DNA of 64,000 bases from Stentor roeselii. Lineage: Eukaryota > Ciliophora > Heterotrichea > Heterotrichida > Stentoridae. The notes under the pieces are model-generated. The model made no database searches. It saw nothing but the letters and a program-made list of their open reading frames with translations, and was not told the origin of the DNA. Made by a program: the position numbers and the translations under genes. The stretch's first letter is position 1, and each line of letters starts with the position of its first letter. Below, one piece after another: positions 1 through 64,000 of the stretch. Location: NCBI GenBank assembly GCA_006503475.1, contig RSEH01000064.1, positions 62,001 through 126,000 on the forward strand. The letters run 5' to 3'.

Positions 1-1847
1 GGCGCTCTTTGAGCTTCTCTTGCAACTGGGTCTCGAACCAAGTTGCTATAAGGCCGAGAAGCGACATTTTGATAAGAAGGCGAATAAGGCACTGAAGGCG
101 CAGGTTTTTCCCGAGAGGCAGGCGGGTTGTACAAGTTTCCAACATTATAAGCATTGTAAACATTTGCAACGTTGCCTCCGGGAGGGTTGTAGCTTGGTTT
201 GTCTCTAGAAGGCAGGTCTCTAGAAGGTACTCGGTACTCTTGTTGATAAGAAGGCTTATCTCGCGACGGAGGCGCGTCTCGCCGGTCCATATAAGAAGGA
301 CCTGCACGGGAAGGTCCATAGTTTGGAGTGACTTTCGGCGACTCTTTCACAAGACCAGGAGAAGGGTAAGCACTTGGCCTGTCTCGTGAAGGCGGCTTGT
401 TTAAATAACTTGAAGGGTTCTCAGCAGGGCGATTCTGGTAAAGCCCTGAGACTTCTGCTCTTCCAGGGTAAGGATTTTCAGGCTTCGCATATCCAGCCTT
501 GCCTGGACTGTTGAGGTAATTTTGGTTTTCTCTTGAGGCAGGTTTGTATAAATTTTCATTGCTGGGCACCTTGGCAACTGGCTTCGGGTCGACGTAGGCT
601 GGAGTGTACTTCTCGGGACGGTAGGGCGCCACGTATGGACTGTATTCTTTTGCTTCTGGGATACGGTAAAGTTCTCCGATTGGAGCGGCGATGTTACCTG
701 GAGGTTTACGTGATGATGGGTCGTAATCGTTTTTCACTCCGTATCGGTCTCTTACTTGAGGCTTGTAGTCGTCTAGGTGACTTGGTGGATCATATTTTGA
801 AACTTCGGGAATCCTTGGAGCGGGACGGGTACCGTCCACTTGACCTTTTGGCTCTCTTCCTCCTCTTGCAGAAGCGACACGAGCTGCTGGCTGAGGTTCT
901 TCACCCTTAGGCCTAGAAGAATGAGCACTCATTCCTCTATTTCTCGAGTCATAATTCGGTGCAGGTAATTTTTGCTTTAAATTTTTCCCCGGTTCAAATT
1001 TAATAGTTCCAAGTAGATCAGCAGCCTGAGGGTTAGGAAGTAGCTGAATATTGATATGTCTCTGAACAGGCGGCATTTCCAAAATCTTATCACAAGTAGG
1101 CCTCAAAGTGGGATTAACTTGAAGGAGTGTTCTAATCACATTCCCCAAGTCGCTCGAGTATTGACTTGGAATATTCGGGTAAACTCCACGTATGATCTTT
1201 TTATAAAGTCCCTGCATGTCAGAAGCAGTAAAAGGCGGGACAAGAGCGGCCATTTCATAGATAACACAACCAAGCGACCAGATATCAGAACTCGAGTTAT
1301 AAGGCTGGTCCTTCCACACCTCCGGACTTGCATAATACGGAGTCCCGGTCTGGGTGTAAGCCAGTCCTCTTTTATTCACTTTGCTTACATTAAGATCACC
1401 AAGTTTCATAATACCTTCTTTGATGAAGATATTCGCGCATTTCAGGTCTCGATGTAGAATTTTAGTATCATGTAAAACTTTTAAACCTTGAGCCACATGC
1501 ACTAAACAGGTCCAGACCTCATTTTCAGGGAAAAAAGTACGAGCGGCTTTATGGTTACTGATTTTTTTTAGTAAATCACCGGACTCCGCTAGTTCCATCA
1601 CTATGCACAGGGTGTTAGTAGACTCCTCTATAAAGGCTTCTTTGTAGGCGATGATGTTTGGATGGTTCACTGATGCTAAAATTCTTACCTCGTTCAAAGC
1701 GTTTTCTTTTTCTTTTTGCTTTAAGGCTCCAAGTTTCACCTTTTTCAATGCGTAATGCTGCCCGTCTGATTTACGCATTACTTTAAAAACACTTGAAAAG
1801 GCGCCGTCACCGAGCTTTGAGAGGATTTCGAAATCAGAGATCGACAT
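1..1847 (-). CDS. NEK (NIMA-related) protein kinase, 3' end cut by window edge
   Basis: The frame is open from an ATG at 1847 to the window edge (615 codons, C-terminus missing). Residues 1 to about 265 form a Ser/Thr kinase domain with a glycine loop (GDGAFSSVF), ALKKVK lysine, HRDLKCANIF catalytic loop and a TGTPYYASPE activation segment, which is NEK-like. The Mg-binding motif reads DLN (GDLNVSKV) instead of DFG, a variant I recall from algal and ciliate NEKs linked to flagella and cilia length. The remaining ~350 residues are Pro/Ser/Tyr/Arg-rich with repeated SRDKPSY- and SREKP-like units, probably disordered. NEKs act at basal bodies, cilia and in mitosis; the particular role here is not evident. 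Confidence 0.88.
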   Translation of the reverse strand, partial: MSISDFEILSKLGDGAFSSVFKVMRKSDGQHYALKKVKLGALKQKEKENALNEVRILASVNHPNIIAYKEAFIEESTNTLCIVMELAESGDLLKKISNHKAARTFFPENEVWTCLVHVAQGLKVLHDTKILHRDLKCANIFIKEGIMKLGDLNVSKVNKRGLAYTQTGTPYYASPEVWKDQPYNSSSDIWSLGCVIYEMAALVPPFTASDMQGLYKKIIRGVYPNIPSQYSSDLGNVIRTLLQVNPTLRPTCDKILEMPPVQRHINIQLLPNPQAADLLGTIKFEPGKNLKQKLPAPNYDSRNRGMSAHSSRPKGEEPQPAARVASARGGREPKGQVDGTRPAPRIPEVSKYDPPSHLDDYKPQVRDRYGVKNDYDPSSRKPPGNIAAPIGELYRIPEAKEYSPYVAPYRPEKYTPAYVDPKPVAKVPSNENLYKPASRENQNYLNSPGKAGYAKPENPYPGRAEVSGLYQNRPAENPSSYLNKPPSRDRPSAYPSPGLVKESPKVTPNYGPSRAGPSYMDRRDAPPSRDKPSYQQEYRVPSRDLPSRDKPSYNPPGGNVANVYNAYNVGNLYNPPASREKPAPSVPYSPSYQNVASRPYSNLVRDPVAREAQRA

Positions 1848-2009
1848 TATTAAGAGAACTTTAAAAGTAATGAATTTAAATTGTGGAGAGTTGAGATGAT
1901 GAGAAAAGGGCTTATTTGTTTGAGATGGTGGGAATGGGTGGATTTGTGGAAAGTGGTAGAGAAGATTGATGATTGGGTCTTTTGGAGAGATTTTGGATGA
2001 ATGGAATAA

Positions 2010-3449
2010 ATGGGGAATTGTTGTGTCGGTCAAGCGCCTGTGATCAGTGACACTATTGAATATCAGGAGCAGGTCACTATTCATATCAAGGAAAAAGATA
2101 ATAAGGGCAAAACTATCAGAACTGATGATGTTGCTTTTAAAGTTTCTTCTCCGGCCTCTCAGCAAAATGAGGTTTATTCTCTCAATAAACTCAATTTCGC
2201 TCTTTCGGCTTGTGTTCTGCCTGGACTTGACCCCAGAGATCTCATTAATAAGGACTGTCAAGACGGATGTGTCAGTATTTTTCATGAGTCAACACTTTTA
2301 CTAGCTTTATTTGATGGACATGGGAAAGAAGGGCAGCGCGTAGCTCAATTCTGCATAACATTCATGCGAGACTTTTTCATATCCCAGCATTCAATATTCC
2401 TGACCGACCCAGAAGAAGCAATGCGAAAAGTGATCGAAGACTGCGACGAAGCCCTTCGACAAAAGTCAAGTAAAATAGACTCATCATTATCAGGTACAAC
2501 AGCAGTAGTAGTATTCATAACAGAAGAAGGTATTCACGTAGCAAGTGTAGGCGATTCACGTGCAGTTCTAGCAACGATTCCAAGTGACAACCAATCAATT
2601 CTATCCCCAGAGCATTCAACAAATCCCTACGCACGAAAACTAGACCCATCACGAGCCTTATCAGCCGTATCAATGACAGTAGACCAGAAGCCCAACCACC
2701 AGGCAGAACTTGAAAGAATTGAAAAGTCAGGAGGAAAGGTCCAACAACTGACAGACGACTTCGGAAACAAAGTCGGTCCTTTCCGAGTATGGCAAAAAAA
2801 CGGGATTTTACCTGGACTTGCCATGAGTCGTAGTATTGGCGACGGTGTCGCCAAGGAAATCGGGGTGACTTCTGAGCCGATTTATCACTTTTTCCCTCAT
2901 TTTCACTACCGCGACCAGTTCCTTGTAATGGCCTCTGACGGGGTGTGGGACGTGATGGAGAACCAGGAAGTTGTGAATTTTGTTGAAAGGTTCAGGAAAA
3001 AGTGTTTAAAGAAAAGTGGACCTCGCGCTTATCCTCATCGAGTAAGAGAAAATTAGGTGCAAAATTCTACTATTTCGCACTTTTTAGCGGAAGAAGCAAG
3101 GTATCGATGGTTCGGAATCTGTGAAGATGAAGATGTTATGATTGATGATATTTCTGTTATTGTCGTGGAACTTGGATGTCTTGAACCTGAACCAGGGGAT
3201 CTTCCACCAGTGACTGTTAATCGACGTACTCAAGAGTTTAGAAGTGTTGCAATATCTAAACAGGATAATCCTGTTAAGCCTGGTGTTATGAGAGGAGACG
3301 CTTTGAGAGGGTCTTTTATTCCTGGAAAAGACCCTGATGCGAAAAAGGCCAGATTCGACCCGAAACGAGGAAGTTATGCGAATAAAGATGAAAAAGCAGA
3401 AGAAGAAGATGAAAATGTGGACCTGGACGGCATCCCGTTCACTAAATAA
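2010..3449 (+). CDS. PP2C-family protein phosphatase, N-myristoylatable, one 15-nt intron
   Basis: Two exons (2010-3041 and 3057-3449) joined across a 15-nt intron give 474 aa. The start MGNCCVGQ is a strong myristoylation/palmitoylation signal, suggesting membrane anchoring. PP2C motifs in order: ALFDGHGKEG, SGTTAVVVF, VASVGDSRAVL, LAMSRSIGD, VMASDGVWDVM and DDISVIVVEL near residue 390. The metal-binding aspartates (DGH, DGVWD, DD) are present, so it should be an active Mn/Mg-dependent Ser/Thr phosphatase. Without the intron the C-terminal DDIS motif would be lost, which supports the splice. The tail is rich in Lys, Glu and Asp. The stop lies 6 bp from that of the convergent histidine-kinase-like gene. 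A second PP2C sits at 43.2 kb. Confidence 0.93.
3042..3056 (+). other. 15-nt intron (PP2C gene)
   Basis: The sequence is gtaagagaaaattag. Removing it joins the two PP2C exons in phase 0 and bypasses an in-frame TAG. Confidence 0.9.
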
Positions 3450-3455
3450 CCTATT

Positions 3456-5300
3456 TTAATACTTTTGCTGTCGTTCAAGAAGCTTGTTGTTCATCACAAA
3501 ACGCTTTTGAATAAAAAATCGATTGTCTGATGATGAAGTGTTTTCATCTAAATTCTCGAAAGAGTCTTCTGGGATTATAAAGTTGAACTCAGATGAACCA
3601 GAAGGATAAGCATCAGAAAACTTGTGCATAAAAGGAAGACTTTCACTTTCAGAGTGTTTCTCTTTTTTTCCCCATCGGAAACTGAAGCCATCAGAAACCC
3701 GATTGTAAAGTTTCACTTTTCGAAGCGGATTTTCCGTGTCTTTCGTACTTTCATAGTGCAAGCTACTTGAAACTTACACATAAGAAATGATAACTCGATG
3801 AATTGAGTCTTGCACTAGAATTTCTCCAACATATCCATTTATAATTGTAAGCAAAACATCGAAAATCGATATACCAAGTCCATATTTTTCACAAATTTCT
3901 ATCATTTCTTCTAAAACCTTCGGCTTTTTGGAATGTTTTCGAATACGAAAAATATTTTCTAGTTCTTCAGAGGTTAATGTTTTTGAGTAGTAAATGAATT
4001 TATACTCGATTGATGCTCCATGAATAAATTTCAGTAAAGAGACGTTTATTGAGATCTCACTGCCCATGTCGCCTGTCAAAATCGCGAATTCAAGAAGGGA
4101 CTTTAAGAGTTGGTTGTGTTTGATGTGGTCTCCGAAGACTTGCTTAGGTAAGACCTGTTCACATATCAGGGCCATTTTCATTCTTTTCGCCTTTGCGCCT
4201 CTCCAACATATGTGAACTGTATTGACGACCTCGTCTTTAACAGCGAAGAACTCGTTGATGACTTCGCTTTCGCCGATGTAGTTGTTCATTAAAACTAGTA
4301 AGTCGCGTTGGTCTAGCAGGTAGTGGCTGAGACTTCGAATGTGATGGTTTTTTAAAGGCTTTTGTCCGAGGTAAAGCTCGATGAACTCGCTTTCGATTAT
4401 TAAAGAACTTTCTTCAATCATTCTTTGATTTGTTGCCAGGAATCTTCTTCTCATTATTGTGTTGCAGATGTCGATCACTGTCATTTGAACACGGACTGAA
4501 CCTGCGTTCTCGACTTTTTTTAATGATATCACAACGGCGGAGAATATTGGAGGAATCGATTCTAGCTCGTGGCTGAATAAAAACTCTTCGTCGGTTTGGT
4601 CACCTTTTATTGCTTTTTGGAATAGGTCTTTTATACGAGTTTGGCAACACTCTGGAAAGATTTCAAATATTTGAAGTTTTTCTGTGTTTGTTATGCCTCG
4701 AGTTCTGAGAAATGATAGACCTTTTGTGTTTGTTGAGAGAATTGACCCTACAACATCAAAAACAATAACAGCACATTGAATTTCATTTAAAATAGTTTTT
4801 TCCTGAATCATTTTTCGCTTATTGGTCTCAATCTCCTTCCACAGCCCTCTAAATGATCCTTGCAAATTCACAGTAAAATAAACCAAAACCATAGACGAAA
4901 GTAGCAAATCAAAGCTAACAGGATAATCAAAACTCGCCCAAAAGACCATCTTTGCCACAAGAAACACGACATAAGTCCCAGGACTTCTAAGTGTATACAA
5001 ATGAATAATCCAGTCAGCCAGCATCGACAAGGCCAAAGATCCAGGATTAAATGTGGTAACCACAAACGTCACAACCCTAACAACCAAAAAAGATCTAAAA
5101 CACACTAAACTCAAAAAACAAATCAAATTAAAACTTGAAAACTGCTCAAGAGTTAAAAACACCGGCACAAAAACAAGTAAAAACTTAAAAGAACCTGAAA
5201 AATAGTTATTCGTTTGTTGAAGGTACTTTTTTTCTACTCCTTGGTTTTTAAAGTGGAAAAGAAAGTCGAGATTGTAAATCTCGTTTGTTGAGTCTCCCAT
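3456..5300 (-). CDS. Membrane protein with degenerate sensor-histidine-kinase-like region, one 15-nt intron
   Basis: Exons 5300-3778 and 3762-3456 join across a 15-nt intron to give 609 aa. Residues about 35-165 hold several hydrophobic membrane segments. A PAS-like stretch follows (about 170-290). Then comes a region resembling a HisKA/HATPase core: a helix with HHIRSLSHYLLDQRD, VFGDHIKHNQLLKSLLEFAI (N-box-like) and EKYGLGISIFDVL (G2-box-like). The usual H-E-x-x-T/N phospho-acceptor motif and the Asn of a normal N-box are not evident, so it may be a non-catalytic relative. No receiver domain is seen; the C-terminus is polar and short. Assignment rests on motif spacing and is moderate. Confidence 0.6.
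3763..3777 (-). other. 15-nt intron (histidine-kinase-like gene)
   Basis: On the minus strand it reads gtaagtttcaagtag. It spans an in-frame TAA and joins the two ORF pieces within one codon. Confidence 0.85.
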
Positions 5301-5313
5301 TTCTAGTAATTAT

Positions 5314-6204
5314 TTAATCATCTGTATGAACCACGTGGATCCAACCTTCTCTGCTCTGGTCTTCTGCCCAGAGTTCAAGTTTAGTACCGGCTTCGGGAAG
5401 CAAGGTTTCTATCATGTGATAAACATAGCCTTTCGGCTTCTCAAAGTCGAAAACTACATCACAGGTTCTTTGGTGTCTTAGTTCTAGCTTACCACTTGAC
5501 ATCTTACGGAACATTAGAAGGGTCAGGTGAGAAGATGCGAAGGGAAAGCTTGGCTTTTTTTCGAGTAAATCTGTGGAAAAGTCGGATAGGGTTTCAAGAC
5601 CTCCCACGTTTTGAGTGGCAGTTTTATCAACTTTCACCCAAACCAAGTTCTCCACATAATTAAATTTAAACTTTTCCATGACTTCAACCCATTCCTTTAT
5701 TTCCTTTTTATAGCTCCAAAGAAATATCAATCCTTTAGGAATAAGATTTTTCAAGAACTTCAATTTAAGTTTCAAGCCTTTAGCCAAGTCTTCAGGGGGG
5801 TTAATAAGAACAGCTTCAAAAGTATTCGAAAATTTTCCTAAAAAAACATTAGAATGAACGACTTGTCCTTCACCCAAAGCCTGTTGAACAGTTTTATAAG
5901 ACTGAGTGACAGGGTCAATATAAACAGAGTGCCTTCCTTCATTGACATCATCAGAAGATGAAGACGAGCAGTCTTCATCAATATCATACCTCGGGCGAAA
6001 GATGTCAACAACAGTGCCTAAAGATGTGTTCGTGATAAGTTCCCGGCAGTCTTCTGAAGTCAAAGCCTCCCTGCCGACCTTTTGCTGGTACTCTTCAAGT
6101 TGTTTGAATTTATTCATGATGCAGTCCATTGATTCGTTGTCGTCAACATAGCCGAGCAGGTACTCAGCGTCTGGAACCTTCTTCCGAGTTGACCTTCGAG
6201 CCAT
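5314..6204 (-). CDS. MT-A70-family methyltransferase paralog lacking DPPW (MTA9/METTL14-like)
   Basis: 296 aa. Residues about 130-295 follow the MT-A70 fold order: AVLINPPED where the catalytic DPPW would be, a helix with KNLIPKGLIFLWSYK, the strand NYVENLVWVKVDKT, SSHLTLLMFRK, RHQRTCDVVFDF and the terminal block IETLLPEAGTKLELWAED followed by GWIHV. In known complexes (METTL3/METTL14; ciliate MTA1/MTA9 for DNA N6-adenine methylation) one subunit has lost DPPW and serves as scaffold. NPPE in place of DPPW suggests this is such a partner. The N-terminus is basic (ARRSTRKK), then an acidic serine-rich stretch. It could serve RNA or DNA m6A; sequence alone does not decide. It is divergent from the next gene with 14 bp between start codons. 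Confidence 0.75.
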   Translation of the reverse strand: MARRSTRKKVPDAEYLLGYVDDNESMDCIMNKFKQLEEYQQKVGREALTSEDCRELITNTSLGTVVDIFRPRYDIDEDCSSSSSDDVNEGRHSVYIDPVTQSYKTVQQALGEGQVVHSNVFLGKFSNTFEAVLINPPEDLAKGLKLKLKFLKNLIPKGLIFLWSYKKEIKEWVEVMEKFKFNYVENLVWVKVDKTATQNVGGLETLSDFSTDLLEKKPSFPFASSHLTLLMFRKMSSGKLELRHQRTCDVVFDFEKPKGYVYHMIETLLPEAGTKLELWAEDQSREGWIHVVHTDD

Positions 6205-6218
6205 TTTTCTATATAAAC
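6205..6218. promoter_or_regulatory. 14-bp divergent start-to-start spacer
   Basis: Only 14 bp (tttctatataaaca) separate the ATG of the MT-A70-like gene from the ATG of the Cys-rich gene. Any shared promoter must sit here or inside one of the coding regions. It includes a TATAAA string. Confidence 0.6.
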
Positions 6219-7307
6219 ATGGAAAAATTGTATCGGGAGACTGTCTGCGTTGTCTGTAAAACTGCCAGTCTTTGTTTGGACCTGCCCTGTAAGCATTACC
6301 CTTGTAAGAAGTGTTATACTGATTATTATCGACCGAGAGTTGCTGCTATTTATGGTCTTATCTGTCAAAATGTAGAACAATATAATGGAAAAAGCACTTG
6401 TCTTTGCTGTACTTTTAATTGTGATGCTTCTCAACTTACTGTTGATCCTAATACACTTATTGAATTGTTTAGAGCGTTTGGAGATGATGATTCTGTTAAT
6501 TATGTCGCTTGTTTGAAATTGTTTTTCAGTGGAATTACTACATTTTTTTACTTTTGTCATCATTGTCAGATGCTTCATACGGATACGGTGTCCGTTGACC
6601 TCTGTCCTATTATTAAAGAGAGGTATGTCCCTGAGTTTGATAAAAGGACTAAGAAATTATTAGAGGAGTATAAAAATCCTGTACATAGCTTTGAATTCGT
6701 TGATCTTGGAGAAAGTTCAAATATTCAAGAAGACCCCAAATTTGACTTCTTAATAATGCTTGACAATGCCAAACAGCCCAAGACTGTTGGGAACATGGCG
6801 ACCAGGCTTTTTAAATTAAGCAGAAATAATGCTCAAAATTGCTCTTATTTCGCTCTTGCTTCAATTAAGTTCTTGGATCAGAATGATTGTCTTGTCAATG
6901 TCAAGCAAGGAGAAAAACCTTTGATTAAAGCTATTTATTCGATAACCAACACTAATGACGCGAGACTTGGAATAAAGAATATTATTGAGGATCTGATGAA
7001 AACAAATAATATGAGATTTAGATATGAATTTATTAAGAATTGTGGAAGTAGACTGCAAAATGACAGGGTCGTTAATGAAACTGGAGTCAATGTTTTGTTG
7101 CTGATTGGGGAAAATAAAGATGTTATTTATGAGAAAGTTGGGAGTTACTTGAAGATTTATAAACTTTGTCAGAAATATTTGAACCCCAATAGGGAGTTTA
7201 CAGTTGGGAAAGCTGTTGTTGTTGAGGCTGATAATGAAGAGTTTATTGTTATAGAACAGCTTGATATGCTTGCTTTTTCACAGATTTTTAGAGTGACTGC
7301 AGTCTAA
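6219..7307 (+). CDS. Unknown protein with N-terminal Cys-rich RING-like region
   Basis: The ATG at 6219 (MEKLYRETVCVVC) gives 362 aa. The frame is open further upstream but that part lies antisense over the MT-A70-like gene. Residues about 9-75 carry clustered cysteines and a histidine (CVVC, CKHYPCKKC, CLCC, FNC) spaced like a RING or other cross-braced zinc finger, and a CHHC pair follows near residue 115. The rest, about residues 130-362, has no motif I recognise and no membrane segment. If the N-terminus is a RING, an E3 ligase role would follow, but this is weak. Followed by 172 bp of AT-rich spacer. Confidence 0.7.
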   Translation: MEKLYRETVCVVCKTASLCLDLPCKHYPCKKCYTDYYRPRVAAIYGLICQNVEQYNGKSTCLCCTFNCDASQLTVDPNTLIELFRAFGDDDSVNYVACLKLFFSGITTFFYFCHHCQMLHTDTVSVDLCPIIKERYVPEFDKRTKKLLEEYKNPVHSFEFVDLGESSNIQEDPKFDFLIMLDNAKQPKTVGNMATRLFKLSRNNAQNCSYFALASIKFLDQNDCLVNVKQGEKPLIKAIYSITNTNDARLGIKNIIEDLMKTNNMRFRYEFIKNCGSRLQNDRVVNETGVNVLLLIGENKDVIYEKVGSYLKIYKLCQKYLNPNREFTVGKAVVVEADNEEFIVIEQLDMLAFSQIFRVTAV

Positions 7308-7479
7308 ATAAATTTAGTTTATAGTTAAAATATTATTGAATGAATCAAACTTTGAAACAAAAATTTCAGAGATTAAATCTTACTTACTTAAGTTATACTT
7401 AACCATAAATGATTAAATTAAACACTAAATAAAACCCAAAAAGTTAATCCAATAAATAAATTTAATAATTTTGCCAATC

Positions 7480-8256
7480 ATGGAACAAGAATCAAACGCA
7501 TTAAGAGAAGCTTCATCATCTGAGCCATCCTCACCTCGAGAATCCGAAAAGACCTGCCGAATCTGTTACGAAGTGGAATCTCTCGAAAATCCAGTAATAA
7601 CCCCCTGCGAATGCAGTGGTTCAATGAAATACATCCACGAGGACTGTTTGAAGACCTGGATTCTCTCACAATCAAAAGAGCCAAAGCTTTTTTGCTGTGA
7701 TATATGCAAATATGCAATTAAGATGGAAATAAAACTTGAAAAAATTTTTTCACGAAGCAATGTCAAAAAAGAACTGTTTAAAATGGTTTTACTGCCTTTT
7801 ATCATCTGTATAGTCACCACAATCCTCGCTTTTATTTGTTTTACATTATTTTCTCAATCAAATAGTTCAGTCTCAACCCCTGGAAAAATTTATTTATCTG
7901 CAGTGGTCGTTGTATGCGTTTTCATCATCGCGGTTCTCAGCACAGTTTTCATCAGGTCAATAAAAACAGGTTGTTTTGAGCTTCAAATCATTCACTGGAA
8001 AATCCTGTCCAATGTGAAACAAGCAGAACAGGACAGCATAACTCACTTGACTGAGCACTTCGATAAAAAACCTGAAAAAATCACTTCAAAAATAGAAAAA
8101 TATGTGATTAACTTAGACGATACCCAGTTCATGGTAAAAAATCTCGAAGCGCGAAGCGCTGAGTCAGAAGAAGAAGAAAACCGTGACCACAACAGTATTT
8201 TTTTAAATGAACTTCCAGGAACTCCAAGACTTCCAAATGAAGTTGAAAATCCTTAA
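7480..8256 (+). CDS. RING-CH (MARCH-type) membrane E3 ubiquitin ligase
   Basis: 258 aa from the ATG at 7480 (MEQESNAL); no ATG lies further upstream in frame. Residues about 25-80 are a RINGv finger: CRIC, PCECSGSMKYIHEDCLKTW and CCDIC give the C4HC3 order. Two hydrophobic segments follow (about 105-128 and 140-163), the usual MARCH topology. After the second segment comes IIHWKIL, matched by MHEWHIL in the second RING-CH protein at 19.4 kb. Expected role: ubiquitylation of membrane proteins in endosomes, ER or plasma membrane. The next gene starts only 7 bp after the stop. Confidence 0.88.
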   Translation: MEQESNALREASSSEPSSPRESEKTCRICYEVESLENPVITPCECSGSMKYIHEDCLKTWILSQSKEPKLFCCDICKYAIKMEIKLEKIFSRSNVKKELFKMVLLPFIICIVTTILAFICFTLFSQSNSSVSTPGKIYLSAVVVVCVFIIAVLSTVFIRSIKTGCFELQIIHWKILSNVKQAEQDSITHLTEHFDKKPEKITSKIEKYVINLDDTQFMVKNLEARSAESEEEENRDHNSIFLNELPGTPRLPNEVENP

Positions 8257-8263
8257 GTAATAA

Positions 8264-8829
8264 ATGGCAAGATCTTCAGAAAGGGTGAAAAAGTTAAGCT
8301 ATTCAATGAAAACAGTAGATAACTACACAAGAGCCTTGGTGCATTCTCAGAGACTAGAAGCCTTAGAACAAGATAACTTCATGTCCAAGAACCGTCTGTA
8401 AGCTTCGATCAGAGAGAAGACCTAACAGCAGACGACGAAGCTTTTAAAGTAGAAGACGAGCTTCTTCCAAAATCCAAAAAGAAGTCTATAAAAGTAGTAA
8501 AAGGGACAGAAATCGACGAGTTTTCCGACACTATAAAAAGAAAAAGAAAACACAAATCACTCAACTTAACCAAACGTAAAAAGCGAGCAAGATTCACCCT
8601 TGAAGAACTTTTTCACCTCGACGTAAATTCCAATCAGGACCTAAACGACGCTTTCCCAAACTTCAAGTCGATGACAGCGAAGCCTTCAAAGTACCCTCGT
8701 CGATTTTTCTGTTCAGTCTGCGGATTCGAGTTTAAATACACCTGCATCCGATGTGGAGAGAAGTACTGCAGCAAGAAATGTGGATTGGCCCATAAAGAGA
8801 CAAGATGTTTGAAATTCGAGCTGTTTTAA
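8264..8829 (+). CDS. ZNHIT1: ZNHIT1/Vps71-like zinc-finger HIT protein (SWR1/SRCAP subunit), spliced
   Basis: Exon 1 (8264-8397) encodes a basic start with QRLEALEQDNF, matching the conserved N-terminal helix of ZNHIT1. Exon 2 continues EDLTADDEAF and ends with a zf-HIT finger, FFCSVCGFEFKYTCIRCGEK then CSKKCGLAHKETRCLKF. Total 182 aa if 17 nt are removed. ZNHIT1/Vps71 belongs to the SWR1/SRCAP remodeller that deposits H2A.Z. The intron is odd: a standard-looking 15-nt intron (8398-8412) would lead straight to a stop, whereas using the next AG (8414) restores the frame. The gene was pieced together by eye; exon identities are secure, the exact acceptor is not. Confidence 0.82.
8398..8414 (+). 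other. Intron of 17 nt (15-nt form shifts the frame)
   Basis: It starts gtaagcttcgatcag (15 nt) and continues ag. Only the 17-nt version keeps ZNHIT1 in frame. It also has G rather than A at position 10, unlike the other introns in the window. Confidence 0.55.
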
Positions 8830-8843
8830 TCATTAGTAGTTAA

Positions 8844-9485
8844 TTACTGAGCATTGCAGCAGTTTGCCTTGTTCTTCTTGTCCCCTCCCAACTTGACCGA
8901 CTTCCCTGTTTCGACCTTCGGAGTCTCTGAGACCGAATCAAACATCGGGTCATTCGCTCTCGCGATGCCCACTAAAAGTTCTTCAAAAACTTTTTCCACA
9001 TTCGTCGCTGCCAGGGCGCTGGTCTCGAAATAAGGAAGCTTCTGCTGAGCAGCGTATTTTACTGCATCGTCTTGAGGAACTTCTCGCATGTATGCAAGGT
9101 CGGCCTTGTTACCTACGAGAATGATGCAGACTTCTGGCTTGGTAAAAGCGCGGATTTCATTCAACCAGCGGTCTAAGTTGTCGAATGTCTGCTTTTTTGA
9201 GATGTCGAAGACTAGAAGGGCACCCATTGCACCTTTGTAGTAGGAGGATGTGATTGCTCGAAATCTTTCTTGACCGGCTGTGTCCCAGATTTGAGCTTTT
9301 ATCACTTTGGAGTTGGATGTGATGCACTTTGTTGCGAATTCTACACCGATTGTGGCTTTGCTTTCCAGGTTGAACTCGTTTTTGGTGAATCTGGATAACA
9401 TGTTGCTTTTACCCACGCCGCTTTCTCCGATAAGGACGATTTTAAATAAATAGTCGTATTGTTCTTCGTCGATTATCCCCGCCAT
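8844..9485 (-). CDS. RAB11: Rab11-family small GTPase
   Basis: 213 aa. The N-terminus [21 protein letters not shown] and the switch regions [18 protein letters not shown] and [20 protein letters not shown] are closely Rab11-like. NKAD and ETSAL complete the nucleotide pocket. The C-terminus ends NCCNAQ, a di-cysteine geranylgeranylation site. Rab11 controls recycling endosomes and, in ciliates, contractile vacuole and cleavage-furrow traffic. All GTPase residues (GK-S, DTAGQ) are intact. It is in a minus-strand run with SPCS2, a SIAH-like gene and the ankyrin exonuclease, with gaps of 11-28 bp, but no functional link is apparent. Confidence 0.95.
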
Positions 9486-9496
9486 TTAATTATTAA

Positions 9497-10084
9497 CTAG
9501 TTCTGCTTTGATGTTAGTGGCTGGGTCACTTCTTTGAGGAACTGGCAGACTGCTGACTTGATCATGAAGCCTTCTTCATTGAAGAAAAATTCCACGGATT
9601 TTGAGAAGGTTTTAATCACGGGAGAGGAGCCTCTGTATATGAATAAAGTTACTTGGAAATGTTTGTCGAACTTTTTTATAGTTGATGAGATGTCGATTGA
9701 TGATATTCCTTTTAAGTTCGGGTTTCCTTGGTAAAAGGTTTCTTTTTCGTAGTAGTATTCGAACCATTGGTAGAGCAGGTTGAAGAAGAAGTAACCAATC
9801 ACGCAAACTACTGTGATGTTGTAGTCTTTTGGGAAGTGAGCATTGAAGATATACTCATACACATGGCAAACAGCAGTAAAAAGAATAGCAATAAAGCCAA
9901 TCAAAAGTTTGATATTGGAATACCTATAGGTCTGCGTGTATTTGTAACTCGTGTTCAGCTCATGTATGATAAACTCATCCAATTTCCCCTTAATAACATA
10001 AGGATCATATCGATTAAACAAAGGTTTATCCCATTCCTTTTTGGCTTCAGTTTTCTCAGAAGACGAAAAGACCAGGTTTCCCAT
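9497..10084 (-). CDS. SPCS2: Signal peptidase complex subunit 2 (SPCS2/Spc25)
   Basis: 195 aa. The order is typical: a cytosolic N-terminus with NRYDPYVIKGKLDEFI, a first transmembrane segment (about 62-78), a short luminal loop, a second segment (about 92-108), then YYYEKETFYQG and a beta-rich C-terminal cytosolic domain. The HELNTSYKYTQTYRYSNIKL stretch before TM1 corresponds to the family's conserved pre-membrane region. SPCS2 is the non-catalytic subunit linking the ER signal peptidase to the translocon. No other subunit is in the window. Confidence 0.82.
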   Translation of the reverse strand: MGNLVFSSSEKTEAKKEWDKPLFNRYDPYVIKGKLDEFIIHELNTSYKYTQTYRYSNIKLLIGFIAILFTAVCHVYEYIFNAHFPKDYNITVVCVIGYFFFNLLYQWFEYYYEKETFYQGNPNLKGISSIDISSTIKKFDKHFQVTLFIYRGSSPVIKTFSKSVEFFFNEEGFMIKSAVCQFLKEVTQPLTSKQN

Positions 10085-10097
10085 ATTTATTACCTCT

Positions 10098-10907
10098 TTA
10101 AATAGTGAGTCTGTAATGAAGCAGTTTATGTCCTTTTTCCTGCTTGTCTAAAAAGGAAAACTTGGAGATCAGACTCTCAAGGTCAAAAATAACGCACATC
10201 TTTTTTTCCCTTTCATCATCCAAACTCATTCTTTGATTGTAAGCAACTCCTTCAACGACGATTTCATCACAGTCTTCATTTTCAATATTCCAGATTCGGA
10301 GATTGAAGCGAGTCTGTCCTTCTCCAATAGTCCGGAACTGAGGATAGAACAAGTTCTTACAAGAGTCCAGAAAAATGTAAGTCAAAATCGTAACAGGTGG
10401 TCGATCATGTTTAACAAAAGTGTGTAATAACTTTACACAACCAGCAGCAGCCTGCAAATTAGCAGACCTGAGCCTTGAACTATATTCTGCAGTGTTTCCA
10501 TGGATTTCATAGTGAGGGACTTTATGCCGTTCCGACAGATGTTCAATCAAATGATTCTTATGACCAGTCCATTTGCAGTGCTGCAATATGCAGTGACATT
10601 CAGGATTATGGACACAAGACAGTTCATGTAAAGTTTTTTCATAAAGTTTCATCATCATTCCACATTGATCGAATTTGCATCGAATAGTAAGTCTCGTGAG
10701 TTGGTCTTCCAAGAGAAGGTTCCGAAGTCTTTTCCCAATCTGACTCTTGCACAAGGGACACACAGAGATTTTCCCACAACAAGTCTCACACAAAGAATGC
10801 CCAGAGTTGCACTGAAAGATGATAGAAGTAAAGAATTCCATGCAAATCGGGCATTGAAGAGAAGTTTCGAAGTCTTCTCTAAAAGAAATCATTTCACTTG
10901 AATTCAT
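10098..10907 (-). CDS. SIAH/SINA-like RING E3 ubiquitin ligase
   Basis: 269 aa. Residues about 18-55 are a C3HC4 RING (CPICMEFF, CNSGHSLCETC, CPLCKSQIG), followed by RNLLLEDQLTRLTIRCKF, a hallmark spacing of seven-in-absentia proteins. The SIAH-type zinc finger follows with C and H ligands (CKFDQCGMMM, LHELSC, ECHCILQHCKWTG, LIEHLSERH). The C-terminal ~130 residues fit the TRAF-like SINA domain but are divergent. Expected role: soluble E3 ligase with substrate recognition by the C-terminal domain. The start ATG lies 28 bp from the stop of the upstream gene. Confidence 0.85.
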   Translation of the reverse strand: MNSSEMISFREDFETSLQCPICMEFFTSIIFQCNSGHSLCETCCGKISVCPLCKSQIGKRLRNLLLEDQLTRLTIRCKFDQCGMMMKLYEKTLHELSCVHNPECHCILQHCKWTGHKNHLIEHLSERHKVPHYEIHGNTAEYSSRLRSANLQAAAGCVKLLHTFVKHDRPPVTILTYIFLDSCKNLFYPQFRTIGEGQTRFNLRIWNIENEDCDEIVVEGVAYNQRMSLDDEREKKMCVIFDLESLISKFSFLDKQEKGHKLLHYRLTI

Positions 10908-10935
10908 GAATAGTGAGATTAATAATTAAGATATT

Positions 10936-13548
10936 CTACTCTTTTATTGTTATTCGAATAAAACGCTTTTCAGGAGTTTTTAAACTCAACTTATTGCAAG
11001 ACTCGCTTAATTCAAGTATTTGTTCTTCTGACATCAGGTTCATCAATGTCTTGTAAAGCTCGATCAAGTAATGAGCGTCAGTCCGCGCGTAGTCAATCAT
11101 TGGAAGTGGCAGGGGCCTGATTCGCCATTCGGAGATTTTGAAGCTTTTGTCGATTTGTAGTCCGAAGTAGAGTTTTAAGAGATTTGCGAGACTTGGGAGT
11201 TGTGACTCGTTTTTTATGATTTTGTGGGCTCGAGCTGTGTCGAATATTCGGACTGGGTGAAGGTCGAAATCGTTTTGAAGCCAGAATAAATCGGAGTCTC
11301 CACCGTGAAGGACTTTTATGATGTTTGGGTTGTCTATTAGTTTTTGAAGGGTTGAACCCAGGTAGTCTCTGTTTACCAATGCGTCGATTATGAAGTCTTC
11401 TAATCCGTTTGATATCTGAACTAGGCATAATACACCGATTTTTGGCTCGTATAAGTGGTATTCTAGATCCACTCCGATTATGCTGAAACCTTCTAAACGA
11501 GAAATTATTAGGTCAAGACCTTCTTTTGTGTCTATCCAGGTATATGGAGTTTCATGTTTTAATTCAATTTCTCGAGTATTATGCCAATAACCAACAGGCA
11601 TGCTATCCTTTAATGGATGAGGGGTGAGTTCATGAGGATTCAAACTATATTCCATCGCTTTAATTTCACTAAACTTCTCCCCTCGCTGAGATTCATTAAC
11701 AATATTTTTTAAAAGTTCAGCAATAGAAAGTCTAAACTTGATAGTCTGACAAATTAAAATAGAACTCATTTCTTTCTTATTCGTTTGCAAAATATAACTA
11801 ATCGGGTCAGGAGCAATAGAAATCAACTTCGGTATAATTTCATTAAAATTTGACTGACAAGCAATATGAAGTGCTGTATTCCCCGAATAAGAATCAGCTT
11901 CTAATGCAAATTCCGGGTATTTCTCTAAAATTTTCATAGCAAGGTCAATACACCTCTGTCTAATAGCAAGTCTTAAAATAGAAGAAGTAGGTTGAGCCCT
12001 GCTCAAGAAAGGTGAAGGATCAATTTTAAAATCAATCATTTTCTCAATCATAGCTGAAGTGACCGTTCCAGTCCATTTATTCAAAGCAATCTCAGCCAAA
12101 GCCTTATCTTTTTTCAATGCACACAACAGAGACTCTTCAGTGACTTCAGAGACTTCAAGAGCGAAAATGCAAGTCTGAAGATCTCCATGTTGAAAGGCGA
12201 GTTGATCGAATTTCTCAGGCACTCCGAAACGTTTGACAAGAATTTTTAAAGCATTTAAATTCGGTCTTTCAAGAGCGAAGATGTAGTCCTGGATATTCGG
12301 TTTAATACCCTTGTCGAGAAGCCACTCTAAGGAGCCTTCTTCTTTGTATCTTATGCAAATTTGTAGGCAGGACCATTTCGGTGAAGGGATGTCGACTGGG
12401 ACGTTTAAAGCGAGAAGGGTTTCTGCGATGTCGAGATTTTTTCGAGCTACGGCTTGATGGTATGGGTTTAGACCTTTTTTATCTACGTGGTATAAGTTTG
12501 CACCTTTTTTTAGAAGAAGGGATAAAGAAGATGGGGAATATGTTGAACATGCTATGCAGAGAGGAGTGTTACCTGCGTTGTCTACTGCTTCTAGATCTGC
12601 GCCGTGGGATATTAGAAGCTCGGCACATTCTGGGCTGTCGGTTGCGTTTTGACCCATTTTTTTACCTTCTCTTCCACCGGCACTGCCCCAGACTGCGTTG
12701 TGTAAAGCTGTTCTTCCGTTTTTGTCTTTTACTTCGATTTGGATGTTTTCTAGTTTGAGAAGGTACCTCATAATATCGACAGAACCATTCCAGGCACTTT
12801 TACTCAAAGCAGTTCTCCCAAGTTTCGTAGTGGCATTAGGATCAAGTCCAGCTTGCAAAAGAACATCAAGCAGTTCCATTCTTCCTAAACTAGCAGTCCA
12901 ATAAAAAAGTGTCCTTCCCTGTTTTTCTACATGAAACAAGTTAGCTCCTTTTTCTTTAAGAAAGTAAAAAATTTCCAGCGACTTGCTCTGAACAGCATAA
13001 AAAATGGGAGTCAATCCTTCCTTATCCTGCATTTCCAGATCAGCGCCGCGTTCCAAGAGTAGTTCAAGTGCTTTTTGATTAGCAAGAAGAGCCGCTATAT
13101 GAATAGGGCAAGCTCCATTAGTGCTGGTACTTCGAGCATTGACATCAACGAGCTCTAAAAGAATTTCGAAGAGTTTTAAGTCATTTGATTCAATCGCTTT
13201 AATAAGACGACCGTCGATTTTCACGATTCTCGACTCGTAAAACTCGAAGGAAGGGTCAGGAAAAAGCGAAAAAACGTGCATGAACCAACGAGTTATGTGG
13301 TATGGACGCGTTTTACTTGTTAGTAACTTGCTCCAGGACTTGCAACTCATTAGTTTTGAAGAGATGTAGATGTCATCCAGAGATATGACATGCCCGTGAA
13401 TGAATGTCAGTTGCTCTAGGTGCTCGTTTATCAGGCCGTAGTGAAGGGTTGGGTTAAAAGGGTTGATCATTTCTCCAACTTTTTGCCAGAAGACTGAGAC
13501 AGATTCATCGGGGAAATGATCAGCCTTGGTTTTATGGAACCAGTCCAT
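10936..13548 (-). CDS. Ankyrin-repeat protein fused to an Rrp6-like DEDDy 3'-5' exonuclease
   Basis: 870 aa. Residues about 105-420 carry ankyrin repeats (NGACPIHIAALLANQKALEL, EGLTPIFYAVQSKS, NGRTALHNAVWGSAG, AGNTPLCIACS), with a further one near 555 (SGNTALHIACQSNF). Residues about 660-835 form a DEDDy exonuclease: VDLEYHLYEPKIGVLCLVQI (D and E), KVLHGGDSDLFWLQ (D) and DYARTDAHYLIELY (Y and D). SEWRIRPLPLPMIDYAR closely matches Rrp6/EXOSC10. All four catalytic residues look intact. No HRDC domain is seen after it. The fusion puts an RNA-trimming domain behind a protein-interaction array; the substrate is unknown. Confidence 0.9.
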   Translation of the reverse strand: MDWFHKTKADHFPDESVSVFWQKVGEMINPFNPTLHYGLINEHLEQLTFIHGHVISLDDIYISSKLMSCKSWSKLLTSKTRPYHITRWFMHVFSLFPDPSFEFYESRIVKIDGRLIKAIESNDLKLFEILLELVDVNARSTSTNGACPIHIAALLANQKALELLLERGADLEMQDKEGLTPIFYAVQSKSLEIFYFLKEKGANLFHVEKQGRTLFYWTASLGRMELLDVLLQAGLDPNATTKLGRTALSKSAWNGSVDIMRYLLKLENIQIEVKDKNGRTALHNAVWGSAGGREGKKMGQNATDSPECAELLISHGADLEAVDNAGNTPLCIACSTYSPSSLSLLLKKGANLYHVDKKGLNPYHQAVARKNLDIAETLLALNVPVDIPSPKWSCLQICIRYKEEGSLEWLLDKGIKPNIQDYIFALERPNLNALKILVKRFGVPEKFDQLAFQHGDLQTCIFALEVSEVTEESLLCALKKDKALAEIALNKWTGTVTSAMIEKMIDFKIDPSPFLSRAQPTSSILRLAIRQRCIDLAMKILEKYPEFALEADSYSGNTALHIACQSNFNEIIPKLISIAPDPISYILQTNKKEMSSILICQTIKFRLSIAELLKNIVNESQRGEKFSEIKAMEYSLNPHELTPHPLKDSMPVGYWHNTREIELKHETPYTWIDTKEGLDLIISRLEGFSIIGVDLEYHLYEPKIGVLCLVQISNGLEDFIIDALVNRDYLGSTLQKLIDNPNIIKVLHGGDSDLFWLQNDFDLHPVRIFDTARAHKIIKNESQLPSLANLLKLYFGLQIDKSFKISEWRIRPLPLPMIDYARTDAHYLIELYKTLMNLMSEEQILELSESCNKLSLKTPEKRFIRITIKE

Positions 13549-14247
13549 TTATATCAGTTGATGACAGATTAATATGATACAAATATGCACAGGTTTTATT
13601 AAATTTATAGGATTTTAATTTGAGATTATTTTTAGGATGATATCAAATATTTGTATTTGAAAAAAGGAATGTTGGATTTTAATGATACTGCTGTTAATTT
13701 TTTCTGAACGATAAATACTTCCCTAAGAATTTAAGTTTGTTAGAAATGAAAACTCTTAGAAAGGTTTAAGTATTAATTTTTCTTTAAATTCAAACTTAGT
13801 TAAATAATAAATGATGCATTTGAGGTAATATTTAATTTAATATGGATAATGATCATTTAGAATGGCTTAAATTATTTTATATTTGATTTATACATTACAA
13901 AAAAACTTCTCTTACATAAAGAACATATCCTAATAGTATAGAGCTCTTAAAATTTAGAGATTTATGGAATAGAAAAAAAATATTTAATTAATCATGTGAT
14001 CTTGTCAAATATTTCATTACCTTTGTTCTATAAAATGATATATCACTTATTCTAGATTATAAATTATTTGAAGAATCATACAAATTATGATTATTTCAAT
14101 TTATTTAATATGATCAAGAAGATTGCCAACGAAGGAAAAATACTTCGATCGTTTAGGCAACTTTTAATTTCATCTTGATTATTAAATAGTTTAAATTTAA
14201 TGCAAAAATCATAAAATCACGATATTTTTTTCAGATTAATATATAAC
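13549..14247. other. AT-rich intergenic stretch
   Basis: About 700 bp, very AT-rich, between two divergent genes. I see no coding frame, tRNA-like arms or clear repeat. Confidence 0.6.
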
Positions 14248-14829
14248 ATGAGACCAACTCTTCTTGGTTTTCGAAGCGTTAAAGAAAAAACACCTCCTTC
14301 TTACGATCTTCGCCTCACTTATGACGGTAGAATCTCTAATTTTGCTCTTGATAAGCCAATCGAAAAGAGAGGCTCTTTTTCACATGAACGTCGTTTTGTT
14401 GCATATGATATTAATTCGAAAAGAACGGGCTTCCGAGTTGGTCCAGGATCTTATTACCCAGAAAAGAGAGTAGATAAGATCAGAGGAGGAAGTCCATACC
14501 GAGAACTGCACAGCAAGCAAAGAACAGAGAACAACGGATACTACATGGTAGGCAACTGTTTAGAATTCGAGCCATCCTGGATGTTAAGCAGTAAAAAAGC
14601 CCTTCAAAGAGAGCGATCCCTCAACAAAGACTGCACTCATTTGAATTCTCGAGCAATGCGATCAGCAACAACAACGAACTCCTTAAATTTCGAAAAAGAT
14701 GTAAAACCAGAAGAAGCTGAAAAAATCATTCCATTCACTCCAAGAGTCGAAAGGTTCAAAAGTAAAAAAGTGAAAAGAGTGAACAAAAGCATGAAAATCG
14801 ACACTTTGATAAGAAGAAGATTTAATTAA
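14248..14829 (+). CDS. Small basic protein with a SHIPPO/STPGR-like motif
   Basis: 193 aa, basic, no membrane segment. GFRVGPGSYYPEKR near residues 62-75 resembles the Pro-Gly repeats (P-G-P-x-x-Y) of sperm-tail/SHIPPO proteins that decorate ciliary microtubules; only this one repeat is clear. The C-terminus is Lys/Arg-rich (FKSKKVKRVNKSMK). It may be a microtubule or basal-body-associated protein, but that rests on the single motif. The stop is separated by 1 bp from the stop of the convergent coiled-coil gene. Confidence 0.75.
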   Translation: MRPTLLGFRSVKEKTPPSYDLRLTYDGRISNFALDKPIEKRGSFSHERRFVAYDINSKRTGFRVGPGSYYPEKRVDKIRGGSPYRELHSKQRTENNGYYMVGNCLEFEPSWMLSSKKALQRERSLNKDCTHLNSRAMRSATTTNSLNFEKDVKPEEAEKIIPFTPRVERFKSKKVKRVNKSMKIDTLIRRRFN

Positions 14830-14830
14830 G

Positions 14831-17086
14831 TCAAAATTCAACAGTTTTTTTCCTTATAGGGTAAGGAACACCTTTCGAGCGGTATTTGAGTTGATTGACC
14901 TTGTTGAGATGTTTGCATTCTCCGCGGCACATCATTTTTTCATGTTCCATCATCAAAGTAAACAACTCGAACTGCAGTCTTTTAGGAATTCCTGCAATTG
15001 TTGGAAACTCTTTCAAGATCCTTGCATGCAACTCGTCTCGAGGATCAAAAAGCGAAAAAGTATTTTTTAAGTACTCGTCAGGGTCTTCTCGTATCAAACT
15101 CTTCAAATTAGACCCCTGGTAAAATTGAAGAAACTTTTCTTGAATATTTGAAAGTTTTTCACCATTTTCAGCTTTTTTCATTAAAATCTCGAATAACTGT
15201 TCTGGGTTTTCCTTGAAATTTTCATAAAAATCTTCACTTTCTTGCTTTCCTCTTCGATAAAATGACCCATTTGAGGATTCTTCAGTGAATTGAGTCGAGA
15301 CTTGCCCTGAATGTTTTTCATTTTCCCTGAAATTTTTATTTCCACTTTGATTTTTTTCAATCCGTGATAAAAAACTTTGCTTGAATGAATTTTTACTGAA
15401 AGAATCTTGAAAAAATTCTAAATTATTTAAACCTTCCTGAGAATTTTCAGAAAAAATCAATTCACCTTTTTCATTTTTCATTAAAATCGATGAAAATTTC
15501 TGGGGACTTGAAGATTTTCCTTTTTCTTCTGATTTTTTTGTTAGGTCAATTGAAACTTTTCTTAATCGTTCTTGAGGAGATTTTAGAAATGACTGTGTTG
15601 AAAGACGGTTTAAGGATTTTTTTGATTTGGAGGATGTGGTTTGAGGTGATTGCTTGAATGTGAGATTTGGGTCTTGATTTGATGCGAGAAAATCAGGATT
15701 TTCAGAGTTTTTTCCAGGACTTTTTGGGAAAATTGTTGAATTTTTTAAGTCTTCAGTTGGAATGTAGGAGTTTTGAAGCTGGTTTAGTACTTCTTGGTAG
15801 TCTTGCTGCATGTTGGACTGTACTGAAGCAACAATTTCCTTCATATTAATCGCTGAAAACTTGAAGTTTTCCCCGAACTGCTCTTGCCAGGCAGTTCTGA
15901 TTTCCTTGAGTTGAGCTTCAGCGATTTTTCCCTTAACAACACTTTCTTTGAACTCTTTCGCCATTTTCATAACTTGAATGCGTTGTTTTTCCATACTTTG
16001 CAAAAAGTTCTGACTGTTATTTTTGATCTCTTTGATTTTTTCTTTTCTCGCAAGTAATTTTTTTTCAAATTTTTCCTTTTCAAGTTCCTTTTCTTCTTTA
16101 AGCCTGTCAAATTTAGCTTCTTTTTCCCTTGCCTTATACAAAAGTTTCTCACATTGATTAAGACAACTTTGACTAGTTTCATATTTTTCAAGTAAATTTT
16201 TTTTTTCCATCTGAAAAATTTCGACTTTTTTTTTGTATTCAAAAATTTCTTGTTCTTTCTCAACAAGCATTTTTTCCAACACGAAATATCTGAGAGGGTC
16301 AATTAAAGGAACTTCTGTTTGAGTTGAGACTGGAATAGGAAGAGATGCAAGTTTTCTTTTCACTAGTTCATGACTTACTTCAGTTTGAAGACTTCTGACA
16401 TGTTTTTCCAAGTTGCTGATAGTATCTTTCACATTAAACGTCGACAGTTCCGGGAACTTCGAGAGTCCCGGGACTTCAGAGACCGCTCTTTTAAGAGACT
16501 TATGCAAATCCTTCAGTTTTTGTGAAACTTTCGTGATGTTTATTTCTTCGAGTTTTTTTTCCAGATGTTTAAAGATTTTCAGGTCTTTTTTATGAATGGC
16601 TTTCCAGTCGTCTTCCTTTTCTTCTGGACTTGTTTGAACTTGTGAGTCTCGAACGGTTTTTTTTTCTTGAACTTGAGGAACTGGCTTAGACTGAAGCGCT
16701 TTGAGCAGCTTTTCATAGGAAGTGACTGACTTGAAACACCCGCTAATGCCTCGGTTAAGTGAAAAGGCTAGGATTGGATTGGAAGATTTGATGTAAACTG
16801 CCAAAAGTTCCAGATGTTCTTTGTAAGTGCAAAATTCTTCGTGAAGGTCTTGATTTGTGTTGTTTCGCATTGAAATCTCTTTGGCGTCTAAGGATTCATC
16901 TAATATTGACAACTGGTCTTTTTTACGCACTCGGTTCGGAGTTGAGACTTGCTCTGATTTGTCGAAAATACTGTCGAAGGAGGCTTTTGTTTTGTGACGA
17001 GCGGATAGAATGTTGGATATTTGGGAACGGGCTTGAGAGTTACTCATTCGAAGTTTTGGAAGGTTTTCGATTTGGATGTTCAGCAT
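14831..17086 (-). CDS. Large coiled-coil protein of unknown function
   Basis: 751 aa. The middle third (about residues 170-430) is heptad-rich coiled coil, with Glu/Lys runs such as EKELEKEKFEKKLLARKEK. The N-terminus is Ser-rich and the region 460-640 is Ser/Asn/Phe-rich and probably disordered. The C-terminus has a compact segment with DPDEYLKNTFSLFDPRDELH and LFTLMMEHEKMMCRGECKHL, which could be a small folded module with a few cysteines. No named domain is recognised. The composition fits a basal-body or cortical cytoskeletal protein, which is only inference. Confidence 0.82.
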   Translation of the reverse strand: MLNIQIENLPKLRMSNSQARSQISNILSARHKTKASFDSIFDKSEQVSTPNRVRKKDQLSILDESLDAKEISMRNNTNQDLHEEFCTYKEHLELLAVYIKSSNPILAFSLNRGISGCFKSVTSYEKLLKALQSKPVPQVQEKKTVRDSQVQTSPEEKEDDWKAIHKKDLKIFKHLEKKLEEINITKVSQKLKDLHKSLKRAVSEVPGLSKFPELSTFNVKDTISNLEKHVRSLQTEVSHELVKRKLASLPIPVSTQTEVPLIDPLRYFVLEKMLVEKEQEIFEYKKKVEIFQMEKKNLLEKYETSQSCLNQCEKLLYKAREKEAKFDRLKEEKELEKEKFEKKLLARKEKIKEIKNNSQNFLQSMEKQRIQVMKMAKEFKESVVKGKIAEAQLKEIRTAWQEQFGENFKFSAINMKEIVASVQSNMQQDYQEVLNQLQNSYIPTEDLKNSTIFPKSPGKNSENPDFLASNQDPNLTFKQSPQTTSSKSKKSLNRLSTQSFLKSPQERLRKVSIDLTKKSEEKGKSSSPQKFSSILMKNEKGELIFSENSQEGLNNLEFFQDSFSKNSFKQSFLSRIEKNQSGNKNFRENEKHSGQVSTQFTEESSNGSFYRRGKQESEDFYENFKENPEQLFEILMKKAENGEKLSNIQEKFLQFYQGSNLKSLIREDPDEYLKNTFSLFDPRDELHARILKEFPTIAGIPKRLQFELFTLMMEHEKMMCRGECKHLNKVNQLKYRSKGVPYPIRKKTVEF

Positions 17087-17835
17087 TTTTTTAGATGAGA
17101 TTATGGAAGAAGGGGTTGAAGAAGTAAGGTGTTTATTGAGGGAATTTCGGTGGTTTTATTATAAGTTTTTAGGTATGGAGGTTTAGGATTTTTTATTAGA
17201 GTATTAAATTACTGGTATACTGAGAGGATCATATAAAATTTTGGATATTTTACTTAATTTATGTTCTTTTCTCTTCAAATTTGTTAGGTAAATGAATTTT
17301 TTCTGGAAATTGAAGATAATTAGATAATTGTATTTTAAAGTGAGGATTTTTTTTGGCAATCATATACTTCATTTGATAAATACACTTCATTTGCTTATAC
17401 AACAACTGGATGTTAAAGGAAAGAGAAATACTCAGATATTTCAAACTTAATATTATTTTGCCTTACTCTAAATTTCATGTCTTATCCGAATTTTAATGAA
17501 CTATAAATATTTTAAATAGATTTAAAATCTGAGGGGTTTTGATGCAGAATTTTAAGGTAAATTAAACTAGATCTTGTTTAATTTGAAAATTTTCGATTCA
17601 AATATATTATCTTTTAGGATTTTCTGAAAAGGGCAGATCAATAGTAGCCTTTGGTTATAATACAGTAATCAACACTAGACTTTATTATTATAACCAACTT
17701 ATTTAAAACATTATCACTTAAAGTTTCCTTAATTGAAATCTCGTCACTTGATAATAATTGAAAAATGAATCAATAAAACTCATGCAAATCCAAATCTTCT
17801 TTTCACCCAAACCCTTCAAATAAAAATTAAAAATT
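17087..17835. other. AT-rich intergenic stretch
   Basis: About 750 bp lie between the coiled-coil gene's start and the stop of the CDPK gene. The short minus-strand frame at 17259-17444 has composition typical of AT-rich noncoding DNA. Nothing else is evident. Confidence 0.55.
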
Positions 17836-19257
17836 TTATAGATTATTAATCAAATTTTTAAAATCACTAAACCGTACAACCCCAGCTTTTCCAACATCCT
17901 TTATCATCTTATTCGCTTCATCAAACCCAATATTTTTTCCAAGAAACCTAAAAGCATCCATCAAATTCTTACAATCAAAAAACCCTTTTCTTTCCCTATC
18001 AAAAAACGAAAAAGCCAGTCTTTTCACCTCATCAGAAACAACAGTTGAAGATTCAAGCAAGCATCCAATAAATTCATTGAAATACAATTTTCCATTAGAT
18101 CTTATCCCGACTTTATCCATCAAAAGATTCACCTGAAACTGAGAAAAATTATCTTTAATCTCTTCTAAATGATCACAAATCTCAACAGGCGTGACGACTC
18201 CAGTCAAATTCAAGTCATATTCAAGGAAGACTCGCTTTTCCCAAGAGCCTTCGTCGAAGTGCATGTATTTGACCAGAGCTAGCAAAGCGCATTTTTTTAT
18301 CAAAGGAAAAAAACTGTACTTTTTCAGTCTTGATATAAAATCTAAGTTCACATTCACTGGTTTTGGAATGGAAAAGATTGCTGGGTGCATCAAAGCCTCT
18401 AATGCGCTTAGACGGTCGTGGGTGTTCAGACATAAAAGTCTGGAAAGTAAATGCTTGCTTTCTTCACTTATGTCTTTCCAGATTGGGTTGTGGGATAGGG
18501 AGTAACTACCACTCATGATTTTCTTGAAGACTGCTGGAACGCTTTCTGCGTGAAATGGAATGTCTCCTGATAACATTATGTAAAAAATTATTCCAATGCT
18601 CCACATGTCGCATTTTGAATTATGTGTGCCTTGGATCACTTCTGGAGCTATATAGTAAGGAGTACCGACTTTTGAATGTAGTTTTTCGAATTTACTTGTG
18701 AATTTATTTGAAAGCCCAAAATCTACAAGTTTTAACTCATCAGGACTCTGGCTTCTACTGAATAAAAAGTTTTCAGGTTTCAGGTCTCGGTGAATTATTC
18801 CCATTTGATGAATATGATTCACCGCTTTTAACATACTCCGAATAAAATCAAGTACTTTCTCTTCCGGCATCGACCCATCCTCAGGAAAAATTTCCATCAT
18901 TTCACCTCCAGTACAAAGTTCCATGACAATATGAATAGCATCATTATCTTCAAACGTTTCATAAACCTTAATAATATTCGGATGATCAACCGAAAGCAGA
19001 GTTTCGATTTCATTCTTGACCCTCTGCAAAGACCCCGACAAGTTTTTCTTCTTGATAGTTTTAACAGCGAACTCATGTCCAGGGACAGAAGAATTTCTGG
19101 CCTGATGAACTACTCCGAAGTTGCCTTCACCAATTTTAAAATGCAAGTTGTAAATCGAGTGAATCGGAATTTGTGTGCTCGAATGAGTGACCTGGTCTGA
19201 CGACGGCTGGCAAAACTTCGTTTTTGATGACTTTCCTCTTGTGCATGAAGACCCCAT
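17836..19257 (-). CDS. Calcium-dependent protein kinase (CDPK) with degenerate EF-hands
   Basis: 473 aa from the ATG at 19257, which gives MGSSCTRGKSSK, a myristoylation/palmitoylation start typical of CDPKs. An upstream in-frame ATG at 19308 would bury this signal. Kinase domain about residues 38-300: IGEGNFGVV, AVKTIKKK, HRDLKPENFLF, DFGLSN and GTPYYIAPEVIQG. An autoinhibitory junction and four EF-hand-like loops follow. The first (DLNLTGVVTPVE) looks canonical; the second lacks Asp at position 1, the third ends in Asn rather than Glu, and the fourth (DVGKAGVVRFSD) is weak. CDPKs couple Ca2+ to secretion and motility; here Ca2+ response may rely on few sites. Confidence 0.92.
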   Translation of the reverse strand: MGSSCTRGKSSKTKFCQPSSDQVTHSSTQIPIHSIYNLHFKIGEGNFGVVHQARNSSVPGHEFAVKTIKKKNLSGSLQRVKNEIETLLSVDHPNIIKVYETFEDNDAIHIVMELCTGGEMMEIFPEDGSMPEEKVLDFIRSMLKAVNHIHQMGIIHRDLKPENFLFSRSQSPDELKLVDFGLSNKFTSKFEKLHSKVGTPYYIAPEVIQGTHNSKCDMWSIGIIFYIMLSGDIPFHAESVPAVFKKIMSGSYSLSHNPIWKDISEESKHLLSRLLCLNTHDRLSALEALMHPAIFSIPKPVNVNLDFISRLKKYSFFPLIKKCALLALVKYMHFDEGSWEKRVFLEYDLNLTGVVTPVEICDHLEEIKDNFSQFQVNLLMDKVGIRSNGKLYFNEFIGCLLESSTVVSDEVKRLAFSFFDRERKGFFDCKNLMDAFRFLGKNIGFDEANKMIKDVGKAGVVRFSDFKNLINNL

Positions 19258-19370
19258 TATAATGGCTAGGATTGATTTGAAGTCTGTAAAATGAAATGAT
19301 TTGAACATGGAATTTTTTAGAATAAAGAAAAGTTATTAATAGAAAAAGGTAATATTAATGTCTTACAACT

Positions 19371-20216
19371 TTAAAATTTTAACTCAGAGTCGTTTAATTC
19401 GTGAACACTTGTTTTGTCTTTTTGGTGACTGGGTGTTAGGTACTTCGGACTGAACTCAACAATTCTGCCAGATCGAAAGACAGGTGTCAGAAGTGGTTTC
19501 AAAACAGGAAGCCTGACATTTAATCCTTCAACTTTCAGTTTTGTTGGAAGTTTGAAATTTTTTTCTCGAGCTTCAGCGAATTCTTCGATTTTTTCCTGAC
19601 TGATGATTTCTCGTTCTTCGAAGTCTTGGTTGAGGATGTGCCATTCGTGCATCCTCGAAGCGTAGCAGGCTTCTTTAAAGGAATTGACCATGAGTGCGAT
19701 GATGATGATTTCTGCGATGATGCAAGTGATAGTAAGGGCGATTGTATAAGCCTTTTGCTCTGTGGTTGAATCCGCGTTGAGATATCTGTCAGCTAAAAGA
19801 TAAACAATGATGAAAAGCATCACTTTAACTGCTATCAGAATTGGGATGAATAAACAATGGGCTACTCCAGTTGTAAAGGCTTCTCTTGGAATGCATTTTC
19901 GCCTTATTAAGAATTTCATCTGGTACTTTGTTGAGCAGAGCTCGCATTTACTACCTGATAATTCAGCCCTTCGAGAAACAAGCCATGTTTTCAGGCATTC
20001 TTCGTGAACGTACTTCATTGTTCCTGAACATTTACATGGGTGGATGAAGGGACAACTGCTTGAATCTGAGTCGAGACAGATTCGACACACTTCGATCTCG
20101 GGTGTTGAGATTGATATTGACTTTGAGACTGGAAAGATTTTTAAAGTTCTTCGAGTTGTGCTGGAAATTGTTGTTATTGATTTTTCTACGATTGAGTTTT
20201 CGACTGATTCATTCAT
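19371..20216 (-). CDS. RING-CH (MARCH-type) membrane E3 ubiquitin ligase, second copy
   Basis: 281 aa. RINGv finger at about residues 43-98 (VCRICLDSD, HPCKCSGTMKYVHEECLKTW, CELC). Two hydrophobic segments follow near 120-141 and 153-176, then MHEWHIL, matching IIHWKIL in the paralog at 7.5 kb. The C-terminal tail is polar and ends ELNDSELKF. Same expected role: ubiquitylation of membrane cargo. The two copies share domain order and the post-TM2 motif but differ strongly elsewhere, so the duplication looks old or family-wide. Confidence 0.88.
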   Translation of the reverse strand: MNESVENSIVEKSITTISSTTRRTLKIFPVSKSISISTPEIEVCRICLDSDSSSCPFIHPCKCSGTMKYVHEECLKTWLVSRRAELSGSKCELCSTKYQMKFLIRRKCIPREAFTTGVAHCLFIPILIAVKVMLFIIVYLLADRYLNADSTTEQKAYTIALTITCIIAEIIIIALMVNSFKEACYASRMHEWHILNQDFEEREIISQEKIEEFAEAREKNFKLPTKLKVEGLNVRLPVLKPLLTPVFRSGRIVEFSPKYLTPSHQKDKTSVHELNDSELKF

Positions 20217-20585
20217 TTTTATGGAATTAGGGTTTTGTGGTTTTCAATTTTGATTGGAGATGAAAGAGTTAAGGTTGCATAAAATAACTGAAATTTCGTT
20301 TTTAGATAAGGATTTAAACATAAATATAAAGAAAACTTCAAATAATTAATATTCCTATTCAATAAATGGACTATTAACTCACCCTACTACTAAATTAAAT
20401 CCTTCTTTCATTCAACTCCTTTTACTAAAAAATCTTATTCTCCAACTTGATAATCTTGCCTATTCAAATAACCAAATTGATTAAAATTTTAAAAGATAAT
20501 TCAGTAATTATCCTAAACTCCCTCTCATCATCTCATAACTATCCAAAGTCCCAAAATTCCCTAATCTCAATCATTCCAATAAAAA
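20217..20585. other. Divergent intergenic spacer
   Basis: About 370 bp of AT-rich DNA between the RING-CH gene and the small coiled-coil gene. It presumably carries both promoters. No motif stands out. Confidence 0.5.
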
Positions 20586-20891
20586 ATGAGTTACAATGCA
20601 AATGATAAGTTCTGGACTCAAAGAGTTCACAAAGAAGAGGTAAGAATCTTCAGAGAACTCAAAAGTCGAGGAGAAGTCGAAGCACTTCGAGATGCAGAAA
20701 GACTTTCTAACTTTTCTTCATACCATGGAATTGGAGTCAGGAAGCCAGGTCAAGGTCTGAAAGAAACCATTGAGCGCTTAGAACATGTACTTGAAGCTGA
20801 AAGGAAAAAACGTCTTAAGGCTGAGCAGATCGTCCGAAAGTTAAAAGTCGAGTTGAAGACACTGGAAGGGCAGAAAGAACAGTCATCATAA
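20586..20891 (+). CDS. Small coiled-coil protein, unknown
   Basis: 101 aa. The first 60 residues are mixed charged with GIGVRKPGQG; residues about 60-95 form a single strongly predicted amphipathic helix (ERLEHVLEAERKKRLKAEQI). No known domain. Length and isolation between flanking genes with separate AT-rich spacers, plus a clean ATG and TAA, support a real gene. It may be a short cytoskeletal or adaptor protein. Confidence 0.65.
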   Translation: MSYNANDKFWTQRVHKEEVRIFRELKSRGEVEALRDAERLSNFSSYHGIGVRKPGQGLKETIERLEHVLEAERKKRLKAEQIVRKLKVELKTLEGQKEQSS

Positions 20892-20926
20892 TTAACTGAC
20901 TAATAATCTTTTTCAATTATCTATAA

Positions 20927-22342
20927 TCAAAACTCGAAGTGGTCTGTTGATTGAAGCTGGATGTCTTTTGAGTCGTTTTCGAAGAATTCACTTATTATCT
21001 TACCTGACTTTGTCATGATTTTTACATTTCGGCTCATTTGGAGCTGCTCTATTGTTTCTTTGCCTCCATTGCCTTCGAGGATTAGGACATAAGGATTTGG
21101 TGAGAATTCGTCGCCAGCTTTCAAGACCTTTTCAATCGATTTAAGTAAAAGCATCTTCGCCCGGTTTCCTACCAAATTAACTAAATAGCAAACAGCAGAC
21201 AAGAGGCCTAAGTCAACCAAATCCTGAATGGCCGAAGCACTGCTAACAAAAATCGCATTGAAAAGACTCCAAACGGCTTCATTCTGTACATCTTGAATAT
21301 CCGTAATAGAAAGATCAATAATTCTTTTGATAACTCCCTTAGTAACAAGCATCCCGACATATTTAGTAGCACAAAGGTTAGAAAAGGCCCACATGGCTTC
21401 TTGTCGAATGATTTTAGCACGACTTTCAAGACAATAGCTGAGACTTTTTACCACCCCAGCATTGACTAGAGTATCAACTTGGTTTTCCGACCCACTCAGT
21501 AAGTTTCCAATGACCCTAAGTGCAGGTTGCTGGAATTTTACCACGTCAACTTTTGTAAACTTAATGAAAACCTGAATGAATTCTTTTTCTTGTATAAGCT
21601 CAACTTTTTTATCTGAAATATGAGCCAGTGCCCAGAGGACTTCAGGAAGGATGTCAATTATGTTATTTTGAACTGCCAGTGACAGGAAAGGAAGGACTTG
21701 AGACTGATTCTCGAAGTATTTTCCTTTGCAGCAGTGGCTGATGCACCAGCAGATTTTTTTTCGTATCTGCAGTGACTGTGGGTTATTAACAAGAAAATAA
21801 CTGACACTTAAAAATTCAGCAGTCAGGATAAGTTCTCTATTTTCATCTGTGTCTAAAGCGATATTTCCCAAAGCCCAGTACAGATTTTCTTGTGTTTTCA
21901 CCTCAGACTGAGGAATCAACGAGACAATCAAAGAGATCCACTTCGTTAAAACCGCTGAATATGCACTATTCGACACACTTGCCAGCAAAGAAGTACTAAT
22001 AAACCCTCTATTAAACTCAGAGTACCTTCCAAACTCAAGCAACTCAGAAATGCAAAGATCAATAAAAGCTTCATCATGTTCCTCGCTAATCATTTTCGCA
22101 AAAGAATTCGCTCCAAGTAAAAACTCTTCAATTTCTTCACTTTTCAAATAATTTAAAGTCAACTCACTGTCCAAAGCGTTTTGTACATTCGATTCATTAA
22201 CAAATTCACGTTTAGAATAAACAGCTTCAGCTCTTTTATTCTTCCGAAGCTCGCAATACCTGGAGGTTCTATTTTCTCGATAAAGGGCAGAGTTAAAAGA
22301 AGAGTCGAATTTTTTAGCTCTTTTTGGGTTATCATCTTCCAT
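20927..22342 (-). CDS. Importin alpha (karyopherin alpha)-like armadillo protein
   Basis: 471 aa. The N-terminus has a basic importin-beta-binding-like segment (NRTSRYCELRKNKRAEAVYS), in which ELRKNKR parallels ELRKAKK of importin alpha. Armadillo repeats fill residues about 95-430, with the family's WALGNIALD, WALAHISD, VIGNLLSG, EAMWAFSNLCA and EAVWSLFNA signatures that carry the NLS-binding Trp/Asn ladder. It should carry cargo with classical NLS into a nucleus. It is shorter than the usual ~520-540 aa, mainly in the acidic tail. Ciliates use nucleus-specific importin alphas; which nucleus this serves cannot be told. Confidence 0.9.
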   Translation of the reverse strand: MEDDNPKRAKKFDSSFNSALYRENRTSRYCELRKNKRAEAVYSKREFVNESNVQNALDSELTLNYLKSEEIEEFLLGANSFAKMISEEHDEAFIDLCISELLEFGRYSEFNRGFISTSLLASVSNSAYSAVLTKWISLIVSLIPQSEVKTQENLYWALGNIALDTDENRELILTAEFLSVSYFLVNNPQSLQIRKKICWCISHCCKGKYFENQSQVLPFLSLAVQNNIIDILPEVLWALAHISDKKVELIQEKEFIQVFIKFTKVDVVKFQQPALRVIGNLLSGSENQVDTLVNAGVVKSLSYCLESRAKIIRQEAMWAFSNLCATKYVGMLVTKGVIKRIIDLSITDIQDVQNEAVWSLFNAIFVSSASAIQDLVDLGLLSAVCYLVNLVGNRAKMLLLKSIEKVLKAGDEFSPNPYVLILEGNGGKETIEQLQMSRNVKIMTKSGKIISEFFENDSKDIQLQSTDHFEF

Positions 22343-22404
22343 TGTTATTCAAAGCAGGGAATTATTGAGGGAATGTTGACAGGCAGGTTATTGAGTAAAT
22401 AATT
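22343..22404. promoter_or_regulatory. 62-bp divergent spacer
   Basis: 62 bp separate the start codons of the importin alpha gene and the divergent unknown gene. No conserved box is recognised. Confidence 0.4.
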
Positions 22405-23268
22405 ATGGGAAAACGCAACATCCGGGTTAAAAAATATCGAGACCCTATCACCAAAAGCAACATCATGGCTAAGGTCCTCCCTAATTACTTGACCATTGTC
22501 GAGTCAAGAGAAAAGTTTGTAGAAAACCTTAAAAGCATTTTTATAAAGTACCAAAAAGAATTCAGTCTTATCATCCAGGCACATCTCAAACGACTTCCAA
22601 TCAAAAACATGAAAAAAAAAACTTTTGACTCTTTTACATGTAGTGACTTTCACTATCATGATAATTCTGGAGAACTGTTCTTTATCTACCAGATTCAGTT
22701 CGAACATTTCATCGCCTGGCTTTTGGAAAGTTTACAAGATGTTTACTTCCAGAACAGACAAATCATGAAAGTTTGCATTAGGGACTCGGAGGTACTTTTG
22801 CAACACTTGGTGAAAGAAACTGAAAGAGTGACTTTCGGCATCTTTGATCAAGACGAGGTTTGGAAGGAGTACTTCAGCACACCTTGGTATAATGAAAGAA
22901 TTCTTCAGGCTCCTATTGTCAAGCAGTTCTTAGAAGAAACTCAAAGAGAGCAACCTACTTTAAAACTCAATCAAGACTTGAAATCAAAGGAAAGTCCTAA
23001 AAAAAGACAGGAAAGCAGGGATTGGAATTGTCGAAAGGAAACTTGGGAATCTCCTGAAAATAAAGAGTCTCGTGATGGGAAAGAAAATAAGGAACATAAG
23101 AATGGGAAGAAAAAGAATGAAAATGTTGAGAATCTTGATGGGGTTGATGAAGAAGTTGAAGAGTTCAGGAAAAAACTTGAGTTGGAGTCGGTTAGAGATG
23201 ATAGGGAAAAACCGCATGTTACTCTTGATTGGATCGCTGGGATCAAGAAAAAACTGGTTAGGGGTTAG
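22405..23268 (+). CDS. Unknown basic protein with charged C-terminal tail
   Basis: 287 aa. Residues 1-180 look folded, with aromatic-rich segments (FHYHDNSGELFFIYQIQFEH, WLLESLQDVYFQ, VTFGIFDQDEVWKEYFSTPW). Residues 190-260 are a Lys/Glu/Asn-rich low-complexity run. It ends LDWIAGIKKKLVRG. No domain recognised, no membrane segment. The start ATG at 22405 follows an AT-rich leader and is the first in frame. Confidence 0.72.
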   Translation: MGKRNIRVKKYRDPITKSNIMAKVLPNYLTIVESREKFVENLKSIFIKYQKEFSLIIQAHLKRLPIKNMKKKTFDSFTCSDFHYHDNSGELFFIYQIQFEHFIAWLLESLQDVYFQNRQIMKVCIRDSEVLLQHLVKETERVTFGIFDQDEVWKEYFSTPWYNERILQAPIVKQFLEETQREQPTLKLNQDLKSKESPKKRQESRDWNCRKETWESPENKESRDGKENKEHKNGKKKNENVENLDGVDEEVEEFRKKLELESVRDDREKPHVTLDWIAGIKKKLVRG

Positions 23269-23739
23269 AAGTAGTTAATCTTTGAGTTTGGATCATGACC
23301 TTGAATGGAAGTTTTATGATTTTATTTCAGAGATTAATAGTTTGAGATTTTTTTTACAAGGTTATTTTGATTTTAGAGATTTTGAAAGATTTATAGGTTT
23401 TTGGTTATTCTAGGAATTGATGACAGATTTAGATTTTTTTTCATTTTTGGAGAAACTAGAAATCCACTTTTTGAAGAAGGTGTTGGAAGAATTAAGGATT
23501 TTTTTTAATTTAAGTTTAAAGTTGGGATATGTCCACAATATAGATTTTATGCAGCTTTTATTTAAATTTTGATTTCTAAGTTACTCTTAATGATTGAAAG
23601 CTCAATATTTGAATAGAAAATTAACTGATTCTTTATTATTCATAATATTTAAATAACAAGGTCTGGGAATTATTTATCGTCAAACTTGAAATTCATAAAA
23701 ATAGTCCGTTTTCAACTAAATAAAACAAATTAACAACTA
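23269..23739. other. AT-rich intergenic stretch
   Basis: About 470 bp between two tandem plus-strand genes, T-rich in its first half. Nothing recognisable. Confidence 0.5.
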
Positions 23740-24741
23740 ATGGAAGAATCAGTTCGTTCATATTCTTCAATAAGCATAACAAAAGTCTGTGTTCAGATGG
23801 AAGATGACTTCAAAAACCACTTGCCTCCTTGGTCTGAGTCTAATTTCCTTCAAAGGCTTCATATACTATTGCTGTATACTCTGATCAGTTTACCGGTATT
23901 GATTCTGTTAGTAGTAATAATCGGAGGATACTCAGTTTACGTATCCCAGTACTTATATTATCTCCTAGCAGACACAGATGACCGTCCAGAAATCTACTAT
24001 TGGCACACCGAAGAAGAGAAACATAACGCAAAAATTCGAGGATGCATTTACCTCTCAATCGAAACCTTTTCCGTCCTCCTAGTCCTAATCTGCCACATGA
24101 GAGCAATGATGACCGACCCAGGAGGAATTCCTGAGTCACAAGCATGGCAAATTCCATCAGAAAGCAACTCAGAAGCAGGTGAAGAAGAAGGAAAACTAGC
24201 AGAAAGATCACGTAAAGGTCTAACCCGTTCATGTAACCACTGCAAAAGAAAGAAGCCAGACCGTACCCATCACTGCCGTCAATGCAACCGTTGCAACCTA
24301 AAGATGGACCATCATTGTAACTGGATTGCGAATTGTGTGGGTTACAACAACTACAAGTTTTTTTTCCTGATAGTCTTTTACGGAACTATTTCTTTAGGCC
24401 TTTTTGCAGCGACTTTCTGGGAATGTGTCGTTGTTGTTTTGAATGACTCACAAAGTTCGACTTTTAAATGTCTTTTTATTGTGATGAGCTATTCTCTTAT
24501 CAGTCTTTTGGCAATTGCTGTTGCTGGGTTTTGCGTGTTTCATGTTTGGATGATTTTGAATAATTATACAACTATTGAATTCTGTGAAAAGAAGAGGAAA
24601 GATATTCCTGGATATGAAAATTCACCTTTTTTGATGGATGGATGGAAAAAGAATTTTAAGGAAGCTCTGGGGGAAAGGCCTTGGCTTTGGGTTTTACCTG
24701 TTTTTGACCGGGTGCAGGGATCGGGGCTTTATTATCGATAA
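23740..24741 (+). CDS. DHHC-type protein S-palmitoyltransferase
   Basis: 333 aa with four hydrophobic segments (about 45-70, 105-125, 212-236, 248-275). Between the second and third lies the cysteine-rich DHHC domain: CNHCKRKKPDRTHHCRQCNR, then CNLKMDHHCNWIANCVGYNN. The catalytic DHHC and the zinc-binding Cys/His residues are complete. A TTIEFCEKK motif matches the TTxE motif after TM4. It should S-acylate membrane proteins; several likely clients with N-terminal MGxxC signals (PP2C, CDPK, PH protein) are encoded in this window, though any direct link is unproven. Its stop is 15 bp from the stop of the convergent four-TM gene. Confidence 0.94.
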   Translation: MEESVRSYSSISITKVCVQMEDDFKNHLPPWSESNFLQRLHILLLYTLISLPVLILLVVIIGGYSVYVSQYLYYLLADTDDRPEIYYWHTEEEKHNAKIRGCIYLSIETFSVLLVLICHMRAMMTDPGGIPESQAWQIPSESNSEAGEEEGKLAERSRKGLTRSCNHCKRKKPDRTHHCRQCNRCNLKMDHHCNWIANCVGYNNYKFFFLIVFYGTISLGLFAATFWECVVVVLNDSQSSTFKCLFIVMSYSLISLLAIAVAGFCVFHVWMILNNYTTIEFCEKKRKDIPGYENSPFLMDGWKKNFKEALGERPWLWVLPVFDRVQGSGLYYR

Positions 24742-24756
24742 TTAGATAGGTTCCAG

Positions 24757-25173
24757 TTAATTAAGATTACGTTTTAAGTTACTGTCTCGTACTGTTTTAC
24801 AGATTACACTTAGGATTAGAGCGGCTAGGGATAGGGCGCAGTTTAGCTCTTTTCTGGGAAAACTGTGACCTGTTGCTTCTGTTATTAGATCTGGAATCGG
24901 GATAAATAACACCCAGATCGCGGCTTTTCCGTATAGTAAATAGGACCAGGTTTGTTTTGCTTTAGGCTTGATGGTGGCAGCTGGTTTAAGCAAGATAATA
25001 TTAACGATTCCTGAAACAAGTAAAGCAATTCCAAAAGTAGCCAAAGCAAGTGAATAATCAGCATCATGCCCCCTATCCCAAATGACATCAGAGACTGAAT
25101 TCCCAATAACAAAGCACCCAGCAGTAACATGAACAAACCTAAAAACTCCAGCAACAACATCTTTAAAAGTCAT
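24757..25173 (-). CDS. Small four-TM membrane protein, unknown
   Basis: 138 aa from the ATG at 25173 (MTFKDVVAGVF). The frame is open 14 codons further, but that part overlaps the end of the upstream gene, so the inner ATG, 10 bp past that stop, is preferred. Four hydrophobic segments at about 5-28, 40-62, 73-95 and 107-126. Features: FRFVHVTAG with a His in TM1 and a conserved-looking IPIPDLITEATGH loop. No family recognised; one could consider a small heme or transport-type protein but nothing supports it firmly. Confidence 0.7.
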   Translation of the reverse strand: MTFKDVVAGVFRFVHVTAGCFVIGNSVSDVIWDRGHDADYSLALATFGIALLVSGIVNIILLKPAATIKPKAKQTWSYLLYGKAAIWVLFIPIPDLITEATGHSFPRKELNCALSLAALILSVICKTVRDSNLKRNLN

Positions 25174-25183
25174 ATTTATATCC

Positions 25184-26272
25184 CTAGACCTTACATTCAT
25201 TCCTAGTACTCGCATATCGTTTTTCAGTATCCATGCTAACCTTTGCTAAGCTAGCACTAGCTCCAGCAATAATGGTCAATCTATTAATTTCCCTTGTAGC
25301 CTCTTCCAACTTAAGACTTAAAACATCTCTTTCCTGATGCACGTTCCCGACTTGACTAAGTCTTTCCTTTGCCAATGTGAGTTCTTCTTCACAATTCATG
25401 AACTCGCTGTTAATCAAGTCAAGCCTTTCATTTAAAGTGCGAATGAGTTCTTCATTGTTTGACTCAGCGACACGTTTTGGGACCTTCATCGCGAATTCTC
25501 CGGAATTAAGAATATTTGAAAGTCTTAAAATTTCTTCTTCTCTTATTCTGGTTCTTTCTTCTAAGATCTTCACGTCTTCTTGAAGGTCTTCTTTTAACTT
25601 GATGAGGTCTTCTACTTGCTCTTGGTACTTTTTTACACGGTCGTCTGAATCTTGGAGTTCTTGGGCCCATTCTTGTTGAGACTTTGTCAGGTGAACTGGG
25701 TCTGAACTGCTTAAAGGCTTTGACATGCGGAATTCTTGCTTTCGGACTGAGTTTTGAGACTTGGATGATAGGTTTGGGTCTTTTAGAGACTTTTGACTTG
25801 CGGGGTTGTAGATTTTGTTGTAAAGAGACTCGAATTTTGATTTTAAATGGTCTTTTTCGCTTTCCAGCTCCTGGATTTTTAACTTGTGGATTTCGTTTAG
25901 GACTTTTAGGTCGCTTTTTTCGTTTTCGAGCTTTTTGTTTGAAACCCGCCACTTTTCTTGGCATTCGGAGGTTTGTTCTTTTATTTTCATCATTTCGAGA
26001 TGGAGACGGTTGTTTTCAGTGCCTAGACGAGTTATCTCGGATTGGTACATACGAACATCTGATAGTGCTGACTGGAGGTCAGCTTTAAACGTGTTATTTT
26101 CTTTTTGCAGTACTTTCATCTTTTCATTTGAACTAATCACATCATTTAACAAAGTTTCAACTAAAATCGCGGAATGAGGTGTAACCGGATGACAATAGTG
26201 AAGAGCATCAAGTCTTTTTTTTAAGTCTGATTATTTTTTACTCAAGAATTTACTGTCTGAGATTTCCATCAT
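25184..26272 (-). CDS. CEP135/Bld10-like coiled-coil centriole protein, one 15-nt intron
   Basis: Exon 1 (26272-26242) encodes MMEISDSKFL and joins exon 2 (26226-25184) across a 15-nt intron, giving 357 aa. The start KFLNLKKRLDALHY resembles the YINIRKRLDQLGY opening of CEP135. LGTENNRLHLEMMKIKEQ parallels LSRENNELYLELMKLRE, and later ELQDSDDRVKKYQEQVEDL and IREEEILRLSNIL match further CEP135 blocks. CEP135/Bld10 builds the centriole/basal-body cartwheel rim. It is much shorter than animal CEP135 (about 1,140 aa), corresponding to the N-terminal third, so it may be a short isoform or paralog. The whole protein is coiled coil apart from a Ser-rich gap near 170-200. Confidence 0.75.
26227..26241 (-). 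other. 15-nt intron (CEP135-like gene)
   Basis: On the minus strand it reads gtaaaaaataatcag. It removes an in-frame TAA and connects a 10-codon first exon carrying the conserved N-terminus. Confidence 0.85.
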
Positions 26273-26527
26273 TTTATATTCCTTATTAATGGTTGATCGT
26301 TTAGAAATTTTCTGAAAGTATAATAAATGTTTACCCTATTCAAAGTGAGAAATTTTACTTCTTCTAGAAAATAATGAAGTATCCTAATTCCTTATCAGAA
26401 TCGAGGTAAAATTCCTTAAGCCTCTTCAATCAACTTTAATTTACTTTAACTAATAGAAATAATCACTTTTCACTCATCTCTTATTCACCTCGAAAGAATC
26501 CAGAATAGTAAAACTTTCCAGTAATAA

Positions 26528-28456
26528 ATGGAAATTCTTAAAGATCTTTATTCAAAATCTCCTACAACATCTTCAATAAACTTAGAGTTCAGCGAGATCG
26601 AAGATTTTTCAGTCTTACTTCCTCTTCTCATCAAATTCTCAAAGTTAGAAGAGTTGATTTTATTCGGTAACCGTATCGAAAAGCTTCCGAAAGACATTTC
26701 AGGACTTAGAAATCTTCAAAAACTTGACATTTCGAATAATCTTCTTGATTCTTTGTCAGCTGTTCTTCCCGGGTTGAAGTCTCTTCCAAGTTTAAAAGAG
26801 TTAAACATTACTCTTAATACTCAACAAGAGGAAGACCTGCTGCTTGCATCACTGCCTAATTTAATTCGATTGAATGATACAGAGCTTATGATGCAATCTG
26901 TTGATTATCAAGGTCCTGAATCCTTAACTCAAGACGATTTGGAAAAAGTTGCTATCATGTATGATGATATTAGAAGCTATGCTAAAGAAATTGATCCTTC
27001 TTTAGATAAACGTCTTGCTGGAGACTTTGATGAAATTGTTAAAGATATCATGGGCCAGTTATCCGAAGTCCTAAAAAAAGAAACCAATCCCTTCTTAACC
27101 CACACCCACATGATCCTAGCAAAGTTCAACATGTACAAAATCTGCCAAGAAAAAATCGCACTTCTAGCTTCCAGGTCCAACAAAAAGCTTTCTAAAATCA
27201 TAAAAGACCTTTCAGAAGCCCACAGTTCAGTCTTCGACCAGCTCTGCAAGCTAATGTTCAACTCTTACGAAAAGTTCAACGAAAGGTCCCAAAGTTCTTC
27301 CCACGACCTTTCCAGAGCGAGCAACCAAGTTTCATCCCTTTTATCAACAATAGAAAAACTAGAATCCGAAGTAGAAAAGTTAAAAAAAGACCAAAAAGAG
27401 TCTTTCCTCTCCTTTCAAGAAGAAAAGCAAGATCTTCTGAAAGAAGTCGAATCACTTCAAGAAGAAAACCGAAAATACCTAGACACGATAATAAAACATT
27501 CAAAAAGCAACGCCGGTTCAGTGCTAAGCACTTCAACATACGAAGAAAAGCCGAAAATGGTGAGTCAGTCTCTAGCAACGCGGACTTTGAGTTTAAAGCA
27601 ATTAAAAGACGTGATCGCCGAGATCTACGAGTCCAAATCGAAATTTGATGAAAAATGCGCTGAAAGCAAAATGCCGCGAGAAACAATGGAACAGCACATG
27701 TACACCTTTCTCAATCAAAAGTACGGACTTCGAAGTCTCATCATCGAGTGGGTCGCAGCGATCATCACAGGGATCAAAACCTTTTCAGTAGACGACAATG
27801 ATGTCGCTGTCTTCGGAAAGATCCTCAGAAATGAATGTGATGAAGAATTTAGATTTGTTCAGAACCAGGTCAAAGAAACTGTGAATGAACTTCTCAGAAT
27901 CCAGATAAAAAATAAATTTCCAATGAAAGCAGCGAATGATATCAATAAAATCGTTGAGGAAAGGGTTAATGGAGTCGTTCTTGAAGATGAGTGGACTGAA
28001 GTCGTTAAATATATGTATAATGATTCTGATTCACAGGTCTTGCTTAACCAGATCTGGCAAAATGCAAACTCTCGTCCAAGTAACTCTGTGAAAATCAGGA
28101 CTAGCAGGGAAGATTTGTTGAAAAAAGAAAATAAACTTGCTGTTGTTTCTTATGCTGAGTTTTTGAAACTTTTATTGGATTTTCAGCTCAAGGCTCATGA
28201 AAAGTTTTTGGGACCTTTTATTAAGGTTTTTAGAATGGTTGGTAGTAGTAAATCGGGAGTTTTGAATGAAAATGATTTTATTATTGTGTGTCAAAAAATG
28301 CAACTTGAAGAAAGCACGATTATGAAATTGCTTGCTGTTGTGGATCCTTATGAAAATCAGGCAATCACGTTTTCTGAGTGTGTCGCGCTGTTTTCGACGG
28401 AAGTGTTTCCTAATAAGAATATTCCCATTTTACAAGAACTTTCGATGAATTCTTAA
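26528..28456 (+). CDS. Leucine-rich repeat / coiled-coil protein with EF-hand-like C-terminus
   Basis: 642 aa. Residues about 15-130 contain leucine-rich repeats (LEELILFGNRIEKLP, LQKLDISNNLLDSL, LKELNITLNT). Residues 255-325 are coiled coil. The C-terminal ~70 residues have paired EF-hand-like helices (FIKVFRMVGSSKSGVLNEND, ESTIMKLLAVVDPYENQAIT), but the loops lack several acidic ligands. The layout resembles ciliary/axonemal LRR proteins. The gene starts in the ATAAATG context. No exact ortholog can be named. Confidence 0.85.
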   Translation: MEILKDLYSKSPTTSSINLEFSEIEDFSVLLPLLIKFSKLEELILFGNRIEKLPKDISGLRNLQKLDISNNLLDSLSAVLPGLKSLPSLKELNITLNTQQEEDLLLASLPNLIRLNDTELMMQSVDYQGPESLTQDDLEKVAIMYDDIRSYAKEIDPSLDKRLAGDFDEIVKDIMGQLSEVLKKETNPFLTHTHMILAKFNMYKICQEKIALLASRSNKKLSKIIKDLSEAHSSVFDQLCKLMFNSYEKFNERSQSSSHDLSRASNQVSSLLSTIEKLESEVEKLKKDQKESFLSFQEEKQDLLKEVESLQEENRKYLDTIIKHSKSNAGSVLSTSTYEEKPKMVSQSLATRTLSLKQLKDVIAEIYESKSKFDEKCAESKMPRETMEQHMYTFLNQKYGLRSLIIEWVAAIITGIKTFSVDDNDVAVFGKILRNECDEEFRFVQNQVKETVNELLRIQIKNKFPMKAANDINKIVEERVNGVVLEDEWTEVVKYMYNDSDSQVLLNQIWQNANSRPSNSVKIRTSREDLLKKENKLAVVSYAEFLKLLLDFQLKAHEKFLGPFIKVFRMVGSSKSGVLNENDFIIVCQKMQLEESTIMKLLAVVDPYENQAITFSECVALFSTEVFPNKNIPILQELSMNS

Positions 28457-28665
28457 AATTTGGATAATAAGTGGTTTATGGATTTTTATCATTTTTGTTG
28501 GGAGATCGTGTATAATAATTGATTTTAAATAAAGTAAAATTTAAATGTTTGTTCATGTATAAAGGCCTGAATATCCTCTTGTCACTATTATGTAAAAACT
28601 TAAAATTCCTATAAACATCTTTTAAATCTTCTCAAAACTATTAACTAATATTAAATACGTCTTAA

Positions 28666-30300
28666 TTATATTACCTCTAAGTATCCTTCAGTTAAAAACT
28701 CTTCCTTAACACTAGTATCAAAGCTCTTAAACGTCATAAAACTATTATCATCAGGCAAGCCAGCAAGAAAAATTTGATAAAATTTTTTATCACACAGTCC
28801 CTTCACCTGCAAATAAACCTTCTTAAACTTAGAATATCGATGATTAGCAAAGTCCATAGTACTCTGAAAAGCTTTAATAAAAATAAGTACAACGATGCTA
28901 ATTTCATTGATAATAATTTTAATAATTTCTTGTCTAAACTCGAAATACTCAGAAACCGAGTCAAAAGAAATACCCAAGAGCAGATAAAGACAAAATTCCA
29001 AATAATCCAAGACCAGTTCAATATTTTCATTGTTAATAACCATATTACTCCAGTTAAACTTGACTTGAAAGTCTTCAAACATCTGGATTTTCTTCAGAAA
29101 TAAGCGGCAGTACTGCTTGATGAACCCAGCGAAGTACTTAGAAAATGCACCGCTTTGTTTTTCTGCAGATTTGAAGTTCCAAGTGATTAACATGCTGTGG
29201 ATGATAAATCGAAGCTTTTCATTGAACCTTTCCATTAATAGTGGAACTTTAAAGGTGTACATGTGAAGCAATGCAAGGGTTTTTAATGTTGGAAGAATAT
29301 TTTCGCTGAGCTTTTCTTGGACTACCTCTAAAAACTTTCCTACTTTGAATGGTTTTTTACTTGCTTTATAGACTAAACGGCTTATTTCATGTAAGTGTAA
29401 ACTTTCATCGTTGGATAAAATACGGGATACTAGCTTTTTGGTTGACCTTGATACGATTTTTTCTATGAAACCTACTCGTTTTTCGGAGAGTTTTCCTGAG
29501 AGTAAAAAGTTTGGGATTAAATTTTGAATTACCTGATAGGCTGTCATTCTTCTGTCCGGGTGACTATCCAAAAGTCCATCAAGTATTCCTTTAAAACCCT
29601 TCGGAGCATTACAAAAGTCAACAGTTCCAGAGTATCCATTAGGAAAAGGAGGATGTGCAAAAATCATATTAAAAATCAAGCATCCCAACTGCCACATATC
29701 AGTCCAAGGTCCAATGCCAGCGAGTTCTCCACTTCTCAATTCAGGTGGCTGCATACTAAGTTCAATATTCCTATCAATAAACTCTCCAATCTTTCCCTTA
29801 AAAAGCAGATCTCCAAGCAAATCAGACCTCAAAGCGCTTCCAAAGTCACAAATTTTAGTGATTCCTTCATTACTGAGCAAAACATTCTCAGGTCTTAAGT
29901 CAAGATGAAAGATTCCTTTTCCGTGTAAGTCTTGAAGAGCAGTGCAAAGGTCAAGAATGCTTTCTCTTATCTCAGAAATTTGAAGCTTTTTCATTGCCAT
30001 CACGTAGTTGAAGTCGCCTTTAGGATAATATTCTAGGTGTAAAAAAGCCTCATCTCCGTTTATGCTGTGGTCTTGGTAGGACGCTAGGTTTGGATGAGGA
30101 GACATTATTTGGTAAACTGGAACTTCGCGATTGAAATACTCTTGGGCGGAATCATGGTTAAAGTCGTAAAATTTCACTATTGAGTTCTTGTCTGTTAGGT
30201 AGGTCTGGCAGTTTAAACTTTCAGAGATTTTTCGGGTTATTGTTACTTCACTATTTGAAAAAATCACGAATGCACCGATCACTTCTTTTCTTCTTCCCAT
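28666..30300 (-). CDS. Protein kinase with atypical catalytic loop (NAK/GAK-like?)
   Basis: 544 aa from the ATG at 30300 (MGRRKEVIGAF). The frame is open upstream but crosses the divergent IFT74 coding region, so is not used. Kinase-like domain about residues 25-290: SIVKFYDF lysine, HLDLRPENVLL (HRD changed to HLD), ICDFGSA, MQPPELRSGE and WTDMWQLGCLIFNMIF. The glycine-rich loop is not recognisable. The overall look recalls the NAK/GAK family, but a remote group is also possible. The C-terminal ~250 residues are helical, without known domains. Activity is plausible (Lys, catalytic Asp and DFG present) but not certain. Confidence 0.8.
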   Translation of the reverse strand: MGRRKEVIGAFVIFSNSEVTITRKISESLNCQTYLTDKNSIVKFYDFNHDSAQEYFNREVPVYQIMSPHPNLASYQDHSINGDEAFLHLEYYPKGDFNYVMAMKKLQISEIRESILDLCTALQDLHGKGIFHLDLRPENVLLSNEGITKICDFGSALRSDLLGDLLFKGKIGEFIDRNIELSMQPPELRSGELAGIGPWTDMWQLGCLIFNMIFAHPPFPNGYSGTVDFCNAPKGFKGILDGLLDSHPDRRMTAYQVIQNLIPNFLLSGKLSEKRVGFIEKIVSRSTKKLVSRILSNDESLHLHEISRLVYKASKKPFKVGKFLEVVQEKLSENILPTLKTLALLHMYTFKVPLLMERFNEKLRFIIHSMLITWNFKSAEKQSGAFSKYFAGFIKQYCRLFLKKIQMFEDFQVKFNWSNMVINNENIELVLDYLEFCLYLLLGISFDSVSEYFEFRQEIIKIIINEISIVVLIFIKAFQSTMDFANHRYSKFKKVYLQVKGLCDKKFYQIFLAGLPDDNSFMTFKSFDTSVKEEFLTEGYLEVI

Positions 30301-30320
30301 CACCCAAAACACTATAAAAA
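30301..30320. promoter_or_regulatory. 20-bp divergent start-to-start spacer
   Basis: Only 20 bp separate the start codons of the kinase gene and IFT74. The spacer ends in tataaaaa directly before the IFT74 ATG. Confidence 0.55.
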
Positions 30321-32027
30321 ATGTCAGGAAGAATCCCGACCGCGTACCGAGTAACTGCTTCACGTCAAGGCACAAGTATGAAAGCAACAGGTTTAAAACC
30401 AGACGGAGCAGTCCCAAACATGCCAAACGTTCCAGTATCAAATCGCCCGGTCACCCAGCAAGGTTTATCAGGCATCAAGTCCTCCCACCAAGGTTACGGC
30501 CGTTCAGTATACGACAAGTCTTACTACCTAGGAATCGTTCGTCAAAAAATAACAGATCTCCGCAACGAGATCGACAATTTCGACAACGAAATGCAAGAGA
30601 TCCAACGCGACACTTCCACATTCAAAACTCTTGAAAAAAAGCGAGAAAACCTGATAAAAGAAGTAAGAAACCTTGAAGGAGAACTAGCTGATTACAACTT
30701 ATCCCTCGATAAAAAAAGAAGCGATGCTCATGCAGATGAGGTTCTGGCAAATTTCGAGTATATGAAAGCTCAGAACCAGAGAAGTCGCGAGTTTTTAGAC
30801 TCGCTGTTCTTGGAAAGAAAGACAATTGAAGAAGAAATCGCGAAGATTGAATATGAAATCGCAAGTATCAACGCCTTGGCTGAAGAAAAACTGACAGAAT
30901 TAGACCCGGAGGACAGGACTGCTTATAATCGACTTAAGGAAGAGAATAGAATGCTTGAAGATGAAATCATTCAAAGGAAGCAAAGCTTGGAAGGAGTCAA
31001 TCAAAGGCTTAATATGGCTGATGCAAGACTTAGAACTGATGTCATGAAACAGAAAGCTAATCATTTAAGGGAACAACGACTTGGACTCTTGAGGAGAAAG
31101 GAAGACCTTGAAGTACAAACTAATGAAGATAACCTCTCTTTTCCTGAAGCTAGGGAAAGACTCATGGCACGGGCAAAGGCTGATGGAGGTGTCATCAAAG
31201 AGACTGAAAATAGAATAAAAGAAGTAGAAAAAGCCATTTCGAACTATAAGAAACAAATCGCGGATTTAGAAAATGATTTAAAGTCTTCTAATGACAGCTC
31301 GAATAAGGAAAAATATGAGTTGTTTTACCAGAAAGATAAGGAAATGACTGAGTTTATTGAAAGTTTCGAACCTACACGAAAAGCTGAGATGGAAATGATC
31401 AAACAGGCAGAAGATAACATCACTTCACTTTTAGAGCGCATCGCGAAGTTAACTGATCGTCGAGAAAACCTTCCTTCTCAGGAGCAGGTAAAAGAATGGG
31501 AAAGCGAATATCACTTTAAAATCGATAAAACAGGTGACTCAGCAGTGACCCTTGAAAGACTCAAAGCGCAACTCGCTGAACGTCAGGCAGACCTGGAAAA
31601 AACCAAAGAGTTGCACGTGCGTATTCCTCAGCAGCTAAACAAAATTAACGAAGAAATCACGAGAAAAATGAATGAACTTGCCACGAAATACAACAATGTC
31701 GATAAAATGAAAGACGAGTATCAAGAGTTGATAAAAAAACTCCAGAAAAAAAAAGACTCTTTAACGACTAAAAAAGAAACTTTTATCACGATGACCAGGA
31801 ATTTAAATGTGAAGGTGGATACCAAGAAACAGCAGATGGAAGACAATAAAATCGCTAAGGAACTGAAGGATTACGAGCAGAAACTTGCAATGAATGAGCA
31901 GACAATATTTAGCTTGAAGAGTTATATTGATAGTAAAGGGGTGGAAACGAATTATCAAAACCTTGTACAGGACTGCAAGGGGTATATTGATATGATCAAC
32001 TCGGTTTTACTTAGCAGGTATCACTAG
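30321..32027 (+). CDS. IFT74: Intraflagellar transport protein 74 (IFT74/IFT72)
   Basis: 568 aa. The basic, disordered N-terminus (RIPTAYRVTASRQG to QGLSGIKSSHQGYG) matches the tubulin-binding IFT74 N-tail. DKSYYLGIVRQKITDLRNEI is the conserved entry to the coiled coil, followed by ELADYNLSLDKKRSD and MKAQNQRSREFLDSLFLER as in animal and algal IFT74. The rest is continuous coiled coil, ending LLSRYH. IFT74 pairs with IFT81 in the IFT-B core and carries tubulin into cilia. Length is close to the family's ~600 aa. Confidence 0.95.
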   Translation: MSGRIPTAYRVTASRQGTSMKATGLKPDGAVPNMPNVPVSNRPVTQQGLSGIKSSHQGYGRSVYDKSYYLGIVRQKITDLRNEIDNFDNEMQEIQRDTSTFKTLEKKRENLIKEVRNLEGELADYNLSLDKKRSDAHADEVLANFEYMKAQNQRSREFLDSLFLERKTIEEEIAKIEYEIASINALAEEKLTELDPEDRTAYNRLKEENRMLEDEIIQRKQSLEGVNQRLNMADARLRTDVMKQKANHLREQRLGLLRRKEDLEVQTNEDNLSFPEARERLMARAKADGGVIKETENRIKEVEKAISNYKKQIADLENDLKSSNDSSNKEKYELFYQKDKEMTEFIESFEPTRKAEMEMIKQAEDNITSLLERIAKLTDRRENLPSQEQVKEWESEYHFKIDKTGDSAVTLERLKAQLAERQADLEKTKELHVRIPQQLNKINEEITRKMNELATKYNNVDKMKDEYQELIKKLQKKKDSLTTKKETFITMTRNLNVKVDTKKQQMEDNKIAKELKDYEQKLAMNEQTIFSLKSYIDSKGVETNYQNLVQDCKGYIDMINSVLLSRYH

Positions 32028-32037
32028 ATAATAATTA

Positions 32038-32430
32038 TTAGTGTGGCTTCGGCTTGTGACCGTCTACGTACATGTTCACTGATGCACTGGGCAACTGAAT
32101 TTTACTGTTTTCGAATGAATTTGATAACTTCAGCTGACAACCTAAACGTGAAGTCGGAGTAAGGCCAAATGCCAAGTCAAGCATGTCTTCTTCATCAGCA
32201 GTTGCAGGAGGCTGTTTATCATAAAGGTCTTCCGGTAAAATCACATGACACGTTGAACATGCTGCAGAACCATCACAAGCTCCTTCTAAATCTATTCCGT
32301 TTTTGTGAGCATTGACAAGTAAAGTCTCTCCAGTTTCCCCTTCAACAAGTTTAGAAGTTCCATCAGGATTAACCCAATAAAACTTTATGCAAGATTGACT
32401 GGAAAACCTTCTTAAAAGTCTTAAAAACAT
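32038..32430 (-). CDS. FDX2: Mitochondrial [2Fe-2S] ferredoxin, FDX2/Yah1 type
   Basis: 130 aa. The N-terminus MFLRLLRRFSSQS is a typical mitochondrial targeting peptide. The cluster ligands are in CDGSAACSTCHVIL plus a later Cys in SRLGCQL. The C-terminal VDGHKPKPH is the FDX2 signature tail, separating it from steroid-type FDX1. FDX2 donates electrons to the ISCU Fe-S assembly machine. The stop is 10 bp from the IFT74 stop on the other strand. Confidence 0.94.
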   Translation of the reverse strand: MFLRLLRRFSSQSCIKFYWVNPDGTSKLVEGETGETLLVNAHKNGIDLEGACDGSAACSTCHVILPEDLYDKQPPATADEEDMLDLAFGLTPTSRLGCQLKLSNSFENSKIQLPSASVNMYVDGHKPKPH

Positions 32431-32543
32431 TTACAAGTACTGAATCTAAAAATGTCTAAATATCGACATCAAAGATTTTAGAAACTGAAAATTTAATATT
32501 TTCTTAAAAATTCCAAGATTTTTCTAATAAATCAGCCTTATAA

Positions 32544-34082
32544 ATGAACAACACCCCAGTCAAAATAACTAAACCCATGACACCTGCCGAGCGCAACCTA
32601 CGAATGCAAATCGAACAAAGCAAAGCCACTGAAATTCGACTACTAAAGGAAATGTCACGTCCAAAAATCCTCATAGAAAAGGTCCCTGAAGGAGTAAAAC
32701 CCACAAGTTACTACCTCGAAATGGCGAAACAGAAATATCAAAACATTCAAGCAAGCAAGTCAACTCGTTCAGTTTCAGTAAAATCATCGAAAATCTCAGG
32801 AAATTCTTCTAAAAGCAAGCTTTTATCAGCTGTAAAATGCGATTCCAAGTCTCAAGAACAGACAAAACTCGATGACTCGATTCCTGAATGGCTTCACTCC
32901 AGAGCAGATTTTCAAGAAACTGTTAAAGCTTATAAAATTGAACAGGAACAGCGAATTTTACAGATTCTTGGAATTAACTATCATGGTCGAAGTGGGGACG
33001 ATAAGAAGTTGATCGTTAATTACTTGATGACGATTCAGTTCTTCTCAGCCTTGCCGTTGGAGGTTCTGATTGAAACATCAAATCGTTTAATCAAGCAAGA
33101 ATACCAAACAGGTCAGAAAATCATTAGAAAAGGAGACCTTTCAGATGGAATGATTATAATTTATAGAGGAGTGGCAAATGTGGTTATTGATGGAATTTTA
33201 ATCGCTGTTAAACATCCAGGAGATGTTGTTGGTGACACTTCACTTGACTTTCGAATGCCAAGATCAGCGGATGTAATCGCAAACACCGACTGCATTATTT
33301 TCAAACTTCTAAGTGAGGACTACGAAGCCGCAGTTTTAAACACAAAGCGTCAAGAAAAGTTGAAAAATAGCGAATTTTTGAAATCAATAATGCTCTTTCA
33401 GAACTGGAGTTCTTTAAAACTGATGAGGTTGAGTGCTTTACTGAATGTTAAGATATTCAAAGAAAAATCTACGATTTTTAAAAGAAATGACCCGAGTCTT
33501 AGCATTTTTTTCATTAAAGAAGGAAAAGTTGATGTTTTTGCTTATGTTTCAATGACACAGGCGAATAAGTGGCCAGTGTCAGCAAATGAATGGGATTACA
33601 AAAGAGTCAACCGTGAATACCTCACGAAAATTGCAGAAATATCTGAGGGGCAATATTTCGGAGAACAAGAAGTCATCAAAGGCACTTCCAGGGTGTTAAA
33701 AGCAGTGACCACGAAAAAGTGCGTCATTCTTGAACTTAACAAAGAACACGTTTTTGAGCATTTCAATGAAAATGAACTCGAAAGTCTCTCCATGCTCAGC
33801 TTTACAAAAGTCCCTGAACTGAAAAAGCTTCAAGAAAAAATTTTAAATGAAATTGATTCCAGAGCTAGTCGTGAAAATGCTTTACTTGATGCTTTGAAGG
33901 TCAATTTGAATAGCAACGATGGAAGATTGTTTGTCGCTGATGGGAAAGTAAAGAAGTTGAACGGGTGGATCACTGGGTATAAAGCGAGAAAAGCCTTCTC
34001 GGCAAAGAACTTGAAAAACAAAGTCGTCTTCGAGAACATCAGCGTACTTAAAATAGAAAAAAATAAAAGAAGAATTTTATAA
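32544..34082 (+). CDS. Protein with two cyclic-nucleotide-binding-like domains
   Basis: 512 aa. The basic N-terminus (1-110) is probably disordered. Two cNMP-binding folds follow: about 165-270 (FFSALPLEVLIETSNRL, GDVVGDTSLDFRMPRSADVI) and about 285-425 (IMLFQNWSSLKLMRLSALL, GQYFGEQEVIKGTSR). The phosphate-binding cassettes keep their Arg; the first has Asp where Glu is usual. No kinase, channel or other effector domain is attached, so it is not a PKA regulatory subunit with a dimerisation helix. It may be a ciliary or cortical cNMP-sensor scaffold. The start sits in a TTATAAATG context. Confidence 0.85.
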   Translation: MNNTPVKITKPMTPAERNLRMQIEQSKATEIRLLKEMSRPKILIEKVPEGVKPTSYYLEMAKQKYQNIQASKSTRSVSVKSSKISGNSSKSKLLSAVKCDSKSQEQTKLDDSIPEWLHSRADFQETVKAYKIEQEQRILQILGINYHGRSGDDKKLIVNYLMTIQFFSALPLEVLIETSNRLIKQEYQTGQKIIRKGDLSDGMIIIYRGVANVVIDGILIAVKHPGDVVGDTSLDFRMPRSADVIANTDCIIFKLLSEDYEAAVLNTKRQEKLKNSEFLKSIMLFQNWSSLKLMRLSALLNVKIFKEKSTIFKRNDPSLSIFFIKEGKVDVFAYVSMTQANKWPVSANEWDYKRVNREYLTKIAEISEGQYFGEQEVIKGTSRVLKAVTTKKCVILELNKEHVFEHFNENELESLSMLSFTKVPELKKLQEKILNEIDSRASRENALLDALKVNLNSNDGRLFVADGKVKKLNGWITGYKARKAFSAKNLKNKVVFENISVLKIEKNKRRIL

Positions 34083-34094
34083 TCATTCTAACTG

Positions 34095-34538
34095 TTAGAA
34101 TAAAAACTCATCCAGAGGCTCTAAAAATTCATCGAAACATTCAGGAATCGGGAGTGAATCGTCATAAACAATTACAAACTTTTCGTTGGTTGGCAGGGAT
34201 TCACAGTTCAACAGATAAGGGATCAATGGCTCTAAGGAATCACAGTTCATCAAATCACATTGAACCATCTTAGAAACATATTTCGAGCATTCTTTAATTT
34301 CAGTTACTGACTCTTCTTTTACTTTTGTGACTTTGTTTTTTTCATTGTCTGGTTCAATCTTGATTCTGTTTTTTAAGCTTTTATCTAACTTTTGGTAGTG
34401 TGACTTGCATTGAGTGTCGGTTCGAGTTCCTACGATTTTAGCGATTTCTTTCCAGGAGCGATTTTCCACGGAAATGGCTTCTAAAAATCTGAGTTGTTCT
34501 GATTCAGCCCAGCGGCCTTGAAAGGTGAATTTTTTCAT
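34095..34538 (-). CDS. Single-repeat Myb/SANT-like DNA-binding protein (copy 1)
   Basis: 147 aa. It starts MKKFTFQGRWAESEQLRF and has one Myb/SANT repeat in residues about 6-55: W-E-x-x-x-F-L-x-A, RSWKEIAKIVGTRTDTQCKS, HYQKL, with the three-helix spacing and tryptophans of a SHAQKYF-like or plain Myb repeat. The rest is acidic with no domain. It probably binds DNA. It is closely related to the next minus-strand gene at 35.4 kb. Confidence 0.88.
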   Translation of the reverse strand: MKKFTFQGRWAESEQLRFLEAISVENRSWKEIAKIVGTRTDTQCKSHYQKLDKSLKNRIKIEPDNEKNKVTKVKEESVTEIKECSKYVSKMVQCDLMNCDSLEPLIPYLLNCESLPTNEKFVIVYDDSLPIPECFDEFLEPLDEFLF

Positions 34539-35391
34539 TTATAGGCAGGAAGGTCTATTAGGGTGTTAGATTATTATTTAAATCTTTCAGGGAGACTTGG
34601 AGTTTGTTTCGAGGACATGGTGAATGGGTGGGGCTTTCTCAAGTTTTTACTCCATCCATTTTTATATTTAAACTTTTAAGGGGGTGAGTGATTCTTATGA
34701 AAAGTGTCTGGCTTTAAGATCTTGAGAAGAAATTGGGGAAAGAGATAAGTTTGGGAATTAATTTTTAGGAAATTTTAAGATTTGTTGTTATTTTTAGATT
34801 TTTTTGGGAATTATAGGAATTTAGATTAGTTTTTTTGGTTTCTGGTAGAATTTGTTTTGATTCGGTTTGGTTTCAGGTTAATATCTATCAATTACATAAG
34901 ATTTGTAGGGTTTTGACAAATGAATAGGGATAGACCTTGATTCCATATTTACAATATGAAATTGGATAATGAGATTGAGGGTTTATGATTGAATTACCCT
35001 TAGTTTCTTCTTTGATTGAATCCTGGATACTTTTTTCCTTTAATTTCAGATTTTATTTATAATTTGATTAGTTTTCTTATGCAATTTCATCAGTAATTTA
35101 TCTGAATTACATAAATATTTCCTTACCCATGAAAGACAATCCTTTTTTTCGTAGAATATATTATTTAATGATTCAATTTTCCGACTCGCCTCATCAAAGA
35201 CTTAAACTATTTATAACCATCATGAAAACTAAAAAATACTCAAATTTCTGAAATTTTCTTGAATATTTCAATTTGAAAGCTGAAAATGATCAAATTATTT
35301 GCAGAGTCTTTAAAACTCAATTAATTCGAAAGAATTAAACATTAAAAATCTCAAAAACAATCGTATCCATTCGTATCTAAAGTATCATTAA
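34539..35391. other. AT-rich intergenic stretch between Myb paralogs
   Basis: About 850 bp, T-rich then A-rich, without a coding frame I would accept. It is the longest gene-free piece in the window. Confidence 0.6.
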
Positions 35392-35787
35392 TTAGAAATA
35401 AGAAAAATCATCTGGAGACTCGAAGCCATCATCAAAAAACTCAAGAGCTTTACTAAATTCGTCTCTTTTCTCGATTGGGAGCTGATCTGTCGGGGGTAAT
35501 AACAGTCCTGACACTGGCTCAGATGAAGAATCGTCAGTACTATTGCATTGAATTTGTCGTGAAATTACTTCATTAGATCTTCTATTATTCACCTTATGTT
35601 TTTCTCTCCTTATGTTAATTTTTTTGCTGATGGTCAGTTTCTGATAATGAGACCTGCATTGAGCAGCTGATCGAGTCACTACAATTTCTGCGATTTCACT
35701 CCAAACAAGGTTTTTAATTGAAATGGCTTGTAAAAACTTGGTTTTTTCATCATGAGTCCAAGGTCCTTGAAAAGTGGCTTTTTTCAT
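35392..35787 (-). CDS. Single-repeat Myb/SANT-like DNA-binding protein (copy 2)
   Basis: 131 aa. MKKATFQGPWTHDEKTKFL and VWSEIAEIVVTRSAAQCRSH then YQKL align without gaps to copy 1 at 34.1 kb, while the acidic C-terminal halves differ beyond a shared acidic end. Both are on the minus strand, so this is a tandem duplication. Expected role: DNA binding, possibly as a small regulator. Confidence 0.86.
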   Translation of the reverse strand: MKKATFQGPWTHDEKTKFLQAISIKNLVWSEIAEIVVTRSAAQCRSHYQKLTISKKINIRREKHKVNNRRSNEVISRQIQCNSTDDSSSEPVSGLLLPPTDQLPIEKRDEFSKALEFFDDGFESPDDFSYF

Positions 35788-36122
35788 TTATCACCTGAAG
35801 ATCTCTAAAAATAGATACGAAGATACATTTTTGATGATATCGCATTTTAACTTATCTGAATTCAAGAGATCTTTAAAACCAATAACAACCTTCAGTTAAC
35901 TGTCTTAACCCCGTAATCATCTCTCAAACCCTCTCCACTCAAATAAAAACATCCTTAAACCCTTAATTAATCCAATTAAACCGTTAATTAATCCAATTAA
36001 ACCTTTAATAATCCAATTCAACCCTTTACTAATCCAATTCAACCCTTCATTAATCCGATTCAACCCTTCAAACTTACCTCATCTCAAACCTTTACCCTCC
36101 TTATTTAAACCTAATAAACCCA
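35788..36122. other. Divergent spacer with minisatellite
   Basis: 335 bp between the Myb copy 2 start and the kinesin start. Its second half is occupied by the 21-bp repeat listed next; the first half shows nothing. Confidence 0.6.
35960..36063. repeat. Tandem repeat, five units of 20-21 bp
   Basis: Five imperfect units, each like cccttaattaatccaatta plus aa, at 35960, 35981, 36002, 36022 and 36043. The core taatccaatt is nearly constant, with one unit reading taatccgatt. The array ends about 60 bp before the kinesin ATG, inside its likely promoter. Confidence 0.85.
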
Positions 36123-37571
36123 ATGGAAAACCCTCTTTCAGTATACGTCCGAGTACGTCCAATAATCAAAGAAGACCTAGCCCTCCAAAAAAAAGTAAAC
36201 GCAGAAGGTCCCCCTTCAGTCTGCACAAAATGCTCAGAATCAAAAAAACAGATAATTTTAAGCAAACCTTATTACGACGACCGGGAGTTCACAGTTGACA
36301 GAGTCTTGTCATCTGAGACGAGTCAGGTAGAGTCATTTGAACTCGTCGGAAAAAACATCGTGAATGAAGTGATTGAAGGTTACAATGGAACCATCATGGC
36401 TTATGGTCAGACCGGAAGTGGAAAAACTTTCACTGTTTTTGGATCGAAAGCTGCAATTGACTCTTACGGCTTTGAAAATCATCCAGAAGGCGGCATTGTT
36501 CCCAGATCTTTACATCATATTTTTGACTATATTCGTGATAATATCGATAATGCTCAGTTTCTTGTCACTGTTTCTTTCATTCAGATCTACATGGAAATCA
36601 TCACTGATCTTTTAAATAGTAATAAAAATAACAAGACTGGACTTCAGATTAGAGAAGACCCGAAAACTGGAATTTTTATTAATAATCTTGAACAGATTTC
36701 AGTGCAGAATGAATTTGAAGTTATGCAGATTATTTCTGAAGCTGCTAAGGCTAGAAGTACTTCGGCTACTTCTATGAATAAAAATAGCTCGAGGAGTCAT
36801 GCTGTCTTGCAAGTCGCTTTGGATCAGAGGTGGATTGAAGAAGGACCGCCGAAGAAGAGGAAGGTTAAAAAAGGAATTTTGACTATTGTTGACCTGGCTG
36901 GAAGTGAAAGATTATCTAAGTCAGGTTCTGAAGGTTTACGATTGAACGAAGCAAAAACAATAAACAAGTCCATATCAGCTCTCGGAAACTGCATCGCAGC
37001 TTTAGCCGACGGTAGCAACATATCCCACGTTCCCTTCCGCGACAGTAAACTAACAAGACTCCTAACCGAGTCCTTAGGAGGTAACTCAAAGACCTGCATG
37101 TATGCCTGTGTAGGTCCAACCCTTCTAAACTACGACGAGACTTACTCAACCCTTTTATTCGCGACAAGAGCAATGAAAGTGAGAACTCACGTAAAAATCA
37201 ATGAAAATGTTGACTTCAAGCTGAACTCAGGAAGCGAGGGGATAATAAAAAGAAACATGCTGCTTGAAACTCACAACAATCAACTGCGACAAGAACTGGA
37301 CCAACTTAAGAATAAAATTCAGTTCTCGCCTTCACCTATCATGGGAGATAATTCTTATATGGCTAACTCTTTACTACATGAAGAATGCAGATGTGAAGAA
37401 AAACAAAGGGAATTGGTCAGTAAGTTTACTCATATGATTCAGTACTTGCAGGGGGAGATTGCTAGATTAAATGTGGTTATTGCTAACTTGCAGAATGAAC
37501 AGCAAGGAGGAATTTTAGCGAAATTAATGGCTGTGCCTGAAGTGAGAGAAATAATAGAGAAGTATTTGTAA
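36123..37571 (+). CDS. Kinesin motor protein, ungrouped (ARK/KIN-U-like)
   Basis: 482 aa. N-terminal motor, residues about 5-365: VYVRVRP, GQTGSGKT P-loop, NKNSSRSHA (switch I), VDLAGSERLSKSG (switch II) and VPFRDSKLTRLL. The neck-side sequence FATRAMKVRTHVKINENVDF recalls the armadillo-type (ungrouped) plant and protist kinesins, which have GQRAMKVENMLKIKEEFDY there. A short coiled coil follows (365-480) and no armadillo repeats are seen. It should be a plus-end motor. The gene lies after a minisatellite-bearing spacer. Confidence 0.9.
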   Translation: MENPLSVYVRVRPIIKEDLALQKKVNAEGPPSVCTKCSESKKQIILSKPYYDDREFTVDRVLSSETSQVESFELVGKNIVNEVIEGYNGTIMAYGQTGSGKTFTVFGSKAAIDSYGFENHPEGGIVPRSLHHIFDYIRDNIDNAQFLVTVSFIQIYMEIITDLLNSNKNNKTGLQIREDPKTGIFINNLEQISVQNEFEVMQIISEAAKARSTSATSMNKNSSRSHAVLQVALDQRWIEEGPPKKRKVKKGILTIVDLAGSERLSKSGSEGLRLNEAKTINKSISALGNCIAALADGSNISHVPFRDSKLTRLLTESLGGNSKTCMYACVGPTLLNYDETYSTLLFATRAMKVRTHVKINENVDFKLNSGSEGIIKRNMLLETHNNQLRQELDQLKNKIQFSPSPIMGDNSYMANSLLHEECRCEEKQRELVSKFTHMIQYLQGEIARLNVVIANLQNEQQGGILAKLMAVPEVREIIEKYL

Positions 37572-38252
37572 TTAATTATAAATTATAACTTTCAGGAATA
37601 CTTAAAGTACCTTTTTATTCTCGAATATAATCTTTTATCTACAATTCCACCTAGAAAAAATTCCTTCAAATCGAAATGACATGATTGCAAAATACAAACC
37701 GATATCAATTATCAGGATTTATGCCAGCTGAAAAGAAGTTCAAGATTCAGATTATCGAGAAAAATCTGACAGCTCACAAGCATGAAATTTTTTATCCATG
37801 AGAAAAATAATAAAAATTTTGCTGTTGAGATGTTAAGTCTAACAAAAATTGACTTTTTATTGGGGATCCTACAGAATATATGAATTTCCTTAATCGTAGA
37901 TTTTATCAGTAGATGTGAGCAAGAGCTGATAAAACAAAAAAGAATTTTTGAAAGATTAAATTTCAAGTAAGTGTGATTCATCAAAAACTGATAAAATTAT
38001 ACAAATTAATGATTGATAAAATATTTAATCGATGATAATAGCCAGTAATATATAGAACCTTATTAACTACAATATCTTCCATTTTCCAAAACCTATCCTT
38101 AAAATAACCCACTTAAAACCCACCACATTCCATTCCATCCTTACTCAAACTAAAATATTTCACAACTTCCTTAAAAATCAATCCTTAACCCATTATCCCT
38201 TCCTCCACAAGTCTAAGTCCGCGAAAAATTTAAAAATATTTTTAACAGTCAA
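37572..38252. other. AT-rich intergenic stretch with fragmentary frames
   Basis: About 680 bp. Between roughly 37720 and 37975 short plus-strand frames appear in succession (for example one starting MPAEKKFKIQIIEKNLTAHK), none long enough to call a gene. The remainder is plain AT-rich DNA. Confidence 0.45.
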
Positions 38253-39836
38253 ATGGACGACCCGATCTTACTGAAACAACAAATAGAATTCTTACAACTC
38301 GAGCTAGACGATTTACGATGTCGCGAAATCCAGACGAAATCAATGTACGAATCAATGCTAAAGTCCTTCAGTTCCTCCTCCAACCCTTCAACCTCAACAG
38401 AAGACTTAAAAGTTCTAAAAGAAAACCACGCCCAAGAAATGCGAATGCTCGAAAGTAAGCATCGACAACAAATTCAAACCTACGAAAGAAAACTCGAAGA
38501 CTTTTCACATCAACAAGCAGACAACGAGGAAAACGTGAAAAGACTTCAGTCAAGAAACGAGGAAAATTTGAATTCTTTGAAATTCGAGATTATTAAACTC
38601 CAGGAGGACAAGACTCGCCTCGACTACCAACTAAGCCAAAAAGAAGCAATTGAAAAACATGCAGAAAAACTCACTTTAGAAGTAAACAGGTTGAAACTTT
38701 CAATAGATCAACAAAAGTTCGACTTTGACGAGGAAGTCTTGAAAATTCGTGAAAATTGTAACAAAAACTTGGAGGACCTTAGAAAAATTTATGATAGTGA
38801 AAAAGTTGGAATGCAGAAAATCATTGATGAACAGTTTTGTAAAATCAGTAAATTGAGTCAAGGGTACCTCGCTGAAGAACTTGAAGAGATTTTAAATAGC
38901 ACTGGGAATAAATTGGATGAACTTCAAAATTCACAGAGTCTCGCTCTTGAGGCTTGTAAGTCTTTAAAGGCTTATTTGAACTCGCCTGAAAGAGGGGATC
39001 GAGAAACTTTGTCTGGATGTGCTGGACTCGTCGGTTTGATTAAAATATTGGAAAAAAATGAGAAGAAGATGAAAGAAATCATTCGTCAGAAAGACTCACA
39101 AATCGCTGGACTTCAGAAACAAGAGAATTATTTGAATGATTTGGTTAATGAAAGGGATTCTGAGATTAATAAACTCAAAAAAGTTGTTGGAGATCTTAGG
39201 GTTGAAGCTGAAGGAACTAGTAAACCTCCGGTGCATACTCCGAAGTCGAAACATGGAAGGTCTCGCACTGCTTTGCAGCCGACTGAAAATAGTCCGGGAT
39301 TGCAGCCGAGGGATATTGAAGGGTCTGAGGATAAACCGAGGAAATGTGATAAACTTGGGTCTCCTGTGGGAGTCGAGTGTGATATTTGCAAGTATTATGT
39401 GTCTAGTTCCAAGCTGATCGAACACATGATCAGTTGCAAATTAGAATACGAGCTGAGGTCACCCAGTAATTATTCAACATTAAGCACATCCGAGCAAAGA
39501 TACAGCATTGAAAAAACAGACTCAATGGAAAAAAAAGTTAATGAATTGAAACTTGCAGTTGGAAAACTAAAAAATCAGAGAGACCGAGCTCGAGTTGCTG
39601 GTGAGCATCTTTTATTACATCTGAAAAACGTGAAACTTGAACTAGCAGTTTCAGAAGAGCGCGCTTGTGAGCTTCAAATGGACTTGAAAAAGGAAATCAA
39701 GGTCTTAGTGAAGCATATTTTAGGAGTTCGAAGCAGGTACCCTTTACCACTTGAGGCCATTGCTGAGATTGACAGACTTGTCAATAAATCATCGAGGTTC
39801 TTCGGAGGAAGGATGCAGTTCCCTGCTGAAGAGTAG
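38253..39836 (+). CDS. Coiled-coil protein with a C2HC zinc-finger-like motif
   Basis: 527 aa. Coiled coil spans residues about 5-210 and 265-325, and again 425-500. Between them (about 375-400) lies VECDICKYYVSSSKLIEHMI then SC, a C-x2-C-x12-H-x4-C arrangement resembling C2HC fingers found in ciliary coiled-coil proteins. The region 325-370 is basic and Ser/Pro-rich. A structural role at basal bodies or axonemes is likely from composition but unproven. I cannot name an ortholog. Confidence 0.83.
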   Translation: MDDPILLKQQIEFLQLELDDLRCREIQTKSMYESMLKSFSSSSNPSTSTEDLKVLKENHAQEMRMLESKHRQQIQTYERKLEDFSHQQADNEENVKRLQSRNEENLNSLKFEIIKLQEDKTRLDYQLSQKEAIEKHAEKLTLEVNRLKLSIDQQKFDFDEEVLKIRENCNKNLEDLRKIYDSEKVGMQKIIDEQFCKISKLSQGYLAEELEEILNSTGNKLDELQNSQSLALEACKSLKAYLNSPERGDRETLSGCAGLVGLIKILEKNEKKMKEIIRQKDSQIAGLQKQENYLNDLVNERDSEINKLKKVVGDLRVEAEGTSKPPVHTPKSKHGRSRTALQPTENSPGLQPRDIEGSEDKPRKCDKLGSPVGVECDICKYYVSSSKLIEHMISCKLEYELRSPSNYSTLSTSEQRYSIEKTDSMEKKVNELKLAVGKLKNQRDRARVAGEHLLLHLKNVKLELAVSEERACELQMDLKKEIKVLVKHILGVRSRYPLPLEAIAEIDRLVNKSSRFFGGRMQFPAEE

Positions 39837-40062
39837 GTTATTTATCTAATTGAAGATCTAAAAACTCAAATTTTAAAAATTTATAATTTTCAAGAAACCT
39901 TCTAAATTTCTCATTTTCTACCATTTCCAGGTTTTCACTGAAAATTGAAGAAAAACCAAAAGAGTCAATCTTTACTAAAAAAAATCTCATCCTTAAAAAT
40001 TATCGTGTTGAATGGATTTATTTAATGAAGAAAGAGACTAGTATTCTTATATAAATTCCACC

Positions 40063-40593
40063 ATGATAAGAAAGAGGTATACAAAAAAAGTATTTTCTAA
40101 GAAGAAAAATCCAAATTTCGTTCCAGTGACAGGTTCTCTTTCGATCTCTCCTCGGGTATTAGAACAGGAAAATTCGCATTGGTCTATTAGGAACTTGACT
40201 AATTCTGTCAATCTAATTCGGAATCCTCAGGAGCTTTCTGTCTCTGTCAGCACACTATCATCAGATACTTGTTTTATTGAAGAAAATTGCATCGATCAAG
40301 GGAAATTTGACACTTTGACATTTAATAAGCCGGCTTTCACTGGAAGTGCTGTTGAAATAAAGAAAATAGAAAGGAACTTATCTCCGACTTTGCGAAGATC
40401 AAAGATTAAAAAGAAAAATAATGATAGCATAATTGGAAAAAGGAAAAAGAAGAATTTGAATAAGGAAGTCAATAAACAGCAAAGACCTGAATCTTCTCAA
40501 GAGAGTACTCCACATCTTTATACAGACTATACACAAAGGCTTCATAATATTTTATTGCTTAATACTTCCTCAAGTGACTCTGATGATAATTAA
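40063..40593 (+). CDS. Orphan basic protein
   Basis: 176 aa, Lys/Ser/Asn-rich, no domain and no membrane segment. It opens MIRKRYTKKVFSKKK and ends in an acidic Ser-Asp run (NTSSSDSDDN). Codon use and the clean ATG and TAA look like neighbouring genes. Function unknown. Confidence 0.6.
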   Translation: MIRKRYTKKVFSKKKNPNFVPVTGSLSISPRVLEQENSHWSIRNLTNSVNLIRNPQELSVSVSTLSSDTCFIEENCIDQGKFDTLTFNKPAFTGSAVEIKKIERNLSPTLRRSKIKKKNNDSIIGKRKKKNLNKEVNKQQRPESSQESTPHLYTDYTQRLHNILLLNTSSSDSDDN

Positions 40594-41117
40594 TGATTAT
40601 TTTTATGTTTTCTAATGTTTTTCTTGGAGGTTGGAATAGTTCTATTTCCTAGTTTTAGATGATTAATTATAAAGACCGTTATATATAATCAGACTTCTTG
40701 TTGTTTAAAGGTTCTAGTTAATCTGTGGATCTTGATTCTAGAGCGATATATTTAGTGAGGATTCTTGATATAATAACTCATTTTTTTTTTGAATAAGTCT
40801 TTTTCAGGAAGTAATATTTTGGAATGAAAATGCTTCGTTTTAGGATAAGATTATATTTAAACAATCTAAATGTATAAAAAAGATTCAGATATCAAATATT
40901 CAAAAAAATCAACCAACTAAAATATTATGATCACAATCAACATTCTACCAATCTATCATCAACTTTAATAAAACATGATGAAAGTAATAAATTAATGCAA
41001 TTTTCGATACAAGGGCCAAGAAATGAATTCTCATCCTCTACCTTGATAATTTAGTTATATATACTTTAAGTTTCCATTAAATTCAGATTCAAGCAGTACA
41101 ATCTGCTTCATTATAAT
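40594..41117. other. AT-rich intergenic stretch
   Basis: About 520 bp between two orphan genes. Nothing recognised. Confidence 0.5.
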
Positions 41118-41681
41118 ATGAATCACACATCTGAAACAACAGATATCGAAAGCATCCTTAACACACAGATCTGGAGAAACAAAAGACTTCCAAGCATATC
41201 TCAGTCACAGAAGACCTTTAAAATACGGTCAAAGACCGACATCGAAAAGAAAAGAAAGCCTCAAAGACTCACGACTGACCCTTACCAAATCCCTGGCCAT
41301 CAATTCGATGAAAGTCTTGAAGATAGTCAAGAGATAATCAAACCCAAAATAGGTCCAAAAAAGTCACTTTTTATTCTAGCCACTCCATTGTCAGTCATTT
41401 CAGAAGCTGTGTCAGATATAACTTCCAAATCAAATACTTAGCAATTGCTCGTTCCTTCATTCCCTAAAAGGCAATTCGGAGATAAAGCTAAAAAACTTCA
41501 AAAACAGGATAAATTTTTCTGTATTGAAAAAATTCATGAAGATCAGGTCATCAGGCTGAAACTTGAATATGGAAGAATAGAAAAAAATTCTCATTCTAAA
41601 ATCAAGGGAAAGTTTGAATTTACTCGCCAATTCCTCAAATCTTCAGAAGAATTTTCAGAAAAACTCAAAGTTAAATGTTAA
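41118..41681 (+). CDS. Orphan basic protein, frame interrupted by an in-frame TAG at 41439
   Basis: A 107-codon frame (MNHTSETTDIESIL...) ends at TAG 41439-41441, and the same frame stays open for a further 79 codons to TAA (41679-41681). The downstream part has coding-like composition, with Lys-rich segments such as FCIEKIHEDQVIRLKLEYGR. No 15- or 16-nt GT-AG intron removes the TAG in frame. So either the true product is the 107-aa protein, or the gene is longer and interrupted (read-through, unusual splicing, or a base error). No domain recognised. Confidence 0.5.
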
Positions 41682-41979
41682 ATTAAGATTTTCTAGGTTT
41701 ACTAGCGATTTAAAGCATTTTTGAGTGGATTAATCATTATTATAAATTTATGGTAGATAATTAAATAATTCCTAAAGAGATGAAATACTTATAAGAAATA
41801 ATATAAAATTTGTATCCCTTTAATAAATTATATATTTCAATATATTTTCACAAAGTTTCATCTTCTACTAATTCTCATAGAAAAATCACTAATCAATTCC
41901 TAATAATTCTTTAATCTTTTCATCTTCAGAGCTGAAAATCAAACCCAATGAAAACTTTTGACTATCGGTTATTTACTAC

Positions 41980-42432
41980 CTAAAGATCAGCCTTGCCACT
42001 AGCTCCACTTTTTCCAACCAAATAATTCGATATGTCTTCTGCAGTTCTGCCTCCTGAGTACTTTTCAACCATCTGGCCGTTCTCGAAGTACAAAAGAGTT
42101 GGGTATCCTCTGATGCTATATGTGGAAGCCGCAGTTCTTTCAACAGTGCAGTCTACCTTACCGACAACTGCTGATGATCCTTTTTCCTTGAGAAGGTTCG
42201 CAGCTTTTTCGTACTCAGGAGCTAGTCTCTTGCAATGGCCGCACCAAGGAGCGTAGAATTTGATTAAAATGTTAGGATGGGCTTTAAGGGCATCATCCAA
42301 TGTCGCATCAGTGAGAGTTAGAACACTGGAATCATGGTCATGGTCGTGATCATGATGATGATGGTCTCCGTGATCACCATGTCCTGCAACAAGAGCCAAG
42401 AGAGCTAGAGCGACTAAGACCTTTACAGCCAT
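41980..42432 (-). CDS. Secreted/ER single-domain thioredoxin (PDI-like) with His/Asp-rich segment
   Basis: 150 aa. Signal peptide MAVKVLVALALLALVAG, then residues 17-34 are almost entirely His, Asp and Gly, a possible metal-binding tract. One thioredoxin fold follows with the PDI active site FYAPWCGHCKRLAPEYEKAA and the cis-Pro region IRGYPTLLYFENG. It ends KADL, which is close to but not a standard KDEL/HDEL signal. Expected role: disulfide formation or isomerisation in the secretory pathway. It is far shorter than a full PDI (about 500 aa) and may be a stand-alone a-domain enzyme. Confidence 0.92.
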   Translation of the reverse strand: MAVKVLVALALLALVAGHGDHGDHHHHDHDHDHDSSVLTLTDATLDDALKAHPNILIKFYAPWCGHCKRLAPEYEKAANLLKEKGSSAVVGKVDCTVERTAASTYSIRGYPTLLYFENGQMVEKYSGGRTAEDISNYLVGKSGASGKADL

Positions 42433-42521
42433 TTATAATAATTCCAAAAATCCAAAGAATCCATCCAAACATCATTTTTCCCAATCCCACAAATTCCTTC
42501 CAAGTTTCAAATGATTGTAAA

Positions 42522-43181
42522 ATGAAAAAATGGTTAGCCTTCGGAAGCTTGATCGGGGTGAGTTCATTCCTAGTCTACAACCTAAACTTCAAAAGCAAGG
42601 GAAAAATGCAAACTCTTGTCATTCTAAGCGAGAAAAAAATGCTTGAAGTGATGGAAAAAATCAAATCCGAGTACCGAACCAAATTTTACATGTTCCAAAA
42701 GCACTTTCGCACAAATCGAAGAAAACTTCAAAAGAACAGCAGAGAATATGCAGAAGCCGTTCATCTGGCCTATTCAAGTTTACCTAATATCTTAAACACC
42801 TCAATCAACGAAGTTCTGAAAGAAATGAGCATAGAAAGAGAAATTTTTGATAATTCCTGGAAACTTCTAAAAAATGAGGCAAGTGTTTGTGAAGCCTTTG
42901 AAGATGTAAAACTTCTTACTTCCACTGGGTACCTTAAAAAAGACATCGCTTTAGAAACTGCTCAAGAGGCTTTGGAACATTGCAAGAGTCGGTTTGACGG
43001 TGATTTCAATCATGAAAACTTGCATATGACTGTCAGTCTACTTGAAGATGAGATTAAAGACGAGTACGGCTTCGAAATTGAAGACCTTGAAAAAGCTTAT
43101 TTGAGTTATCTTGAATTAGCAAGTGAATATGACTCAATTTTTGATGCCATTAGAGAAGCTAAGTATGTCGCTGATTTATGA
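42522..43181 (+). CDS. Unknown protein with N-terminal membrane anchor
   Basis: 219 aa. Hydrophobic segment at residues 4-22 (WLAFGSLIGVSSFLVYNL) after a Met-Lys-Lys start, then a soluble, mostly helical domain with a run of charged residues and EDLEKAYLSYLELASEY near the end. No named family. It ends in TGA at 43181, overlapping the ATG of the next gene by 4 bp (ATGA). Confidence 0.72.
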   Translation: MKKWLAFGSLIGVSSFLVYNLNFKSKGKMQTLVILSEKKMLEVMEKIKSEYRTKFYMFQKHFRTNRRKLQKNSREYAEAVHLAYSSLPNILNTSINEVLKEMSIEREIFDNSWKLLKNEASVCEAFEDVKLLTSTGYLKKDIALETAQEALEHCKSRFDGDFNHENLHMTVSLLEDEIKDEYGFEIEDLEKAYLSYLELASEYDSIFDAIREAKYVADL

Positions 43182-44503
43182 ATAGATTTGATAAAACCCT
43201 AACATGCAAAGTAATAAGCGTAATGGAAAGACATCTTCAGAAAAAACTCCATACAGGCTCGTACTCGTTGCTTAAGCCAATATCTTTCCTTCCAAGTCAC
43301 ATCATCTCGCGAAGACAACTTCTATCATCGATCCAAGTCTCTGCATCATCACTTTCCCCAGAGAAAGCTCAAAAAAATTCTTCAAACTCACGAGTGAAAC
43401 TTGGATCATCTTCAGAATCAGCACCTAAAACAATAAAACATAGCAAGTCCAAACTGATCATCTCAGCATCAAACAAAAATCTTGAAAAAATTTCTCCTGT
43501 TAAAATGAAAGAAAGCAGTTCCAATCCAGTCCAGCCTCTAATATCACAAAGACTTGCTCTTCCAACGATTCCTTCAGTAGTCCAATCAGTTTATTACAAG
43601 TCACAAACAGGTAGTATCGGAAACAAACAAAAGAAAATGAATCAGGACTCGTTTTTTGTGATTCAATCTTTTAACTCTTCCAGGTCTCAAACGCTTTTAG
43701 GAGTCCAGGACGGTCACGGAACCTTTGGCGGGCAGGTATCTTCCTTCGTGAAATCAACCCTTCCAATAATCCTCGAAAACAAGACCTGGCAAATACGTAA
43801 ACAATAAATAGTGAAAAGCGACCTGGACTACCCTTTACTAGACGACCAGATAACTCGTTTAAAATCAGGGATAATCGAGAGTTACCATCAAATTCATCAA
43901 GAATTAAAACTCAGATCTCAAATCGACATAACCTTCAGCGGAACTACTGCAATTTCTGTTCTGATTCGCGGTCGGCAACTGTTTTGCATGAACTGTGGCG
44001 ACTCCAGAGCCATTCTAGGAAGAGTGACTCGAACAGGGTGGACTTCTGTCGCCTTGTCAAATGACCACAAGCCAGACCTTGCAGAAGAAAAACAAAGAAT
44101 TTTGAGTAAAAATGGAAGAGTCGACTCTTATCGTGACTCGAACGGCAAAGCTTTAGGACCTGCACGAGTGTGGCTTAATGATGAAGATATTCCAGGACTC
44201 GCCATGAGCAGGTCGATTGGAGATGAAATCGCGACAAGGGCAGGAGTCATCTGCACACCTGAAGTCTTTTCTCATCGACTTGACACGAATGACAAGTTTT
44301 TGATACTTGCAAGTGACGGCATCTGGGAATTTATTTCAAGTGAAGAATGTGTGAAAATAGTCTCGAATTATTACTTTTCTGGAAAATTTCAAGAAGCTTG
44401 TGAACAACTCGTCAGCTTGTCCACGCATCGGTGGAATAAAGAAGATGGAAATGTTGATGATATCACTGTTATCATCGCTGCACTTAAGGTTAAGGATGAA
44501 TAA
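43178..44503 (+). CDS. PP2C-family protein phosphatase, one 15-nt intron
   Basis: Exons 43178-43796 and 43812-44503 give 436 aa. The N-terminal ~130 residues are basic and Ser-rich. PP2C core: GNKQKKMNQDSFFV, LLGVQDGHGTFGGQVSSFVK, FSGTTAISVLIRG, NCGDSRAIL, GLAMSRSIGDE, LASDGIWEFISS and DDITVIIAAL. Metal ligands are intact, so it should be active. The ATG at 43178 overlaps the preceding stop; a second Met at 43223 (MERHLQKKL) is an alternative start. Its stop lies inside the 3' end of the convergent kinesin (14-bp coding overlap). Confidence 0.92.
43797..43811 (+). other. 15-nt intron (second PP2C gene)
   Basis: The sequence is gtaaacaataaatag. It spans an in-frame TAA and joins the two halves of the PP2C catalytic domain. 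Confidence 0.9.
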
Positions 44504-46877
44504 TTATATTATAAAAATTTTCTTGGTTTTCTGATGGGTTCAGAAGTGGAGAAGAGATTGTCTTTGTCAGGTCTTTTTGAGGAATTTTTAAAAATTGACC
44601 ACCTTTTATTGTTTTTTTTATGTTTTGCTGGAAAATGTGGGACTCGGACTCGGAAAATGCTGAACGGGTTGATAGGAACTTCGAAAATTTTTCTTGCATT
44701 GATGATAACTTCTCGAGAGTTAGGTTAAATTGGGTTTGGATGTTGTCGTGTTTTTTTATGAATTCTTGCTTTTTTTCTTTTTCTATCAGCCATTCTGCTG
44801 CGATTTGGGAATATTTTAACTCTAGTTCGTCATAGGCTTGTTTTAGTTGAAGGTTGTTTTTTTCTAATGCAGTTATTCGGTGTTTGAGTCGCTGTTCTGA
44901 TTCTTTGAAATTTGTTTGGAGGTGAAGAAGAGAATCCTTGCAAATTTGAGCTTCATTTCCAGCTTCAATAGATTTACAGATAACATCTTCGAATTCTCTT
45001 AACATCTGTTTTTTTTCCTTATCCCAAATGCGTCTTTCCTTGATCCTGATACTATGACCAACACTTTCTTTGATCATTTCAATATTCGGAGCTTTTGCAG
45101 TGGCTTCTTCAAGTTTAATCCTTAAATTTTCCACTTCTTGTTGCAATCTAGAATTGTTGTTATTTTCAAATTCAAGTTCACTCTTAAGTAAATGATTCTG
45201 ACATTCAATATGATTCTTTTCAATGACCTGCTGTTGCAAATTTTTCAGTTCATTTGCGATTTTTTCTCTGTCTTCTCTGAATTCTTTCATATTTTTCTCA
45301 CTTTTTAGTTTAAACTTGACATGGTCTTCTAGATCTTGCTGTATTTTCGCGATTTTTACAGCGTGTATTCGAATATTTTCATCTCGAATTGCAATTTCTT
45401 CTTCTAAGATCTTGACGGTGTTCTTGTTTAAAGTGAGTTGAACTGCGGTTTTTCCTAGTTCTCTTTTTTCTATTTCAAGTTGCTGCTGAATCTCGTTTTG
45501 CTCGATTTGAAGTTTTAAAGATTTTCTTACTTCATTCGCGAGGCTTTCTTTTGCCCTGTCAAGTTCCTTGGCTGTCTGAAGTACTTCTTTCGGGCAGAGG
45601 TTTAAACAGGACAAAGACCTGTCGATGTCTTTGGACTCGTTTAAGTCAAGTCCTCTTAAACTTTCGATGATTTTCTCTTTTTTTTGGATTTCTTCTTTAG
45701 CTGCCATTAGCATTAGTTTTAATTCGCTGACTGTGTATTCTCTGTTTACTTTTGGCTTGTTTTTAATGGCTTTGGCTCGGTTGCCGAAGCGAAGAGTGCT
45801 GATAGTCTCAGCCTCATTCCAAGGAGACGGCGAGCAGGTCAAAATAAGCGTCGTCTTCGCATTTCCACCAAGCGAATCCTGCAACACCCTCGTAAGTTTC
45901 GAATCCCTATAAGGAACATGCGACGCTTTAGGATCAGTCAAGGCAGTAATAACCTGTCCTAAAGTCGTTAAAGACTTGTTAATATTTTTCGCCTCTTCAA
46001 GTCTTTTCCCAGCAGCTCCAGTTTTTCCAACTTTTTCAGATCCAGCCAAATCAACAAGATAAAGTTTAGCACTTTTCGCTGAATAATCTTTAGAATTACT
46101 CATTCCAACATTGACAATAAAAATAGAATGAGATCTCGAACTAGTTGCATTCATCTGAGTATAGCTGACTTCTCTATTACTAGTTCCAATTTTCATGATT
46201 TCCATGACTTCCTCAGGGTTAACAACATAAGTTTCAGTGAGTTCAGGCATATGAACCCCTTTCGCCTTATCTTCCTGAATACGAAGATTTTCCTTGTTAG
46301 GGTCAATAAGATCTTTGATTTTTTCAAGGTAGATCTCACAAAATGAGACTTTAACAGTGAACTCTAAAGAAGGGTCTGAGTTGCTAATGAAGTCGAAAAG
46401 GTCTGAAATCATTCTTGGGATTATCCCTGGGTCCTCTGATGAATAACCTGTCATTGTGTAGGTCTTTCCTGAAGATGTCTGCCCGTAAGCCAGCACTGTT
46501 CCGTTGAAGCCTTGAAAGATCGAGTCGATCACTGGCCGCGCGGATATTTTGTAAACTTCTTCTTGACTCCCTGATGGAGGGAAAATGTGGTCGAAGGTAA
46601 AGTTCATGTCTTCGCCGTTCTCGTATTGAGAGTTGATTTTCGCTGACTTGTGGTCTTCGCTGAAATCTACGCAGATGGACTTTGATTGCTGCTGCTCTTT
46701 TTCGTTTAACGGACGAAATCTGCATACTACGATCACCCTCCCTATGTCATTTTCTTCCATTTTTAAATGCTTAACGGAATTTGATTTAGTTGGGTTACCT
46801 GGATGTGCAAGATTTGAGGATTTTATTAATTTTAATGGGTTGGGGAATGAGATTGGTTTTAGAGGAAAAGGTTTCAT
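44490..46877 (-). CDS. Kinesin-1-like (kinesin heavy chain) motor
   Basis: 795 aa from the ATG at 46877; another possible start is 46760 (MEENDIGRV), just before the motor. The motor spans about residues 45-370: VIVVCRFRPLNEKE, GQTSSGKTYTMTG, NATSSRSHSIF, VDLAGSEKVGKTGA and VPYRDSKLTRVLQDSLGG. FGNRAKAIKNKPKVNREYT closely matches the kinesin-1 neck linker region. Long coiled coil follows to the C-terminus. It should be a plus-end transporter. The last 14 bp overlap the 3' end of the PP2C gene on the other strand. Confidence 0.92.
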   Translation of the reverse strand: MKPFPLKPISFPNPLKLIKSSNLAHPGNPTKSNSVKHLKMEENDIGRVIVVCRFRPLNEKEQQQSKSICVDFSEDHKSAKINSQYENGEDMNFTFDHIFPPSGSQEEVYKISARPVIDSIFQGFNGTVLAYGQTSSGKTYTMTGYSSEDPGIIPRMISDLFDFISNSDPSLEFTVKVSFCEIYLEKIKDLIDPNKENLRIQEDKAKGVHMPELTETYVVNPEEVMEIMKIGTSNREVSYTQMNATSSRSHSIFIVNVGMSNSKDYSAKSAKLYLVDLAGSEKVGKTGAAGKRLEEAKNINKSLTTLGQVITALTDPKASHVPYRDSKLTRVLQDSLGGNAKTTLILTCSPSPWNEAETISTLRFGNRAKAIKNKPKVNREYTVSELKLMLMAAKEEIQKKEKIIESLRGLDLNESKDIDRSLSCLNLCPKEVLQTAKELDRAKESLANEVRKSLKLQIEQNEIQQQLEIEKRELGKTAVQLTLNKNTVKILEEEIAIRDENIRIHAVKIAKIQQDLEDHVKFKLKSEKNMKEFREDREKIANELKNLQQQVIEKNHIECQNHLLKSELEFENNNNSRLQQEVENLRIKLEEATAKAPNIEMIKESVGHSIRIKERRIWDKEKKQMLREFEDVICKSIEAGNEAQICKDSLLHLQTNFKESEQRLKHRITALEKNNLQLKQAYDELELKYSQIAAEWLIEKEKKQEFIKKHDNIQTQFNLTLEKLSSMQEKFSKFLSTRSAFSESESHIFQQNIKKTIKGGQFLKIPQKDLTKTISSPLLNPSENQENFYNIIIHP

Positions 46878-47076
46878 TTGTTTTTGTTGAGATTTAAAAT
46901 AACTTGGTTTTTTCTTTGTTTTATTTACTTGGAATATTTTAGGTGTTGCATCATTTTGAACCTTCTGCAATCAACATGTAATTAATTTAAATATTTTTTA
47001 TTACTCTTCAAATTTTAACTATCACTACTGCAACAAAGCTAACAATAAATTATTAACACAATTCTAAATAAGCAGC

Positions 47077-48366
47077 TTAACGATTCCCTGCTTTCTTCGG
47101 CGCACTTTGACTGCGGACTTCATATTGCCCAGGTCCAGGTACTAAAGATCTCTCAATTAAAAACCTCTGACCTGTAGTATCGAAACTTAAGTTTTTATCA
47201 AGCAACATCATATCAGGGTACCTAGTTTGTTTGACAGTCCAAGGTCGATGTTTAGAATAACTCAAGTGTGCTTGTGAAGGTTTTTCTTCAGGTTTTTGAA
47301 AACGTGGACCGTGACTCGTGAATTTCTGAGTTTTTTTCGACTTGGCTTGAACAGGTGAATAAGTCCCTGGTCCAGGATTCGTTGAAAACTTTTGAATAAA
47401 TCTCGGCGACTTAGGCACAAAAACACTTGCATTATGTGGAGTAGGAACCGGTTGATAATACCCAGGTCCAGGGATTTCATTTGAAGTGTCATTAGCTCTT
47501 TTGTCACTAGTTCCAAAAGGTGCCTTTTCGATAGGATAATCATTAGAAATCAGTTTTTTTTTAAGTTTCTCGATTTTATCCTGTTCTTCTTTAGACAAGT
47601 AAGTACCAACAGGTGGTGTAGTTGTATTATGAGCCACAAAAGGTCGATGTGGGTCATTCGTCACTCTTATATCTCTTTTAGTATTACTTCCAAATCCAGC
47701 AGAGTTAACCTTGACCCTAGCAACGCCTTCAACCAGATAACTTCCAGGCCCAGGAGCTTCATTTTTCGCTTCCTTATCAAACGGGCGCTGACATCCACTC
47801 GAAAACATCCAAGTAGACTTATTCGTCTCCTTCATCCCAACACTATAATGCCCAGGTCCAGCTAAATATTCACTATTTTCTCCAAAAACATCTCTTTTAC
47901 TAAGTGAAGCTCCAAAATTAGTTCCCTTATTTTTCTCCTGTAACTGCGGGTTATAAGTCGCAGGTCCAACTTCAAAAGGATGAACTTCTCGACTAGGAAT
48001 AGAAACCGCAGTTCTAAAAACATCAAAAGGACTCTGAGCAGTCCTTTCTCCTTTACTCGACCTTCTCTTGTCCATTGACAAGTTATAGCTTCCAGGTCCA
48101 GGGGTGATTGTTTTTATATCTGCAAGTCGAACAGCTCTAGTTCCGAAGGCCGAGTTGCATCGTGATTTATTTCCCCATTGTTTGTGACCTGTGTAGAAAC
48201 CGGGAGAGTTTTGAGATGTGCTCGTCGACATTCGTGGCTCGCAGCTGTCGAATGGGGCGGATCCGTATTTGGATTGGAACGAGTTTGAGTAGTGGTAAGC
48301 TCCTGGACCTACCTGGTCTGGAGTGTTGACTCGCCATGGCTGGTCTTTCCGGCCTGTCCAACTCAT
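47077..48366 (-). CDS. SHIPPO/STPGR-repeat microtubule-associated protein (STPG2-like)
   Basis: 429 aa. About ten Pro-Gly repeats: VGPGAYHY, NSPGFYTG, TPGPGSYNL, VGPATYNP, AGPGHYSV, APGPGSYLV, TPPVGTYLS, IPGPGYYQP, NPGPGTYSP and VPGPGQYEV. Each follows a roughly 30-45 residue spacer with FG/SS elements. This is the layout of sperm-tail PG-rich proteins (STPG2/ODF3 group) that bind the microtubule lumen or axoneme. Expected location: cilia or cortical microtubules. The small protein at 14.2 kb has a single similar repeat. Confidence 0.88.
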   Translation of the reverse strand: MSWTGRKDQPWRVNTPDQVGPGAYHYSNSFQSKYGSAPFDSCEPRMSTSTSQNSPGFYTGHKQWGNKSRCNSAFGTRAVRLADIKTITPGPGSYNLSMDKRRSSKGERTAQSPFDVFRTAVSIPSREVHPFEVGPATYNPQLQEKNKGTNFGASLSKRDVFGENSEYLAGPGHYSVGMKETNKSTWMFSSGCQRPFDKEAKNEAPGPGSYLVEGVARVKVNSAGFGSNTKRDIRVTNDPHRPFVAHNTTTPPVGTYLSKEEQDKIEKLKKKLISNDYPIEKAPFGTSDKRANDTSNEIPGPGYYQPVPTPHNASVFVPKSPRFIQKFSTNPGPGTYSPVQAKSKKTQKFTSHGPRFQKPEEKPSQAHLSYSKHRPWTVKQTRYPDMMLLDKNLSFDTTGQRFLIERSLVPGPGQYEVRSQSAPKKAGNR

Positions 48367-48405
48367 TGTGAATTATTTGAATTAGCGAAGAAGAAGACTG
48401 AGTTA

Positions 48406-49851
48406 TTATAAGTCTTGGTTTGGCTTGTCTTCGAGCTTCAAGGATTTCTTTATTTTCTTTAAAGACCAGTCTCCTTTGTAGAGCTCTGGAGAAGATTTTA
48501 AGGATTTTCGAAGAATCATCAGGTATTCGGGTTGGTCACTTGTGTAAGGCGGACTTAGCTTTAGCTGAGATTTGTTGAGCTTTATTATCTCGATCGTTGT
48601 TGAAGATGCAAGGTCTTCGATTAGCTTTAAGTGGGTTGGCTTTTCAGTGAAGACGTAAAGAAGGTGACTGGTTTCGGAGTCTGAAAGGATTTTATAGATT
48701 GTTTGAGACTGAGCCACGAGTAAGTTGTTTTCGAATTTTTTTAAGGAATTGATTTTGGTGAAGGGAGGGTATTGCTTTTGAGGGTATTTGCTGTAAAAGT
48801 GCTTGAGACCAGTTTCGTTGAATTCGCCGTGGCCTTGGTAGATGTTTTTGTCGATCACGTAGGTGTTCTTTTCGTCGTGTACGTAGTAAACCATTTGTAG
48901 GTGGTCTAGACTATCATTTTGAAGTTCTTCCAGATATTCATTTCGGTCAGCAATTCCCCATCTATATCTTCTATCATAAAAATCATCACTAAAATAGTGC
49001 TTAGAATAGAGGGTCAACATATCAATCATTCCTTCAACAACATCTTTCTCCTTCAAATCAACCACCAACTTAATCAAAGGAACTTTAGAAACAAGTAAAG
49101 ATTCCCTTTCCTTATTAACAAACGCAATATTCGGAAAAATATGAGTTTTTACCCATTCCTCCAAATCAACCTCAGTAAAATTCGTTAAAGCCTTGTAATA
49201 AACATCTCCAAAGCTAATCAATCCAGGTCCTCTACAAGCAACAATCGCGCTTTTCTCAATTCCAAACTCTTCCTGAAGTCCATCGCTATATTCAATGATT
49301 CCGAATGCATAAAGATGTGAAAATTCAACAGAAAACTTAAAAAACTTTTCCCTAATCTCAAGATCCTCAGGTCCAAGTGCAGCAAGAACGATTCCTTCAT
49401 AATAAACCTGTTTCATCACAAAATCCTTAAAAATTTTCAAATCTTCAAACTGATGAACTTTATGAACTTTCTTCAACAAGTAATCAAACAAGTCCTTATT
49501 TTTCGGTCCTCTGTAAACATGTTCAGTTGTAGAGTTGACCAGATAATAAACTGCATGATTATATTGATATTTCAACTTCTTCGCTATTTCCTTATTCTTT
49601 GAATGTGCTCTGTCAAGTTTCGCGAAAGTGACTGGAAGTCCTTCTTTCTTGGCAACAGAAGCGAACTGGAAGAAAAGCGAATTTAGCTCATTTTTACCCG
49701 TCGGGTTAAAAGAATAAAAACTTAACACCCTGATGTTCATTGAAAAGTTGCTATGAAACATTTCCAGGTCCTCTTCTCCAAGCAACTCGTAAATGTCTCT
49801 TTCCTTAATCAGCGCTGCAGAGAGTCCGACGAAGAGAAACCAGACCGCCAT
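48406..49851 (-). CDS. PDI-like ER protein lacking CxxC active sites
   Basis: 481 aa. The N-terminus (MAVWFLFVGLSAALI) is a signal peptide. The first thioredoxin-like fold has FYSFNPTGKNELNSLFFQFA in place of FYAPWCGHC, so both redox cysteines are gone. Further beta-strand/helix blocks (VTFAKLDRAHSKNKEIAKKL; YLVNSTTEHVYRGPKNKDLF) follow PDI order, and the rest is consistent with divergent b-type domains. Similar redox-dead PDIs (chaperones) are known in the family. It ends NQDL, not a standard KDEL. N-glycosylation sequons (NFS, NST, NFT, NET) are present. Its start is 32 bp from the divergent RRM gene. Confidence 0.72.
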   Translation of the reverse strand: MAVWFLFVGLSAALIKERDIYELLGEEDLEMFHSNFSMNIRVLSFYSFNPTGKNELNSLFFQFASVAKKEGLPVTFAKLDRAHSKNKEIAKKLKYQYNHAVYYLVNSTTEHVYRGPKNKDLFDYLLKKVHKVHQFEDLKIFKDFVMKQVYYEGIVLAALGPEDLEIREKFFKFSVEFSHLYAFGIIEYSDGLQEEFGIEKSAIVACRGPGLISFGDVYYKALTNFTEVDLEEWVKTHIFPNIAFVNKERESLLVSKVPLIKLVVDLKEKDVVEGMIDMLTLYSKHYFSDDFYDRRYRWGIADRNEYLEELQNDSLDHLQMVYYVHDEKNTYVIDKNIYQGHGEFNETGLKHFYSKYPQKQYPPFTKINSLKKFENNLLVAQSQTIYKILSDSETSHLLYVFTEKPTHLKLIEDLASSTTIEIIKLNKSQLKLSPPYTSDQPEYLMILRKSLKSSPELYKGDWSLKKIKKSLKLEDKPNQDL

Positions 49852-49883
49852 TAATAATAACCTGTTTCAACAACCTTCATAAA
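49852..49883. promoter_or_regulatory. 32-bp divergent start-to-start spacer
   Basis: 32 bp between the PDI-like and RRM gene start codons. Confidence 0.45.
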
Positions 49884-50690
49884 ATGATGGAAGACTCTAT
49901 TTCATGGTAAACTTCAATCAGCCGAAAACTCTTCATCGGAGGACTTTCGCCTCAGACCACCAAAGAATCAATGCAAAGTCACTTCGAAAAGTTTGGAGCT
50001 GTTCAAGACTGCATCTTGATGGTCGACCGCGTCTCTGGAAGGTCTAGGTGCTTCGGATTCATCACTATGCAGGAACCTGAGTCACTTGACTTGATTTTAG
50101 CACAGGAACAGATACTTGATGGCAAAAGAGTCGATTGCAAACGAGCTGTTCCCAGGGATCAAAGCGCTACACCTGTACCACAAATGGGACAAGGGTATAA
50201 AACTAAGAAGATGTTTGTCGGAGGACTTCCTCCTGATGTTACTGAAGAAATGTTTAGGAATTTCTTTGAACAGTTTGGAGGAGTTGAGGATAGTGTGGTA
50301 ATGCTTGACAGAGACACAGGCCGTCCGCGAGGTTTCGGTTTTATAACATTCCAAAGCGAAGACACAGCAGACAAAGTGCTAGAAAACTTCGACAAGAACT
50401 ACATAAACGGAAAATGGGTTGAATGCAAAAAAGCGACTCCAAGACAAATCCAGTCAATGACGATGACTGCCTACCCAGGATACGGCATGCAATACATGAT
50501 GATGCCTTCTTACTACCCGACGCCTTACTTCTACGACATGATGCCTCAGGCCGAGCCAGTGATGCAGAACACTTACGTGCAGCCTCAAGAATACACGCCC
50601 GACACACAAACAACCAACATTTACGAGCAGCTTCTCACTGAAGACGAGGTAAAACCTTTCGTACGCGGCAGGGGAAGGGCTTTTAACTAA
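49884..50690 (+). CDS. Two-RRM RNA-binding protein (Musashi/DAZAP1/hnRNP A-like), one 15-nt intron
   Basis: Exon 1 (49884-49906) supplies MMEDSISC and joins exon 2 (49922-50690) to give 263 aa. Two RRMs: residues about 9-85 (KLFIGGLSPQTT, RCFGFITM) and 103-180 (KMFVGGLPPDVT, RGFGFITFQSED). Both keep RNP2 and RNP1 aromatics, the first with Cys before FGFI. The tail is Tyr/Met/Pro/Gln-rich (PGYGMQYMMMPSYYPTPYFY) and ends with RGRGRAFN. Expected role: RNA binding in mRNA processing or translation. Without the tiny first exon the conserved KLFIGGL start of RRM1 would be lost. Confidence 0.92.
49907..49921 (+). other. 15-nt intron (RRM gene)
   Basis: The sequence is gtaaacttcaatcag. It removes an in-frame TAA, and splicing restores RRM1. 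Confidence 0.88.
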
Positions 50691-50694
50691 TAAT

Positions 50695-51663
50695 CTATAA
50701 ACTGTTCAGCGAACTGATGAAGTTCGACAAGTTTTTGCTGTTTATTGACTTCTCGCTGTGAGTGAAAATGCTTTCTAACTGGGACATTGCCCAATCATGC
50801 AACTTTAATGCTTCGCTCCAGCGCTTGTCGGCTGTTCGAGTTTTTAGAAGAGTTATGCAGAGACTTATGCCTCGCGTTGTGAATGTCACGCATAAACATG
50901 GACCTGCTGTTTGGGTCTGGCCTGTTTTTAAACCTGTCACTCCTGGAGTTCCGAGTAATAAGTTCGTGTTCACCCAGTTGATTTTTCTAGGAATATCTAA
51001 ATTATGAACAACACAAGAATACTTACAAGTCTGAACAATATCACTAATAAATGGTCGCTTAATCAATAAACAGGCAATTCTGGAAATTTCATAAGCAGTT
51101 GAATGATTTCCAAGATGCGACAATCCATGCGGATTTAAAAAAAGCGTATTTTTCAGCTTGAGCTGCTTAGCCCACATATTCATTTGTTTTACAAAAAAGT
51201 CAACATTTCCCAGTCCACGTTTCTTTTTATTAAGTCTGGGGTCCTTCGCCATGAGTCCTCCACAAAATTCAGCTAAAGTGTAGGCTGCGTCATTTCCCGA
51301 AGGAAGCATCATGCCGAATAAAAGATCAACTAACCGGATCTGGTCATTTGTCCTAAGATAAGCAGAAGTCCCGCCAAGAACAGTGGCTTCTCGAGGAACA
51401 GTCACAATATCATTCTCTGTGACGAGTTTGTGACGAAGACATTGCTTTACCACGAATAATGTCATGATTTTTGTTAGACTTGCAATGTCTCGGATTGAAG
51501 AAGAGTTCTTTCCCCAAAGACTTTCACCTGTTTGAACATTCACTATTGACCAGGAATTTGATGATACTTGAGGTGGGGGAGAGACGCTTAGGTAGCCTTT
51601 TATTGGAGAACTTTTCCCTGATTCTGAGGAAGTGTAGCAAGTGAATTGACTGTACCCGTCCAT
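50695..51663 (-). CDS. Bacterial-type D-alanyl-D-alanine carboxypeptidase / penicillin-binding protein (peptidase S11)
   Basis: 322 aa. All three serine-PBP motifs are present in order: SLTKIMT (S-x-x-K, residue ~62), SGNDAA (S-x-N, ~122) and KTGQTQTAG (K-T-G, ~247). Surrounding sequence (SWSIVNVQTGESLWGKN, LVDLLFGMMLPSGNDAAYTL) fits the S11 DacA-like family. Bacterial enzymes trim peptidoglycan stem peptides. No signal peptide or C-terminal amphipathic anchor is visible. A ciliate lacks peptidoglycan, so a role in digesting bacterial food or a recruited hydrolase is possible. Probable horizontal acquisition. Its codon use looks like that of its neighbours, and it shares a 4-bp 3' spacer with the RRM gene. 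Confidence 0.9.
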   Translation of the reverse strand: MDGYSQFTCYTSSESGKSSPIKGYLSVSPPPQVSSNSWSIVNVQTGESLWGKNSSSIRDIASLTKIMTLFVVKQCLRHKLVTENDIVTVPREATVLGGTSAYLRTNDQIRLVDLLFGMMLPSGNDAAYTLAEFCGGLMAKDPRLNKKKRGLGNVDFFVKQMNMWAKQLKLKNTLFLNPHGLSHLGNHSTAYEISRIACLLIKRPFISDIVQTCKYSCVVHNLDIPRKINWVNTNLLLGTPGVTGLKTGQTQTAGPCLCVTFTTRGISLCITLLKTRTADKRWSEALKLHDWAMSQLESIFTHSEKSINSKNLSNFISSLNSL

Positions 51664-52007
51664 AATTTATCAATGGGTTTGGATTATTTATCGGCGTTTG
51701 TGGATGGAGAGGTCTGGAATTTAAGGGAATTTAAAAAATCAGGAAATTTTAGAAACTTGGAAAGGAAAAGTTTTTTTTTTCTGAAAATTGAGAAAATTTT
51801 AGGGATTGAATTAGTTTGTATTTAAGGTTTCTTTGATTTCCATTAATTTTCTAAAGTTTTTACTTGGGTTTCATTATTTCTTATTACAGCAAAATCAAAA
51901 TAAACCCTAGTGGAAAAGTGAACTCTTCAATAATAGAAAATTTTAACTCTTATACTCTTTCCAGATATATTAAATTTCATTCCACATCCTTTCTGATATA
52001 ATTTAAA
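51664..52007. other. Divergent intergenic spacer
   Basis: 344 bp between the S11 and DYRK genes. AT-rich, no motif recognised. Confidence 0.5.
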
Positions 52008-53429
52008 ATGAAGTCGATTACAATGAGAGTAGAAGAGGGATCCTCTTCACACAATTTTCCAAAAGCTCATCGAAAATTTTCAGAAAATGTTCCAGAGTCA
52101 TTTTTCCAAACTTGCCCTTCCAATCCCAAAGCGATAAGAGTTGGAGAAGGTTCAAGACTTGGTCTTTGTACTCCCTTCGGAAACTTGAGAGATTTTCAAG
52201 ACTTTGGAAGAAAAAGTTTCAATGAAAGACTAAAACTTTTTTCCAACACCCCAGTGCCCGAGACGAACACTTTTCAATTGAAAAAGTTAAAAAGTTCTCC
52301 TTTGCGGGCCATTCGTAACAGATTTGGCAGTGATTTGAACTTGCAATCAAAGTTGGAATTGCCAGCATCTGGTGAGTACATCAGTTTAATGTATTCTCAC
52401 CTTCTCAGCGACTATGAAAAACAAGAAATAACTGAGTATGAAGAAGTCTTCTTCATTGGAGACTATATAAAAAAAAACCATGGGAAACTAGAAGAAGAAG
52501 ATGGAAGCTACAAGGCAAGTCCAGGAGACCAAATCGCTTTTAGGTATGAAATTCAAGAACTACTTGGAAAAGGATCTTTTGGTAAAGTTTTTAAATGTTT
52601 CGACCATAAACGGAAGATGCCTGTGGCGCTGAAGGTGTTAAATAAAACATCTAGAATGAAGATCCTTGCTGAGTCTGAAACAAAGGCTCTTCGGATTTTA
52701 AATGAAAATGATGAGGAAGACTCGAAGTGCATTGTAAGGATGTTGTTGTTTTTTGAGTATCGAGGACATATTTGCATTTCTTTTGAACTTTTAAGTCAAA
52801 GTTTATTCAGTTTTCTTCGGTTTTCAAGCCCTGGTGGACTTGACATGCAGGTCATTAAAAGGATTTCGAGTCAGATTTTGATAGGCTTGCGACATATTCA
52901 CAGCCAGGGAATTATTCATCGAGACCTTAAACTGGAAAATGTTTTACTTAAGCAGCCAAACAAAACCTTGATTAAAATAATTGACTTTGGATCTAGCTGT
53001 CTTTTTCCGTCACCTTTTTACTCGTATGTACAAAGCCGATACTATAGGGCTCCTGAAGTCATCCTTGGATGTGGCCATACGAATAAAATTGATATGTGGT
53101 CTTTTGGATGTATTGTTGGGGAACTCATCACTGGTCGTTCATTATTCACAGGAAAGAACCAAGAAGACCAGCTTTTAAAAATCGCCTTAATAATCGGTTC
53201 CCCTCCATCCTCTCTACTAGAAAAATCTCGTAAAAAATACCCAATTCTCGAAAAATACGTAGAAAATTCCAGACATGCCGGAAAACTTGAGTTCTTAATC
53301 GGAGACGACGACCCTCATCTAGTAAAATTCTTAGAAGGTTGCCTAAACTGGGACCCTGACAATCGTTTATCAGCAGATCAAGCCTTGAGCCATCCTTGGT
53401 TAAAGATGAAGGCAAAAAACAAGGAATAA
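52008..53429 (+). CDS. DYRK-family protein kinase
   Basis: 473 aa. Kinase domain about residues 178-465: LLGKGSFGKVFKC, VALKVLNK, HRDLKLENVLL and IIDFGSSC, then YSYVQSRYYRAPEVILG, whose Y-x-Y is the DYRK autophosphorylation loop. The catalytic loop reads HRDLKLEN instead of the DYRK-typical HCDLKPEN. Before the domain lies a long N-terminal region (1-175) with basic and Ser-rich segments. DYRKs act in growth and cytoskeletal regulation. It ends WLKMKAKNKE shortly after the domain. Confidence 0.92.
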   Translation: MKSITMRVEEGSSSHNFPKAHRKFSENVPESFFQTCPSNPKAIRVGEGSRLGLCTPFGNLRDFQDFGRKSFNERLKLFSNTPVPETNTFQLKKLKSSPLRAIRNRFGSDLNLQSKLELPASGEYISLMYSHLLSDYEKQEITEYEEVFFIGDYIKKNHGKLEEEDGSYKASPGDQIAFRYEIQELLGKGSFGKVFKCFDHKRKMPVALKVLNKTSRMKILAESETKALRILNENDEEDSKCIVRMLLFFEYRGHICISFELLSQSLFSFLRFSSPGGLDMQVIKRISSQILIGLRHIHSQGIIHRDLKLENVLLKQPNKTLIKIIDFGSSCLFPSPFYSYVQSRYYRAPEVILGCGHTNKIDMWSFGCIVGELITGRSLFTGKNQEDQLLKIALIIGSPPSSLLEKSRKKYPILEKYVENSRHAGKLEFLIGDDDPHLVKFLEGCLNWDPDNRLSADQALSHPWLKMKAKNKE

Positions 53430-53464
53430 TTATTTTAATTAGAGTCCCCTTCAAATAAATATAA

Positions 53465-56400
53465 ATGTCAAGAAGACCTCGAGGCAGGTTCCATCGATCC
53501 TTTCATTCGCAGCCGACTCCTGTGAACCTGAAGAACTTGTTTGAACAGATCAGGGATGAAAAGCTGATTGTTGAGCAACTCGCAAATTACTGGGTTTGTC
53601 AGTACAGGGAAAGTGACAGTGAAGCATATCACAGCATGATTAACTTTCTTTTAGAGTCCATCGGGTTTGATAAGAACTCTGTCACACTTAATGATTTGGA
53701 AAACCTCGACATGGAAAGTGTCATCGCGAAAATTAATAAAAAGGCGAAGAACTCTGATGATTATCCGATTGTTTCAAAGGCTAAACAGTTTAAAACTTTT
53801 TATATGAACTTTCAGCACTTTTGGATTTATCTTGTCACTGAAGCAGCGGATTTACTTTATGATGAGTCGCTTTTGACTTTTGTTACAAATTGGCTATCGA
53901 GTCTTACTTTTAGCTCGGTTAAAGCTATCAGGCATACTTCTACTTTAGCTATTTTAGCTGTTGCACAGGCTTTGATTGATATTTTGTCTAAAGAGAGTAA
54001 TGATTTGATCAGGGTTCAAACTTTTATTAAGACTGAGATGAGCAACTCAGACACTCAACGTCTACAATTACTTCAAAAGCAAGAACAAGAAATCCTCGAA
54101 AGACAAAAGACTCTAATCAAAGAACTATCAGACGTATTCCAAGACGTAATAAAAGTGCGTTCAATCGACATCTTAATGGAAATCCGTGCAATCTGCATCC
54201 AAGGCCTTCACTACCTATCAGACAAACTTCCAGAAAAATTCCTAACAAGCGACAGTCTTTCAATTCTAACCTACTCCCTCTTCGACAAGTCCTCAGAAGT
54301 GCGAATAAAATCCTTAGAATTCATTTCAAACATCTTAAACGACGACAATTTTCTTCTAATCAAATCATTTCTAGAAGAAAACAAATTGCGCATCCTTGAA
54401 ATGTCTCACGACATTGAAAACAAAATCTGTGTTCTCGCAATAAACATCAGCACAAAACTCAGCAAGTATCTGGAGCTCAAAGACGAAGACCTTCACATTG
54501 TTTCCTGTCTAGTCTGGGCAGAAAGTGAGGAAATTAGAAACGCGGCTTGCAACTTTTTGCTTCAGGCGATTTTTAAAGATAAACTTCCTCTTGACCATGG
54601 CCTGGGCACTGCTCTCAGCATAGACCAGGGAAAGTCTTATGACTGGGAAAAAGGGATTATGAAGATTGTTGATTTTCATAAGCAGTTCGGGGAAAGCGAG
54701 ATGTGCAGAGTGGAAATCGTCGTGCAGACCCTTTGGAATAAAACAAGTGTCGTCAAGTCCTGGGAAGGAATCTGTGAACTGCTGAAACGAGGGGACAAGG
54801 CACATACAACAGCTTTGGAAGAGGTGGATAAGAAAATCATTATTTATATTCTCATCGCTGGGCTTAAGTTCATCTGCTCTAGTCAGGAAAAAAAGCAGAA
54901 AAACACGATGTTGAACTTGACATCTGTTCTTCTTGCACAACTTCCAGGACTTTTAATTTACTACAGCCAAGACCCGGAAACTTTAAATGAACTTGTAAAA
55001 ATACCTGCTTATCTTGACTTGTCATCATTGGCAGCTAAGGACTTGAAAGAACCTTTTCTTGCACTTTTGCAGGTTTTAATGGACTTGCAAGCTCGGGTCA
55101 AAGAAGCGAAGATTTCACTTAAACTTATTCAAAGTATTGTCAAACTTGCCAGGGAACCACATTCGATGCAGAAAGAAGCGAAATGTGAAGTTGTTAAACT
55201 TATTTCGGAGATTAGCGCTGGACTTAAAGAGGCTTTGAATAAGTTTATTCTTGAAGGGGAAGACTTTGGACTGCAGGACTGGCTTGTTAAGGCGGAAAGC
55301 TTGGTCAGTGTTCATGATGTTAGTGATGATTTTGGAGATGATACAGTTGCTGACTTGACGAGCATCTTGACTCAGTATTTATCTGATAGTGTATCGAGTA
55401 GAGATGTTGCTCAACATTCGTCTGGAGTTTTGTTTTATTATCATTTGTGGAAATTGAATAAAATTGCGAAACAACCGGAATTGATTGAAGGGTATTTGAT
55501 GCTCAGGAATACGATTATTGAATTGTTTACTGCTATTTTAGCGAAACCTAATTGTCATTATGAATTGAAATATCATGTTTTTAAGTTCCTTTGTGAGACC
55601 CTGATGGTAGTATCATCATTATCAGCAACAGGTTGTCCTCTTTACTTCGAAGTAAACAAAGACGTCTGGACAACTCTCGAAGAATTCATGCTATCCTCTC
55701 AAGTTCTCCAATCAACTTCGCCTCTTTCTCCTCCCTCTCGTTCCTTTTTCAAATACGGTGCAAAAGACGAGTCAAACAAAGAAGACGCTGACGAAGTTTC
55801 CCAAACAATCTGTCTTCTAGTCTCAAGAATAATCTGTTTTTGCCCAAGCATCACAACATCCCATCTTCCTTCAAGTTTTCTTGCTCACTTCGGAACATGT
55901 AACCTGAAATCAATAACTCAAATAGTACGTCAAGTAATAATTCACTACAAAACAAAAGAATCTCAACAATCAGGAGTCTTTCAAGACTCCTCCTTATTCT
56001 TCTCAATAATCCTTGAAAGTCTCATCAAAGCGATGGGCTCTGGCTCTGACCTTGAAATAGTTTCAATGAAAGACCTGGCAAAGAAGTTCGTCAATGTCAT
56101 GGGCCAAGGCGCGATGAGGCCAAAACAAGCTGATAAGCTTCTGGCTTTTGTTATTGATGGTATTTCTTTCGCATTTTCTGATAAGGATAATTTTGCGATT
56201 TTAGATGGACTTGTGGTTTTTTTGCAGAAGAATTACTTGAGTCCTAATCAGATGAAAGAACTTTATGAGAGGGTCTCGAGGGATGCGGAAACAATTGAAA
56301 ATAAAATAAAACAGTTGCATGATGGAGATATTAATGTGATTATTTACCCGATCAAACATTTTCTTTATAATGTTAGCAAAGTCGTTGGCGTCGCAAGACA

Positions 56401-56947
56401 ACCTCCAGTCGCACCTTCGGAAAAGACGAAAAAGCAGATTATTAAGTTGAGAGAACAGCTTTATAAGAATAAGGAAAATGAAAGTAAAGCTATTAAAAAG
56501 TCTGCTGTTAGAATTGATGAGACTAAAACTACTGTTGAAGCCCAAGATGAAACTTTGATTGTTCATCAAGAAATTCCTGAACTACCTTTAAAAAGAACAT
56601 CTGATACTAATGAAGAACCTGTAAAGAAAAGTATAAAAAAATCGTCAATTTTGCATGATACTCCTCCAGTCACTGCGAAAAAGTCAGGGATTATCTTAGA
56701 AGACATTCTTTCAGAGCCTTATTCAAAAAAATCCCAGGATAAAGATAAAAATTCACCTGTGCTGTCAGAAGTCACATCAATAGCAACAAACCTCACAGGA
56801 GACTGTAAACCAGCAATAAAAAAATCCTCTTTAAAGCCTGTGATAAAAAAATCATCGATTCGCCTCGACCCACATCCTGAAATCCCAGAAAACCCTGAAA
56901 TTTTATTAGAACAGCCAGCGATTCCAGTGCTTGTCAGGAAGTATTGA
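53465..56947 (+). CDS. Cohesin subunit SA/Scc3 (STAG)
   Basis: 1160 aa, typical of STAG/Scc3. Residues about 150-340 contain the stromalin/STAG region: TFVTNWLSSLTFSSVKAIRH and the conserved VIKVRSIDILMEIRAICIQG followed by SLFDKSSEVRIKSLEFI. HEAT-like helices fill most of the rest. The C-terminal ~180 residues are disordered and basic with repeated KKSS-type motifs (KKSAVRIDE, KKSIKKSSIL, KKSGIILED, KKSSLK, KKSSIRLD). Scc3 loads and holds cohesin on chromatin, here for nuclear division. Its stop is a TGA, 14 bp from the convergent cytochrome b5 reductase stop. Confidence 0.93.
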   Translation: MSRRPRGRFHRSFHSQPTPVNLKNLFEQIRDEKLIVEQLANYWVCQYRESDSEAYHSMINFLLESIGFDKNSVTLNDLENLDMESVIAKINKKAKNSDDYPIVSKAKQFKTFYMNFQHFWIYLVTEAADLLYDESLLTFVTNWLSSLTFSSVKAIRHTSTLAILAVAQALIDILSKESNDLIRVQTFIKTEMSNSDTQRLQLLQKQEQEILERQKTLIKELSDVFQDVIKVRSIDILMEIRAICIQGLHYLSDKLPEKFLTSDSLSILTYSLFDKSSEVRIKSLEFISNILNDDNFLLIKSFLEENKLRILEMSHDIENKICVLAINISTKLSKYLELKDEDLHIVSCLVWAESEEIRNAACNFLLQAIFKDKLPLDHGLGTALSIDQGKSYDWEKGIMKIVDFHKQFGESEMCRVEIVVQTLWNKTSVVKSWEGICELLKRGDKAHTTALEEVDKKIIIYILIAGLKFICSSQEKKQKNTMLNLTSVLLAQLPGLLIYYSQDPETLNELVKIPAYLDLSSLAAKDLKEPFLALLQVLMDLQARVKEAKISLKLIQSIVKLAREPHSMQKEAKCEVVKLISEISAGLKEALNKFILEGEDFGLQDWLVKAESLVSVHDVSDDFGDDTVADLTSILTQYLSDSVSSRDVAQHSSGVLFYYHLWKLNKIAKQPELIEGYLMLRNTIIELFTAILAKPNCHYELKYHVFKFLCETLMVVSSLSATGCPLYFEVNKDVWTTLEEFMLSSQVLQSTSPLSPPSRSFFKYGAKDESNKEDADEVSQTICLLVSRIICFCPSITTSHLPSSFLAHFGTCNLKSITQIVRQVIIHYKTKESQQSGVFQDSSLFFSIILESLIKAMGSGSDLEIVSMKDLAKKFVNVMGQGAMRPKQADKLLAFVIDGISFAFSDKDNFAILDGLVVFLQKNYLSPNQMKELYERVSRDAETIENKIKQLHDGDINVIIYPIKHFLYNVSKVVGVARQPPVAPSEKTKKQIIKLREQLYKNKENESKAIKKSAVRIDETKTTVEAQDETLIVHQEIPELPLKRTSDTNEEPVKKSIKKSSILHDTPPVTAKKSGIILEDILSEPYSKKSQDKDKNSPVLSEVTSIATNLTGDCKPAIKKSSLKPVIKKSSIRLDPHPEIPENPEILLEQPAIPVLVRKY

Positions 56948-56961
56948 ATATTTAATAGTAA

Positions 56962-57747
56962 CTAAAACTTAGTAAAGTTAGAATATCCTATACTTGGCAG
57001 TAACTCTCGCAACATTCTATTCATCGGGCTAGGACCACAAAAGAAAATGCAAGTCTCCGGGTCTGGACTTGGCAGATGTGCTCTGATCATTGATTCATTT
57101 ACGAAACCTACTCCTTGAGTCCAACTAGAAGATGCGATATCAACAGTAAAGAAGACTTTACACTTTTCACGGAAATTTTCAAGATTTTCTTTAAGCCAGA
57201 TGTCATTTTCAGTTTTATTCGCATAAATCAAACTAAGTTCAATATCTTCATTATGGTCTATTATGTATTGAATATATTGAAAACAAGGAGTTATACCACT
57301 GCCTCCAGCGATAAACCCAAGTTTTTTAAAAGAACTTCTAGTTCCAAGTGTTTTAAAGTAACAAATTCCATTTCCTTCATAAATAAATTTTCCAATAGGT
57401 CCAGTAACTTTAACAGTCGACCCCGGAGTCAGCTTATCCAGATGAGTAGTAAGTTTTCCTCCAGGAAATGTTTCAGTTGGGTAGTAAATTTTGATGGGAA
57501 TCTCGAAGGTCCCCAGATGAGTAATGCGAGTCGTCGGAGTGTATTTTCGACGCACTTCTTTTCCTTCAGGGTATTCAGATGACTTGATCGTGCAACTCAG
57601 GGCAAGATGCTGACCTGGTCGAAGTCCTAAGCAGTGATCTGGAGAAGGTAAAGCGAATGTGAATATTTTAGAATCTGGGGAAATTTGAGTTATTGAATCA
57701 ATTCGCAGGTCTATGGAGAGAAGAGAGTTATTTGGAAAAAGCTCCAT
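56962..57747 (-). CDS. NADH-cytochrome b5 reductase
   Basis: 261 aa. FAD-binding RKYTPTT and GGKLTTHLDKL, NADH-binding GGSGITPCFQ and FFCGPSPMNRM are all present in the right order, so it should be a functional diaphorase that reduces cytochrome b5. No long N-terminal membrane anchor is visible; the first residues are SIDLRIDSITQISPDSKIFT. Its start is 13 bp from the divergent glutaredoxin-like gene. Confidence 0.94.
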   Translation of the reverse strand: MELFPNNSLLSIDLRIDSITQISPDSKIFTFALPSPDHCLGLRPGQHLALSCTIKSSEYPEGKEVRRKYTPTTRITHLGTFEIPIKIYYPTETFPGGKLTTHLDKLTPGSTVKVTGPIGKFIYEGNGICYFKTLGTRSSFKKLGFIAGGSGITPCFQYIQYIIDHNEDIELSLIYANKTENDIWLKENLENFREKCKVFFTVDIASSSWTQGVGFVNESMIRAHLPSPDPETCIFFCGPSPMNRMLRELLPSIGYSNFTKF

Positions 57748-57760
57748 TTTATTGTAATTT
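57748..57760. promoter_or_regulatory. 13-bp divergent start-to-start spacer
   Basis: Thirteen bases (ttattgtaattt plus flank) separate the ATG codons of the cytochrome b5 reductase and glutaredoxin-like genes. It is the shortest divergent spacer in the window. Confidence 0.55.
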
Positions 57761-58141
57761 ATGGGAATTAGACATCCTAAAAAGTGTCAGGGTTTCGAGG
57801 ATTATAGGGATATTGTGAAAAGTGAGGAAATCGTTGTTTTTGTGGAAAGGTTTGAGAAAGAGTCGTTTGAAACGATTCAAATTTTTAAGAAGTTTTTGTT
57901 GAGACCTTTTATTATTGATGTTGATCAGGAGGTTAGTAGGATTTCTGCTCTTCAGGCTGCTTTCCAGTTATCTGGGAATATGAAGTGTCCTTTAATTTTT
58001 ATTTCAGGTGGTTTTTTTGGATCTCTAAAGGAACTCAAATCTTCAGTCAAGAGAAACCTATTCACGAAAACTCTGAAAACTCATAAAATATCCTTCCGAG
58101 AACTGACAGAAGATGAGGAAAAAAGTCTGGAATTTCGTTAA
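57761..58141 (+). CDS. Glutaredoxin-like protein without the active-site cysteines
   Basis: 126 aa. EEIVVFVERFEKESFETIQI sits where a glutaredoxin has VVVFSKTYCPYC; the C-x-x-C/S motif is replaced by FEKESFE. Later blocks fit the fold: RPFIIDVDQE, an ISALQAAFQLSG helix, KCPLIFISGGFFGSLKELKS (cis-Pro and glycine-rich glutathione site). So it looks like a glutaredoxin fold that has lost redox chemistry, perhaps a binding or regulatory protein. The single nearby Cys (KCP) is next to the cis-Pro. Confidence 0.65.
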   Translation: MGIRHPKKCQGFEDYRDIVKSEEIVVFVERFEKESFETIQIFKKFLLRPFIIDVDQEVSRISALQAAFQLSGNMKCPLIFISGGFFGSLKELKSSVKRNLFTKTLKTHKISFRELTEDEEKSLEFR

Positions 58142-58158
58142 CCTGATAACATTAACTA

Positions 58159-58752
58159 TTACTTCTTCTTTTTCCTGTTCCTTTTCTTCTTATCAGTTTT
58201 GACCTCCTGAGCAGCTTCCTTGACCAGTTCTTTGTCCTCTTCCTTAATAATAGGTTTTGGTTTAATAAAGACCTTTCTCATATCGTAAGCGTCTTCACCA
58301 TCAGCGTAATACTTAGCCTCGATATCATTGATCTGATATCCCAAAGTCTGTGAATAAAGAGTGAAAGCTGCTCGATTTCCGACCCTGACATGAAGACTGA
58401 CATATTCTGCATCATAAACTTCAATCATTTCCTTATCTGATTATGATTTACGCGAAGACTCCATGAGTTTGGTGGCAATACCAAGTTTTCTATAAGTTCT
58501 GAGCACACTAATAGAAGTAATGTGTCCATGAACAGGAGTATCAGGGTTTTCATCTTCCCTACATAGACTCTACATCTTGGCCAAAACATATCCCACGATT
58601 TTCCCATCAATCTCAGCCACATGCAGTAGATGCGGCCAACTCAAGATATGATAATAATAATACTTCAAATTATAATTCTCCGGAAGACACATCAAATTGC
58701 AGTTCTGAATCTTCAGCAGGTCTGCAGGAGTCGCTCTCCGTATGCACACCAT
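58159..58752 (-). CDS. NAA10: N-alpha-acetyltransferase 10 (NAA10/Ard1), two 15-nt introns
   Basis: Three exons (58752-58574, 58558-58452, 58436-58159) give 187 aa. [40 protein letters not shown] and [16 protein letters not shown] match NAA10 closely. The GNAT acetyl-CoA loop [12 protein letters not shown], then [20 protein letters not shown] and [14 protein letters not shown] complete the domain. The tail is Lys/Arg-rich. NAA10 is the catalytic subunit of the ribosome-associated NatA complex. Splicing was placed by eye and restores an unbroken NAA10 alignment. The start is 18 bp from the divergent FAAH gene. Confidence 0.95.
58437..58451 (-). other. 15-nt intron 2 of NAA10
   Basis: On the minus strand it reads gtaaatcataatcag. 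It restores SSHKEMIEV, matching the NAA10 helix. Confidence 0.9.
58559..58573 (-). other. 15-nt intron 1 of NAA10
   Basis: On the minus strand it reads gtagagtctatgtag. It removes an in-frame TAG. Confidence 0.9.
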
Positions 58753-58770
58753 TTATATGGCCTGTTATAA
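58753..58770. promoter_or_regulatory. 18-bp divergent start-to-start spacer
   Basis: Eighteen bases lie between the NAA10 and FAAH-like ATG codons, with ATAAATG contexts on both sides. Confidence 0.55.
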
Positions 58771-60498
58771 ATGCCCAAATTGACTAAAACTCACCTTGCC
58801 TTGCTATTCGGTGCTTATGGTGCCTTCAAATTCGCTAATTTCCTCAATTCCCGAATTTTCAACTGGAAACTTTCTCAAAAGGCGAAGAAAAAACTCACAG
58901 AAAGAAACCTGAAACTTATCCAAGTCCCAGATATCGACCCATCATTAGAATCGATGATTTTAGCATCTACCGCCAGCAGTCTCGCTGAAATGATTCGCTC
59001 TGGCCGAGTGACAAGTGTTGAGGTAGTTTCAACTTATATCAAAAGGGCAAGGACAATAGGAAGACAGCTAAATTTAACTGCTGAGGAATGTTTTCAAGAA
59101 GCTTTGAATGAAGCTGAAAAGTGCGACAAAGAGACAAGAGAAGGAAAGTCTCGAGGTCTTCTACATGGAGTGCCTATCAGTGTCAAGGACCATTACGGCA
59201 TGAAAGGTTTCGTGAGTTCTTGTGGACTTGCCTGGAAACTTGACTACCCTGACCAAGAAACTTCGACAATGGTTCAGTTGTTAGTCGATCAGGGAGCTAT
59301 TCCTTTTGTTAGGTCTAATGTGTGCCAGGGAATGATGTGGATTGAAAGTTCTAATCAAATTTATGGAAAATGTCTCAATCCTTGGGACTTTCAACGCACC
59401 TCAGGAGGATCAAGTGGAGGAGAAGGAGGACTCATCGCTGCTCGAGCTTCTCCTTTGGGAATAGGAAGTGATATTGGAGGGTCTATTAGAGTACCTGCTG
59501 CATTTTGTGGAGTTTATGGGTTTAAAGCTAGCCCTAAGAGAATTTCTTTGAAAGGAATGTACTCATCTTCTGTTTTAAATGTGGAATCTTTTGAATCTGT
59601 TATAAAATGCTCTTATGGCCCTATTGGCAGAACTGTTGATGACTTGGTCCTTGTTATGAAATCTTGGTTCTGTGAAAATCTTTCTAAACTAGACCCGACT
59701 ATTCCTAATCTTCCTTTCAACCTTCAGGAGTTCGAGTCAGAAAAAAAGATGAAAATCGGTTTTTTCACTCATTTTCCAGGATTTCCAGTCGCTCAGTGCA
59801 TCCAAAATGCGATTCTTAGATGTGCTGATGCTTTGAAAGACTGTGAAGTTGTTCCTTACTCGTTCCCTGATTATAGGAAACTTATTTTTGGGTTTCTTGA
59901 TGTGTATGGGGCTGATGTGAAGAATGATTTTGAAACTATGTTGAGAGGAGAAGACCCGGAGCCTTATTACGACCTTGCAATATTTAGTGCACATCATCCT
60001 TATATCACGAATATTGCTCTTAGCATATTAAAAATATTTGGAAATCAAAGACTTGCGGAATTTTATAAAATTAATCAAGGAATCAGTGCGGAGGAGATTT
60101 TGGAGAAGTTTAGAAATCTTCAAGATAATGTTCATGAAGTGGTCAAGGATTGGCAGGAAAAAGGAATTGATGCTGTTATTTGCCCGAATTTTGGATTGGT
60201 TGCGCCTCAACATGGACTAACAGTTGAGGTAGCTCCAAGTCTAGTGTACTCCTTCATCATCAACTCAATGGGCCTTCCAGCGGGTTCAGTTCCAGCAGGT
60301 CTAGTAAAGCCAGAAGAAGCATTTTACACCGACATCGAAAACGACCTCTTAACCTTATCCTGCAACAAAGTAATGTCAGAAAGTGCAGGTCTTCCCTATT
60401 CAATCCAAGTGATCTCTCTTCCATTCCAAGACGAAATCGTATTAAAAGTGATGAAAAAGTTAGAAAACATTCTAAACTTCCACAGTTTCCCTCTCTAA
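58771..60498 (+). CDS. Amidase-signature hydrolase, fatty-acid amide hydrolase (FAAH)-like
   Basis: 575 aa. A hydrophobic N-terminal segment (LALLFGAYGAFKFANFL) may be a membrane anchor, as in FAAH. Amidase signature: VPISVKDHYGMKG (catalytic Lys), RTSGGSSGGEGG (cis-Ser) and GSDIGGSIRVPAAFCGVYGF (Ser nucleophile), giving a complete Ser-Ser-Lys triad. SLAEMIRSGRVTSVEVVSTY is the usual entry. Expected role: hydrolysis of fatty-acid amides or related substrates. Length matches FAAH (about 580 aa). Its stop is 3 bp from the convergent PH gene's stop. Confidence 0.93.
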   Translation: MPKLTKTHLALLFGAYGAFKFANFLNSRIFNWKLSQKAKKKLTERNLKLIQVPDIDPSLESMILASTASSLAEMIRSGRVTSVEVVSTYIKRARTIGRQLNLTAEECFQEALNEAEKCDKETREGKSRGLLHGVPISVKDHYGMKGFVSSCGLAWKLDYPDQETSTMVQLLVDQGAIPFVRSNVCQGMMWIESSNQIYGKCLNPWDFQRTSGGSSGGEGGLIAARASPLGIGSDIGGSIRVPAAFCGVYGFKASPKRISLKGMYSSSVLNVESFESVIKCSYGPIGRTVDDLVLVMKSWFCENLSKLDPTIPNLPFNLQEFESEKKMKIGFFTHFPGFPVAQCIQNAILRCADALKDCEVVPYSFPDYRKLIFGFLDVYGADVKNDFETMLRGEDPEPYYDLAIFSAHHPYITNIALSILKIFGNQRLAEFYKINQGISAEEILEKFRNLQDNVHEVVKDWQEKGIDAVICPNFGLVAPQHGLTVEVAPSLVYSFIINSMGLPAGSVPAGLVKPEEAFYTDIENDLLTLSCNKVMSESAGLPYSIQVISLPFQDEIVLKVMKKLENILNFHSFPL

Positions 60499-60501
60499 CC
60501 A

Positions 60502-61113
60502 TTAATTTAAATAGCTTTTGATACATTCCATAAGCCCGCTCGACCATCTAATCCATTCTTCCTTATCACTTGCAACAAATACCAAGACTTCAATTCTATT
60601 ATCACATTCATGTGACTTAATCGACTTAAAACTTTCAAGACTCAAATTCCGAAAGTCCTTCACATTCATCACTTCACTTAAAGGCCGTCGATTTTCCCTC
60701 CAAGCAGCGACAGTCGCTGATTCCTTGAAAAAACTGATTTCAATGCAAAACTTCTCATCCTTAGAATAAACCCTTCCACAGATGATCTTTCCGACAGGCA
60801 GTTCAAATAAAGGCAAATCATTACATCTCGCTGAAAATTCATTTTTGAAGTACCTGAAAGTCTTTGAATCTAAAACACACCATCGAGGTACAAGAGTCTC
60901 TGTTATCGACCTTTGCAACCTAAACAGTTCTCCTGAGACTTCTGAAAAAGGCCGGTCAGTGGATTCAGTAGTTTTAGACTCAACATGGCAAGGGTTCTGA
61001 ATGCAAGACAAGTACTCAGAAGCCTGCGGCTTCTGAGGGTTATTTTCTGAAAAAGTATCAAAAATGAACTCTTCTCTGGACAATGGCGAGCAGCTGCATC
61101 CGAAGTTTCCCAT
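60502..61113 (-). CDS. Myristoylatable protein with PH-like domain
   Basis: 203 aa. Starts MGNFGCSCS, a strong myristoyl/palmitoyl signal (Gly2, Cys6, Cys8). Residues about 60-200 look like a pleckstrin homology fold: SGELFRLQRSITETLVPRWC, VLDSKTFRYFKN, a variable loop with the SEVMNVKDFRNLS strand, and the C-terminal helix DKEEWIRWSSGLMECIK with the invariant Trp. It should bind phosphoinositides or protein partners at membranes. Two convergent genes end within 3 bp here. Confidence 0.82.
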   Translation of the reverse strand: MGNFGCSCSPLSREEFIFDTFSENNPQKPQASEYLSCIQNPCHVESKTTESTDRPFSEVSGELFRLQRSITETLVPRWCVLDSKTFRYFKNEFSARCNDLPLFELPVGKIICGRVYSKDEKFCIEISFFKESATVAAWRENRRPLSEVMNVKDFRNLSLESFKSIKSHECDNRIEVLVFVASDKEEWIRWSSGLMECIKSYLN

Positions 61114-61149
61114 GATTTGAATTATTTAGGTTAATGAGTTGAACAAAAT
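61114..61149. promoter_or_regulatory. 36-bp divergent start-to-start spacer
   Basis: 36 bp separate the PH and Rab gene starts. Confidence 0.4.
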
Positions 61150-61776
61150 ATGTCTGATCCTGTCCCTGACTCGCTTTTTAAGCTTATCATCATCGGCGAC
61201 TCTGGTGTCGGAAAGTCCTGCTTTTTACTTCAGTTCTTGGAAGGCGACTTTAAAGAAGACCATAATGTGACCATCGGAGTCGAGTATGGAGCGAAAACTA
61301 TTCAGGCTCTTGGAAAAACTATCAAATTGCAGATTTGGGATACTGCTGGACAAGAGTCGTTTAGAGCTATTACTCGATCTTTTTATCGAAATGCTAATGC
61401 TGTCATTTTAATGTATGATCTTACCAGGCAGGAAACTTTTGATAGTCTTGAGGACTGGCTTAGGGAAATTAGACTTAATAGTGATCAGGATATTGTTGTG
61501 TTTCTTGTTGCTAATATGCTTGACCTTGCGGATGAGGAAAGGGAAATCGATACTAAGGCTGGAGAGAAATTTTTTCAGGAAAAGAAATTGGATGGGTTTA
61601 CTGAGTCTTCTGCGAAAACTGCTGAACATGTCACAGAAGTTTTCATCCAACTCGCTGAGATTCTAGAAAAACGCAAGGAACAGAAAAAGTCTTCTTCTCC
61701 GAAAAAGGAGTCTCAGAGTCCTGTGATGCTTTCGAACCAAAATAACGATGGTAAAGATAAAAAAAGATGTTGTTAA
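61150..61776 (+). CDS. Rab-family small GTPase (Rab2/4/14-like) with altered NKxD
   Basis: 208 aa. [46 protein letters not shown] and ESSAKTAE are all Rab-typical, most like the Rab2/4/14 group. The guanine-specificity motif usually NKxD reads VANMLDL, so the Lys is Met. The C-terminus ends KKRCC, a geranylgeranylation site. Its switch II is otherwise intact. The altered NKxD could lower nucleotide affinity or change specificity. Confidence 0.9.
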   Translation: MSDPVPDSLFKLIIIGDSGVGKSCFLLQFLEGDFKEDHNVTIGVEYGAKTIQALGKTIKLQIWDTAGQESFRAITRSFYRNANAVILMYDLTRQETFDSLEDWLREIRLNSDQDIVVFLVANMLDLADEEREIDTKAGEKFFQEKKLDGFTESSAKTAEHVTEVFIQLAEILEKRKEQKKSSSPKKESQSPVMLSNQNNDGKDKKRCC

Positions 61777-61807
61777 TCCCTAGATTTAATTGAGCCATTC
61801 TTTTAAG

Positions 61808-62686
61808 TCATAAAAACTTCGACTGTCTAGGCCGAGACCATGAGATTCGATTAATCTTCCTCAAAGAAGGATCCGAAAAGTTCCTAGGAAAAACATCAGA
61901 AATATCTTTATAAAGTCCTTGAAGCGACTGTTCTTTCCTCTTAATAACATTCAATTCCTTCACCAAATACTTTTTCTTCGACTCCAATTCAAAAAAAGAT
62001 CGATTTTTGTTAACCCTATGAGAATTGTATCTTTTTTTCAGTCCTTTGCTAATCTTTGAAAGTAAATCAGAAAAACTTCTATCAGGTGAAATTTTTTCTA
62101 TTCCTTTAGTTTCTTCCTTGAGTTGTTGGTAAAGTGTTTTCAATTCAGAGAATCTTTTGTTGTTCATTTCTTGTTTTTGTGAGTTTTTGAAAAGATCTTC
62201 TGAAAGAGTCTCGATTTTCTTCAGGTAAAATTTTTTTATATCTTGTTGAGTCGCTATTTCTTTTGAGAACATGTCTTCAAGGTCTTTTTCTTCTGGCTCT
62301 CGATGATTTGAGCTTTGGGTCTGTGACAGTTTTTGAAGTTTCTTTTGTTTTGAATCGACTTCTTTTTCGAGTTTTTCGAGGTAGTCATTGTTGATCATCT
62401 CGAATCGTGACTTTACTTTTAGGTATTCGGATTCGTAGGATCGGAGCTTTTTTTCTAAGTTTGAAAGAAATTTTAGGTTGACTAATTAGTGGATACGTTC
62501 GGTTTTTGAGTTTTCTATCTTTGCATTGATTGTATCTTCGAATCGTTTTTTAAGTATCTTAATTTCGTTTTTAAGATTTTCATTCTGAGAAGTCAGGTTA
62601 GTTACAATCTCTGAAAATTTTTCTCTTGGTAGTTTTGTTGAGGAAATTCTATTATTAAAATAACTCCAATTAAAACCCAGTATATC
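61808..62686 (-). CDS. Coiled-coil protein, start unresolved, one 15-nt intron
   Basis: Exon 2 (62481-61808) contains MINNDYLEKLEKEVDSKQKK and continues as coiled coil to NRISWSRPRQSKFL. A 15-nt intron (62496-62482) connects it to an upstream frame (62686-62497) with coding-like sequence (LPREKFSEIVTNLTSQNENL, IKILKKRFEDTINAKIENSK). That frame ends at a TAG at 62689-62687 without an ATG, so the true start or a further exon is missing. No domain recognised. If only the ATG at 62398 is used the product is 196 aa. Confidence 0.6.
62482..62496 (-). other. 15-nt intron (coiled-coil gene)
   Basis: On the minus strand it reads gtatccactaattag. It removes an in-frame TAG and joins two coiled-coil frames. 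Confidence 0.7.
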
Positions 62687-62796
62687 CTATCTAATCCTTT
62701 AAATCATCCAATAATTAAAGTAACTAAAATATAATAAAATTCTTCTATCATAATAAATTATCAAAGAAATCTATAAACTTTACTCTATAAATTCAT

Positions 62797-63495
62797 TTAT
62801 TCATCATTCGAAACTTTTCTAATCCACCTAGAAGGAACCGAACTGATCAAAGTCTGTGTCCAGTCCATGCCACTTGCCTTTTTATGTAAAATTTCAACCA
62901 CCGTATTAATATTCAAAACCTTCTTCAACCTAAAAGGATCTGCAAATCCAGCCAAAGCTTCTTTAACAGGTATCCTAGCAGCTGCAATTCCCAAATCCAT
63001 TGCCTTCTTCAAACTTTGTCCAGAAATCACAGTTTTATCAACAAGTCCTCCAACAACATAAACCGAGTTCTCAATATCAACCTCATCAAGTACATCTTCA
63101 GCATCAGGTGACAAAAAAACGATTTTTTTCCCTTGAACTGCAGGAATATCAATAATTTCCTGATGAAAAAGATCGACTTTCCAGCTTTGACTTCCTTTTT
63201 TCATAAGAATTTCTCTTAAATTATCTGAAACTTTTGCGCAGATCATCTTGAAAAATTGAGGATTTTGTTTTCTAAGAAAGCCTACTGAGAGTCGTATCTG
63301 GCAAATCATTGAATTTATTTCAGGGACTTTCATTGTATCTGTGAATGACAGGTCGAGGATGAGAAGAGAGCCTTGAAGGTAGATTCTTTCACTTTCTTCT
63401 CTTTGTTTTGAGATGTTTTCACATTCTTGAGATAAAAATTCCTCGCGGTCGGATTTCGACATTGTTTTCAGGAAGTCTTTTCGGGAAAGGGTCAT
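62797..63495 (-). CDS. TRMT10-type tRNA (guanine-N1)-methyltransferase
   Basis: 232 aa. The SPOUT-class TRM10 blocks are visible: LLILDLSFTDTM, IVFLSPDAEDVLDEVD, SVYVVGGLVDKTV, LKKAMDLGIAAARIPVKEAL and VLNINTVVEILHKKASGMDW. It should methylate guanosine or adenosine at position 9 of tRNAs. It is shorter than animal TRMT10A and lacks a long C-tail. Which compartment (cytosol or mitochondrion) is not clear; no targeting peptide is obvious. Tandem with the next gene, 6 bp apart. Confidence 0.9.
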   Translation of the reverse strand: MTLSRKDFLKTMSKSDREEFLSQECENISKQREESERIYLQGSLLILDLSFTDTMKVPEINSMICQIRLSVGFLRKQNPQFFKMICAKVSDNLREILMKKGSQSWKVDLFHQEIIDIPAVQGKKIVFLSPDAEDVLDEVDIENSVYVVGGLVDKTVISGQSLKKAMDLGIAAARIPVKEALAGFADPFRLKKVLNINTVVEILHKKASGMDWTQTLISSVPSRWIRKVSNDE

Positions 63496-63501
63496 ATTTT
63501 A

Positions 63502-63714
63502 TTAACTATTCGGGTCTTCTTCTGAGTCACTTTTGCTTTTTTTCTTTTTAGATGGCTCTGGGTCGGGTGTTTGGCTTGGGAATAAGGAGGAGAGGTAGTC
63601 GTTTGAAAGGGATTTGGCCTCTTGAAGACCTTCTGGAAGAGATGTTGATAGAGGAATCTCGAAGACTTTCTCGGTTTTTTCTGGGCTTGAATAGGTTGCT
63701 GTTGCTCTAAACAT
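63502..63714 (-). CDS. Small acidic-basic protein, possible Gon7-like KEOPS subunit
   Basis: 70 aa. TATYSSPEKTEKVFEIPLS followed by SLPEGLQEAKSLSNDYLSSL resembles the short N-terminal strand-helix of yeast Gon7 (QYSAPDGVEKSF), a small subunit of the KEOPS tRNA t6A complex. The rest is a charged Lys/Ser/Glu/Asp tail. At this size the match may be chance. The clean ATG in a TTATAAATG context and tight tandem spacing to TRMT10, a tRNA-modification gene, fit a real gene. Confidence 0.55.
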   Translation of the reverse strand: MFRATATYSSPEKTEKVFEIPLSTSLPEGLQEAKSLSNDYLSSLFPSQTPDPEPSKKKKSKSDSEEDPNS

Positions 63715-64000
63715 TTATAATTTAAGGGACTTTGAGGATGGCTCTAGTTTTCAAGGTTATTTAGATGGGTTATTGTTGAAGAAGATCTGAAATTTTAGTT
63801 GTTTTTGGATAAATTTTTAGATTTTTAGGTGAAGTGTTTTTGGGAGATTTTAGGTTTCTTTGGAGGATGTTTAGATTTATAAATATCAACTTTTATTTAA
63901 AATTTCTGATTGGATTAGAAATCAGATTAAAAGATTTTTCTTTTTGGAAAAGTTTTAGTTTCTGTGGAAGGTTTAGTTGGATATAAGACTTTTCAATGCT

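What the first reader, a model, noticed from the sequence alone, without database searches (positions are those of the whole stretch)
3042..62496. A set of ~15-nt introns sharing GTAANNNNYAATYAG-like form
Nine introns can be placed by protein continuity: 3042, 3777, 8398 (odd), 26241, 43797, 49907, 58573, 58451 and 62496 (5' ends). Except for the odd ZNHIT1 one, each is exactly 15 nt and has A at position 10, near the 3' end, a plausible branch adenosine. Introns this small are known from Stentor and relatives; here they explain broken genes such as NAA10 and the RRM protein, each otherwise split across frames.
Basis: partly seen in the sequence, partly recalled or inferred. Interest (0 to 1): 0.7.

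Follow-up and report, generated by a model that had tools for sequence, protein, structure and literature searches.

The report
Fifteen-base introns in a heterotrich-like ciliate
The window comes from a ciliate-like genome whose genes are interrupted by introns of almost always exactly 15 bases, a kind already known from the giant ciliate Stentor; new details are two probable 17-base exceptions, introns that carry no stop codon, and a hint that the splicing signals double as stop codons.

Summary
The finding is real, and the phenomenon is already known. In 304 kb of this genome, a gene finder with no length preference placed 49 GT-AG gaps. Of these, 24 are exactly 15 nt (0-4 for six control end pairs), and 24 of 24 have A at position 10. 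Across the 44.4-Mb genome the motif with 15-nt spacing occurs 4541 times, against 1213, 1051 and 1206 at 14, 16 and 17 nt. U1, U2 and U6 snRNAs are present. This matches Stentor coeruleus and Blepharisma.

Of the nine listed sites, six are 15-nt introns backed by homology, one (3777) by coding continuity only, and one (62496) is unproven. The 'odd' ZNHIT1 site cannot be 15 nt: the frame needs 17 (8398-8414). An LMBR1 gene elsewhere also fits 17. The consensus YAATYAG is too strict (3 of 8).

Splicing itself was not observed, since no RNA data are held.

The parts
3042..3056 (+). 15-nt intron GTAAGAGAAAATTAG, phase 0 (in-frame TAG at its end), PP2C-type phosphatase gene 2010-3449
3763..3777 (-). 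15-nt intron GTAAGTTTCAAGTAG, phase 2 (G|TAA stop), gene 3456-5300 of unknown family
   Evidence: coding continuity only (the uniform-length search placed a 12-nt gap here), no Pfam hit
8398..8414 (+). 17-nt intron GTAAGCTTCGATCAGAG, phase 2, ZNHIT1 gene 8264-8829 (not 15 nt as listed)
8623..8637 (+). stop-free 15-nt intron GTAAATTCCAATCAG, phase 0, in ZNHIT1; if retained reads VNSNQ
   Evidence: a five-residue gap against solved ZNHIT1 disappears and the score rises from 64.2 to 68.8 bits when it is removed
26227..26241 (-). 15-nt intron GTAAAAAATAATCAG, phase 1 (TAA at positions 9-11), CEP135-like gene 25184-26272
43797..43811 (+). 15-nt intron GTAAACAATAAATAG, phase 1, PP2C-type phosphatase gene 43178-44503
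49907..49921 (+). 15-nt intron GTAAACTTCAATCAG, phase 2, two-RRM hnRNP-like gene 49884-50690
58559..58573 (-). 15-nt intron GTAGAGTCTATGTAG, phase 2, NAA10 gene 58159-58752, first intron
58437..58451 (-). 15-nt intron GTAAATCATAATCAG, phase 1, NAA10 gene, second intron
62482..62496 (-). candidate 15-nt intron GTATCCACTAATTAG, phase 1; unproven
   Evidence: no start codon in the open upstream frame, no family over its cut-off

Best explanation
These are U2-type spliceosomal introns of the ultra-short heterotrich kind. The length is set almost rigidly at 15 nt: GTA(A) at the 5' end, an A at position 10 in every sampled 15-nt case as branch nucleotide (10-nt lariat loop, 5-nt tail) and mostly YAG at the 3' end, removed by a spliceosome with canonical U1, U2 and U6. 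Shown here: length, motif, A10, restored reading of conserved proteins, snRNA genes. Inferred: that splicing occurs, that A10 is the branch nucleotide, and that changes in Cwc25 and Isy1 help fit the small lariat. A few introns are 17 nt with the 3' splice site at a second AG.
For: Uniform-length gene finder: 24 of 49 GT-AG gaps are 15 nt, controls 0-4; A10 in 24 of 24 (22 of 22 outside the window), position 3 A in 22, position 4 A in 21, while A11 is only 13 of 24. Whole genome: GTAA..ANWYAG 4541 times at 15 nt against 1213 (14), 1051 (16) and 1206 (17). Homology across junctions: and 45 with 65. U2 with its GTAGTA branch-pairing stretch, U6 with ACAGAGA and U1 with ACTTACCT, one match each (the tool calls such counts lower bounds). 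Cwc25 begins MGLAF where Nuadthaisong et al. describe Gly2-Gly3-Gly4 in human and report its loss in S. coeruleus.
Against: No RNA reads were available. The U2 pairing register is weak: the recalled yUnAy form at A10 holds in 4 of 30 introns and at A11 in 3 of 30 (the 30 are the 24 plus the listed sites, 62496 included). Two homology-backed introns need 17 nt, one of them without A10. The reversed-pattern control (2564 at 15 nt; 2756 to 2826 at the other spacings) is larger than the forward counts at 14, 16 and 17 nt, so the size of the excess depends on the control chosen.
Confidence: 0.95

Rival explanations
1. The breaks are read through: in-frame stops are decoded or ribosomes shift frame, and the 15-nt stretches stay in the mRNA.
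For: 15 is a multiple of three, so a retained copy costs five residues, or needs read-through of one stop.
Against: TAA, TAG and TGA all end long frames. The aligned NAA10 and CEP135-type homologues have no five-residue insertion at the junctions. The GT-A10-AG form and the sharp 15-nt spacing are not explained.
Confidence: 0.02
2. They are assembly indels or decayed genes.
For: No reads to check; a 1- or 2-base error could explain the two cases that need 17 nt.
Against: An excess of about 3400 sites at one spacing and A10 in 24 of 24 sampled gaps are not what errors give. In LMBR1 the profile runs from 290 to 294 with exactly the three residues supplied by a 17-nt removal.
Confidence: 0.02
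3. Remnants of internal eliminated sequences (DNA deleted in the somatic nucleus) rather than introns.
For: Ciliates have short eliminated sequences in coding regions (PMC9942806, passages).
Against: GT-AG ends, a fixed A10 and a strict 15-nt length with matching snRNAs are intron features; Paramecium eliminated sequences peak at about 26 to 28 bp (PMC9942806, passages).
Confidence: 0.01

Closest known systems
Stentor coeruleus introns (Nuadthaisong et al. 2022, PMC9505925; first three of six parts of the text read)
   Same: 15 nt, GT-AG, GTA start, A10, weak branch consensus, canonical U1/U2/U6 pairing stretches, standard code, Cwc25 without the Gly-rich plug.
   Different: There 7.19% of introns are 16 nt; here no excess at 16 nt is seen. 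The genome is 44.4 Mb here; S. coeruleus is about twice that, as recalled.
Blepharisma stoltei introns (PMC9942806; passages read)
   Same: Predominantly 15 and 16 bp, AT-rich compact somatic genome of similar size (41 Mb).
   Different: Blepharisma reads UGA as tryptophan; here TGA ends 4 of 30 long frames, and reading it as a residue adds little (30 to 35 frames of 250 or more codons).
Loxodes magnus introns (PMC11441545; passages read)
   Same: Ultra-short introns in the sister group of heterotrichs.
   Different: Mode 17 bp, below 16 negligible, different code.
Stop-bearing 3n introns of Paramecium and other ciliates (Bondarenko and Gelfand 2016, PMC5014332; abstract and passages read)
   Same: 3n introns there are enriched in in-frame stops, as suggested here.
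   Different: There 3n introns are under-represented in most length ranges; here the 3n length 15 is the only one seen above noise. The words Stentor and heterotrich do not occur in that paper.

Membership tests
heterotrich-type 15/16-nt spliceosomal introns | length 15 (or 16) nt | tested here: met
   24 of 49 uniform-prior gaps; genome counts. A 16-nt class is not seen; two 17-nt cases are exceptions.
heterotrich-type 15/16-nt spliceosomal introns | GT-AG ends with GTA start | tested here: met
   GTA in 22 of 24; GT-AG gives more 15-nt gaps than six other end pairs
heterotrich-type 15/16-nt spliceosomal introns | A at position 10 of 15-nt introns | tested here: met
   24 of 24; 8 of 8 listed 15-mers apart from ZNHIT1
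heterotrich-type 15/16-nt spliceosomal introns | major spliceosomal snRNAs present | tested here: met
   U1, U2, U6 over their cut-offs; U4, U5 and the minor snRNAs were not searched in the genome
heterotrich-type 15/16-nt spliceosomal introns | removed from mRNA | not testable with these tools
   no RNA reads held
heterotrich-type 15/16-nt spliceosomal introns | host is a heterotrich | tested here: inconclusive
   18S search failed twice; inferred from intron form and apparent standard code

The most novel reading that the evidence does not exclude
In this lineage nearly every intron is 3n (15 nt), so retention would not shift the frame. The splicing signals have been shaped so that each doubles as a stop codon in one phase: G|TAA at the 5' site in phase 2, TA(A/G) around the branch A in phase 1, TAG at the 3' site in phase 0. 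Tiny introns would thus police their own retention through nonsense-mediated decay, with a minority of stop-free introns left that could be retained as five-residue inserts.
Probability: 0.3. Interest if true: 0.55.

Novelty: new member of a known kind. Interest (0 to 1): 0.35.

Why it matters
It adds a genome with the smallest class of spliceosomal introns in the papers seen, apparently fixed at 15 nt without a visible 16-nt class, plus two homology-backed 17-nt cases that bear on how the 3' splice site is measured. Stop-free 15-nt introns do not break the reading frame, so they can be annotated as five extra residues. The phase-matched stop idea can be tested at once on the 8173 annotated 15-nt introns of S. 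coeruleus (number from PMC9505925).

Tried and rejected
Avoidance of cryptic introns in exons: a first test seemed to show depletion of the 15-nt motif in coding sequence, but the gene model used had itself cut such matches out, so it is an artefact. With models without introns there was no depletion (22 observed, 18.1 expected; the GTAA form 11 against 5.9).

A simple flank-scoring scan gave a weak 15-nt peak (15, against 0-6 for eight other end pairs) with much noise; the full gene finder replaced it.

A11 as branch nucleotide: considered because TAAT would pair better with U2 at A11, but A11 is present in only 13 of 24 while A10 is in 24 of 24.

A 16-nt class: one 16-nt gap in 49, unconvincing; the genome count at 16 nt is below those at 14 and 17 nt.

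Other window introns offered by the biased model (19429, 40090, 44628, 47673) are not claimed.

Species identity: no comparison collection for eukaryotes is held; the 18S search failed. Species names of PDB chains (human, worm, yeast) are recalled; the listings give molecule names.

Rows dropped before counts: L001-L011 (chosen by motif or family) were left out of the sample statistics, and L036 and L037 came later; the sample is the window plus L012-L035 (25 sequences, 304 kb). The sampled contigs were taken from the list of contigs that hold a strict motif match, a bias: the sample holds 49 matches of the wider pattern where the genome average would give about 31.
Full report
What was checked. 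They start GT and end AG; in the eight apart from ZNHIT1 the tenth base is A. The genome is G000, 44.39 Mb in 522 contigs. The code looks standard, though the test is weak: TAA, TAG and TGA all end long frames (TGA 4 of 30), and reading TGA as a residue raises the frames of 250 or more codons only from 30 to 35 and the longest from 3483 to 3501 bases. No tRNA and no Rfam family over its cut-off was found in the window.

Unbiased test of length. I trained a coding model on 163 open frames from 304 kb (the window plus 24 stretches of 10 kb) and ran a two-strand gene finder that may skip any GT-AG stretch of 9 to 40 nt at the same cost. It used 49 skips; 24 were exactly 15 nt and no other length had more than 3. 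With six other end pairs the number at 15 nt was 0, 0, 1, 1, 2 and 4. A is at position 10 in 24 of 24 (22 of 22 outside the window), against 27.6% of 1959 GT-N11-AG stretches. Position 3 is A in 22, position 4 A in 21, position 9 T in 15, position 11 A in 13, position 13 T or C in 23. The motif is therefore GTA(A)-N5-A-N-W-Y-AG.

Whole genome. The pattern GTAA-N-A-NWYAG occurs 4541 times at 15-nt spacing, 1213 at 14, 1051 at 16 and 1206 at 17. The excess is about 3400. As 18 of the 24 sampled introns fit this pattern, I estimate roughly 4500 introns; this is rough, since the 24 were found through frame breaks. The reversed pattern gives 2564 to 2826 at the four spacings, more than the forward pattern at 14, 16 and 17. 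I take neighbouring spacings as the better control because they keep the same end motifs, but the choice affects the size of the excess. At 16 nt there is no excess, whereas S. coeruleus has 7.19% 16-nt introns (PMC9505925), which would be about 260 more here.

Homology across the junctions. NAA10 aligns with solved NAA10 (9fpz) with no gap at either of its two junctions; a one-residue gap lies three residues past the first. The 26241 site joins the first ten residues to the body of a CEP135-type protein, ungapped against 9qzc. At 43797 both flanks lie in one PP2C alignment, with a three-residue gap five residues before the junction. At 49907 the upstream exon supplies the start codon and the residues just before RNP2 of the first RRM; the alignment begins at residue 7, beside the junction. 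At 3042 the first exon holds PP2C profile positions 35-231 of 255 and the second exon alone has no Pfam hit; many PDB matches run on past the junction to residue 382 or 383, weakly in the one alignment printed there. At 3777 there is only coding continuity. The gene finder chose a 12-nt gap at the same place, which keeps the same frame, and no family matches. At 62496 the open upstream frame has no ATG and only hits below cut-off were found, so I do not accept it.

The odd site. In ZNHIT1 the upstream exon (RLEALEQDNF, matched in solved ZNHIT1 with only 4 bits) and the zinc finger lie in frames that differ by two, so 15 nt cannot join them. Among the 13 GT-AG or GC-AG choices that restore the frame, 8398-8414 (17 nt) is the shortest and the only one that begins GTAA. 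A second 17-nt case is outside the window: in L015 an LMBR1 gene has profile 4-290 in its first exon and 294-510 in its second, and removal of GTAATGAGAATATAGAG supplies exactly the three residues between. Four other choices of 29 to 44 nt restore that frame but lose residues. Both 17-mers are a 15-nt GTAA...AG stretch followed by AG. An assembly error is possible for either, but would have to fall within a few bases of an intron twice. S. coeruleus introns are annotated as 15 or 16 nt only.

An intron that leaves no trace. GTAAATTCCAATCAG at 8623-8637 has no in-frame stop and would read VNSNQ. Against solved ZNHIT1 the unspliced protein shows a five-residue gap there. Without it the gap is gone and the score rises from 64.2 to 68.8 bits; the match to Vps71 rises from 25.4 to 26.9 bits and lengthens. 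In the sample, 49 stretches fit the pattern at 15 nt against a mean of 9.1 at 19 other lengths. Of the 49, 28 have open, coding-like flanks (21 with an in-frame stop, 7 without), 8 have weakly coding flanks and 13 have closed flanks. At the six other multiples of three the mean is 0.33 with and 2.67 without a stop. So some of the 7 are chance, but probably not all.

Stops and phase. Because 15 is a multiple of three, a stop appears on retention only if it sits in the right phase. Among the 28, 21 carry a stop in their own phase. Shuffling phases among the same introns gives 16.5 on average (P 0.011). A looser set of 49 gives 32 against 25.1 (P 0.008), and the loosest of 69 gives 35 against 30.5 (P 0.10). 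The sets are nested and the P values are not corrected. The clearest part is T9-A10-(A/G)11, a stop in phase 1: 6 of 11 phase-1 introns against 2 of 17 others (P 0.022). T13 in phase 0 is not significant (5 of 8 against 8 of 20, P 0.26). In phase 2, GTAA always gives a stop, so the first set cannot test it. This is a lead, not a result. It agrees with stop enrichment in 3n introns of other ciliates (PMC5014332, passages), where, however, 3n introns are under-represented in most length ranges.

Machinery. U1, U2 and U6 each have one match above cut-off with the canonical pairing stretches. Cwc25 begins MGLAFLNKKSW, and the alignment with solved Cwc25 starts only at residue 6. Nuadthaisong et al. 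describe Gly2-Gly3-Gly4 there in human and report its loss in S. coeruleus. Isy1 begins MGEKKPPPGEDKVQ; its match to the best chain (6ff7) starts at residue 33, but to 8ro0 and 5gmk at residue 11, so only the extreme N-terminus is clearly different. Both fit, but do not prove, their idea that branching factors were altered to make room for a small lariat. The usual branch pairing with U2 is poor at either A10 or A11 (4 and 3 of 30; the yUnAy form is recalled).

Known or new. Ultra-short introns with A10 were described in S. coeruleus (original report of 2017 recalled and seen only as a reference, not held), and 15- and 16-bp introns in B. stoltei. I therefore file this as a new member of a known kind. 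A search for four phrase forms of '15-nt introns' returned no paper, which says little. I did not find phase-matched stops in heterotrich introns in the parts and passages seen or in the listings; that is not proof of absence from print.

Noticed in passing
   Followed up: yes
L015 7772-7788 (+): LMBR1 gene whose two exons fit the Pfam profile exactly if 17 nt are removed; same 15-mer-plus-AG form as ZNHIT1.
   Followed up: partly
window, gene ends: In the intron-free gene models 11 of 14 convergent neighbours end 1-35 bp apart, so 3' untranslated parts must be very short or overlap the neighbour's coding sequence.
   Followed up: no
L036, N-terminus of Cwc25: The Gly-rich plug described for human Cwc25 reads MGLAF here.
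   Followed up: partly
window 53465-56947 (+): Cohesin SCC3/STAG-type gene of 1160 residues without any in-frame break.
   Followed up: no
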